From Astrocystis sublimbata (Eukaryota; Ascomycota; Sordariomycetes; Xylariales; Xylariaceae), in the NCBI GenBank assembly GCA_022453515.1, contig JAJNNY010000110.1, forward strand, positions 1 through 59,750: a DNA stretch of 59,750 bases. Direction: 5' to 3'. Positions 1-59,750 of this stretch are shown here, one piece after another. Made by a program: the position numbers and the translations under genes. The first letter of the stretch is position 1; each line of letters opens with the position of its first letter. Below the pieces are notes generated by a model. That model worked only from the letters and a program-made list of their open reading frames with translations, did no database searches and was not told the DNA's origin.

Positions 1-2026
1 GCAGCAATTCCTAATGTAGAGCTGGAGCCGTCAAGATGAAATTACAGTAGTTGTTGCTGTGATTGTCCGGTGGTGATGTTCGAATTTCGTACACGCACAG
101 GGGGTATCAAAAAATCGCAGCAAGAGACGTGGGTATGCTAAGAAACTGGGGTATAATGTCGTCTTCAAGGGTTATTATGGTAATCGAAGTCTTTTCCAAT
201 CTGTATGGTATGGGAAATAGAAGAGGGAGGGAGAGGCGTGCGTTCAGCTGCGGGCCAGCATTAATAAGGGCGTTTTTACTGAATACCTAGACGATGATGT
301 AGGTAGGGCATAGCTCGCTGCACGCGTTGTTAGCACTGCTGGGCAACTCAATGATGACGTGAAACAGCAGCTCTAGCTTTGGTGTTGAACAAGGGAAGCT
401 ACATTTTCGTTGACGTCATAAAGACATAGCAAAGCGCGTCTGCGTGCACCTCGGGCCACTGTAGCGTGCCACGGAAAGGCCTGCTGCCGGAGGTACCTCC
501 TGCGCTACCCAAATTGCAGGCTCTCATCGGGTACCTGCTACCTCTCTTTTGGGGTAGGCCATCACATTGGCCGGGCGCTAGCCACAGCGGCTAGGCCTCA
601 ACTAGCGGCCATCGACACAAGCTCAACTTACTTGAGCAACACCGTGCCTGTTCTCGCCCGTCGTCGCCTGTCTCGCTAGCTATGGATCACATCGTCGTCA
701 TACAAAGCCGCGCAATGGGGAATCGATCGGCTTTCTTAGCCTGTTGTCCTTCCACCAATCTTCCCCGAATGGCTTGGGGTTCATCTCTTCTAGTCTGCTG
801 TCCAGAATAGGTCCATGTTCCTAGAAGTAGCGTGCCGACCTAACCTCCTGGGCTGAATATCACAAATCGGCTTTGCGACGAGTCTCCATCCCTCGCATGC
901 TCATTTCATGCGCTCGGTTCACAGCTCATGAGAACCTCTTCTGCACTACTAGGATGGACTTTGAACATATTGTGTGGACACTGCATGACATGATACACAC
1001 CTATACTATTTCCTTGAGGCCAAAATTGCAAGTGTAGGAGGAGAACACACTCGAGCTGTTTGAAGAGGCGGTCTCTTCCTATCTTCTATCAACATTATAT
1101 ATTGCTCATGATCCATTGACCATTGTCCATTGCAATGAAGAGGTTACTCGCCCGCCGACTTGAAATTTGATATATGCGCAGGGGTAGGCAAATTTCAGTC
1201 AGGGCGGGATGACTCAACCAAGCGCAATAATTTCAATTACTGGTCTATGGAGTATGAGTATGTGTTGCGATGCTCGATATTCTAACCCCAGCATCCTCGC
1301 GAAGATCCCGTCACTGAAATCGAAGCTACTGCGCTATGCACCTTGACAAGCAGCAGATCTATTGTGCAGTAGTTCAGCCGTTTGTTACCCTTCGGGCCTA
1401 GATCCGAGGGCCAAAACCTGTCTTTAAATGAGCACCAACCCACCACCATCGATCTGATCATCTGGGCCACACGTCCTTCACCCGAATGCAGCTTGGAGTG
1501 CAGACAGTAGGTAAGACAATGCGCCCGTACCTCATTGCGGACGAGATGAGGATGTGGCAGACTGAACCCACAGCTCGGGTCCTCTAGTCAAGTCAGGCTT
1601 GGCTGACAACATGCGCAAAGTGCCACGGCCGCGGTACTTGTAACGCTTTGTGCTCGTAACTCTTCGTTTCTTTTTTCCCACATAGGCGATGGGGTAGGTA
1701 TGTCGAGATGCGACAACGCATGTGGCTGTCTTGGCTGGCTAGTGGCATGATCATATATAGTAGTACGGTATAAAGCACACATCTCGACGGATATACACCT
1801 GCACAGGGCCAATGAAGCCCAATGAGTAGCTGTATGTAAGTCAGGCATCTCCAAGCCTCAGGTAATCAATTGTACATACGCTCGTGCACGATAGAATGGC
1901 ACAGGATGTTGACGACATACTTCGATGTTCATCGAGAGTGGCATGACCGTTGCCCAAAACATGTCTCTGCTCCAGTCCTACGGATCACCTAACAAACACA
2001 GCGATGTTTCAAATCTGGCCAATGGT
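1..2026. other. Intergenic, no gene recognised
   Basis: About 2 kb at the left edge with only short, unconserved open frames (the longest is under 90 codons and overlaps others). I see no intron-joined coding pattern, transposon protein or RNA gene. It lies downstream of the OHCU decarboxylase gene, which is on the minus strand. Confidence 0.5.
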
Positions 2027-2785
2027 TCAACCAGTAGTGCTCAACTTGGCCGCCCGGTCCAGCGCGATATCAATCATAGCCTTGGAAACAACCATCAGTC
2101 AGTAAGAGGGCACAAAGCATGACACGACACCACCCCCACCGGTGCATGATGACTAGTCATGGCTGTATGGGTACACAATAGCACGATTAGTAGGGCAAAA
2201 CAAAACAGAACTCACCTGAACACCCTCCCTCTCCTCGGCCTTGATATTCCCCCTATCGATGCGCCGCCGCATGTCCAGCATAATGACCTCGCGGCCCCGG
2301 CCGTTGACAAAGACTACGTAGCGCAGCCCCGGGAACGCGGCCTCGTACTCTTGGTTCAGCGCCGCTAGGCGTTCCGCCTCATCGGCGGCGGAGGTGTTCA
2401 GTTGGGCCTGTTCGGCACGGCTCTGGGCGCTGTCGACTTTCTTTGCGCCGAGACGGGGGTGTGAGCCCAGGATGCTGTGGAGTTTGTCTCGTGGGGTGGG
2501 AGAGGTTGGAGAAGATGATGGTGATGAGGGAGGAAGAGAGGATGAAGCAGTGACGAGCTGGTGCAGGAGGTCGCCGATATGATGGATCAGAGCGGCGTAG
2601 CTGGTGAAGGTGATGTGGGTGTTGTTATCATCGGGTATTGGGGTGGTGGTGGTCTCCCGGATCGCCGGCAGGGCGAGGGCGTGGATCTCCGGGGACGGCT
2701 CGAACAGCGTGTCCAGGACGGACTTGATACTGTCTGCGTTTGCGGTAGGCAGGGAGGAGACGGGGGGTAGGCTTGGGGTTGCCAT
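2027..2785 (-). CDS. OHCU decarboxylase (urate degradation), two exons
   Basis: 2-oxo-4-hydroxy-4-carboxy-5-ureidoimidazoline decarboxylase, which takes the product of urate oxidase and HIU hydrolase to (S)-allantoin, usually in peroxisome or cytosol. Exon 1 is 2785..2216 and exon 2 is 2080..2027; the 135-nt intron (2215..2081) starts GTGAGT and ends CCAAG. The joined protein is 207 residues. Family marks seen: SHPRLGAKK around residue 109 (the catalytic His of this family), the SRAEQAQL helix near 122-129, the FPGLRYVVFVNGR strand near 151-163, and a C-terminal helix ending AMIDIALDRAAKL supplied by exon 2. A Ser/Pro-rich insert at about 80-98 looks like a lineage-specific loop. Without the intron the frame would read into unrelated sequence, so the splice is well supported. 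A UaY-type site lies 258 bp upstream of the start. Confidence 0.93.
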
Positions 2786-3402
2786 TGTTGCTTATAATTC
2801 ATGGATTAAGCTGGTGGTAGATGGGGTATTATATAAGAAGAGTGCTATGATCAAGGTGAGACCTGGAGAGAAGCAAGCCTTCATGTGTGTACATACGATA
2901 GATGCTGTTGAGAAATGATTTGTACTACAATAAACAGTTGCGCATGTCTACAGATTCAATGCTCTGCGCTCATATAATATAATTACCAACCTAGCGAGTC
3001 GGGGTTTCTATGACTTACATCAGGAATTCCTTACCTGAGTCGTCGGGGAACACCGAGATGGATGCTTTCGCAACAACAACTGAAATGCTAGAAGACCTAG
3101 ACGGAAGGAAATGTGGCGGCAGACTATGGCGTAGAATCGATTGTGGCTTGTGCATGAACAGCATCTGGGTAACGTTCTGCGGCAGAAATGTGACAGGTCA
3201 CAGACGACCCGCGTGACCTGTAGCACAGCAAGCTCGTTTCGTCGTTGGTGGGCCAATCAGAAGCTGGGCTGCGACGCGCGACTCTACGTAGGCTACCTTG
3301 GTACTTGCTACTACTGCGACAAAAGTTCGAAATCATCAATCTACAGCTACTCCATCCCATCACATCATCCCCTGCCGCCATTGTCGTACCTATTTACCGA
3401 CA
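2786..3402. promoter_or_regulatory. Divergent promoter, OHCU decarboxylase / prp19
   Basis: 617 bp separate the two divergent start codons. It holds the UaY-type site at 3043..3056 and a GATA-factor (AreA-type HGATAR) match, CGATAG at 2896..2901, closer to the decarboxylase. No other gene is visible in it. Confidence 0.6.
3043..3056. promoter_or_regulatory. Putative UaY (purine-utilisation regulator) binding site
   Basis: The sequence is TCGG-GGAACA-CCGA, a perfect match to TCGG-N6-CCGA, the published site for the Aspergillus zinc-cluster activator UaY. It lies 258 bp upstream of the OHCU decarboxylase start, a gene of the pathway UaY controls. The match is seen directly; the function is inferred. 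Confidence 0.6.
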
Positions 3403-5115
3403 ATGCTGTGCGCACGTACGTCAAACAACTCCCCGTCTATATCCATAACCTATAACATCGAATGCTAGCTAACGCGACTCGCGCCTCGCAGTCTCTGGCG
3501 AAGCTCCCCAGGAGCCCGTCGTATCTAAGCTCTCCGGCTCTGTGTTCGAGAAGCGATTGATCGAGAAGTACATCGAGGAGAACGGCAAGGACCCTGTATC
3601 GGGCGAGGACCTGGGCGTCGAGGATCTGCTACCCATCAAGACTGCGCGCGTAGTGCGCCCGCGTGCGCCTGCGCTCACCTCCATACCCGCGCTCCTCTCG
3701 ACCTTCCAAAACGAATGGGACGCCCTCGCGCTCGAGACGTACAACCTCACCCAGCAGCTCACCCGCACCCGCGAGGAGCTCTCCACCGCCCTGTACCAGC
3801 ATGACGCCGCCGTCCGCGTCATCGCGCGCCTGACCCGCGAGCGCGACGACGCCCGCGACGCTCTCTCCAGAGTCTCCATCTCCGCTGGCGCTGCCCCTGC
3901 CGCTGGCGGCGATGCAATGGCTGTCGATAGCGAACGCCTCTCTGACGATTTGGTGACAGAAATCGAGGAGACTCAAGCAAGGTGAGGCGAGAACATGGCC
4001 ATTCCTATCCTGTTTTCTATTCTTCTCTCTTCTCTTCCGCAGAGCTGTAGCGCTGACCCGTCTGTTCACTCTGCAGATTATCCAAGAGCAGGAAAAAGCG
4101 GCCCGTGCCCGAAGGCTGGGTGACCCCCGACGACATCTCGACCTTCGCCGTCTCAGCCACCGAGTCCCTACCCGTCTCCAACCCCACATCTCTCGCTTCC
4201 GTAGAAGGATACGCTGCCGTCGGTGGATTGGACGGTCAGGTAGCCGTGTACTCGGTCGAGGCGCAGAAGCTGGAGCGCGAATTCACAGTCGGCGAACCCG
4301 TCACGAGCTCGATATGGGACGGAGCTAGGCTCTTCTTCTCCACATCCAAGGGCTCCGTCAAGGTGTTTGACAGCGGCAGCGAGATCGCCTCCTTCGCCGA
4401 CCACGCCGGACCCGCCACCGGTCTGGCCATGCACCCCAGCAGAGCCATCCTCGCCTCCGTCGGAGCCGACAAGAGCTTCGTCTTCTACAATCTAAATACC
4501 TTGGAGCGGGCCACGCGCGTCTACACGAGTGCTGGTAAGTCGAAGCTCACATCAGTTGCACATCCTTTCCTTCCTGTTCTATTCTATTCTACTTTTCTGC
4601 CACCCTGCTGACCCTTCTCACCAGCCTTAACAACCTGCGCCTTCCACCCCGACGGACATCTCTTCGCAGCCGGCACCGACTCGGGCGAGATCAAGCTCTT
4701 CATGACGAGCACCGGCGAGGAAGCCGCATCCTTCTCTCTCGGCGCACCCGTCCAGGCTCTGGCCTTCTCCGAAAACGGCTTCTGGTTCGCGGCGACGGCC
4801 AAGGGCCAGACCACAGTCACCATCTTTGACCTGCGGAAGCAGGGCGACGCCGCGCAGGCCAAGGTGCTGGACATCGGCGGCGCCGTCGCCCACCTGGCCT
4901 GGGACTACTCGCAGCAGTTCCTCGCCACGGCAGGGCCCGCGGGCGTCACCGTGCAGCAGTACAGCAAGAGCGCCAAGAGCTGGTCCGAGACCCTGCGGAG
5001 CGGCGTCGGCAACGCTGTCGATGTCAAGTGGGGGCCTAACGCGGGCCAGCTTCTTGTTGTTAATGCCGAGGGTGTCCTTAGTGTGTTGGGACCGACGGAG
5101 CAGCAGGAGTCGTGA
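3403..5115 (+). CDS. prp19: Pre-mRNA-processing factor 19 (U-box E3 ligase, WD40)
   Basis: Core subunit of the Prp19/NineTeen complex that activates the spliceosome by ubiquitylation in the nucleus. Exons: 3403..3415, 3492..3981, 4077..4534 and 4625..5115; introns of 76, 95 and 90 nt. All phases close to give 483 residues, the usual length. The 13-nt first exon supplies MLCA, and the junction gives MLCALSGEAPQEPVVSKLSG, the typical Prp19 U-box start. The U-box covers about residues 1-70 (VFEKRLIEKYIEENGKDPVS). The tetramerising coiled coil follows at about 75-140. A basic linker ending RPVPEGW leads into the C-terminal WD40 propeller, from about residue 190 to the end. The tiny first exon is easily missed by gene finders. 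It is divergent from the OHCU decarboxylase gene. Confidence 0.97.
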
Positions 5116-5640
5116 GCAATGTTTACGGACTCGGTCTCAAGGAGTGGAGTGGAGTGGAGTGGGTAATAGTAGGATGGACCGGCAACTGTCATGTTGCCTC
5201 ATTGTACAATGACAACGGAAAGGAAAATGAGAAGCACAAGCCTTGGTTACCAAAATGATTCTACCGTTATTCCTGCTGTTCTCTGCCGCAACCCTTATCG
5301 TACCTCATCAGACCTGTCTACGGATCACTTGGAAAGGGCGGCTCAATCGTATCTGCATATGTTGAGTATATTGCCATTCGTCGTATGCTTACTAACAAGA
5401 TTTGAGAAAAGGGGTTCAGAGTCGATGGTCATTACGAACGCTCCCAATCCATCGTCTCTTTATCTTCCAACGTGTTTCTACCTACCTACCTAGGTAGGTA
5501 ACCAAGTATGTTTTGCCCCCTTGCGAGTTCGTGATACGTTTGACATGCCACGCGCTGCAACAGTTCTAGAATGATGTCACCCGCTTTCGCTGTAGGTCCA
5601 CATGTCTACTGAACCAAACGTGATTAGAAAGCGGAGCTTT

Positions 5641-5662
5641 CTACTTTGTATATACGAAGTAG
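5641..5662. repeat. 22-bp near-perfect palindrome
   Basis: The sequence reads CTACTTT-GTATATAC-GAAGTAG. It is a full palindrome except for one T where C is expected, as a single C-to-T change would produce. It lies in AT-rich spacer DNA and its role is unknown. Confidence 0.5.
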
Positions 5663-5975
5663 GAAGGGTAGCTTAATATTAATCCCTATATTGCTTAAAA
5701 AAGACATTAACTTCAAATCTAGCACTCACTCCTGTTAGCTAGAAAAGTATCTACAGTTTATCTGTTAATTAATTGGATCGCTAATCAGCTATATGCTTAG
5801 TGAGCAAGATCCACTTAGACGTGGCTTACGCACAGAACCTTGACCTGCAACCCCAAAGCCCCTAAGAACTACCTACCTAGAAAGTATGGAATTGGGTCGG
5901 GGGCCAATAGGTAGGTACGGAAGCGAAAGGGGGGGCGGGGGGGTTCCTAAGGGGTCTCCCCCTGGATTGAAGTCT

Positions 5976-6041
5976 TCATCAATACAGAGCCTTCGTCAAT
6001 ATAGAGCCCTCGGACCGGAGAGCCCTCGATCCAGAGAGCCG
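5976..6041 (+). repeat. Degenerate 16-17 bp tandem repeat, four units
   Basis: Units at 5976..5992, 5993..6009, 6010..6025 and 6026..6041 all follow the pattern TCrTCAATAyAGAGCCy with drift (the last two units are 16 bp). No coding context. Confidence 0.55.
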
Positions 6042-6058
6042 ACCCGGCCTACAAGGTA

Positions 6059-6101
6059 CACAAAATGGAAAGTCTTTAACAGCGAAGCTTTCCATTTTGT
6101 G
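6059..6101. repeat. Hairpin with 14-bp perfect stem
   Basis: CACAAAATGGAAAG (6059..6072) is exactly reverse-complemented by CTTTCCATTTTGTG (6088..6101), with a 15-nt loop. It could be the core of a small inverted-repeat element; no target-site duplication was identified. Confidence 0.6.
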
Positions 6102-7799
6102 ACGAGTTGACAGCACTACAGAGCCTCTTAGGGGTTGCAAGGCAACTGCGACTGCTACTGTCACTACCACTGACTACACTTGCCAATGGACATGAAAGGT
6201 AAGCCTTTAGCCTGCCCCCACCTTGCTGTTATTGTGCTGACCACCCTCCGTTATTTCCATCGTCACTCAGAATCACCACATTGAGTAGGACTCACTCTGG
6301 TTTTCAACTTCATCTGCAGCGTGCCCGGAGTCAAGAGGAACCATCGGCAACTTTAGAGCCTCGTCTGAGATCTCAGTCCCAGATCAACACTGCCTACAAG
6401 ATACGGAGAGCGCGACGGCCGTACGATGGTAATCACGCCGCCGTATCACTTGTCGTCTCACATGTCTCAACTATCCGAGAGGGCCATAGACTGTCAGGTG
6501 GGACTGAGATACCGGATCTGTACTACAAGTAATCACTCACGGTTTTCAACAGCCATACCGTTGTCCCACGGGCGCCTCTGGGCTCAGGGGGCAGAGATGA
6601 GCGCAGCCCGTCTCACTGATAGACAGCATCACCATCGTAGGGCTTCGAAGCTCGGGCGAATATTACTCATGGGAGTGTATGACTTTAGGTAGCACAACAT
6701 CGACCCCATCCGAGCCAGCTTCCACGCATCTTGACGCAGCTCGTCTCATCTCTCAGACGTCGTTATTCGGTAGGATCTACCGGTTATCATAGGGTATCAA
6801 TCTCGGCCCGGCATGCCCAGCAACATCAAACCAACGACTCGGAGAAAAACCTGCTGAACCCCAAGATACCACCCGCCCAGCTCGTCTGAAACGACCTCAC
6901 CTGAAATTCCGGGTCGAAACGAAACAAAAGGTCAGCTATGTACCCCTCCACCCGAAGAGTACCTTTCGGATGCTTGCTGAACGTTGCATGTGCGAGTCTC
7001 CCAGGACCGGAAGTCCTTTGGGGGCGATGCGCCCCAAGCGCGTATTTTGGTGGCCGAGAAGCGACCCAGGCGTCTACTACCCCAATTAGGGGCCGAAACA
7101 CACACGCTTCTGCACGGAGAGGGTCATGCTGATTCAATTCAAGTATGCAAGTATGCACGACATCAACATATAACACTCCTCAGATACAACCTCCATAATT
7201 GTGGCTGACGGGGGTCACAAAGTGGGCGGCAGTAAGCTGCTGTTGCGAATCAGGAAACTTCAACCGTTATCATATCCACCCTGTGGGCCAGTCAGCTTGA
7301 CGACGCATGGGCAAGCCACGATATAGTTCACCACTTTATATTACATGTCTGCTGAGCACCACGTAAGCCATGACCGGCGTCTAGCAATATGCCAGCCTTT
7401 TATGACAACCATGGAGTCGCCAGTGATGAAACATCATTGGCGGCCTTTTGCAGCACACATCCATGCATTGATCAACCTGTTACCGTTGCCAAAGTTAGGA
7501 TCAAGCAGTGTAACGATAGACAAGGACCATACACCAGTGTGTCAGCGTTGCCAAAAGTAGCATCGAGCAGTGCAACAACAACTAGGCTGCATGAGATACA
7601 TAAGTATGGAGGGTACCAATGATCATCTCAACCCAGTCATTACTTCGTCTAATAACAATGCATATTACCGACAGTCGAGACAGGCCGAGAAATTTGTCTC
7701 TAGGGTCAGTTGTTCATCATGGGCTCAGTGTTGACATTGAGATATCAGAAGAATATGCACTCGCCTTAGACAAACCGCGAAACCACACATCGTCACACA

Positions 7800-10768
7800 A
7801 TGGAGGCTTACTCCCGGAGAGTTAGTCATCCAACAGGTGATCCTCTAGAAATCAACACCAACTTGAGATGGACCGAGTACATTGAAGAGTCGCTAGAAAA
7901 CCCCCCCACAGTGGCAAGAAGTTCCGAAAATCTAATACACGGCCAAGATACGCCAATTTCTATCTCTTATGCCACAGATCCGGACCACATCGATCCGCAG
8001 CTCGTCACAAACACAAGAGACAGCCCCGTCAAGGACGACAATACGCCGTTTCGAGTTCACAGCTTCGCGGACAAGGAAAGCTTAGCTGGCTGGTTCCCCC
8101 AAATCCACGACAATGAAAAGACGTCGCTACGGATCCGACTATCCAAGAGGAATCAAGCTCTGCTTATGCAAGTGGCTCTCATTGCCGCCATATTCGCCAC
8201 CAACCTGGGCATCTTGCTGTACGCTCATTCCAAGTATCCCAGCCGAGATGGCGTTGGGCTCCTCTTCGCCGGTGACTGCGACACGGTCAAATCCGCTGAT
8301 CGATGGCTGCACTTGCTCATCAACGTGCTGAGCACGGGCATGCTCTCTGCATCGACCTTCTGCATCCAGCTGCAAGCTTCGCCGACCCGCGAGGATGTGG
8401 ACAAGGCCCACAAACTCAATAAGTGGCTGGACATCGGGGCCCCGAGCCTTAGAAATCTTAAATACATCGGCCGGTGGCGACTCGTATGCTGTATTGTCTG
8501 TAAGTGTGTCCTAGTATCAAGACTTTGCTGTGTCGTGAGCTTTGCATAGATTCAGAAACCGAAATCAGCAGCTATAGCTAACCCCTCGTGTCATAGTGGC
8601 TGTCAGCTCCCTGCCTATTCACCTCATGTAAGGATGTCATCGCCCCCAAATTATTGCACCTACTATATGTAGTAGTAAATACTGACAATGGGAGCCAAGT
8701 TTCAACTCCGCTGTTTTCCAAGCTCTTGCCTCAAACGATTACAGCGTGGCCGTCGTCAAGGATAGCTTCTTATCAGGGGCCACATGGGATCTGTCAACAG
8801 CCCAGCGCAACGGCGAGGATGACCCTGGCTTCGACGAACAAAAGGTTATTCACCCTGATCTAGACTATCAGGAGGCCGTGGAGGGCATGCAAAGAGATGT
8901 CATGAATGGTTTGTACGAGAGGAAGAATGTGTCCGAATGCTATGCGCTATACGCGGACTACTGGGCACCTCGCCAAGGCAACGTGGTGGTCATGGTGAAG
9001 AACACAACTGCCGTGCAAACCACCAGCGACAAGGACAGTCTGCTTCTGTACGATTTCGTCGCGCCGCGGTTTGATAATTATGCGAAGAACCTATGGGCCG
9101 CAGAGAACGGAACTAAAATCCGCGTCTCAAATCATCCAGACACTACCGTCAACACCCTGTATCTCGGCAAGCAGCATTACGAAGCGTCTTACTGCCTGGT
9201 GCAGTTCGTCAACGCTAGCGCAACTCGCTGTCGTCTAGAGTACTCGACGCATATCTTGTATACCGTCGTGATGCTGAACTTCCTCAAGCTGTCCGCCATG
9301 CTCTTCGTGTATACGACCAGGCTGAGAGCCGAGAGGCGGCGCAGGATCAAGAGTGAGCAATGGGGCACAATACCGGCGGAGGAACATGTCCTGGTGCAGA
9401 AGGAAAGTGTCCTGTCAACGCTAGGTGATGCGATCTCGTCTTTCCTCCAGGAACCAGACGAGACGACGAAGGATATGTGCCTCGCTACGAAACACGACTT
9501 CACTCGGAAAAAGAAAGCTAAGGAGAAGGAGAAGGAGAAGGACTCTGATCTGCCCTCTCATCCCCGCGCGTGGAAGATGTCGCAGAACCGCTGGATGGCG
9601 GCTGCTACATGGCAGCAATGGCTAACCCTCGTCCTGTTGTAAGATTGATGAACCCACTTCCTTGCTCACCCCCCCTAAATCAGCAAATGACTGTTACACA
9701 TCATGACAACACTACTAACCAAAATTGCCCTTCTGCTATCCAGGTACGTCGCATTCATTGTCGGACTCTTCACCACGAACGGCCTGCTCGTCACCTCGCT
9801 CAAGAACCGGGACTTCAAGCTAACTTTCTCCTTCTTCCGCTCGCTCGGCTTCGGCGCCGTGTCGGAGCTAACCTATCTCAACATCCAACTCCCGCGCAGC
9901 GACCCTGTGGGGCTGATCGCCAACGTGCTCATCATTAACTCGCCGCAGCTGCTGTTCTCCCTCATGTACAGCGTGTGCGGCGCCGTGGTGACAACGCTTC
10001 TCGTGCAGCGCGAGTTCTCGCGCATGTATACGCGCGGCTTCCGCAAGCCGCTGCGCGTCTCGGAGCCTGTGGGGATTCAGCGCTCTAGCTATTTTATTTC
10101 GCTGCCGTTGAGATATGGGGTTCCGGTGAATATCTTCTCTGCTGTTTTCCATTGGCTTATCTCGCAGAGCTATTTTCTGGCCAGGATCACGGCGCTGCTG
10201 CCTACTGGGGAGGAGGATTACGCGAACTCCTTCTCGACGTTGGGGTATAGTCCTTATGCGATTATCGTTAGTGAGTTGGTTTTAATTACTTTTTGTTGGT
10301 GTTTTCGTTCTATGTGGTTTAGGCTTTTCTTCAATTTTTGTTCTAGTCGTTCTTTTCGCCCCGTGCCCCGTGCCCCTCCCAATGTCGCTGTTCCGCCCCC
10401 TTCCCCTTTCACACACACCTCCGCCTCTCTTTCTCTCTCTGTGCATATTGAACATTGAACATTAAACATTGAAACACCAAACTAACTACCATGGCCGCCA
10501 AGCCGGAATCATCGCCTTCGGCAACCTCCTCCTCATTGTGCTGCTCGGCTGCCGCAAGTACGACGGCACGATGGGCCTAGTGTCAACCAACAGCATGGCC
10601 ATCAGCGCGGCGTGCCACGGCCTGCCCGAGGACCGCGCGCACGGCCACCTGCTGCCGCTGCAGTGGGGCGTCGTAGAAGTCGGCGAGGATGGTGTAGGGC
10701 ACTGCGCTTCTACTTCCGCGCCTTGTCATTTGATTAGAAAGGCGGAGGAGGGGGTGCTTTATCGGTGA
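7800..10768 (+). CDS. DUF6536-type multi-pass membrane protein, paralog 1
   Basis: Five exons: 7800..8499, 8597..8627, 8700..9638, 9744..10270 and 10503..10768. Every junction has GT..AG borders and phases close to 820 residues. The N-terminal part (about 120-235) matches the fungal DUF6536 pattern: a membrane helix, then LSTGMLSASTFCIQLQ, SPTREDVDKAH and DIGAPSLRNLKY. The middle is a large polar region, followed by several C-terminal helices including LRVSEPVGIQRSSYFISLPL, GYSPYAII and STNSMAISAACHG, and the ending EEGVLYR. The second gene at 30.1-32.8 kb is a clear paralog with the same landmarks but different intron positions. Function of the family is unknown; localisation to a membrane is inferred from the helices. 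The 31-nt second exon is the least obvious part, but it restores the helix that leads to IFNSAVFQALASNDY. Confidence 0.87.
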
Positions 10769-11981
10769 TGGGGGGTTGGGGATGATGGTGAGGATGATGG
10801 TGATAGGTATGAAGGGTGGGGGTTTGTAGGTGTGGAGGTGAGGAGGTGAATAGACAGATAGACGTATGCAAAATAAGTCCATTAATAGACTGAAAAGGGG
10901 GCTAATCCCAAGGTTGTTATTATAGTATAAAATTCAAATATGGTACAACGTAATCACAGATTGAAGTGTCCCAGGCATGCCGGTAATAGGGGGATACTGC
11001 GAGTCCGTAAGTATGATCCAAATATTCGACTCACAAAACCCATAAGCAATAAGCACAGTAGTAAGTGCTAGATCAAGAACAAGGACAATGATGGCAAAGT
11101 CTAAGAGATATTTAGTTAGCGTTCAGATCGACACGAACAAATAATAGTGTATTCTGTAGTGAGGGAGGGTTTTCGAAGTTTGGGGGCGACCCATCAGGAT
11201 TTATCTCAGACGCAATAGTATAGAAATCCACTCCTCCGTATTGCTCAGCGAGCGACATGGTATTGGAAACTTGGCCCACCAAGTTCTGGCGAGGACATAG
11301 GCAATAGAGCGATTCTATGCCGCAATATATGCAAGCTGGATACTGCTAACATAGCGGGGGTGGGAATAATTTGACATGTATTGAAAAGAAGAGAATACTA
11401 CGGGAGAGACATGTGCAATTTCAAAGAGGCCGCCTCTAGAATCTACAAAGCTTATAAATCTATATGACGAACAGCGGCGTGATCTATCTATGGACTAATT
11501 ATCACTAGATACACGAGAAGCAAGGACTTGTAGGGTAGCTAAGAGCAAAACATATTATGCTGAGGTGCCATTGAGCATATGTGCCAGGTTTGGGTAGATT
11601 AGAAGAGATACTAGATCTAAATATTGGTTTACCTAACTACATGTACACATGTACCTATGTCGCGGAGAGGTGGAGCCATATATGCCGTTGGTTCTCTCAT
11701 TGAACTAACAGCGTCGTTTTTCCATGACAGCCTTCACACAAAGGCTCCGCCTCTAAAGCACGTCTCACAGCTATCACTAAGTCAATGCATTACTTGGGTA
11801 CCTTGTTCCCTACAGAGACAGGACATAGCTAAGCGGAACCCTTCTTCTCTTCTCACTGTCGATCTACTCTTCTTTATCTACCTATCTACCTTATTTATTT
11901 GTCTCTACACACCTTTTTCTTCCCCATTGCTGTAGGCCATCCAAACTCCCCAACGCTCGCGCTCCTCTGCAACCATTCGCC
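10769..11981. other. Intergenic, one weak minus-strand ORF pair
   Basis: About 1.2 kb between the DUF6536 gene and the GMC oxidoreductase, both on the plus strand. It contains the promoter of the latter and a doubtful small minus-strand gene or relic at 10933..11258. Nothing else is recognised. Confidence 0.5.
10933..11258 (-). pseudogene. Possible small membrane-protein gene or relic
   Basis: On the minus strand an ATG at 11258 opens a frame of about 49 codons (MSLAEQYGGVDFYTIASE...). It stops just before a GCTAAC/CTTAG branch-acceptor-like sequence. The next frame then reads a hydrophobic helix (FAIIVLVLDLALTTVLIAYG), continues to GMPGTLQSVITLYHI and stops at 10933. A spliced join would need an intron of only about 34 nt, unusually short for these fungi, so this may be a decayed fragment of a larger membrane protein. 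I do not recognise the family. Confidence 0.3.
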
Positions 11982-14053
11982 ATGTGGCCATTTACTTCCT
12001 ATCCGGAACAAGAGCCTTCGCAAGTCCATGGCCAAACGTACGATTATGTAATTATTGGGGGTATAATAACCATTCCCACCCATTTGAGCCTTGATCTTAT
12101 GCTAATAGATGTGTGCACCTAGGCGGGACCGCCGGGTGCGTTCTTGCATCGCGTCTGTCAGAGGATCGCGATGTGTCGGTTCTCGTCATCGAGAAGGGTC
12201 ATGCTAAAGACAACATTATATCGCGGATGCCGCTGATCAGCCAAAACATGTTCCTCGGCAATATTATGCAAGTCCAGAGTGACCGTTGGTCAGAGCCAAT
12301 GTCCGGTGCCAATGGAAGGAAGAATAAGCTTTGGGCAGTGGAAGGCATCGGGGGTGCTTCACGTATGAACGCAATGTTGTGGACCCGCGGATACCCGGGA
12401 GACTATGCTGCCTGGGAGCAGTTGGGTCTCGACAATTGGGGTTACGACAAGATGGAACCGTACTTCCGACGCATTGAAAACGCCGTGTGCCACCCAGGTT
12501 CTGGATATAGAGGTCACCAAGGTAATAATTCCCGCCTGTCGTCTCCCGCCCCGGATGGACACCCCTGAATGCGACATCCACGCTCATCGTGTTTCCATTA
12601 GGTCCAGTAGAATTGCGACAGTTCCGCTACCCGTTCTTATGGCCGAAATAGTGAGCTTCAGACCCGTAATTTGTTGTTACATCGCCTGTCTTTTCGCTGA
12701 TTCCTATGTTCCAGCTTCGACAAAGCCGCGGAAGAACTTGGTCTTCGCACTGGGGGTGATCTCAATGATCCGACAGCACCAGCCATGGGTTTATTCACCC
12801 TCGACGCAGCCATTGACAAGCGTGGGAATCGCATCTCAGCACTTTCCGCATACCTAAGCAAGGCAGTAGTATCGCAACGGCGCGGCCGACTTACTATTTG
12901 CACCGGGGCTGTCGCATCTCGCTTGGAAACAAATGCACAGACAGTACTTGCTACTGGTGTTTACATTCGGTCTCTGAAAGGTGCGGAAACGGAATTCTTC
13001 ATCAACGCGAGACGGGAAATAATTCTCTGCTCCGGAGCCGTGTGTACGCCCCAGCTTCTTCTCAGCGGTATTGGACCCAAGAGCTCTGCAGAAAGGTTTC
13101 AGATTCCTTTCACGGCAGAACTCCCAGTTGGCTCCCATCTTTGGGACCACTACAGCATCCCCGTGATGCTGGAGGTTCCTAAGAAAGAAACCTTTCACAT
13201 CCTGCAGTCGATCTGGGGACTCTGGTACCTCTTGCTCTGGCTATTGTTCGGGAAAGGTCATATTGGCTATACGGCCCTCACGACGACGCTGTTCTTGCGC
13301 ACTACTACGATTGACAGGCAAACGATGCGTATCCAAACCTTTGACGGTGGTAATGGTACTGAACCACTCGACGGCTCATGTCCGCAGAACATTCCGGATA
13401 TCGAAATCATGGTCATGCCCAACAGCTCTGCCGAGAGAGCCGTTGAAGGGGCGGCACTTATATCCTTGCATCCTACCCTAGTTCAACCCCGCGGTTCGGG
13501 CCGTGTGGAGCTGGCTAGTAAAGATGCACTGACACAGCCCAAGATCACTTACCCACTGCTCAATGACGATGGCGACGTGGCAGCGGCGAGATTGGCTGTT
13601 CGTTTCACCATGCGACTGGCTGAAATATTCCAGCGTTCATATCCATACCCCAGCAAGCTGACATTTGCTCCTGGCCAAGATCCCGCCCCGCTCGAGAAGT
13701 GGGAGAGCGCTTTTCCGGACGAGTATCTTGTGCCGAAGACCTCGACGTCGCCAGATGCAGGAAGGCAGCCGAGGACATGGGAAAATGTGACGGATGAAGA
13801 AATCGACGATTACATGAGACGAGTCAGTCACACTAGTTTACACTTTGCCGGAACATGTCCTATCTCCAACGATAAAGAGTCGGGTGTGGTTGATCAGTCG
13901 CTCCGTGTCCATGGATTCAGTAACCTTAGAATCGCCGACACAAGCGTGTTTCCTAAGATACCCAGCTGTCACACAATGGCACCTGTGATGGCGGTAGCGG
14001 AGCGATGTGCTGACATGATCAAGTCTACATGGAAAGAGAAGCAGTCTCATTAG
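11982..14053 (+). CDS. GMC-family FAD oxidoreductase
   Basis: Glucose-methanol-choline family flavoprotein that oxidises an alcohol group; the substrate cannot be told. Exons: 11982..12060, 12123..12521, 12602..12650 and 12715..14053, with introns of 62, 80 and 64 nt; the joined protein is 621 residues, a normal length. The first junction completes the dinucleotide-binding motif IIGGGTAG (about residues 24-31). GGASRMNAMLWTRG near 105-120 and GAVCTPQLLLSGIGP near 282-296 are the family signatures. The C-terminal catalytic pair is visible: His in SLHFAGTC (about 552) and His in PSCHTMAP (about 595). There is no signal peptide (MWPFTSYPEQEP...), so the enzyme is probably intracellular, unlike secreted glucose or aryl-alcohol oxidases. 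No biosynthetic cluster partner is seen beside it. Confidence 0.93.
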
Positions 14054-14452
14054 GAAGCAGCCATATAACTACTTAGACATCGTGATGAAACAGCACATTT
14101 CTGAAACATATAGATCGAGACGAATCCGGGAACATGAGAATACATTCCCTGTCTTACAACCTAGAGTACTCGAGATGGAATCATTTCGGTTGTTGATAAA
14201 CATCACTACAAAGCTCGAAATAGTCCCTCTAGGTCACGTTTCTTTCACGTTAAACCATGTGTTCTTCTGGCCACGGTTAGCTGTTTCGAATTCCTCTTAA
14301 GTGGTTGCTTTACGACCTGTTCTCCGTAATATTAAAGCTAGAAAATCTGTCTAATTATCTATTGGAGAGAGTTTACTATGGTCCATGCCCAGTAAAAGCA
14401 CCACCCCCTAAGTACTGTTAAAGACAGGGATCAACCCTTAACACTGTCGAAT

Positions 14453-14458
14453 ATAATA
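14453..14458 (+). promoter_or_regulatory. TATA-like element upstream of 5S rRNA
   Basis: TATAAT about 28 bp before the 5S start, the spacing of the TATA element known from dispersed Neurospora 5S genes. Confidence 0.5.
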
Positions 14459-14480
14459 CAGTACAATAGCTATAGATTCC

Positions 14481-14599
14481 ACGTACGACCATAGGATGTA
14501 GAGAACGCGGGGTCCCCTCCGCTCCCCCATAGCTAAGCTACATACCGCCAGATTAGTAGTTGGGTCGGTGACGACCAGCGAATCCTTGGTGTTGTACGT
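14481..14599 (+). rRNA. 5S ribosomal RNA (dispersed copy)
   Basis: 119 nt with the eukaryotic 5S landmarks in order: CGACCATAGG near the 5' end, GAGAAC followed by CTCCGCTC, then TAGTAGTTGGGT and CAGCGAATCC in the pol III internal control region. The ends pair: ACGTAC (14481..14486) with GTACGT (14594..14599). Helix II pairs ATGTAG (14496..14501) with CTACAT (14538..14543). The helix V hairpin reads GTCG-GTGA-CGAC. Several positions differ from the Neurospora consensus as I recall it, but in paired fashion, so the gene looks functional rather than decayed. A T5 run at 14599..14603 is the expected terminator. Confidence 0.9.
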
Positions 14600-14603
14600 T
14601 TTT
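14599..14603 (+). terminator. Pol III T-run terminator of the 5S gene
   Basis: Five T residues directly at the 3' end of the 5S rRNA, followed by G and another T4. Confidence 0.6.
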
Positions 14604-15360
14604 GTTTTGAACCCTATTTTCCTCCTTTTTGCTCTGTGCTACGGTTGTTCGCTTCTGTTCTATTGGTGCGATAAAATGCAGTGCGATGCGGCTGTAGAAG
14701 GTGCGAGTATGTAACCAACCTACTCTACTTACTCATTTACTATGCTGTTGCGAAAGGATGGTAATGGGGAGGAGGGACGGGGGGTGGGCAGTGACAAGCA
14801 GGAGTTTGAGTTTCAATTGGATTCTCGACTATCAATTGAACAAGCTAAATAAGTAAGTAAATATCGAACGCCTTTGAGATACTATAACGGCCGTGTGTGG
14901 ATTTCCCGATCCCATTGGCCTGACACTCACGCAACTCTATCCAGTCAAGCTGAGACGTAATACATTCATAAATTCAGTGTTTATGTAGATAGATAGATGC
15001 CTAGATAGATAGGTGGAAACCTTGACGTACTTTCTAGTCTAGCCCTCTCCTACCTATCTATCTATCTATCTATCCGTCTATTGAGAGGCAGGCATGGTAA
15101 AGCAAACGCATTGGTATCTATCAATATCGCTTTCAGCAAACAAACAGGGTTGGTGCTGGTGTAGGTACGGTACACTACAGTGTTGATCCATCCCTCGATT
15201 CATAACGTATATATATATTTCATGTCCCCATGTCCCCATGTCCCCAAGCCCCAAATCCCACGTGCCCTAACTCCCATATCCTAATCCCATGCCCATATCC
15301 GAGTCCCATACCCCAACACCATGCCTATCCACGTCCGTTCGTGTCTCATGAAATGAAATA

Positions 15361-18333
15361 TCAAATGTCAAAAAACATCTCATCATCATCCCACTCCTCT
15401 CCGCAATCATAATCTGTCTCCTGAGACGCAGGGATAGTGATGCTCGTCTTGCCATCTTTCGCCTCATTCGCCACAGGTTTAGTAGGCTTCGGCTTCGACT
15501 TCTGCTTCGGTCCCTTGGCGAGTAATTCCAGCATCGCCTCGTAGCCTGAGCTCCCGCTACTTTTCGGCTTCGACCTTTGGTGGACTTCGGATACTGTTCG
15601 CTTGAGTTGCCGCTTCGCAGGGGCTGGATTTGCTGTCGGGTTTCCTGAAGTAGTTGATTGCGGCTTCGAAAAGGAGTTGGAGTCCCGTCGCTCGCTCTCG
15701 CGTTTGCTTCCACTGGAACGTTGCTGGGGTTGGGGTTGTTGTCGAGGTGGAGGGGGAGGAGGAGGCAAAGCTTGCACTAGAGCTGGCGCTGGATTGTGAG
15801 CTGGAGACTGAGATTGGGGCGTAGGCGTAGGCGTCTTCCAAGATCGCGCTGAGAATGAATCGTTTCCTCCTGTGTCGCTTTCATCGATCCATACCCCGTC
15901 AATATCAGTAGTGGTGCTGAGTCTCCCACTTCCATTCTCAATGACTGGGACTGGGCTCGGAACCGCCTCAGCAAGAAGTGCCTCCAATCGCAGATCCTCC
16001 TCCGCCTGGATCCGATCGAGTTCCGCTTGCGCTTTCCGTCGAGCTTTGTGGCCTTCCCATCTTGCGGTCCTGCTTGCTTCGAGGGCGCACTTGAAGCGCA
16101 GCTCTCGACAGGTCGATGTGAAGAATGGTTTTGGAGAGGGTCGAGGCGCAGCAACATGCGTGATGTTCTCCTTTGGGGGTTCGAGTATAGGTTCGAGTAC
16201 AGGCTCGGGTATGGGTTTAGGCATAGGAGTGGGAGTGGGGTTGGGGCTGTGATGCTTGGCCGACGACAGTGGCTCTTCTTCGATGTCCTTAACATCCTGA
16301 GAAGACAAAAGGAAGTCCTGTGTGGAGAAGAACGGCATCTCGAAAGCAATTGGCAAAACCCTAGGCGCATATTCGGGTATAGGTTGGGGTTTCGGCTGCA
16401 TATGCATAGGCTTACGGGTTGGCGCCCGTAAGATTTTCGGGGGTCTAAACGTTTGGGGGATGTGATGATTTCCCGAATTCACGCTCCGTGCCATCTCCCT
16501 ATTGGTGTTTCTAGGTATAGCCGGTGTTGTTGGCATGGTCCGGGTCGAGTTCGACTGAAAGTTTCTCTGGCCAAGGGGCAAAGTCGTTGCTGATTTCGGT
16601 GTTTTCGTGTTAGTACCTCTTGAAACTCCCTGTCGTGGCTCTTCGAAGATCTCCCGCACTTCTTGAGAGGGGCTGGGAAGGAAGTCATCGAGGTGACTGA
16701 AAAGAAACGCCTGGGTGCTCGGCGGCGGCTCATTTCGAAGCGGTTTCGGCCCAGACATGTGAGATGAATGGGAGGCACCACTAGCGACACGAGGTGGCAG
16801 AGGTGGCTTGAGGAATTGAGGTGTGCTGAAGCGACTTGTAGCGTCCTGCTTGGAAGTCTTGAATTTTGGCGGAGCTAGAGGTGGTGCCATTGGGGTTTTG
16901 GGGTGGCGGAAGAGTCGTGAGCTCGTGACATTTGTTTGGGAATTCAGAGCGTTCATGTGAGGGGTAGCGGAAGAGCGAGGCGTCGACCCTCGCTTTGCCG
17001 GCTCAGGAATATCATCTTGAGCATTTCCAAGATCCTTCGCTACCTGGGAACCGGGTTTGTGTGAAGGAACCGACTTGGGAGGTGGCATTTGCATCAGCAG
17101 AGTAGGTTCAGCTAGCCGCTGCAAGGACGACGGGGCATCCTTAGAGGGTTTAGGCGGAGGAGCCTGGACCTGAACTTGCGCTGGATCTTGAACTTGGCTT
17201 TGACCTCGCACTTGAGCTGATGGCTTCTGGGAAGATTTATACGCGAAGCGCTCTTGAAGTACATGGGGATGATTGATTGTAGAGGTGTCCTCCAATTCTA
17301 GAATTAAAGCGTCGAACAAGTCGTCCTCGCGGTCTTCGTGGGTTTGAGCAGGTGGCACGGGGCGTGGAAGTTGCTCAAAGCACTTCTCCTGGTCGTCCGT
17401 CTTGGGCCCGCTTGGTGCACTTTCCAAATCACGAAAGAGGTCATCGAACAGGTTCTCTTCATTTAGATCGATAGTTGAAAAACTATCGTTCACACCCGGA
17501 CGAGGCTGCTGCTGCTGCTGCTGCGAGTTGTGAGCAGGAGTTCCTCGCACATGGTGATCAGGTATCTGGTGATCAGCCACCTGGTGATTAGCTACCGATG
17601 CTGCTGCCATCGATAGTGCTGGATGATGGTTTGGCAAGGGTGATTCAACCGGCTCGGCCATTGGAGAGACAGCCTTGACTTTCTCATCCTCGATCCTACA
17701 CCTCTTGGTGGGGGGTTCTGCAAGGTCTGGATCGGGTGACGGATCAGGCTCGCAGGTCAATCTCACGGCCTGACTCGGTGGCATATGAGGCCTCTTCTGA
17801 GACGGTCGTATGTTCTCCTTATCAGCCTCGTCGGCTTTGTTGGTCTCGTCGGCATCGTGTATGGCTGGGGACGGGCTTCGATACGACTCGTCAATCTCAG
17901 GCAGCGGTGAGTCTGTACTGTCTCTTTGACTTCTCGGCTCTGACTTGGACTTCGATTTGGGGCGGACGAAGCAGGCGATGGAGCCCTGGGAAGGCCGGAC
18001 ATCGACGAGCGGGAGGCCCTTCTTCCGCTTCTCAGCGCGTTCGGCCTCGGCACGCTCCTTTTTCTTGTCGCGAGCTACCCTCGCGCGAGCCTGGTTTTTC
18101 TCCTTCTCATACTCCTTCCGTATACGGTCCTGCTCGAACAGTTCCTGCTTGCGCTGCTCGGCCTTGGAGAGCTTGGGGCCCTTGTTCGCTTTTTGGTAGG
18201 CCTTCTTGACCTGTTTGGTGGTCATGGGGGGTCGGGCGGGCCGCGGCCTGGGATCGTTGGAGCCATCGCGAGCGCCGTTGAGAGCGGAGGGTATGTCGGG
18301 GACGATGCAGAAGGTATTCTGAACGGGCGGCAT
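15361..18333 (-). CDS. Low-complexity 990-residue protein, function unknown
   Basis: One uninterrupted frame. I place the start at the ATG at 18333 (MPPVQNTFCIVPD...); a second in-frame ATG at 18225 (MTTKQVKKAYQKANKGPKL) begins the best-ordered segment and is an alternative. The frame is open further upstream but has no ATG there. A highly charged Lys/Arg/Glu helix region (KLSKAEQRKQELFEQDRIRK onward) covers roughly residues 50-110. The rest is Pro/Ser/Gln-rich and probably disordered. Short acidic-hydrophobic motifs recur: NLFDDLFRDLE, DLFDALILELED, HLDDFLPSPSQEVREIFEE and STQDFLLSSQDVKDIEEE, plus a terminal GEEWDDDEMFFDI. I do not recognise the family; a nuclear scaffold or regulatory role is only a guess. 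Confidence 0.72.
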   Translation of the reverse strand: MPPVQNTFCIVPDIPSALNGARDGSNDPRPRPARPPMTTKQVKKAYQKANKGPKLSKAEQRKQELFEQDRIRKEYEKEKNQARARVARDKKKERAEAERAEKRKKGLPLVDVRPSQGSIACFVRPKSKSKSEPRSQRDSTDSPLPEIDESYRSPSPAIHDADETNKADEADKENIRPSQKRPHMPPSQAVRLTCEPDPSPDPDLAEPPTKRCRIEDEKVKAVSPMAEPVESPLPNHHPALSMAAASVANHQVADHQIPDHHVRGTPAHNSQQQQQQPRPGVNDSFSTIDLNEENLFDDLFRDLESAPSGPKTDDQEKCFEQLPRPVPPAQTHEDREDDLFDALILELEDTSTINHPHVLQERFAYKSSQKPSAQVRGQSQVQDPAQVQVQAPPPKPSKDAPSSLQRLAEPTLLMQMPPPKSVPSHKPGSQVAKDLGNAQDDIPEPAKRGSTPRSSATPHMNALNSQTNVTSSRLFRHPKTPMAPPLAPPKFKTSKQDATSRFSTPQFLKPPLPPRVASGASHSSHMSGPKPLRNEPPPSTQAFLFSHLDDFLPSPSQEVREIFEEPRQGVSRGTNTKTPKSATTLPLGQRNFQSNSTRTMPTTPAIPRNTNREMARSVNSGNHHIPQTFRPPKILRAPTRKPMHMQPKPQPIPEYAPRVLPIAFEMPFFSTQDFLLSSQDVKDIEEEPLSSAKHHSPNPTPTPMPKPIPEPVLEPILEPPKENITHVAAPRPSPKPFFTSTCRELRFKCALEASRTARWEGHKARRKAQAELDRIQAEEDLRLEALLAEAVPSPVPVIENGSGRLSTTTDIDGVWIDESDTGGNDSFSARSWKTPTPTPQSQSPAHNPAPALVQALPPPPPPPRQQPQPQQRSSGSKRESERRDSNSFSKPQSTTSGNPTANPAPAKRQLKRTVSEVHQRSKPKSSGSSGYEAMLELLAKGPKQKSKPKPTKPVANEAKDGKTSITIPASQETDYDCGEEWDDDEMFFDI

Positions 18334-20091
18334 GGTGGCAGTTGGGGACAGGCCGTGGCTATCCCCGGCTTCGCGTTCAAGGATGATGGCGCATGGTATG
18401 TCGAGATGCAGGTTGACAGCTAGTCCTTTTCCGATAACCGTGGGTTGGAAGCTGTCGAAGGTTGTCGTGAGCAACTGATAATTGAAGCTATGCAGGCGGG
18501 GCAGATCGCGTGTAGGAAGCGCGACGGGGGGTGACGGAGATGCTCGGATCTGGTCGGTTGGTGTTGAGGTTAAGATTGACAGGGTTGCCCCAGGCCGGGG
18601 TGAGTGGAGCTACAGTGCTCGATGCAGGCACCGTAGCCCATATAGCGAGGGGCACCTCCAGGCAGCATTCACTTACACCTAGATACAGTGTATAGACTGT
18701 GAAGGCACCGTCGTTAATGCATAGCACACACTGTACACATCCATTAATTGGTGGCAGCTGCCCGATCAGGCAATACTCCTAAGGTGCCCAAGCATTTGAG
18801 TCGTTCCGTCCTTCTGTCCAGGCAACCCTGTAAGTCTATGAAGATGATCGGAGTTCATGGCAAAGGCACGAGTATTTGTAAAATGAAGTAGTACCAATTC
18901 CTTGCCGTTCGCTCGGTATTATCTTGGATTCGGCATCTTGGTTAGTACAACATTTTCTATAAGTTGATCATGAAGACTTACAACTATTTCGAGAGTTGCT
19001 GTCTGAAGGCACTCACATCACATACTGATCTACTCAACAGAACCATGACTGCCACAACTGCCAATTTCGACAATTTACAACAAATGGTCCACAAACTGCA
19101 AGGTATCTACTGAGAATCCAGCTAACTTCCAATCCGAAGCTCCGAATCAGAATTTCAAAAATGCCCTTGGCAAGTTGGCATCGGCTTAACCCATCGGCCC
19201 CCACTGCGCATTCAAGAGTTAAACAACTCGGAATCCTGCCTGAAATGGATACGAGTGACACATGGATGAACGCACGGGGTTTCTAATTCTCTTTCTACAT
19301 TGGCTGGTCCGACTCACTCACTCGGAATAACATCAACCTTACCAGCCTACTTATGACTTATTACCGTACGTACTTATATGAGCTCTGCTCCTCGCTTACA
19401 TGCCAAGTTCCTAGTTCCTATTCATCTCCTCACCTTCCCCTCCCTCTTTCCCGAGAGGTCGTGTAAAGTTGGTTGTCTTCCCTTACGGAACCCGAACCGC
19501 ATTAGTCATTGGAGCTGATGTACGATAACATCACATCCCTTACCTGCAAGATTTATCAACAGCGACTTGCACAACCCAAGACGCCAGAAGCATAGATTCT
19601 TGTCGTTGGTAAGGTCACCATGACAGTCTCATATGCAGCAGTTCCTGGGGTTCAGTAACTTGATATTCGACTCCTCGCTCAGGCAACATAGTACGTCCGA
19701 GAACTCATGAGTTGTCGCCAACACCCTTCAACCTCAAGAGGTCAATCACATCATTACAATGCGCAATAACTACACAATACACAATACGCAACGCAACACC
19801 GCAACACCACAACACCACAACACCACAATACCGCAACATAACAACACCACAACACAATAAAACACAACACGATACAGTCTTACTCACGATGAACAACAAG
19901 ACCAGACAGAGACATGAGAGAAACAAAACAGTATCTACATTACAACTTTTGGTACCTAGGTAGGCGACATATATCTAAGCAAAAGGCTGGCTAGCTAGCT
20001 TAACCACAAGATTATTACATTTCATTCATTCACATAACACGGGGTATCCTATCCTATCCGGTCCTAACTCCTCATCCCTCACACAGCCCTC
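18334..20091. other. Intergenic: promoter of the 990-residue gene, AC-rich repeat
   Basis: About 1.76 kb between two minus-strand genes. It should contain the promoter of the gene to its left and the 3' region of the OPT transporter. No further gene is recognised. A degenerate AACACC/ACAACACC repeat lies at about 19,788-19,862. Confidence 0.5.
19788..19862 (+). repeat. AC-rich degenerate tandem repeat
   Basis: Repeated CAACACCA-type units (ACACCGCAACACCACAACAC and variants) on the plus strand, downstream of the OPT transporter stop codon. Confidence 0.6.
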
Positions 20092-22410
20092 CTAGCATTC
20101 ATTCGCAGGACACCCAACATTCGTCCCCAGCAGATCTCCCGAAACACCCGCAATCTGCAATATGGCGCCCACAACCCCACCCAGGCCCTCGCCAGCAATG
20201 AAGCCGGCCGCCACCGCATACCCATACAGCTCAAAAGACGAGATCTTCCACTTGCGCCACGCGAAAGCAACAAGCGCGCCAAACAGCGAGGCCGTCGTGA
20301 ACACAGGCGAGGGCAAGACAAAAGACAGCGCAATGGCGCCCCAGTTGGGCAGGTAGTCGCGCACCCACTCGCGCTCGCCGACGAGGTAGAAGTGGCGCAC
20401 CACGACCTGCGCGACACACACAATGGCCATGACGATGGAGAAAATCCCCGACGACCACGGGATGTGCACGTTGGGGTCTGTCACGGCCTGCGCTACGGCT
20501 GCCCATGCTGCGACCGACGGCACGCCGAAGGGACAGTGCTCGTCGCCGTTGAGGATGCACGGGTACGCGGTGGTGAAGAGCACGAAGAGGCCCGGCGCGA
20601 GGAATACGCTGATTAGCGTCCCCATGGCTTGTGCGTACCATTGCTTGTTCGGCGGCGTGCCGAGGAGGAAGCCGGTGCGGAAGTCGGAGGTTAGTGAGGT
20701 TCCTACGTCGGCCGCGCCGGAGGCGAGTCCGCCTGCTACTAGGTTGATGCGCTGCGCGTCGATGATCGAGTACCCCTTGCCGGAGGTGGCGGCGCCGAAG
20801 ACGAGCTGACTCGCCTTGGAGGCCGCTGTGAGGGGTGTCTGGTCTGTGACGGCGCCGATCTGGATGGCGAGGAAGGAAAACAGGAAACCGAGCAGGCAGG
20901 CCAGGATGGTCAGGCCCGGGTTCATGCCCCACTGGTAGTGGAAGACGATAATGGCCACGACGATGCTGGCCAGGAGACCGGTCATCCACTGCCACATTGG
21001 CACCTGGTCCTCGGGCCGCGCCGAGTCCTGCACCATGTTCGGGTCGTCTTCGTATTTACTAGCCTGTCCCTCGAAGAAGGCATTGGGGTGTCCCGTCAGC
21101 TTGATCGAGCCCGAGTTCAGCCCGCGGCAGATGGCCTTCCACGTCGCTTTGCCCGCGTGTGCGAGAACCTTGTACTGCACCAGCAGCTCGGCGATCGAGG
21201 TGGCCACCATGATCAGCACGCCCGGCCACAGAAGCCAGTAGCGCGGGGACGGTGTTTGTTTGCCCAGGTTGCTCAGGGATGCGAAGCTGTAGAGAGAATC
21301 CCAGTACGGGTCGTCCGGGTATAGCTGGATGCCGATGCACTCGCCGTAGTGCACGAGGGTCGGCCCGATGATGCCCCACGCGAGCACGGCGCCGGCGAAC
21401 AGCGAGATGGCCGCGTTCATCCCGATCAGGATCCCGCTGCCGATGAAGGCCGGCGTCCACTCCCAGTACCAGCCCCACGACTCGATGTTCAGCGCCCAGG
21501 AAGTGCCCTTGCTCCAGATGTGGATCCACGTGAACGGGTGCCAGTCGTACAGGAGGCCGACGGCGTAGTACGACGCCACGCGCTGGATCAGCGCCACGGA
21601 GAAGGCGAGAGCTAGGGCTTTCAGCTTGCTGATGGCCTCGCGGGCACCGGCTGCGCCGGCGTGCATCGAGCGGATTGTCAGAGCTACGGCCGTCGGGGTG
21701 GGGAAGAGCAGCTTCAGTTCACGCGCCACGCGGATGATGAAGAATTTCCGTAGCGGCGTCACGAAGAACAGGCCGAAGAAAGAGCAGACGAGGGTGATGG
21801 TGATCAGAGGCCCGAAGTTCTCCTGGGGCGTGCCCTCGATGGCGTGCAGCCGGTAGATGGCGGGGATACCGGCGACGAAGATGCCGGCGATACCACCGGA
21901 ACCAGTAGCCGCTGCCTGTATGATGGAGTTCTCTTGGGGGCCAAAGGTACCGCCGAAGATGGGCCAGTTGTGACAGCTCTTGGACATCAGCTTGACGATG
22001 CCGTAGCCGAAGATGGATCCGAAAATGTTGGCCGAGAAGGTGAAACCTGTCTTGAGACCTGGATACTGGGGTTAGCATACAAAGATACGACATATGTACA
22101 GAAAGAGAGAGGATGAAACGGCAATCCAGCTCTACTTACCAAGGTACAAGTTCGAAGCATTGACAAGAGCGCCGAGGACGATACCGACGAGGACAGCACG
22201 GGCGGTCAATGGGTTGTCCTCAACGGGGAGGTTGGGGTCCATCTTGAGGGGGACGTAGAGGTCGAGCTCCTCCTCGATCTCCTTCTCGTCGACCTTGACG
22301 TCGTCGTACTTCTCCTCCATGTTGACGCCGCTGAACTCCTTCTCCCCGGTGTGGGAGGGCACGCTGGTAGCGTCGGCCCCGTGGGCCTCGTGCACCTCGG
22401 TCGACGCCAT
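20092..22410 (-). CDS. OPT-family oligopeptide / metal-chelate transporter
   Basis: Proton-coupled transporter of the OPT superfamily; members import small peptides or, in the YSL-like branch, metal chelates. Exon 1 is 22410..22140 and exon 2 is 22058..20092, with an 81-nt intron (GTAAGT..CCAG); the joined protein is 745 residues, a standard length. The N-terminal 60 residues are acidic and cytosolic ([15 protein letters not shown]). Many hydrophobic segments follow. The junction yields [20 protein letters not shown], a typical first-helix motif, and [20 protein letters not shown] (from about residue 120) is a family hallmark closer to the YSL/EspB-like branch than to the classical peptide carriers. 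The C-terminal part has [20 protein letters not shown] and [11 protein letters not shown]. Substrate is not decidable from sequence. Confidence 0.94.
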
Positions 22411-25400
22411 AGTTGCTTGACCAAAAGACCGATCGGCCTTGCGACAGATGGTTCAAGTGAGGTGTCGATTTGATCAAGGGGGGGGAGATCGAAATGGGAT
22501 GGGATGGAAGGAGATCGAGTGGAAATTGCGAGAAGGGGCCAAGCCCGCCTCATATATACTGAGACATTCTCGCTTTGCGACCTGACCTGACAGACAGGTT
22601 GCTTCTCTGCCGTGCTACCATGCCACTGCATGTAAGTACGTACCAACCTTTCTCAATGCTGCGCGGGCACATTAAGCTGCGTGTGGCAACGACGGCAAGC
22701 AACCTTGAACCAAACCTACTGAGGGGTCCGCACGACGCCTCCCGAGGTGGACTGTCCAATGAGACGACACCTTTCTATCAAGCCGCACATGGCATATCTA
22801 CGAAGTCTTTGGAGGGCGGAAGACTGGGCCAAGGCACACCAAAGCATCCCGCATGCGGCCCTGGCACGATACCTACAGGGGGGCCAGGGGAGGGGGGATA
22901 ACGGCCGCCACCCCAAGGTAGATTGCCCAATCACAAGACGCAATTCTATCAATCGAAGGGAGTTCAATAGAAAAGACCCCTGCCGGGATCTTGGTGTATC
23001 CGAAGAACTGGACTTTCCTGTCGAGCCTGTCGGTGCGCACTGGACCGGCCGAGAGCTAAGCTTGTTAGCGTCGGGGTGGGGGGAGGCGCTTGTTATATCA
23101 GTTCTAGGTCCAAGTTCGAGAACTACTCGTACATCTTTAGACACACGCTGCGACTCCTTATTTGGAAGGTCGTGAGACACACGCATAGCGTCGCTGCGCA
23201 GAGGCTGAGAAGAACGTGGAGAGCTACAGCTATCATCTATCTTAGTACGTGCCGTTATCTTCTCTCTCTCTTCATGACCTCCGCAATCCATCCCAAGAAA
23301 GAGATCGAGAGGAAAAAAAGATAGTGCTGGCTCAGTGGCAAAATAGGCGACGGGGAAAGACACGGCCACGGCGATCTTTCGAGGCGGCCCGGCCATTCAC
23401 TCTGGGCTGCTGCTGGACTGGACCGACAGGTCTCAGAAAGGTGGCTTGAGGGGCTCGAGGTGATCGACACAGCCAGCCATTGTTTGTCCTGGCTGGCTTC
23501 TCTATGCCACAAAGAAGTGCCCACTGCACGTTACACCACCTGACTTGTACCACGATAACAAGATGAAGAACAGCCACACACCGATGGTTGCCGCTTGAGG
23601 AGCTGGAGGGGCTGGGGCCGGGGGGTGGTGTCTGTTTCCCTTTCGAGCTGGCCTTTGATTCCGCGCAACCAATAAGTTCGAGTTCGGTATTCCGCACCAA
23701 AAGGTTGAGTTAAGCTCTTGCGTGGCGGCATTGGTCGTGCTGCTGTCCAAAGGATTGCTGAAGTCTGCTAGTAGTTCTAGGTCGAGTTCGACGACGATCC
23801 TTCCAACGTTCTAGCATCGCTTGGAAATCCCCAACCAACCTTCCTTCGTTTCGCGGAAATAAAACAGCGTGCGTCTGTTGCTTAGCGGCGTGGAAAAGGC
23901 TTGTTTGGGGTGCATGTGACAAGCAGATCTGAGGGCATGTAACATGACCATGATCCCAGCTTGATCATGATAAGTGCAGTACCTACATCAGTCCTATGCT
24001 GGCTTGAGCTGCAATCCACTCTAAGGTACCTATGCACCACACTGCACCAGAAAAGTGTACTTGCTTTCTACCTAGTGCCCAATCCTCCCATTAAGCTCCA
24101 AACCGCCTAGGATGCAGATAACGGAACGGCAAACGTTAGCAGCAAGGCAAGCCCGTTTCTCCAGACATCCACGACAAGCTCCGGTCCTCTGACTTCGCGG
24201 TGGTCGCCTTTAGTACGCTCCGCTAGCCAGCCAACTGCGGAATTGAACTTTAACGTCGACATGACTTGGCGAATGCGCGAACTTCGAGTAATTTACGACG
24301 CAACTAACAGGGCGTTTCACGAAGTTAATCAAACTCAAATATAGGTAAGGTAAGGTAAGGTGGACTTCTGGGTTACTCGTAGATAAAGCAATGCTAATTA
24401 ATTTAGTCTTTTCCCCGCCAATCTGGGGAAATTACAAACATTACCAACGCTTCTGATTCCATGACACAGCAAAACTCAAGAGACATAGACACAATCACAG
24501 TACTACTATGTTTGCAGATTTACCTCTCTGATGGCATGGATATTTGGAATCCTATGTCGTTTCCAGCTTAGCCCCGATATAACCCCGATCAAGGATCCAC
24601 CTCATATCATCTGCGCTAATTCTGTCCGGCAGGCCGGCTAGACAAGACCGTGTCTAGCTTGCTTGGTTCTATGCTACCTACAAGGATGCCAGGGCGGAAG
24701 CATGAATGGTTCTGTGATAGAAGCTACCTTACCGAGGTCCTGCCTTCATTGAACTACGGTACTGTAAATACTGGTTGTCGATCACACACGAAGGTGACGC
24801 TGAGATCTGGAGGGCTGGCGAATTCCTTCTCGAACAATACGTCGTCGAACGTAGTGTGGCAACACTCTTAAATGATCGACAGCGCGTTTTTGCCGCTTCA
24901 CAGGGAGGGTGTGGTCACTCGTGGTCGTGGATGGGCGAATCGGGTAAATAAAGACCTTTTTGGATGTTGTCGGGGTTGTGTAAGTGTAAGTGGCATGTAA
25001 TGCACCTCCAAGTACACAAAGGGCAGACGGTATGTAGTATTGAAGCTGATTGGGGCGATCGAAGACGTGCCTATTCCCGGACAAGAAGGTCTTCCGCAAA
25101 GGCTAGTTAGCTAGCTGTAAGTACCCCAGCCGCCGGCCGTAAGGCTATCTATTTGTATATGTGTAGGTAGAGCTAAGTAGTTTCGTATCGACCACTTTGT
25201 TGACCCTATGAGTAGAGTAGGCTACCTAAGGTTGGGTTGTTTGTTCATTGTCGTGTGATTTGCTGGCGTGCGACGATCTTTTTCTACTTGGCATGTTCCG
25301 ATGGGGGACGAGGTGGACCTCGGCTGAACCACCCACACACACACCCACGCAATGCGACGCTGCAGGATGCAATAGATACCTACCCGTCGCAGCAAGCAAG

Positions 25401-25574
25401 GATCATGGGAATGCCATAAATGTCTTCGTTTGCTAGGTGTGCTAGATTGTTTGCCTATTCCAGCTATTATACTCTTGTGAAGTGATTACAGTATGTGGAA
25501 AGCATATGTTGAGAAAGCTGGATGGACAGACAGATATGTATGTAGGTCTCACCGTCAGATCTCAGCTAAGCACG

Positions 25575-25626
25575 TTCCTGATCCCTCTTTCTGATCCCTC
25601 TTTTCGGTCCCTCTTCTTGATCCCTC
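25575..25626 (+). repeat. 13-bp tandem repeat, four units (mirror copy near 57,910-57,965)
   Basis: Units TTCCTGATCCCTC, TTTCTGATCCCTC, TTTTCGGTCCCTC and TTCTTGATCCCTC, then a partial fifth. Intergenic. Confidence 0.7.
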
Positions 25627-28127
25627 TTCCTGATATGCTGCATATTGCAGTATGGTGTGGGGTATATAACCTTGTCATAGGATTCCTACGCAGATATAGG
25701 TAGATTGCATGAGACGGTCACATGTTAAGAAGCACCGCTTTAGAAGCAGTATCTTGCGATGATAGCATATACCTCCTCCAATTGCATACTCTTGAATGCC
25801 AATTGAATAGCCTACTCAACTCGACTGACATCCGCTCCCCTCACTTCGCCTCGGGCAGAAAGTACTCAGGCGGTTTTAGTTCTATATTAATTACCGTGTT
25901 AGACAACGCCATTCCCGCTCACCTACCGCCATGAGTCGCGCGACCTCACATAGCACCGGGACACAGAGTGCCGGCGCGTTTGCTACTGCGTCCATGATGC
26001 ATCGTATCGTCTCTCTTGGCTGATGATAGACCGCAAGTGAATATCTGGCTGGCGGATACGGTTAGCATCTCCGGCGCTGGCTCCCGAAGCTATACCCGCT
26101 TCTGTGCATGTCGCCCGGGCCTACCGATACGCCGTAACGCCACAGTTCAACAAGCTTATCTTTAAGTCCTTTGCGATTTGAAGGACACAATTCTAGCATG
26201 TGTGTACCTGGTAGTAAGAACCTTACAAATTTAGCAGTTCTGAGAGTTTGTCTTTGTCTACTAACAAGCCTAGGCTTGAGCTTAAATCTGAATCATTGCT
26301 TTACGAGATTCTTACGAAGGAATGACACAAAAAAACCCATGCCCCTTCGACTAACAATTAAGGTCGAATGGGTGGGCAGAAGGCTAAGCGTCTAGCAATC
26401 TAGATCCCGCGTGGGCGAACTGCAACGCTACGCTACCTAACTGTGTATCCAGATGGCTAAGTGTACTTAGCGCATCGCCTTGCCACATGCCTATTCCGCT
26501 CTACGGTATTCTATGGTCGCAGTCACGCGACACTTTGTCAAGACTTTCTAAGAAGCCTTGGCATGGCTATAGGTATTCAAGCACTCAGCCATGTCAAGCT
26601 TACTTGGCCAACATCTTTGATTCGATCCGTATTCGATGTGGCCAATGGGAGTCGGCGCAGCCCTCCCTTGTATGATAGGTATGAAGTGATAGCCTATTGG
26701 ACTCAAGTGTGCGTGCTAATGCGAACATGTACGGCAAACAGGTTCATGGCAAAACCAAGTATCATTGGTATTCGTACCGAGTTATGTTGGGTACATACAT
26801 TCGGAATCGAGCCTTTCTTGAAGCAATTGGCTTGGCTGTGCGGAAACATGCCGTCGCCAAGACTCGAGCGCCCAACACCAAGAACTAAATCGAGGGGCGG
26901 GCGGGCAACCACCAGATAAGACCCCCTCGTTAGCGCCAACAGGAATAACTACCTGCATGGGATGTGCAGATTATCTGTCCAGAGAACACATAGTACTTCA
27001 CTGATGTATTCGGGGGTTTCGCCGCACCAACCAACAATCTGGACCGATCATCTCGGCCCCTCGGGTGAGTGAGGAGTCGTTTCCGACACTCCGGGTCAGC
27101 GAATGATCGGCTACAAGGGATGTAGTAGCTGGGTTTGCAAGCATGTGTAACGTGGCGAGCGTGGGTTGTGAGTCGAGACTTTACACTAGCTGCTGCTGTG
27201 CATCTATGATGCGTGCTTGCTTGTTATCATGGGCTTGGGCTCGACTTGGCATGCTGGGATGCTGCAATTTCTCAAGTGCTCCCTGTCGTGATGCTAGTAG
27301 GGCTGATCGTGATGTTGGGGCTGGATGGGTCACTGTTTGTTCAGCTGTGATCACATACGTCTTAAGCTTATGTGTAGGTACTTACCTTGGTAGGTACGTA
27401 TTAAGGCTCTGGTGATGATACATATCTTGAACGAATGATAAACATTAAACGTGTAGGTAGTCCCCAAGATAAGTTCATTCTGGTTATCAGCTACATTTGA
27501 ACATCTTAATAGCATTGAGTCATTGGATTCTTAAGGATGTCAAGAAGAATAGAGGAGTACAGACGGCAACTTGTGCGGCTCTCGGGTCCCCTCCCACGCA
27601 CTTATCAATTTCAGAAGAAGTATTTGCGTTCCAAGCGTCACAACGAAGCTGAGTCCAAATGATCGATCGATCCCTCGAGTCGGGGTAGCTTAAGGGAACA
27701 CATGCTATGAGGCAATCTATCTGTACATCATCACGTCAACATAGGCTAACTGCAACTCGTAAACAAAATGAGCGCGTATGGTGAACAAATTAGGGCTATG
27801 AGTAAACTTGGAGAAGCGTTAAGAAAGTTTACGACGAATGTTTTAAGCGAGTTGAACCCACCTGTCATCACTGCAAGCGTGCAGATGGGCTAGAGCTAGA
27901 TAGCGGGTTTTTGTCTATCGATCTATATTTGATGAATCTTTTGCCTTTCGTGTGGCATTTGATACCCTGGCGCTCTCCATCAGCGACGCGTGAGAGAAAA
28001 GGGGATGAGGGGGAAAGCAGAGAGAAGAATGGGAGGCCCATCTGCGTAACTCTTCATTGCTGAAGTGTTATGATCCCTGGGTTTTGTCCATGTGTGCGAG
28101 CAAAACGTGTTGAATGTAAAATTCTTG

Positions 28128-28188
28128 GACTCTTTTAGCTCATCCCATAGAGGCGAATACGCGACAGACATCAGATATAGCGCTGTCC
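28128..28188 (-). pseudogene. Relic of a DUF6536 gene 3' end
   Basis: These 61 bp align without gaps to 30094..30154, which spans the stop codon of the DUF6536 gene and its downstream flank. I count 48 of 61 identical, and 10 of the 13 differences are transitions. On the minus strand both read GQRYI followed by TGA. It lies beyond the secreted-protein gene, so a tail of a once-duplicated gene seems to have been left there. The mirror copy is near 55,350-55,411. Confidence 0.55.
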
Positions 28189-28490
28189 TTCTATTGTTGT
28201 CTCGCGGCTGTCCATCCAAGAAAGCCTGTCCGATACACTGAAGTCCTAGCTCGCCTACCCAGTGTTCCTATGTTGAAGCTTAACAGGCATTAGTATTTGG
28301 CAAGTTCGAGAATGAACTGATGTACCTTTCATAATTTCTACTTAAACACAGTCATTTATATATTTAGGATATGGTGCCGGGCAGAAATGTTGAGTATATT
28401 CGGTGAGCCTAAACCTTTAGATAACAATCGTACACAAGTAGTATCGGGACCGAAAAAAACATCGGGCCGTCGATATCACGCCATGGCTTT

Positions 28491-29350
28491 CTAAGATATA
28501 GCAACCTTCATCAAGTCAACTAGTTCACAAGTCGGGTTATGCGACTTCCCCGCCGTGATCCACGACAGCGTCTTTGCTGCAATGCCGTATGGCCCCGCCC
28601 AGCATATCGCCCAGTTATCTGCGACATCAAGTCAGTCAATCAAACATGCTTGCCTCTCCATCGACTCGGTACATATCGAAGAGCAGGTTGATTGATCATC
28701 CTGGGAACTCACAAATATTTAAATCCTTGCCAATACTAACGGGCTCCCCCGTGACCGCATCCGCATCATCCATGTAGTAGTTCAGAAACAGTTTACCCTC
28801 TTCGTCGAACGCTGTATAATCGACGTTCTGAGCCGTGGCTCTGCCTAACATAGGCGTCGCGACGTTGGTGTTGGGCTGGTACCGCAGGTTCATGGCCATG
28901 CCGTGGTAACCCTCGCCATTGATCGGCGCATCCGGGTTCGCGATGTCGGAGACGATGAAGCCGAGCTCGGCGCCGTTTTCGTTTTGTGTAAGTCCGGTGT
29001 AGTTGAAGTAGAAGCGGAAGGACGAGTTGTCGAAGGAGGGGGTGTTGGTGTTGTCGTAGTAGTTCAATAGTTGGAGAGGCGGCGTGGCTCCATTGACTGA
29101 GCTCGTGTAGAGGTAGCCTGGGTGAGAGGTAAGTAAAGGGGTTGGGATTATCAACTAATTGTTTTTTATTCCATTTGTGAGATAATTGGAATTAGCGGCC
29201 CTCACCGTTAATTGAGCTGTTGAACCCTCGGCCCTTGACATGCAGGGCAAACGGGCCCTTTGAAAAGAGTTCGGCGTGGTTGCCGATTTGTGCAACGACT
29301 CCTGTACCCGCGGCGAGGGCCCAGAGTGATGCTACGTTTTGGAACTTCAT
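28491..29350 (-). CDS. Small secreted protein, DUF7907-like (left arm copy)
   Basis: Exons 29350..29206, 29117..28713 and 28618..28491 join to 225 residues. A signal peptide is evident: MKFQNVASLWALAAGTGVVA, then QIGNHAELF, with likely cleavage after residue 20. The mature part has sequons NSS (twice) and NYT, a Gly/Asn-rich beta-type middle, and a C-terminal block YNWAICWAGPYG ... SWITAGKSHNPTC with two cysteines. That block and the overall layout resemble the fungal DUF7907 secreted family as I know it. Role unknown; an extracellular or effector-like function is speculation. The last exon supplies both cysteines, so the splice matters. The intron 1 length differs by one base between the arms (GGGG at 29138..29141, three in the other arm). 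Confidence 0.75.
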
Positions 29351-30136
29351 GATGTAGACGTAATTCTGCCGTGCACGCTGGTAATGTAATGTTCACTTTG
29401 ATGGGAATGTGGCAAGGGAAAAGCGATGTTGTGTCCGACCAAGAAATGCGGCAAGGAGTCAGCGCGTTTGTTGACTATATATTTATTCCCAACACCGTGC
29501 ATCCAACCTTCATCACCATATCTCTAGGCAAAGTCACCTCAAATGAGGCTGTGGTGTTTAGTGCATATAGGGGCAGTCTGGGATTAGACCGGGATGTTGG
29601 CAAAGTGTCAGCTTCTGAATCCAGACCTAACTTTCGAAGGCCCCGGAATCCGGCATATCAACGCGCTTCGCGTGCGACGTTATTGTAAGTTAGTGAGCAC
29701 TACCAACGAGACAAAAGCAAAGGCCGGGGAATCCGGCTTGGTAGCCACGAACACGTTGAAAATACGAGGTGGGAGTTGAACCCTGTTAGTACCCACAATG
29801 ACTTGCGGAGTGCCTTTTAATACCCCTACGAGCCCTATAAACTCGCAAGCATGTTGGAAAATGGCGATCCTTACAGGTTTGCCATTTCAAGTTAGAAAAT
29901 CTTATGCTGTACCGGCCTCGGCGAGTCCGGGCATAAAGGTCAACAGGACGGTCCCGACTGGTTTAATATGGAGATTGCGTTCTACTCCCGAAGATCTTGA
30001 CCAGGGCTCGAGTCTCTGCCAATGCCAGGGAGTTGCTGAGACTACCTACCTCCTACCTAAGGTACACTACCCTGCACCAACCTTGCTTGCTGAGCCTCTT
30101 TCAGCTCATTTCATCGGAGCAAACACGCGACAGAAA
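29351..30136. other. Promoter of the secreted-protein gene
   Basis: 786 bp between the stop of the DUF6536 gene and the start of the secreted protein, both on the minus strand. Short GC hairpins (CCGGATTCCCCGG-like) occur near 29,720-29,745. No gene recognised. Confidence 0.5.
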
Positions 30137-32785
30137 TCAGATGTAGCGTTGCCCTTCCTTAGGCCCCTCGCCAACCGTCGCCTCGTCCCCAAAACCTAGG
30201 TGAAGTACCCCTTCCATGTCTCCGCCGTTCGTTGTCTCTTCCACATGCGGCGGTATTGGCATCGTGCCCCATTTGACCAGTGATTGAGCTAGTTTTCGAC
30301 GTCTTTCCTTCAGATCGATGATCTCGTTATTTGTTGTTGTGGCTCGCAGATCCTCTGCGGTTGGGAGCGTGTTATCTGGTGTGTCATCTATGGTTCTTAG
30401 CACTGCGTAGGTTAACTCAACGACAGGGGCGTAAGTTTGTCGAGGCACCTACCAATGTCATCTTCTGGTGGGGAAGCCGTGGATTGTTGGTCGGGTTCCT
30501 GGTGTGGTGGGATGTAGCCGTGACATGCTGCCGAGATAACCAGGGAGTTTGTGCCTCCGCTCGGCATCGATCCTTTGACTTTGGCCTGGCTGAATAGAAA
30601 TGGGAGTGTTGATAACACCACGGTGGTAATGAAAAGTACTAGCGCAGCAGTGGGTGAGTAACCGATTGAAATGTATGATGGCCCTGTTACTCCGAAATAC
30701 TGTTTAGGACGCCGATTGTCCGAATTCCGGGAGTAATAAGAGTCAAGCCAGTTCGTATTCCCCCGAAATCCTGGGTTTCAGTCAGCGTTTGAGTAGCATG
30801 GAAGTTCATCTTGAGAAAGCGCACACTTACCCCCCTCTACTACGAAAATGAATATAGTATTCCCTACTAGCCAATGGAATAACGCACTACCGAGTATAAG
30901 GGGAATGCTGTGTCTATATGGCAACTGCAAGCGGTAACTCGATATCTGCTGTCCCTTGGGATAGGAAACTCGCAGTGGTTTATGAATCAAGCTGTATTCA
31001 CTCCACTCGTGTTCCACTTGCAGGTGAGTAAAAAGGGCATTGTAATAGTAGTAGTATGTTGACACAAATATTTGAGGAAGATTGACAAATAGAAGTGCGT
31101 TAGAATAGTCTTGGGCAAACGGGAAAACAGTATTGATTTCGCTGTTTCCGAACCGTCTATGGCTAAGCAAGTCAACACAATGATACGGAAAATATAACGT
31201 GATTTGGGATTTTGGGAGTGATGAAACTTCGGGGGGACACTTACAACTTTGCTCCACCATTCTCCCAAAATACTTGCAGCACTACCAAAGATACTAGGAC
31301 GACCGCGAAAGACAAGTAGCAATATGCATCTGCCCACACAACTGGTGGTACGACTCTGGAAAGTCGTGCCCCTTTATTCAACCATGCATGAGGCATTGTT
31401 GTTGAGGTTGTCAGCTCTGCATCTCCATCTTCGGGCAAGACTTTGGGTATTTGGTAAGAAAACTGGCGACAGTTGAAAACGTCGAGAGTGCAAAGTCCGG
31501 CTGTCATACGATCCGGCGCCATGATGAATGACTCTATCGCATCACCGGGAGTTACAAGTGACTGGTGCCGCAGGTTCCAAAGTATCGCCGTGCATGTAAT
31601 TGCTGTCGCAAACACAGCCACAATGACACCTAAAAGGAGATAGTTGGATAAAACGACCTTGTGGTTGCCTGATAAAGGTTCTGCGAGACAGAACTTTACC
31701 TTGAACGTATCGTATCCTTCGTGGTAGCCATAATCCGAGGTGATTTGTGACCTTGAATGCTGAAACTCAATTTGCCACTCAGATGATAGCGAAACATCAT
31801 CGCCGTCCGGTATTCTTGTTCGATTTAGCCCAAGTGCTAGACCGCAATTAGAGTCACAGCCCCCAGATGCCATGTCTGATCCTATGACTCTTATTGTGCA
31901 CCGAGCAGAAAACCATAAAGGATTAGTTGTATTGGGCGGGATGTGCGCATCCCAGAACGATGCAAGATTTCCTGGACGAAGATCAAATACCTCACTTCGA
32001 GTCCAGCCATTCCTGCCGGAGTTGTTGGGCTCAACAACGATTACGACGTCCCCGTATTCCTGTCGTGGCTTGCAAGGTAAATACTCCGCCTGACATTCCT
32101 GAGGATTTAAACGATGCCAATTAGTTGCTGATTTTGCGACTGTCGCTAGTTGTCGGTATGTAGGCGAGGTCAAATTCCAATACTCTTCCAGGGCGATATA
32201 TTCACCATAGCCGTCATTGTCGGGATTTGAAGGCCTAGAAGTACCAGAAGGAGAGAGGCTCGCTCCAGGCGGGTAAAATCGAGCACCCTGAGTGAAAGGT
32301 TCGGTCGCAATTGTGAGATGCCAATCTGACCCCTGAAAGTCAGTCTTGAAGATGGACGAACTGAAGAGCAGGTGAACTGGAATTGATCCGAGTATTAGTA
32401 ACCCCCAGGCAACCCCTTTCCAAGGCGACAATACTTTGAGATTTCGAAGAGAAGGCACTCCGATATCCAAAGACTGCAACCGCGCATGAGCTTTATCTAT
32501 GTCCTCGCGAGATGGGGCTGTGACGATTTGCATAAAGAAATTGGACGACGCGAAAATTCCAGTAGATATTAACGAGATTGTAATATGCAATATCAGGTTT
32601 ATGTTTTCTGCGTTGCTTGCGTTCATCCGATATACCACTGTTGCTTGACTGAGGGACGATCCAGGTCTTGCTATGCTCACGATAAGCAGTACGAGAAGGA
32701 TGATACCAATACCCAGTAAACAGGCGACATATATTGCACCGGCACGTTGCCACCCAGTAAGGGTGTTTCCTTTAAGAGCGGTCAT
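30137..32785 (-). CDS. DUF6536-type multi-pass membrane protein, paralog 2 (intact copy)
   Basis: Exons 32785..31245, 31156..30831, 30770..30453 and 30402..30137; all junctions are GT..AG and the frame closes at 816 residues, close to the 820 of paralog 1. Landmarks: N-terminal helix (GAIYVACLLGIGIILLVLLI), LISTGIFASSNFFMQIV, APSREDIDKAH, DIGVPSLRNLKVL, a long glycosylatable loop, then C-terminal helices with LRVSYPKGQQISSYRLQLPY, GYSPTAALV and TNSLVISAACHG, and a tail EGQRYI. Exon 2 could instead begin six bases earlier (31162), adding two residues in frame. The last intron is 50 nt with a TTAAC branch site. Family function is unknown. The right-arm copy is frameshifted, so this one is the reference. 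Confidence 0.87.
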
Positions 32786-33396
32786 GTTTTAATGGAACCA
32801 ATGTTTTTATTACTCAAGTGATTTCAAATGATGCTGTGAAGACAAGTTAGCTGCTGATATGGGAATGGCTCGCCTATAGCTCCCTGCTCTAATGTCTTCA
32901 TCACGTAGGTAATAATAGTCGAGTCAGCCTGTGCTACCCCTTAAGTTACGGAGAAGGCTGTTCTACATTGATAGGTAATTAAAGGCACCCAGGCTGTCTT
33001 ATTTTAGCATTCCTTAACGCATAAAAGCATACTAGGGAGCTGATTTGGGGGCAATGTTGGTTTACCAATACAACATCGGACAGCCACAAAGATCGATGGT
33101 TCAGCCCCCACTACAAGTACCATCTTTACTCACTTAGAGTTCTATTCCTTTCTATTCATATTGCTGGACTTTTAGGCACTCTTTCGCCAGCCACCCCCTG
33201 AGTTACCAGCTGGCGATTGCATTGTATTCACGAATCGCTTATCATTCCCTATAAGCATGGGGATTGTAGTACTTCCATCTGTATCAGGCCTATCATAGCG
33301 AACCTTAAGATCTTATAATGTTCTTGTTTTAAAGAATATGACTTGAGCTGCTTTTCATTTCATATCTCTGTCATTTGATTCGCCTTTAAATGTACC
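32786..33396. promoter_or_regulatory. Divergent promoter, DUF6536 gene / 206-residue membrane protein
   Basis: 611 bp between divergent starts. A segment at about 33,051-33,113 is bounded by GGGGGCA and AGCCCCC, a short inverted pair. No binding site is assigned. Confidence 0.4.
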
Positions 33397-34120
33397 ATGT
33401 CTCGTGATTGCTTCTTCGCAGCAGTGGAAATTGCTAGGATCCTTCGTTTGGTTATTTTCTTCCTTGTAATTAATCCAATTGAGCATAATGGCTTTAGCAT
33501 CCTCCTCCAGTTGCCACAAATTCCATTGTTTTTCATTAGCACCGTGAGTAGAGAGTGATTCGTCCAATTAAGGAAAGCCTGAACTGACATAAATAGGGAG
33601 CCATAACTTTCTCAAGAGATGTAGTGGATATTCTTGATTTGCAAAGGGGTTGTTTTGATCCATTTCCCCCTTGCTCAGGTCTCGTCACCGAAGGGTTGGT
33701 CACAGTAGAAGCATGGTTTCTGCTACTCTATACTCCATTATACGCTTTACAACCATACTTGTTTGGGGGCACAATCTGGAGTGTTATTTCTGCGCGCACG
33801 TTACTCGGAACCTTATCCGTGAGCCTCTTCATACCATGCAATGCGTAAGATCCGCCTATTCAAGGTATCATAGCATTACTAACAATGTTCGAAGGCTTTT
33901 AAGCACATTTATACTTTATCAGACGAGTTTGAGATATGTTGAAGATAAGAGACGCGCTCGAGAATTCCGACCGATGCTCACGTTCACATCCACCGGTGAA
34001 CCAGTGCTCGTGCTGAAGAGGAGACAGGCTGTCTTCAATCCCGCCTACGACGCATCGATGGACTCGCTACTAATCCAGTCAACGGACGAGTCATACGTGA
34101 TGGAAGCATTCGACGTTTGA
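33397..34120 (+). CDS. Predicted 206-residue membrane protein, unknown family (left arm copy)
   Basis: Reconstructed from three exons: 33397..33543, 33597..33844 and 33895..34120. Introns are 53 nt (GTGAGT, CTGAC branch, ATAG) and 50 nt (GTAAGA, ACTAAC branch, GAAG), and the phases close. It starts MSRDCFFAAVEIARILRLV. Hydrophobic segments follow at about residues 14-26, 32-48, 78-100 and 104-122 (VEAWFLLLYTPLYALQPYLF; SARTLLGTLSVSLF). A short fourth stretch spans the second junction (STFILYQTSLRYVEDK). The C-terminal 65 residues are polar, with TGEPVLVLKRRQAVFNPAY and an acidic end. I do not recognise the family. It converges on drs1. Confidence 0.62.
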
Positions 34121-34648
34121 GCTTTTCTAAGCTGCACTTTCATGTATCGCACCGCATTCTGTTGGGAATATCATGTAATACACGTTTGACGTGAAGGGTT
34201 CTTGAAGTGGGGGCGATTGGTTCAGGTATCGCCCCTTGGACATGCATAGTATCTGTTTAAGTTCTCCGCGACCCTAGGTTGCTTCCTCTCTTTGCTTCTT
34301 TTGCATCATTCTAAAATACAACATACATCATCTGTACATCGTCCAAATACCTTTGATGGGGGCGGACCCCACGTAGCTTGGGGGTCGGGGGCCAGGGGCG
34401 CAGCCCTCCCCGCTTCATCCCTGATCTGATCGACAGGAGGGGGCCGTCAGCAAGGCAGGAAGCAAGGCAGTCAGTCAGTCTGACTCTCTGACTCTGAGCC
34501 GCCTTGCGCATTATACTTAGAAGACGGCAGACCATTCGCGTGTTCCAATTGGCACCAATCCTAAGGCAGTTTATCATTCATCTCAGCCCGTATATCACAC
34601 ATTACCTAAGTACGTACGTATTACTTCCCTCCCTCCCTCACTCACTCA
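34121..34648. other. Convergent 3' region, membrane protein / drs1
   Basis: 528 bp between two convergent stop codons. It holds a GC-rich stretch (34,358-34,410) and GTCA/GACT repeats near 34,455-34,500. No gene recognised. Confidence 0.5.
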
Positions 34649-36013
34649 TCACCTTCTCTTCCCACCCCTCGCAGGCGCCCTACTTCCCATCCTCACACCA
34701 CCCGACTTCTTGACCCCCGCGCCGGTCTTCGCCCTCCCTCCTTCTCCATCTCCCCCATCTCCCCTTACACCCCCCTTCTTACCATCCTTCTTCCCCTTAG
34801 CACCCCCCTTGTTTTTGCCCCCAAAATTCAAAACAGCGCCCTTCCCGGCCCGCTCGGCCTTACCCTTCTTCCACATCCTATCTCCCTTCCCATCCTCCTC
34901 ATTCTTCCTCTCAAGCTTACTATCCAGCTTCTTGCGATCCTTGCCACTGAGTCTCCCCCCACTCTTCTTCTTCAGGTTCTCCCGCATGCCATTCAACTCA
35001 TTGCGTCCAGCCTCTTTCGAAGCCTTCTTATCCGCCTGCGTCTCGAACCACGTGCGTTTCGGCCTGCCCTTGATCTCATCTTCATGCAACACCATGTTCT
35101 CGCCCTTGCGGATCTGCATCTCGGCATTGGCGAATTGTTTTTCTTCCTTCTCTTCTTTTTCTACTTCTTGAATTTCCACTTCCAGTGCGTCGATCTTGTC
35201 GGCCCAGGAATCCGCGTCGCTTTGCTCGATTAATAGGGAGGAGATCTTGGCTTTTTGCGCCTTGCCGGCTTTGACGACGGCTTTGACGACTTTGCGGTCC
35301 GACTCGGCTGCAAGAGTAATGGCGACACCGGAGCGGCCGGCACGGGCTGTGCGGCCGACTCTGTGCACATAAATTTCGGGGGTCTGCGGCCCTTCGTAGT
35401 TGATGACGGTGTCGATGCCCTTGATGTCGAGACCGCGGGACGCGAGGTCGGTGGCGATGAGGAAGTTGACTTTGCCGTCGCGGAAGGACTCAACGCTGGC
35501 GATGCGCTGTGGATGGGTGGATGTGTTAGCTTGATGTGTAGATAGATCATTTCATGATAGTAATTATATCATCTCAACGCAACCCAACAAAAGAGAGAAA
35601 AAGAAATGAAAAGAAAGAAAGAAAGAAAGAAAGGAAGGCTTACCTGACTCTGGTTCAACCCACCATGCAGCTCCGCACAAGTGAGATTGAACAACGCAAA
35701 GATGATCCGTGCTCTATGCGCGTCTTTCTTCTGTCTGAAGAAAATGACGACGCGCTCCGTGTGCATCGTCTTACAGATATGCAACAGGTAGCCCATGCGC
35801 TTATCCTCCCTGCCCGGCCTTAACCTGACAAACTTCTGCTCGAGCTTATCGACTGTTTTCCGCTGCGAGTCGACCATGACACGCACAGGCTTGCTCATGC
35901 CGACGCGGATCAGGCGATCTACCGAGGACGTCATGGTGGCAGAGAAGAGCATGGTCTGGCGCGATTTGGGGAGAGTAGTGAGGATCTCGTTGAGCTCGTC
36001 GGCGAAGCCGTCC

Positions 36014-36044
<31 letters not shown>

Positions 36045-37296
36045 GGATCTCGACGGTGTCGGTGGCGAAGCTGGCCGAGTTGCGCATGTGGTCGATGAAG
36101 CGGCCGGGGGTGGCGATGATGACGTCGGGGCGCAGGCGCAGCTCGGCCTCTTGGACCTTGAGGCTCAGGCCGCCGACGGCGAGGCAGAACTTGATGTCGG
36201 TGTGGCTGGCTAGCTTGGTGGCGACGGAGTGGCATTGGATGGCCAGTTCGCGTGTCGGCGCCAGGACGACGACGCGGCTGGTGGGGATCTTGTTCGGTCT
36301 GTAGAGCAGCCGCTCCAGGATGGGGACGACGAAGGCTGCTGTCTTACCCGAACCGGTAACTGCACCGCCGACTAGGTCCCTGCCTTCGAGGGCCAGCGGT
36401 ATCGTCTTGGCCTGGATGGGGGTGGGGGTGTCGAAGTTGATGGCGGCGAGGCCGCGCAGGATGGGGCGCGAGAGCGACATGGTGAGGAAGGATGATTTGG
36501 CGCCGTTTTTGGTGGGAGGCGTCTTGTCTTCGGGAGCGGGTGCGAAGAAGGCGTCGCGCTTGGCGGCCTCTTCGGCATCTTCATCGTCGCTTTCGGCGTC
36601 GGACTGGTCCATGTTGTCTTCGGGATGGTCGACGGGGGTGGCGATGGAATCGTTGTCGGATGCCGCGTCGTCGTCGTTATCGTCATTTCCCGGGTCCTGC
36701 TCGTCGCCATCTTCGTCGTCGTCTTGGTCGGCCATCTCATCCCCCGACTCGTCATCAGAAGCTACGCCCATGCCGAATCCATCTGCAGCTAGAACCTCAT
36801 CATCGTCATCGTCGAGATCTATGTCCTCGTCCGCTACCTCATCGTCCTCGTCATCAGATTCGGGTTGTGGCTCGGGTTTCGACTTCAGGTCGGCCTCGGC
36901 AGGTTCGCCCTTGTCGCCCCTCCGCCTGCGCACAATCTCGTCGACGTCGACGATTTTCTTCTGGGCTGCGGCGCTACTCATGGCCTTGCGGGCGTCGTCA
37001 AAACCCCAGCCCTCGAAGTCCTGGTGTCTGAAGTCGGTGGTATTGTCCTGGAAGAATTCGAAGTCGGAGTCCATGGCGCCGTCATCCTCGACCTCGTCGC
37101 CGGCGCCCCAAGTGTGGTGCTTCTCGACATCCTCGATATCTTCTTCATCATCGTGGGCAGGCTTTTTGGCTTTCTTGGACTGTTTGGACTTCTTCTTGGG
37201 GGGTTTCGGCTCGACCAGCTCCTCCTCCTCGGGGCCGAGGTCGTCGTTATCGGAGAGGGTGTAGATGAAGTCGTCGGCTTTTCTTTTGGCAGTCAT
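34649..37296 (-). CDS. drs1: ATP-dependent DEAD-box RNA helicase Drs1 (left arm copy)
   Basis: Nucleolar helicase needed for 27S pre-rRNA processing and 60S ribosome assembly. Exon 1 is 37296..35644 and exon 2 is 35506..34649; the 137-nt intron carries a GAAA/CTTT microsatellite. The protein is 836 residues. I start at [19 protein letters not shown], the usual Drs1 N-terminus; the frame is open to an ATG at 37479 that would add 61 unconserved residues. A long acidic Asp/Glu-rich region precedes the helicase core. Motifs in order: Q ([13 protein letters not shown]), I (TGSGKT, about 315), Ia (APTRELA), Ib (TPGRF), II (DEAD, about 420), III (SAT), IV (VVIFFRQKK), V ([11 protein letters not shown]) and VI ([13 protein letters not shown]). 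The C-terminus is Lys/Gly-rich, as in orthologs. It is an essential gene in yeast and is present twice here. Confidence 0.96.
35611..35632 (+). repeat. GAAA microsatellite in the drs1 intron
   Basis: About five GAAA units on the plus strand (CTTT on the coding strand, just after the splice donor). The other arm has the same length. Confidence 0.7.
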
Positions 37297-38795
37297 GTTG
37301 GCGGGATGTGATTGTGCAATTGTGGGAGACGGAGGGGTGGTGGATGTGTGCCACTGCAACAACAGGGCCCAAGGGTAGCTCAATTGAAGGCGGCTGCTGG
37401 AAAAAGTTACGGAAATATTTGGATTCTGCCAGAGCGGTGAGAAAGCTAAGGTGATGGCGGTCCCGCGTTGGCGGGGCATAGCGGAGCTCGGGGGACCCCT
37501 CTACCCCTGCAGCCACCAGCCGCCACGTGCATACCTAATCCTCGAAGGGGTTAAAGTGCCTGAATATATTTAAATTCCTAGTGCTGCATCGGGGACAATC
37601 ATGACGTCCTTTGGGCGAGCAATCATTAATAATCCATAAAGATCGAAAAACAGATTAATCAAACTTCGAGATAAGGTGCAACTATCTCATTTACCTCTCA
37701 GGTTAGATAAGTCCAAATCAATTTACGTTGAGTACTTACTACCACCTACCTTGGCGGGGGTGTGAAAGTCCACTACCGCCTGCCTGCCAGTCTAGCTTCA
37801 TGTGTGTGTTTGGAAGCACTTACAACCTTGTTCGATCTTGCATACACCAATTATAGATTAGATCAATACATCAATTCAGTTTTAGTTGCAATTGATTCAT
37901 GGTATCTCCATGCGTTGGAACATGTAATGCTGCTCGATTGGAATCATTCACTTCGCAAGCATATGGTAATACTGTAGAATTGGAAAAAGCAAATTGGAGC
38001 AGATTAAGGTGGAAGCTGAGATGACAGTGGACGGTGTTCGACACAGTGCGTGTACGGTGGTTGGGTGGGTTCTTGGCGGTTGGTTGGAGCCGCCTTCTTT
38101 CCATCCGAGCCATTCGCCATGCAATTCAGCTCGGCGCCACCTGATCAATCACATCCAATGTCGTAGGTAGGACAGACATTGCATGCATTGGAAGGCTCGA
38201 TCGCAACAAACAACAAACACTGGACTCTCCCGCCTCCCTTACCAATCCCGACTACATAATCATTCGACCTTCCTGTTCCCCTCTTCAACATCTGTCGTTC
38301 TCTTGTCGGTACAGCAGTCATCGCGCAACCAACCACCTTTGGTGTCCATTACTTATACCCGACCCTTTCGCCTCTGTGCCACATTGTCACCCACGATACC
38401 TACTTGGCCCAACTTTTTGTCGCCACTTTTGCACTGCTGAGGCCGACCGACAGACACACCGACAGACAGACGGACCGAAACCCATCACGGACCTGCGAGA
38501 TGGTGGCAGCTGCGGTGCTGCTATAGTGCTGCTCTTTGTGTTTGTTAGCGCTGGAGTCCGCGTCCGGTCGGCACGGAACGCTGGCCACGCCGCCAAACCT
38601 TCGCGTGCACGTGTTGCCCCCTTGCCACCTTGTCGTCTTACCTGATGATAGCTGCTTGTGAGTGTTCGGCAATAAGGATGCGCGTGTCGGCGTCGCCTGC
38701 TGCATTTATCCGCCACCTCGCTAACCTGGCCCGCCGCAGGATTCCCAGACTATTTCTTAGCTTCTCCTCCCCTCGACTCACCCCACCCCACTACT
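37297..38795. promoter_or_regulatory. Divergent promoter, drs1 / RING-SIM protein
   Basis: 1.5 kb between divergent starts, probably including 5' UTRs. It contains ACAGACAGAC-type repeats near 38,450-38,475. Short open frames (the longest about 109 codons) show no family signal. Confidence 0.5.
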
Positions 38796-40671
38796 ATGGA
38801 CAGCGATCTCGACTCGGAAGGCGAAGATCACTATAGTTCTTCCTCCATCTACGACGACGACGACGACGACGAGAACCTATTCGTCCGCCCCGGCTCCGCT
38901 TCCGCCGATAGCTCGGGTCCCTCAAGCACCGACTACGAGAGCGATGACGATGTCGAGGTAGCCTTAGCCCGCGAGCTGGTCCGAGACTCCGACGACTCCG
39001 ACGACGACGGCGACGATTTCGACATGGACTCCCAAGACGAAGCCCAAGATATCGACCTACACATGGCTCCAGCCGCCAGATTAGCACCCGGCGACGAGTT
39101 TTTCGTGCCCTTTCCCTGGCCCAACGACCCCATGCCCGGTGAATGGAACCTCGACGTGCTGCTCGACGACGAGCCCGACTGGGAGGATCTCATCCCGGGG
39201 GCCGCCCCAGGCCACCGCCGCTCTGCCGCCGCACAACCTGCCCAAGCCGGCAGCCCACAAAGAGACCAGCTGGTACACGTCGAGGTGGCCGGTCAAAGAC
39301 ACCAAAGGAACGACCAGAATCCAAGAAATCCAAGGCATGCTGCCGCCGCCGCCAGGGCCGGCCCGGCCAGAGCTGCACCTTCCTCGTCCGCTGCCGCAAG
39401 TCGTTCGATATCGAGACAAGCCCCTCGCGACATCATCGACCTGACAGGCGACGATCACAACCCTGCTGACCTGCCCGCGCCCGTTGCACCGCGGCGCCAG
39501 TCCGAGAACTTGCGGAGGCTGCGCTCGCAGACACAGAACGCGCCCCCGCGCCTGAACCGAAGCGACGGTAACTACGTCCAGGACGAGCAGCAGGTTATCA
39601 TTCTCTCTAGCTCCGACGATGAGCAGCCTCTGAACGCTGCCCCGAGACGCAACCCACCCCATCATCACCACCACCATCACCACCACCATCATCATCCTCA
39701 TCCGCACCGCCATAACCCCAACCCTAACGCAAACAACGGCCCAAACCTCGGACCAAACCACGCAGCCGGCTTCAGTCTGAGGGACGTCATGTTAGGCAAC
39801 CAGCCCGCAGCAGCCAACAACAATAACAACAACAACAACAACGACCAGAACAACAACCAGCACAACCGCATGGGAGGAGCCTGGTTGCAACTTCAGAACA
39901 TCCCCATCCTACAACTCTTCGGCCGCGGCATCATGGGCGACCGCAATCTTAGTCGCGGCGACGACGATGTCGTCTTTACCGGCGAGCGCCCTCTCGGCAA
40001 TGGCGCCAACAACAATTACGGCATCAATCACGGCAACCACGGCGCCCATGGTATGCATGGCCGCAATGCTAGTCCCATGCTCGGCTTTGGCCCGGTGGAT
40101 CTCAACTACGGCCCCGCTGCCAATATCCCCCCCCAGATGTTTGGTCTGCAGATGGCGGCCGGAGGAGGAGCCAGAGCTGGACTTGGCGTCAGGGCTCAGA
40201 AGCCGGTACACGTACCTCCACCGCCTGCCCGACCCGGCTTCACCCGCGACACCGGCGAGGACGTCGTTGCCATCTGTCCTAGCTGCGACCAGGAACTCGC
40301 TTACGACCCCGACGGTGACGTCAGCCCCGCCACGCCATCCAAGAAAGGCCGTTCGAAGAAGGCGAATGCCGAACATCACTTCTGGGCTGTCAAGGCTTGT
40401 GGTCACGTAAGTTCCATCGCGTCTTCCATCTCACGTATCGGTATATTTGCATTTATCATTCACATGAGCACATGTTTCTGATCTGATCTTTTTCTATTCG
40501 TTCCAGGTCTACTGCAAACGATGCTTTGAGCACCGCCGCCCAACCATCAGGAGTCCGGTGCAGGTGGGCTTCCGCTCAGGCGCCGAAGGAACCAAGAAGC
40601 TCTTGTGTGCCGTCGAGGACTGTGATTCGGAAGTGACTAACAAGACTGCTTGGGTCGGAATCTTTATGTGA
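38796..40671 (+). CDS. RING-like protein with SUMO-interaction motifs, Slx5-like (left arm copy)
   Basis: Exon 1 is 38796..40406 and exon 2 is 40507..40671 (100-nt intron, phase 0); the protein is 591 residues. The N-terminal 100 residues are strongly acidic. Two sequences match SUMO-interaction motifs: DIIDLTGDD near 212 and VIILSSSDDE near 267. A poly-His run (about 289-300) and a poly-Asn run (about 340-349) follow. The C-terminus has cysteine/histidine spacing of a RING-type fold: CPSC (about 494), ACGHVYCKRC (532-541, split by the intron) and CAVEDC (569-574), ending in TAWVGIFM. SIMs plus a C-terminal RING are the layout of SUMO-targeted ubiquitin ligase subunits such as Slx5/Rfp1, so a nuclear genome-stability role is inferred. 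The closing HFWAVKACGHVYCKRC block is, as I recall, shared by fungal proteins often labelled 'cell cycle control protein'. Confidence 0.8.
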
Positions 40672-41235
40672 TGCCTTCCAGTCGACACACAGGGAACCGA
40701 TTACGGAAGGTAGAAGAAAGCATGGCGATTACAGTTGACTTTTCCTTCTCGGCGTTTCGCATATGATACTCTGCTCAGCTCAACTGGAACCGGCGTCATC
40801 CAGGAACTTCATGCGGCTCGTTCTCATTGGCGCGCCCACTTTATAGCATTTTACGTGATGTCACGAGACATTACACCAGACCACACCACACACACGAACA
40901 TTACTCTCTGCATTTCAAAGGCGTTTGAGATTCCGGGAATGGCAGGAGTTCGGCTCGAGCATGCCGGCACTGTCATTGCCATCATAGGCGGTTGCGATTG
41001 AGATTGCGGCGGCTCTTCGACCTTCCATCACGGGGATAGCATGGCGGGCACGGAATAGGAGCAATATGGTACGGATTGATTGATTGGTAATTACGGCTCG
41101 GCAAGGGCGCAAGGGCGCAATACTGATACAGTTAGGGAGGTTGTCATTCCTAAATGAATGAGTTTAGGTTAGGGCCGAGACCAGGACTGAGAGCGGAACA
41201 GGATCGTTTGTGGAGGGTGGTCAAGTGCGCGAGGA

Positions 41236-41259
41236 TACCTACCTACCTACCTACCTACT
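41236..41259 (+). repeat. ACCT tetranucleotide run (mirror at about 42,286-42,309)
   Basis: ACCT repeated about five times, with the inverted AGGT run in the other arm. Confidence 0.7.
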
Positions 41260-41762
41260 CAAGGATGCGATGAGCATGAATGCATACACACACCGAACAA
41301 CCAAAAAACGAACGAATGAATCAATAGATCTATCTAGGTATCTATTTATCTATCTAGCTAGCTAGCCAGCTCGCTATTGTCTTCTCTCTCCCTCCTGCTT
41401 GCTTGGCAGCTGTAGAGGGAAATGAGAGCAAGAGAATCAACCTGAAGTGAGCATGTAGTAATTATGTAATATGCATCACAGAGGAGAAGAAGTCATGATA
41501 GTAATAAATAATACCTCGTTGAGCGCACTGCTCTGCTCTGCTTTGCTTTGCTCTAGTATGTTTTGCTCTGTTTTGTTTTGTGTTGTTTTGGTCTGGTCTA
41601 GTCTTAATGAATTGCGCTGAATCGTACCCCTCCCCGTTGTTTTATGCTAGAGGTTCTCACGTTGTCAAGTTTTTATCAATTTGACGGACTGGACGGCTCA
41701 AGACTAGGAGTTGATATAAGGGGAAACTGGTAGGTACCCAAGGTATTAATTATACTATTTTA

Positions 41763-41782
41763 TGGACATATATATATATATA
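41763..41782. other. Central spacer of the giant palindrome
   Basis: TGGACA followed by seven TA units, 20 bp. Immediately outside, CTATTTTA (ending 41762) mirrors TAAAATAG (starting 41783). Together with the TA run it would form a very stable cruciform or hairpin tip. Confidence 0.9.
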
Positions 41783-42872
41783 TAAAATAGTATAATTAAT
41801 ACCTTGGGTACCTACCAGTTTCCCCTTATATCAACTCCTAGTCTTGAGCCGTCCAGTCCGTCAAATTGATAAAAACTTGACAACGTGAGAACCTCTAGCA
41901 TAAAACAACGGGGAGGGGTACGATTCAGCGCAATTCATTAAGACTAGACCAGACCAAAACAACACAAAACAAAACAGAGCAAAACATACTAGAGCAAAGC
42001 AAAGCAGAGCAGAGCAGTGCGCTCAACGAGGTATTATTTATTACTATCATGACTTCTTCTCCTCTGTGATGCATATTACATAATTACTACATGCTCACTT
42101 CAGGTTGATTCTCTTGCTCTCATTTCCCTCTACAGCTGCCAAGCAAGCAGGAGGGAGAGAGAAGACAATAGCGAGCTGGCTAGCTAGCTAGATAGATAAA
42201 TAGATACCTAGATAGATCTATTGATTCATTCGTTCGTTTTTTGGTTGTTCGGTGTGTGTATGCATTCATGCTCATCGCATCCTTGAGTAGGTAGGTAGGT
42301 AGGTAGGTATCCTCGCGCACTTGACCACCCTCCACAAACGATCCTGTTCCGCTCTCAGTCCTGGTCTCGGCCCTAACCTAAACTCATTCATTTAGGAATG
42401 ACAACCTCCCTAACTGTATCAGTATTGCGCCCTTGCGCCCTTGCCGAGCCGTAATTACCAATCAATCAATCCGTACCATATTGCTCCTATTCCGTGCCCG
42501 CCATGCTATCCCCGTGATGGAAGGTCGAAGAGCCGCCGCAATCTCAATCGCAACCGCCTATGATGGCAATGACAGTGCCGGCATGCTCGAGCCGAACTCC
42601 TGCCATTCCCGGAATCTCAAACGCCTTGAAATGCAGAGAGTAATGTTCGTGTGTGTGGTGTGGTCTGGTGTAATGTCTCGTGACATCACGTAAAATGCTA
42701 TAAAGTGGGCGCGCCAATGAGAACGAGCCGCATGAAGTTCCTGGATGACGCCGGTTCCAGTTGAGCTGAGCAGAGTATCATATGCGAAACGCCGAGAAGG
42801 AAAAGTCAACTGTAATCGCCATGCTTTCTTCTACCTTCCGTAATCGGTTCCCTGTGTGTCGACTGGAAGGCA

Positions 42873-44748
42873 TCACATAAAGATTCCGACCCAAGCAGTC
42901 TTGTTAGTCACTTCCGAATCACAGTCCTCGACGGCACACAAGAGCTTCTTGGTTCCTTCGGCGCCTGAGCGGAAGCCCACCTGCACCGGACTCCTGATGG
43001 TTGGGCGGCGGTGCTCAAAGCATCGTTTGCAGTAGACCTGGAACGAATAGAAAAAGATCAGATCAGAAACATGTGCTCATGTGAATGATAAATGCAAATA
43101 TACCGATACGTGAGATGGAAGACGCGATGGAACTTACGTGACCACAAGCCTTGACAGCCCAGAAGTGATGTTCGGCATTCGCCTTCTTCGAACGGCCTTT
43201 CTTGGATGGCGTGGCGGGGCTGACGTCACCGTCGGGGTCGTAAGCGAGTTCCTGGTCGCAGCTAGGACAGATGGCAACGACGTCCTCGCCGGTGTCGCGG
43301 GTGAAGCCGGGTCGGGCAGGCGGTGGAGGTACGTGTACCGGCTTCTGAGCCCTGACGCCAAGTCCAGCTCTGGCTCCTCCTCCGGCCGCCATCTGCAGAC
43401 CAAACATCTGGGGGGGGATATTGGCAGCGGGGCCGTAGTTGAGATCCACCGGGCCAAAGCCGAGCATGGGACTAGCATTGCGGCCATGCATACCATGGGC
43501 GCCGTGGTTGCCGTGATTGATGCCGTAATTGTTGTTGGCGCCATTGCCGAGAGGGCGCTCGCCGGTAAAGACGACATCGTCGTCGCCGCGACTAAGATTG
43601 CGGTCGCCCATGATGCCGCGGCCGAAGAGTTGTAGGATGGGGATGTTCTGAAGTTGCAACCAGGCTCCTCCCATGCGGTTGTGCTGGTTGTTGTTCTGGT
43701 CGTTGTTGTTGTTGTTGTTATTGTTGTTGGCTGCTGCGGGCTGGTTGCCTAACATGACGTCCCTCAGACTGAAGCCGGCTGCGTGGTTTGGTCCGAGGTT
43801 TGGGCCGTTGTTTGCGTTAGGGTTGGGGTTATGGCGGTGCGGATGAGGATGATGATGGTGGTGGTGATGGTGGTGGTGATGATGGGGTGGGTTGCGTCTC
43901 GGGGCAGCGTTCAGAGGCTGCTCATCGTCGGAGCTAGAGAGAATGATAACCTGCTGCTCGTCCTGGACGTAGTTACCGTCGCTTCGGTTCAGGCGCGGGG
44001 GCGCGTTCTGTGTCTGCGAGCGCAGCCTCCGCAAGTTCTCGGACTGGCGCCGCGGTGCAACGGGCGCGGGCAGGTCAGCAGGGTTGTGATCGTCGCCTGT
44101 CAGGTCGATGATGTCGCGAGGGGCTTGTCTCGATATCGAACGACTTGCGGCAGCGGACGAGGAAGGTGCAGCTCTGGCCGGGCCGGCCCTGGCGGCGGCG
44201 GCAGCATGCCTTGGATTTCTTGGATTCTGGTCGTTCCTTTGGTGTCTTTGACCGGCCACCTCGACGTGTACCAGCTGGTCTCTTTGTGGGCTGCCGGCTT
44301 GGGCAGGTTGTGCGGCGGCAGAGCGGCGGTGGCCTGGGGCGGCCCCCGGGATGAGATCCTCCCAGTCGGGCTCGTCGTCGAGCAGCACGTCGAGGTTCCA
44401 TTCACCGGGCATGGGGTCGTTGGGCCAGGGAAAGGGCACGAAAAACTCGTCGCCGGGTGCTAATCTGGCGGCTGGAGCCATGTGTAGGTCGATATCTTGG
44501 GCTTCGTCTTGGGAGTCCATGTCGAAATCGTCGCCGTCGTCGTCGGAGTCGTCGGAGTCTCGGACCAGCTCGCGGGCTAAGGCTACCTCGACATCGTCAT
44601 CGCTCTCGTAGTCGGTGCTTGAGGGACCCGAGCTATCGGCGGAAGCGGAGCCGGGGCGGACGAATAGGTTCTCGTCGTCGTCGTCGTCGTCGTAGATGGA
44701 GGAAGAACTATAGTGATCTTCGCCTTCCGAGTCGAGATCGCTGTCCAT
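42873..44748 (-). CDS. RING-like SIM protein, Slx5-like (right arm copy)
   Basis: Exon 1 is 44748..43138 and exon 2 is 43037..42873. The predicted 591-residue protein is identical to that at 38796..40671, including both SUMO-interaction motifs, the poly-His and poly-Asn runs and the C-terminal RING-like cysteines. The two copies converge on the palindrome centre with about 2.2 kb between their stop codons. If the palindrome is an assembly artefact this gene does not exist separately. Confidence 0.75.
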
Positions 44749-46247
44749 AGTAGTGGGGTGGGGTGAGTCGAGGGGAGGAGAAGCTAAGAAATAGTCTGGG
44801 AATCCTGCGGCGGGCCAGGTTAGCGAGGTGGCGGATAAATGCAGCAGGCGACGCCGACACGCGCATCCTTATTGCCGAACACTCACAAGCAGCTATCATC
44901 AGGTAAGACGACAAGGTGGCAAGGGGGCAACACGTGCACGCGAAGGTTTGGCGGCGTGGCCAGCGTTCCGTGCCGACCGGACGCGGACTCCAGCGCTAAC
45001 AAACACAAAGAGCAGCACTATAGCAGCACCGCAGCTGCCACCATCTCGCAGGTCCGTGATGGGTTTCGGTCCGTCTGTCTGTCGGTGTGTCTGTCGGTCG
45101 GCCTCAGCAGTGCAAAAGTGGCGACAAAAAGTTGGGCCAAGTAGGTATCGTGGGTGACAATGTGGCACAGAGGCGAAAGGGTCGGGTATAAGTAATGGAC
45201 ACCAAAGGTGGTTGGTTGCGCGATGACTGCTGTACCGACAAGAGAACGACAGATGTTGAAGAGGGGAACAGGAAGGTCGAATGATTATGTAGTCGGGATT
45301 GGTAAGGGAGGCGGGAGAGTCCAGTGTTTGTTGTTTGTTGCGATCGAGCCTTCCAATGCATGCAATGTCTGTCCTACCTACGACATTGGATGTGATTGAT
45401 CAGGTGGCGCCGAGCTGAATTGCATGGCGAATGGCTCGGATGGAAAGAAGGCGGCTCCAACCAACCGCCAAGAACCCACCCAACCACCGTACACGCACTG
45501 TGTCGAACACCGTCCACTGTCATCTCAGCTTCCACCTTAATCTGCTCCAATTTGCTTTTTCCAATTCTACAGTATTACCATATGCTTGCGAAGTGAATGA
45601 TTCCAATCGAGCAGCATTACATGTTCCAACGCATGGAGATACCATGAATCAATTGCAACTAAAACTGAATTGATGTATTGATCTAATCTATAATTGGTGT
45701 ATGCAAGATCGAACAAGGTTGTAAGTGCTTCCAAACACACACATGAAGCTAGACTGGCAGGCAGGCGGTAGTGGACTTTCACACCCCCGCCAAGGTAGGT
45801 GGTAGTAAGTACTCAACGTAAATTGATTTGGACTTATCTAACCTGAGAGGTAAATGAGATAGTTGCACCTTATCTCGAAGTTTGATTAATCTGTTTTTCG
45901 ATCTTTATGGATTATTAATGATTGCTCGCCCAAAGGACGTCATGATTGTCCCCGATGCAGCACTAGGAATTTAAATATATTCAGGCACTTTAACCCCTTC
46001 GAGGATTAGGTATGCACGTGGCGGCTGGTGGCTGCAGGGGTAGAGGGGTCCCCCGAGCTCCGCTATGCCCCGCCAACGCGGGACCGCCATCACCTTAGCT
46101 TTCTCACCGCTCTGGCAGAATCCAAATATTTCCGTAACTTTTTCCAGCAGCCGCCTTCAATTGAGCTACCCTTGGGCCCTGTTGTTGCAGTGGCACACAT
46201 CCACCACCCCTCCGTCTCCCACAATTGCACAATCACATCCCGCCAAC
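44749..46247. promoter_or_regulatory. Divergent promoter, RING-SIM / drs1 (right arm copy)
   Basis: Mirror of 37297..38795, same length. Nothing additional seen. Confidence 0.5.
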
Positions 46248-47499
46248 ATGACTGCCAAAAGAAAAGCCGACGACTTCATCTACACCCTCTCCGATAACGA
46301 CGACCTCGGCCCCGAGGAGGAGGAGCTGGTCGAGCCGAAACCCCCCAAGAAGAAGTCCAAACAGTCCAAGAAAGCCAAAAAGCCTGCCCACGATGATGAA
46401 GAAGATATCGAGGATGTCGAGAAGCACCACACTTGGGGCGCCGGCGACGAGGTCGAGGATGACGGCGCCATGGACTCCGACTTCGAATTCTTCCAGGACA
46501 ATACCACCGACTTCAGACACCAGGACTTCGAGGGCTGGGGTTTTGACGACGCCCGCAAGGCCATGAGTAGCGCCGCAGCCCAGAAGAAAATCGTCGACGT
46601 CGACGAGATTGTGCGCAGGCGGAGGGGCGACAAGGGCGAACCTGCCGAGGCCGACCTGAAGTCGAAACCCGAGCCACAACCCGAATCTGATGACGAGGAC
46701 GATGAGGTAGCGGACGAGGACATAGATCTCGACGATGACGATGATGAGGTTCTAGCTGCAGATGGATTCGGCATGGGCGTAGCTTCTGATGACGAGTCGG
46801 GGGATGAGATGGCCGACCAAGACGACGACGAAGATGGCGACGAGCAGGACCCGGGAAATGACGATAACGACGACGACGCGGCATCCGACAACGATTCCAT
46901 CGCCACCCCCGTCGACCATCCCGAAGACAACATGGACCAGTCCGACGCCGAAAGCGACGATGAAGATGCCGAAGAGGCCGCCAAGCGCGACGCCTTCTTC
47001 GCACCCGCTCCCGAAGACAAGACGCCTCCCACCAAAAACGGCGCCAAATCATCCTTCCTCACCATGTCGCTCTCGCGCCCCATCCTGCGCGGCCTCGCCG
47101 CCATCAACTTCGACACCCCCACCCCCATCCAGGCCAAGACGATACCGCTGGCCCTCGAAGGCAGGGACCTAGTCGGCGGTGCAGTTACCGGTTCGGGTAA
47201 GACAGCAGCCTTCGTCGTCCCCATCCTGGAGCGGCTGCTCTACAGACCGAACAAGATCCCCACCAGCCGCGTCGTCGTCCTGGCGCCGACACGCGAACTG
47301 GCCATCCAATGCCACTCCGTCGCCACCAAGCTAGCCAGCCACACCGACATCAAGTTCTGCCTCGCCGTCGGCGGCCTGAGCCTCAAGGTCCAAGAGGCCG
47401 AGCTGCGCCTGCGCCCCGACGTCATCATCGCCACCCCCGGCCGCTTCATCGACCACATGCGCAACTCGGCCAGCTTCGCCACCGACACCGTCGAGATCC

Positions 47500-47530
<31 letters not shown>

Positions 47531-48895
47531 GGACGGCTTCGCCGACGAGCTCAACGAGATCCTCACTACTCTCCCCAAATCGCGCCAGACCATGCTCTTC
47601 TCTGCCACCATGACGTCCTCGGTAGATCGCCTGATCCGCGTCGGCATGAGCAAGCCTGTGCGTGTCATGGTCGACTCGCAGCGGAAAACAGTCGATAAGC
47701 TCGAGCAGAAGTTTGTCAGGTTAAGGCCGGGCAGGGAGGATAAGCGCATGGGCTACCTGTTGCATATCTGTAAGACGATGCACACGGAGCGCGTCGTCAT
47801 TTTCTTCAGACAGAAGAAAGACGCGCATAGAGCACGGATCATCTTTGCGTTGTTCAATCTCACTTGTGCGGAGCTGCATGGTGGGTTGAACCAGAGTCAG
47901 GTAAGCCTTCCTTTCTTTCTTTCTTTCTTTCTTTTCATTTCTTTTTCTCTCTTTTGTTGGGTTGCGTTGAGATGATATAATTACTATCATGAAATGATCT
48001 ATCTACACATCAAGCTAACACATCCACCCATCCACAGCGCATCGCCAGCGTTGAGTCCTTCCGCGACGGCAAAGTCAACTTCCTCATCGCCACCGACCTC
48101 GCGTCCCGCGGTCTCGACATCAAGGGCATCGACACCGTCATCAACTACGAAGGGCCGCAGACCCCCGAAATTTATGTGCACAGAGTCGGCCGCACAGCCC
48201 GTGCCGGCCGCTCCGGTGTCGCCATTACTCTTGCAGCCGAGTCGGACCGCAAAGTCGTCAAAGCCGTCGTCAAAGCCGGCAAGGCGCAAAAAGCCAAGAT
48301 CTCCTCCCTATTAATCGAGCAAAGCGACGCGGATTCCTGGGCCGACAAGATCGACGCACTGGAAGTGGAAATTCAAGAAGTAGAAAAAGAAGAGAAGGAA
48401 GAAAAACAATTCGCCAATGCCGAGATGCAGATCCGCAAGGGCGAGAACATGGTGTTGCATGAAGATGAGATCAAGGGCAGGCCGAAACGCACGTGGTTCG
48501 AGACGCAGGCGGATAAGAAGGCTTCGAAAGAGGCTGGACGCAATGAGTTGAATGGCATGCGGGAGAACCTGAAGAAGAAGAGTGGGGGGAGACTCAGTGG
48601 CAAGGATCGCAAGAAGCTGGATAGTAAGCTTGAGAGGAAGAATGAGGAGGATGGGAAGGGAGATAGGATGTGGAAGAAGGGTAAGGCCGAGCGGGCCGGG
48701 AAGGGCGCTGTTTTGAATTTTGGGGGCAAAAACAAGGGGGGTGCTAAGGGGAAGAAGGATGGTAAGAAGGGGGGTGTAAGGGGAGATGGGGGAGATGGAG
48801 AAGGAGGGAGGGCGAAGACCGGCGCGGGGGTCAAGAAGTCGGGTGGTGTGAGGATGGGAAGTAGGGCGCCTGCGAGGGGTGGGAAGAGAAGGTGA
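46248..48895 (+). CDS. drs1: DEAD-box RNA helicase Drs1 (right arm copy)
   Basis: Exon 1 is 46248..47900 and exon 2 is 48038..48895, giving 836 residues identical to the left-arm protein with all helicase motifs intact ([24 protein letters not shown]). The intron has the same length, including its CTTT run. A second perfect copy of an essential single-copy gene is unusual and bears on whether the palindrome is real. Confidence 0.93.
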
Positions 48896-49423
48896 TGAGT
48901 GAGTGAGGGAGGGAGGGAAGTAATACGTACGTACTTAGGTAATGTGTGATATACGGGCTGAGATGAATGATAAACTGCCTTAGGATTGGTGCCAATTGGA
49001 ACACGCGAATGGTCTGCCGTCTTCTAAGTATAATGCGCAAGGCGGCTCAGAGTCAGAGAGTCAGACTGACTGACTGCCTTGCTTCCTGCCTTGCTGACGG
49101 CCCCCTCCTGTCGATCAGATCAGGGATGAAGCGGGGAGGGCTGCGCCCCTGGCCCCCGACCCCCAAGCTACGTGGGGTCCGCCCCCATCAAAGGTATTTG
49201 GACGATGTACAGATGATGTATGTTGTATTTTAGAATGATGCAAAAGAAGCAAAGAGAGGAAGCAACCTAGGGTCGCGGAGAACTTAAACAGATACTATGC
49301 ATGTCCAAGGGGCGATACCTGAACCAATCGCCCCCACTTCAAGAACCCTTCACGTCAAACGTGTATTACATGATATTCCCAACAGAATGCGGTGCGATAC
49401 ATGAAAGTGCAGCTTAGAAAAGC
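48896..49423. other. Convergent 3' region (right arm copy)
   Basis: Mirror of 34121..34648, same length. No gene recognised. Confidence 0.5.
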
Positions 49424-50147
49424 TCAAACGTCGAATGCTTCCATCACGTATGACTCGTCCGTTGACTGGATTAGTAGCGAGTCCATCGATGCGTCGTAGG
49501 CGGGATTGAAGACAGCCTGTCTCCTCTTCAGCACGAGCACTGGTTCACCGGTGGATGTGAACGTGAGCATCGGTCGGAATTCTCGAGCGCGTCTCTTATC
49601 TTCAACATATCTCAAACTCGTCTGATAAAGTATAAATGTGCTTAAAAGCCTTCGAACATTGTTAGTAATGCTATGATACCTTGAATAGGCGGATCTTACG
49701 CATTGCATGGTATGAAGAGGCTCACGGATAAGGTTCCGAGTAACGTGCGCGCAGAAATAACACTCCAGATTGTGCCCCCAAACAAGTATGGTTGTAAAGC
49801 GTATAATGGAGTATAGAGTAGCAGAAACCATGCTTCTACTGTGACCAACCCTTCGGTGACGAGACCTGAGCAAGGGGGAAATGGATCAAAACAACCCCTT
49901 TGCAAATCAAGAATATCCACTACATCTCTTGAGAAAGTTATGGCTCCCTATTTATGTCAGTTCAGGCTTTCCTTAATTGGACGAATCACTCTCTACTCAC
50001 GGTGCTAATGAAAAACAATGGAATTTGTGGCAACTGGAGGAGGATGCTAAAGCCATTATGCTCAATTGGATTAATTACAAGGAAGAAAATAACCAAACGA
50101 AGGATCCTAGCAATTTCCACTGCTGCGAAGAAGCAATCACGAGACAT
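49424..50147 (-). CDS. Predicted 206-residue membrane protein (right arm copy)
   Basis: Exons 50147..50001, 49947..49700 and 49649..49424, the exact mirror of 33397..34120, with the same two short introns and the same predicted protein. Unknown family; see the left-arm entry for the hydrophobic segments. Confidence 0.6.
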
Positions 50148-50758
50148 GGTACATTTAAAGGCGAATCAAATGACAGAGATATGAAATGAAAAGCAGCTCA
50201 AGTCATATTCTTTAAAACAAGAACATTATAAGATCTTAAGGTTCGCTATGATAGGCCTGATACAGATGGAAGTACTACAATCCCCATGCTTATAGGGAAT
50301 GATAAGCGATTCGTGAATACAATGCAATCGCCAGCTGGTAACTCAGGGGGTGGCTGGCGAAAGAGTGCCTAAAAGTCCAGCAATATGAATAGAAAGGAAT
50401 AGAACTCTAAGTGAGTAAAGATGGTACTTGTAGTGGGGGCTGAACCATCGATCTTTGTGGCTGTCCGATGTTGTATTGGTAAACCAACATTGCCCCCAAA
50501 TCAGCTCCCTAGTATGCTTTTATGCGTTAAGGAATGCTAAAATAAGACAGCCTGGGTGCCTTTAATTACCTATCAATGTAGAACAGCCTTCTCCGTAACT
50601 TAAGGGGTAGCACAGGCTGACTCGACTATTATTACCTACGTGATGAAGACATTAGAGCAGGGAGCTATAGGCGAGCCATTCCCATATCAGCAGCTAACTT
50701 GTCTTCACAGCATCATTTGAAATCACTTGAGTAATAAAAACATTGGTTCCATTAAAAC
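50148..50758. promoter_or_regulatory. Divergent promoter (right arm copy)
   Basis: Mirror of 32786..33396, 611 bp, no additional element identified. Confidence 0.4.
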
Positions 50759-53405
50759 ATGACCGCTCTTAAAGGAAACACCCTTACTGGGTGGCAACGT
50801 GCCGGTGCAATATATGTCGCCTGTTTACTGGGTATTGGTATCATCCTTCTCGTACTGCTTATCGTGAGCATAGCAAGACCTGGATCGTCCCTCAGTCAAG
50901 CAACAGTGGTATATCGGATGAACGCAAGCAACGCAGAAAACATAAACCTGATATTGCATATTACAATCTCGTTAATATCTACTGGAATTTTCGCGTCGTC
51001 CAATTTCTTTATGCAAATCGTCACAGCCCCATCTCGCGAGGACATAGATAAAGCTCATGCGCGGTTGCAGTCTTTGGATATCGGAGTGCCTTCTCTTCGA
51101 AATCTCAAAGTATTGTCGCCTTGGAAAGGGGTTGCCTGGGGGTTACTAATACTCGGATCAATTCCAGTTCACCTGCTCTTCAGTTCGTCCATCTTCAAGA
51201 CTGACTTTCAGGGGTCAGATTGGCATCTCACAATTGCGACCGAACCTTTCACTCAGGGTGCTCGATTTTACCCGCCTGGAGCGAGCCTCTCTCCTTCTGG
51301 TACTTCTAGGCCTTCAAATCCCGACAATGACGGCTATGGTGAATATATCGCCCTGGAAGAGTATTGGAATTTGACCTCGCCTACATACCGACAACTAGCG
51401 ACAGTCGCAAAATCAGCAACTAATTGGCATCGTTTAAATCCTCAGGAATGTCAGGCGGAGTATTTACCTTGCAAGCCACGACAGGAATACGGGGACGTCG
51501 TAATCGTTGTTGAGCCCAACAACTCCGGCAGGAATGGCTGGACTCGAAGTGAGGTATTTGATCTTCGTCCAGGAAATCTTGCATCGTTCTGGGATGCGCA
51601 CATCCCGCCCAATACAACTAATCCTTTATGGTTTTCTGCTCGGTGCACAATAAGAGTCATAGGATCAGACATGGCATCTGGGGGCTGTGACTCTAATTGC
51701 GGTCTAGCACTTGGGCTAAATCGAACAAGAATACCGGACGGCGATGATGTTTCGCTATCATCTGAGTGGCAAATTGAGTTTCAGCATTCAAGGTCACAAA
51801 TCACCTCGGATTATGGCTACCACGAAGGATACGATACGTTCAAGGTAAAGTTCTGTCTCGCAGAACCTTTATCAGGCAACCACAAGGTCGTTTTATCCAA
51901 CTATCTCCTTTTAGGTGTCATTGTGGCTGTGTTTGCGACAGCAATTACATGCACGGCGATACTTTGGAACCTGCGGCACCAGTCACTTGTAACTCCCGGT
52001 GATGCGATAGAGTCATTCATCATGGCGCCGGATCGTATGACAGCCGGACTTTGCACTCTCGACGTTTTCAACTGTCGCCAGTTTTCTTACCAAATACCCA
52101 AAGTCTTGCCCGAAGATGGAGATGCAGAGCTGACAACCTCAACAACAATGCCTCATGCATGGTTGAATAAAGGGGCACGACTTTCCAGAGTCGTACCACC
52201 AGTTGTGTGGGCAGATGCATATTGCTACTTGTCTTTCGCGGTCGTCCTAGTATCTTTGGTAGTGCTGCAAGTATTTTGGGAGAATGGTGGAGCAAAGTTG
52301 TAAGTGTCCCCCCGAAGTTTCATCACTCCCAAAATCCCAAATCACGTTATATTTTCCGTATCATTGTGTTGACTTGCTTAGCCATAGACGGTTCGGAAAC
52401 AGCGAAATCAATACTGTTTTCCCGTTTGCCCAAGACTATTCTAACGCACTTCTATTTGTCAATCTTCCTCAAATATTTGTGTCAACATACTACTACTATT
52501 ACAATGCCCTTTTTACTCACCTGCAAGTGGAACACGAGTGGAGTGAATACAGCTTGATTCATAAACCACTGCGAGTTTCCTATCCCAAGGGACAGCAGAT
52601 ATCGAGTTACCGCTTGCAGTTGCCATATAGACACAGCATTCCCCTTATACTCGGTAGTGCGTTATTCCATTGGCTAGTAGGGAATACTATATTCATTTTC
52701 GTAGTAGAGGGGGGTAAGTGTGCGCTTTCTCAAGATGAACTTCCATGCTACTCAAACGCTGACTGAAACCCAGGATTTCGGGGGAATACGAACTGGCTTG
52801 ACTCTTATTACTCCCGAATTCGGACAATCGGCGTCCTAAACAGTATTTCGGAGTAACAGGGCCATCATACATTTCAATCGGTTACTCACCCACTGCTGCG
52901 CTAGTACTTTTCATTACCACCGTGGTGTTATCAACACTCCCATTTCTATTCAGCCAGGCCAAAGTCAAAGGATCGATGCCGAGCGGGAGGCACAAACTCC
53001 CTGGTTATCTCGGCAGCATGTCACGGCTACATCCCACCACACCAGGAACCGACCAACAATCCACGGCTTCCCCACCAGAAGATGACATTGGTAGGTGCCT
53101 CGACAACTTACGCCCCTGTCGTTGAGTTAACCTACGCAGTGCTAAGAACCATAGATGACACACCAGATAACACGCTCCCAACCGCAGAGGATCTGCGAGC
53201 CACAACAACAAATAACGAGATCATCGATCTGAAGGAAAGACGTCGAAAACTAGCTCAATCACTGGTCAAATGGGGCACGATGCCAATACCGCCGCATGTG
53301 GAAGAGACAACGAACGGCGGAGACATGGAAGGGGTACTTCACCTAGGTTTTGGGGACGAGGCGACGGTTGGCGAGGGGCCTAAGGAAGGGCAACGCTACA
53401 TCTGA
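50759..53405 (+). pseudogene. DUF6536 paralog 2, frameshifted right-arm copy
   Basis: Exons by mirror: 50759..52299, 52388..52713, 52774..53090 and 53140..53405. The first 1,541 nt and exon 2 match the intact copy. In exon 3 a missing G near 52,816 shifts the frame and brings a TAA at 52854..52856. An extra G (52985..52987 is GGG against GG) and a missing C near 53,049 follow, net -1. As written the protein ends early in exon 3 and loses the last helices and the ISAACHG block. The last intron is also one base shorter. These changes may be sequence error rather than decay, because nothing else in the gene differs. Confidence 0.8.
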
Positions 53406-54189
53406 TTTCTGTCGCGTGTTTGCTCCGATGAATGAGCTGAAAGAGGCTCAGCAAGCAAGGTTGGTGCAGGGTAGTGTACCTTAGGTAGGAGGTAGTAGTC
53501 TCAGCAACTCCCTGGCATTGGCAGAGACTCGAGCCCTGGTCAAGATCTTCGGGAGTAGAACGCAATCTCCATATTAAACCAGTCGGGACCGTCCTGTTGA
53601 CCTTTATGCCCGGACTCGCCGAGGCCGGTACAGCATAAGATTTTCTAACTTGAAATGGCAAACCTGTAAGGATCGCCATTTTCCAACATGCTTGCGAGTT
53701 TATAGGGCTCGTAGGGGTATTAAAAGGCACTCCGCAAGTCATTGTGGGTACTAACAGGGTTCAACTCCCACCTCGTATTTTCAACGTGTTCGTGGCTACC
53801 AAGCCGGATTCCCCGGCCTTTGCTTTTGTCTCGTTGGTAGTGCTCACTAACTTACAATAACGTCGCACGCGAAGCGCGTTGATATGCCGGATTCCGGGGC
53901 CTTCGAAAGTTAGGTCTGGATTCAGAAGCTGACACTTTGCCAACATCCCGGTCTAATCCCAGACTGCCCCTATATGCACTAAACACCACAGCCTCATTTG
54001 AGGTGACTTTGCCTAGAGATATGGTGATGAAGGTTGGATGCACGGTGTTGGGAATAAATATATAGTCAACAAACGCGCTGACTCCTTGCCGCATTTCTTG
54101 GTCGGACACAACATCGCTTTTCCCTTGCCACATTCCCATCAAAGTGAACATTACATTACCAGCGTGCACGGCAGAATTACGTCTACATC
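53406..54189. other. Promoter of the secreted-protein gene (right arm copy)
   Basis: Mirror of 29351..30136, two bases shorter because of single-base differences near 53,431 and 53,495. No gene recognised. Confidence 0.5.
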
Positions 54190-55048
54190 ATGAAGTTCCA
54201 AAACGTAGCATCACTCTGGGCCCTCGCCGCGGGTACAGGAGTCGTTGCACAAATCGGCAACCACGCCGAACTCTTTTCAAAGGGCCCGTTTGCCCTGCAT
54301 GTCAAGGGCCGAGGGTTCAACAGCTCAATTAACGGTGAGGGCCGCTAATTCCAATTATCTCACAAATGGAATAAAAAACAATTAGTTGATAATCCCAACC
54401 CTTTACTTACCTCTCACCCAGGCTACCTCTACACGAGCTCAGTCAATGGAGCCACGCCGCCTCTCCAACTATTGAACTACTACGACAACACCAACACCCC
54501 CTCCTTCGACAACTCGTCCTTCCGCTTCTACTTCAACTACACCGGACTTACACAAAACGAAAACGGCGCCGAGCTCGGCTTCATCGTCTCCGACATCGCG
54601 AACCCGGATGCGCCGATCAATGGCGAGGGTTACCACGGCATGGCCATGAACCTGCGGTACCAGCCCAACACCAACGTCGCGACGCCTATGTTAGGCAGAG
54701 CCACGGCTCAGAACGTCGATTATACAGCGTTCGACGAAGAGGGTAAACTGTTTCTGAACTACTACATGGATGATGCGGATGCGGTCACGGGGGAGCCCGT
54801 TAGTATTGGCAAGGATTTAAATATTTGTGAGTTCCCAGGATGATCAATCAACCTGCTCTTCGATATGTACCGAGTCGATGGAGAGGCAAGCATGTTTGAT
54901 TGACTGACTTGATGTCGCAGATAACTGGGCGATATGCTGGGCGGGGCCATACGGCATTGCAGCAAAGACGCTGTCGTGGATCACGGCGGGGAAGTCGCAT
55001 AACCCGACTTGTGAACTAGTTGACTTGATGAAGGTTGCTATATCTTAG
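54190..55048 (+). CDS. Small secreted protein, DUF7907-like (right arm copy)
   Basis: Exons 54190..54334, 54422..54826 and 54921..55048. The 225-residue product is the same as that of 28491..29350: signal peptide MKFQNVASLWALAAGTGVVA, three N-glycosylation sequons, and a C-terminal WAIC ... NPTC block. The only arm difference inside the gene is one C fewer in intron 1 (54399..54401), which does not affect the product. Confidence 0.73.
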
Positions 55049-58000
55049 AAAGCCATGGCGTGATATCGACGGCCCGATGTTTTTTTCGGTCCCGATACTA
55101 CTTGTGTACGATTGTTATCTAAAGGTTTAGGCTCACCGAATATACTCAACATTTCTGCCCGGCACCATATCCTAAATATATAAATGACTGTGTTTAAGTA
55201 GAAATTATGAAAGGTACATCAGTTCATTCTCGAACTTGCCAAATACTAATGCCTGTTAAGCTTCAACATAGGAACACTGGGTAGGCGAGCTAGGACTTCA
55301 GTGTATCGGACAGGCTTTCTTGGATGGACAGCCGCGAGACAACAATAGAAGGACAGCGCTATATCTGATGTCTGTCGCGTATTCGCCTCTATGGGATGAG
55401 CTAAAAGAGTCCAAGAATTTTACATTCAACACGTTTTGCTCGCACACATGGACAAAACCCAGGGATCATAACACTTCAGCAATGAAGAGTTACGCAGATG
55501 GGCCTCCCATTCTTCTCTCTGCTTTCCCCCTCATCCCCTTTTCTCTCACGCGTCGCTGATGGAGAGCGCCAGGGTATCAAATGCCACACGAAAGGCAAAA
55601 GATTCATCAAATATAGATCGATAGACAAAACCCGCTATCTAGCTCTAGCCCATCTGCACGCTTGCAGTGATGACAGGTGGGTTCAACTCGCTTAAAACAT
55701 TCGTCGTAAACTTTCTTAACGCTTCTCCAAGTTTACTCATAGCCCTAATTTGTTCACCATACGCGCTCATTTTGTTTACGAGTTGCAGTTAGCCTATGTT
55801 GACGTGATGATGTACAGATAGATTGCCTCATAGCATGTGTTCCCTTAAGCTACCCCGACTCGAGGGATCGATCGATCATTTGGACTCAGCTTCGTTGTGA
55901 CGCTTGGAACGCAAATACTTCTTCTGAAATTGATAAGTGCGTGGGAGGGGACCCGAGAGCCGCACAAGTTGCCGTCTGTACTCCTCTATTCTTCTTGACA
56001 TCCTTAAGAATCCAATGACTCAATGCTATTAAGATGTTCAAATGTAGCTGATAACCAGAATGAACTTATCTTGGGGACTACCTACACGTTTAATGTTTAT
56101 CATTCGTTCAAGATATGTATCATCACCAGAGCCTTAATACGTACCTACCAAGGTAAGTACCTACACATAAGCTTAAGACGTATGTGATCACAGCTGAACA
56201 AACAGTGACCCATCCAGCCCCAACATCACGATCAGCCCTACTAGCATCACGACAGGGAGCACTTGAGAAATTGCAGCATCCCAGCATGCCAAGTCGAGCC
56301 CAAGCCCATGATAACAAGCAAGCACGCATCATAGATGCACAGCAGCAGCTAGTGTAAAGTCTCGACTCACAACCCACGCTCGCCACGTTACACATGCTTG
56401 CAAACCCAGCTACTACATCCCTTGTAGCCGATCATTCGCTGACCCGGAGTGTCGGAAACGACTCCTCACTCACCCGAGGGGCCGAGATGATCGGTCCAGA
56501 TTGTTGGTTGGTGCGGCGAAACCCCCGAATACATCAGTGAAGTACTATGTGTTCTCTGGACAGATAATCTGCACATCCCATGCAGGTAGTTATTCCTGTT
56601 GGCGCTAACGAGGGGGTCTTATCTGGTGGTTGCCCGCCCGCCCCTCGATTTAGTTCTTGGTGTTGGGCGCTCGAGTCTTGGCGACGGCATGTTTCCGCAC
56701 AGCCAAGCCAATTGCTTCAAGAAAGGCTCGATTCCGAATGTATGTACCCAACATAACTCGGTACGAATACCAATGATACTTGGTTTTGCCATGAACCTGT
56801 TTGCCGTACATGTTCGCATTAGCACGCACACTTGAGTCCAATAGGCTATCACTTCATACCTATCATACAAGGGAGGGCTGCGCCGACTCCCATTGGCCAC
56901 ATCGAATACGGATCGAATCAAAGATGTTGGCCAAGTAAGCTTGACATGGCTGAGTGCTTGAATACCTATAGCCATGCCAAGGCTTCTTAGAAAGTCTTGA
57001 CAAAGTGTCGCGTGACTGCGACCATAGAATACCGTAGAGCGGAATAGGCATGTGGCAAGGCGATGCGCTAAGTACACTTAGCCATCTGGATACACAGTTA
57101 GGTAGCGTAGCGTTGCAGTTCGCCCACGCGGGATCTAGATTGCTAGACGCTTAGCCTTCTGCCCACCCATTCGACCTTAATTGTTAGTCGAAGGGGCATG
57201 GGTTTTTTTGTGTCATTCCTTCGTAAGAATCTCGTAAAGCAATGATTCAGATTTAAGCTCAAGCCTAGGCTTGTTAGTAGACAAAGACAAACTCTCAGAA
57301 CTGCTAAATTTGTAAGGTTCTTACTACCAGGTACACACATGCTAGAATTGTGTCCTTCAAATCGCAAAGGACTTAAAGATAAGCTTGTTGAACTGTGGCG
57401 TTACGGCGTATCGGTAGGCCCGGGCGACATGCACAGAAGCGGGTATAGCTTCGGGAGCCAGCGCCGGAGATGCTAACCGTATCCGCCAGCCAGATATTCA
57501 CTTGCGGTCTATCATCAGCCAAGAGAGACGATACGATGCATCATGGACGCAGTAGCAAACGCGCCGGCACTCTGTGTCCCGGTGCTATGTGAGGTCGCGC
57601 GACTCATGGCGGTAGGTGAGCGGGAATGGCGTTGTCTAACACGGTAATTAATATAGAACTAAAACCGCCTGAGTACTTTCTGCCCGAGGCGAAGTGAGGG
57701 GAGCGGATGTCAGTCGAGTTGAGTAGGCTATTCAATTGGCATTCAAGAGTATGCAATTGGAGGAGGTATATGCTATCATCGCAAGATACTGCTTCTAAAG
57801 CGGTGCTTCTTAACATGTGACCGTCTCATGCAATCTACCTATATCTGCGTAGGAATCCTATGACAAGGTTATATACCCCACACCATACTGCAATATGCAG
57901 CATATCAGGAAGAGGGATCAAGAAGAGGGACCGAAAAGAGGGATCAGAAAGAGGGATCAGGAACGTGCTTAGCTGAGATCTGACGGTGAGACCTACATAC

Positions 58001-59750
58001 ATATCTGTCTGTCCATCCAGCTTTCTCAACATATGCTTTCCACATACTGTAATCACTTCACAAGAGTATAATAGCTGGAATAGGCAAACAATCTAGCACA
58101 CCTAGCAAACGAAGACATTTATGGCATTCCCATGATCCTTGCTTGCTGCGACGGGTAGGTATCTATTGCATCCTGCAGCGTCGCATTGCGTGGGTGTGTG
58201 TGGGTGGTTCAGCCGAGGTCCACCTCGTCCCCCATCGGAACATGCCAAGTAGAAAAAGATCGTCGCACGCCAGCAAATCACACGACAATGAACAAACAAC
58301 CCAACCTTAGGTAGCCTACTCTACTCATAGGGTCAACAAAGTGGTCGATACGAAACTACTTAGCTCTACCTACACATATACAAATAGATAGCCTTACGGC
58401 CGGCGGCTGGGGTACTTACAGCTAGCTAACTAGCCTTTGCGGAAGACCTTCTTGTCCGGGAATAGGCACGTCTTCGATCGCCCCAATCAGCTTCAATACT
58501 ACATACCGTCTGCCCTTTGTGTACTTGGAGGTGCATTACATGCCACTTACACTTACACAACCCCGACAACATCCAAAAAGGTCTTTATTTACCCGATTCG
58601 CCCATCCACGACCACGAGTGACCACACCCTCCCTGTGAAGCGGCAAAAACGCGCTGTCGATCATTTAAGAGTGTTGCCACACTACGTTCGACGACGTATT
58701 GTTCGAGAAGGAATTCGCCAGCCCTCCAGATCTCAGCGTCACCTTCGTGTGTGATCGACAACCAGTATTTACAGTACCGTAGTTCAATGAAGGCAGGACC
58801 TCGGTAAGGTAGCTTCTATCACAGAACCATTCATGCTTCCGCCCTGGCATCCTTGTAGGTAGCATAGAACCAAGCAAGCTAGACACGGTCTTGTCTAGCC
58901 GGCCTGCCGGACAGAATTAGCGCAGATGATATGAGGTGGATCCTTGATCGGGGTTATATCGGGGCTAAGCTGGAAACGACATAGGATTCCAAATATCCAT
59001 GCCATCAGAGAGGTAAATCTGCAAACATAGTAGTACTGTGATTGTGTCTATGTCTCTTGAGTTTTGCTGTGTCATGGAATCAGAAGCGTTGGTAATGTTT
59101 GTAATTTCCCCAGATTGGCGGGGAAAAGACTAAATTAATTAGCATTGCTTTATCTACGAGTAACCCAGAAGTCCACCTTACCTTACCTTACCTATATTTG
59201 AGTTTGATTAACTTCGTGAAACGCCCTGTTAGTTGCGTCGTAAATTACTCGAAGTTCGCGCATTCGCCAAGTCATGTCGACGTTAAAGTTCAATTCCGCA
59301 GTTGGCTGGCTAGCGGAGCGTACTAAAGGCGACCACCGCGAAGTCAGAGGACCGGAGCTTGTCGTGGATGTCTGGAGAAACGGGCTTGCCTTGCTGCTAA
59401 CGTTTGCCGTTCCGTTATCTGCATCCTAGGCGGTTTGGAGCTTAATGGGAGGATTGGGCACTAGGTAGAAAGCAAGTACACTTTTCTGGTGCAGTGTGGT
59501 GCATAGGTACCTTAGAGTGGATTGCAGCTCAAGCCAGCATAGGACTGATGTAGGTACTGCACTTATCATGATCAAGCTGGGATCATGGTCATGTTACATG
59601 CCCTCAGATCTGCTTGTCACATGCACCCCAAACAAGCCTTTTCCACGCCGCTAAGCAACAGCAACAGACGCACGCTGTTTTATTTCCGCGAAACGAAGGA
59701 AGGTTGGTTGGGGATTTCCAAGCGATGCTAGAACGTTGGAAGGATCGTCG
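55049..59750. other. Gene-poor end of the right arm
   Basis: Mirror of about 23,792-28,490. It contains the mirror copies of the DUF6536 3' relic (about 55,350-55,411), the 13-bp tandem repeat (about 57,910-57,965) and the GGTAA run. There is a CA/AC-repeat difference near 58,200 and a 6-bp tandem difference near 59,662. No supported gene. Confidence 0.6.

Follow-up and report, generated by a model that had tools for sequence, protein, structure and literature searches.

The giant palindrome in a contig of Astrocystis sublimbata is very likely a snap-back chimera assembled as a contig end

In living cells, palindromes are reportedly seeded at short inverted repeats, among other ways by origin-dependent inverted-repeat amplification. 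Palindromic molecules are also described as products of DNA handling: palindromes were found in 40–50% of the reads from amplified Arabidopsis, compared to 0.5% of those from a control without amplification, and a further source of palindromic reads, at a lower rate, is named in missed adapters (PMC6218980). The route described is that displaced 3′ ends anneal to nearby displaced strands (PMC13265396). The stretch of DNA compared with these systems here, referred to as the window, corresponds over its 59,750 bp to an entire contig, C14 (G000:C14), of a 42.6-Mb assembly of A. sublimbata (Xylariaceae) in 189 contigs. A BLAST search of the window against its own opposite strand gave a single match at E ≤ 1e-10, spanning positions 23,792–59,750, and this match and the alignment of the two arms confirm the claim of an earlier note, made from the letters alone, that the deposited sequence contains a giant near-perfect palindrome. 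Its centre lies at 41,772.5. The arm coordinates given in that note were right to within one base per arm; the exact inner ends are now 41,763 and 41,782. Since the arms pair up to these positions, the spacer, an AT repeat, amounts to 18 nt (41,764–41,781) and not to the 20 bp proposed. The left arm (23,792–41,763, forward strand) is thus mirrored by a right arm (41,782–59,750, reverse strand) that runs to the contig end.

Arm against arm, 17,961 of 17,978 aligned columns were identical, with no substitution and 11 indel events (17 bases), an identity far above chance expectation. Every indel falls within a homopolymer run of 2–5 bases or within a short tandem repeat, so that the arms differ only as sequencing errors would make them differ, and at 9 of the 11 events it is the right arm that is shorter. 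Nanopore reads are reported to be less accurate in inverted duplicates (PMC7229812); this would suit the shorter right arm, should C14 stem from such reads. The self-match running across the centre contains six mismatches, loop positions being counted twice each. Because the window is the whole contig, the mirror does not extend into unseen sequence of C14: the identity had been thought to run off the window, possibly taking in the gene of an OPT transporter, and the point of lost mirror identity was to be sought beyond 59,750, but the contig stops there and no sequence follows. The OPT transporter ORF (20,092–21,987) lies outside the arms, and a genome search with positions 50,000–59,750 gave near-identical matches to the two arms of C14 only. 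A third near-identical copy of this outer part of the arm was thus not found in the genome; neither was a second copy of the unique first 9 kb of the contig.

Mirrored copies were verified for three genes or ORFs; the earlier note had counted five complete genes. The gene encoding the RNA helicase DRS1, which consists of two coding blocks, is located at 34,652–37,479 on the reverse strand and, as seen by protein match, again at 46,065–48,892 on the forward strand; both copies are intact and each is 100% identical to the deposited A. sublimbata protein, in agreement with the mirrored drs1 noted earlier. Drs1 is essential in yeast, and DRS1 is probably a single-copy gene in the fungus, the copy in the left arm being judged the genuine one. 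An ORF of 514 amino acids with the domain DUF6536 (31,241–32,785, reverse strand) has its mirror image at 50,759–52,303, and an ORF of 561 amino acids that belongs to no Pfam family (38,796–40,481, forward strand) has one at 43,063–44,748. DUF6536, a domain of unknown function, is found in two separate ORFs of C14 (7,800–8,549 and 31,241–32,785). Relatives of the 561-amino-acid ORF come mainly from Xylaria, Nemania, Daldinia and allied fungi, and some of them bear the source name “Cell cycle control protein”.

When the centre of the palindrome was searched against the genome, contig C45 (25,765 bp) was found. Positions 41,634–41,789 of the window are identical over 156 bp to C45:25,610–25,765 on the opposite strand; past window position 41,789, C45 leaves the palindrome and continues unfolded through APP1 (C45:22,373–25,324), whose protein is identical to the A. 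sublimbata protein listed. Hence, the unfolded native sequence across the centre is found in the same assembly, and position 41,789 is suggested to be the junction between C14 and C45. The left arm, being continuous with the unique positions 1–23,791 and overlapping exactly with C45 over these 156 bp, is judged to be the genuine chromosomal copy, and the right arm, its inverted copy, to be artefactual. Gene order in relatives points in the same direction. Among the matches listed, the gene numbers of DRS1 and APP1 follow directly on each other in all four relatives that are serially numbered in both lists, namely Xylaria multiplex, X. hypoxylon, X. longipes and Anthostomella pinea (ten apart in the latter, whose genes are numbered in tens, which was taken as consecutive). 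Furthermore, the two genes lie on contigs of equal size, used as a proxy for one shared contig, in 36 of 40 species among the matches listed. The other four are A. sublimbata itself, in which DRS1 and APP1 are separated at the palindrome, Neoarthrinium moseri, with gene tags from two different assemblies, X. arbuscula, with several assemblies among the matches, and X. flabelliformis. These species lists were transcribed by hand from the named rows among the 120 matches listed per gene. They do not include nameless rows, many rows of other genera that appeared in just one of the lists, or the additional DRS1 rows of X. curta (contig 5,045) and X. arbuscula (contig 15,433), and one DRS1 row with an incomplete name (Pestalotiopsis sp.) was paired through its contig size. 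The relatives back the adjacency of DRS1 and APP1 and not that of every gene in between: in X. hypoxylon the relative of the 561-amino-acid ORF is a weak one (37% identical across 38% of the query) encoded by g2115, which is not located between DRS1 (g2109) and APP1 (g2108). Because C45 carries the unfolded continuation and DRS1 and APP1 are kept together in relatives, C14 followed by C45 is very probably the ancestral, native order.

That the palindrome is stably inherited in the species and provides it with two functional copies of DRS1 is therefore extremely unlikely. The two copies of DRS1 are indeed intact, as this reading would have it, but the ancestral continuation is encoded on C45, and transitions caused by repeat-induced point mutation (RIP) would be expected in inherited arms, which carry no substitution at all. 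RIP leaves transition-only differences as its mark. A dispersed repeat has copies on contigs C38 and C114, and this pair, the one counted, differs by 61 transitions and no transversion in 574 columns, a pattern that is RIP-like and that is absent from the arms of C14. Since there is no transition in 18 kb of arm, the duplication has not passed through RIP, provided that RIP is active.

The centre of the palindrome coincides with the centre of a native 8-bp inverted repeat, the fold-back site, whose halves (41,756–41,763 and 41,782–41,789, both given on the forward strand) enclose the 18-nt spacer as the loop of a stem-loop. The last base of the right half, 41,789, is also the last base that C14 and C45 have in common. 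Stems that reach 8 bp or more and enclose a loop of 3–30 nt occur at only 25 of the 117,314 possible centres in 58.7 kb of native sequence, and in overlapping windows of at least 60% AT they occur at 5 of 10,000. Such a stem at the point of switching is predicted if a folded 3′ end primes its own extension or if a DNA end is closed as a hairpin. However, short inverted repeats also seed real palindromes in living cells, and a centre on a short native inverted repeat fits an artefact and an in-cell duplication alike, so that it does not discriminate between them. According to the latter reading, a break or stalled fork in some nuclei folded at the 8-bp repeat and was copied very recently, yielding a palindromic chromosome end or an extrachromosomal palindrome beside normal chromosomes. 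In-cell fold-back models require exactly such a centre, and arms free of substitutions are expected of a new event. On the other hand, the palindrome does not replace the native arrangement, as would be anticipated for an in-cell duplication; the native arrangement is present on C45, although its presence beside the palindrome may reflect a mixture of nuclei.

It also speaks against a recent duplication in the cell, which we regard as very improbable, that C14 is not the only contig of this kind. In the part of the 189 contigs that was looked at, at least seven contigs including C14 are folded back: C45 (1–17,475), C38 (1–6,777), C2 (1–7,062), C48 (1–7,131) and C57 (1–3,020) at the contig start and C114 (432,260–467,691) at the contig end. 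The check covered the outer ends and the centre region in the case of C114, C2, C48 and C57, the centre of C57 through search coordinates only. C2 and C48 share their starting sequence and represent a single locus in two versions that fold at different points, which leaves six loci. All seven palindromes touch the start or the end of a contig, and the longest arm, with about 18 kb, does not exceed a long read. The duplication would thus have had to arise independently several times within a single culture, every time at a contig end and with arms of at most 18 kb, and twice in different ways at the locus shared by C2 and C48. Moreover, unfolded sequence is present for three of the folds: besides that of C14, the sequence at the fold of C38 is found unfolded on C135, and the sequence at the switch point of C2 on C48, which is itself folded slightly further along.

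The arms of the other palindromes resemble those of C14. No substitution was found between the arms of C45 and C38, compared over nearly their whole length, of C114 (first 3.9 kb) and of C2 and C48 (parts); the centres were left out of these comparisons (42–150 bases in one set of comparisons). In self-matches across the centres there were 5 mismatches in C45, 7 in C38, 13 in C114 and 13 in C2, with loop positions counted twice. The centres measured in five other contigs have an AT content of 64–79% over 200 bp. At the switch point of C2, the sequence of C48 forms, by eye, an 8-bp stem around a 30-nt loop, and the complementarity of its halves was computed. Some observations do not speak for a snap-back artefact. 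The stem at the fold of C38 has only about 5 bp by eye, with small differences around the loop, and is not counted as an exact fit to the snap-back prediction. Furthermore, within the first 4 kb of ten unselected contigs (C1–C3 and C5–C11), a fold-back centre was present in only one (C2) and absent from nine, and it was absent from all three starts picked for a nearby repeat (C143, C110 and C146). For C10, an inverted partner of its first 2 kb was not found by the search, and on that evidence its start is not folded.

An AT-rich family of dispersed repeats is present in dozens of copies (pieces L005 8500–9000, L014 2306–2879 and L015 3326–3896), and the folds of four contigs, C45, C38, C114 and C57, are situated within such copies or beside them. 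The copy at the start of C143 is flanked by a 49-bp inverted repeat that is 90% identical (piece L016 89–137 and 1724–1772) and the copy at the start of C110 by one of 57 bp, likewise 90% identical (piece L017 29–85 and 1836–1892); both may be transposon terminal repeats. It is conceivable, albeit with very low probability, that in some nuclei many short, AT-rich inverted repeats are the sites of real fold-back chromosome ends or of palindromic molecules derived from hairpins. Several of these sites would lie in or beside RIP-mutated repeats, and the palindromes would then reflect a recurring genome instability of the fungus.

We are nearly certain, instead, that the palindrome of C14 is a fold-back (snap-back) chimera which was formed outside the cell and assembled as a contig end. 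We infer the in vitro origin of the folded molecule, and likewise the step responsible. A single strand would have ended, or have been displaced, at the native 8-bp inverted repeat with its 18-nt loop (41,756–41,789), and its 3′ end would have folded onto its own strand and been extended, as may happen during whole-genome amplification; alternatively, a DNA end could have been closed as an adapterless hairpin in the library. A long read of the folded molecule would run down one strand and back up the complement, and the assembler would have taken this read as the end of C14. In the fungus, the chromosome would lead from window position 41,789, beyond DRS1 and the 561-amino-acid ORF, straight into C45 and then APP1. 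Of the two readings left standing by the earlier note, a fold-back error is strongly favoured and a recent inverted duplication disfavoured.

In sum, the palindrome of C14 is with high probability an artefact and not a real chromosomal feature, and its biological importance is probably none. In the assembly of A. sublimbata, several contig ends carry inverted duplications that appear to be false, and therefore gene counts, repeat content and gene order are unreliable there; for example, DRS1 and its neighbours appear twice. Compared with palindromes formed in cells at inverted repeats, C14 has in common the fold-back at a short native inverted repeat. Unlike those, the palindromes described here are spread over a number of distinct loci, each touching the start or end of a contig, with differences consisting of indels only, and at three of the loci the unfolded sequence is contained in the same assembly. 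Palindromic long reads from amplification or missed SMRTbell adapters, as they are described (PMC6218980, PMC13265396), resemble C14 in that a molecule is joined to its own reverse complement and in that false inverted duplications appear in assemblies; the difference is that the folds described here are known only as finished contig ends.
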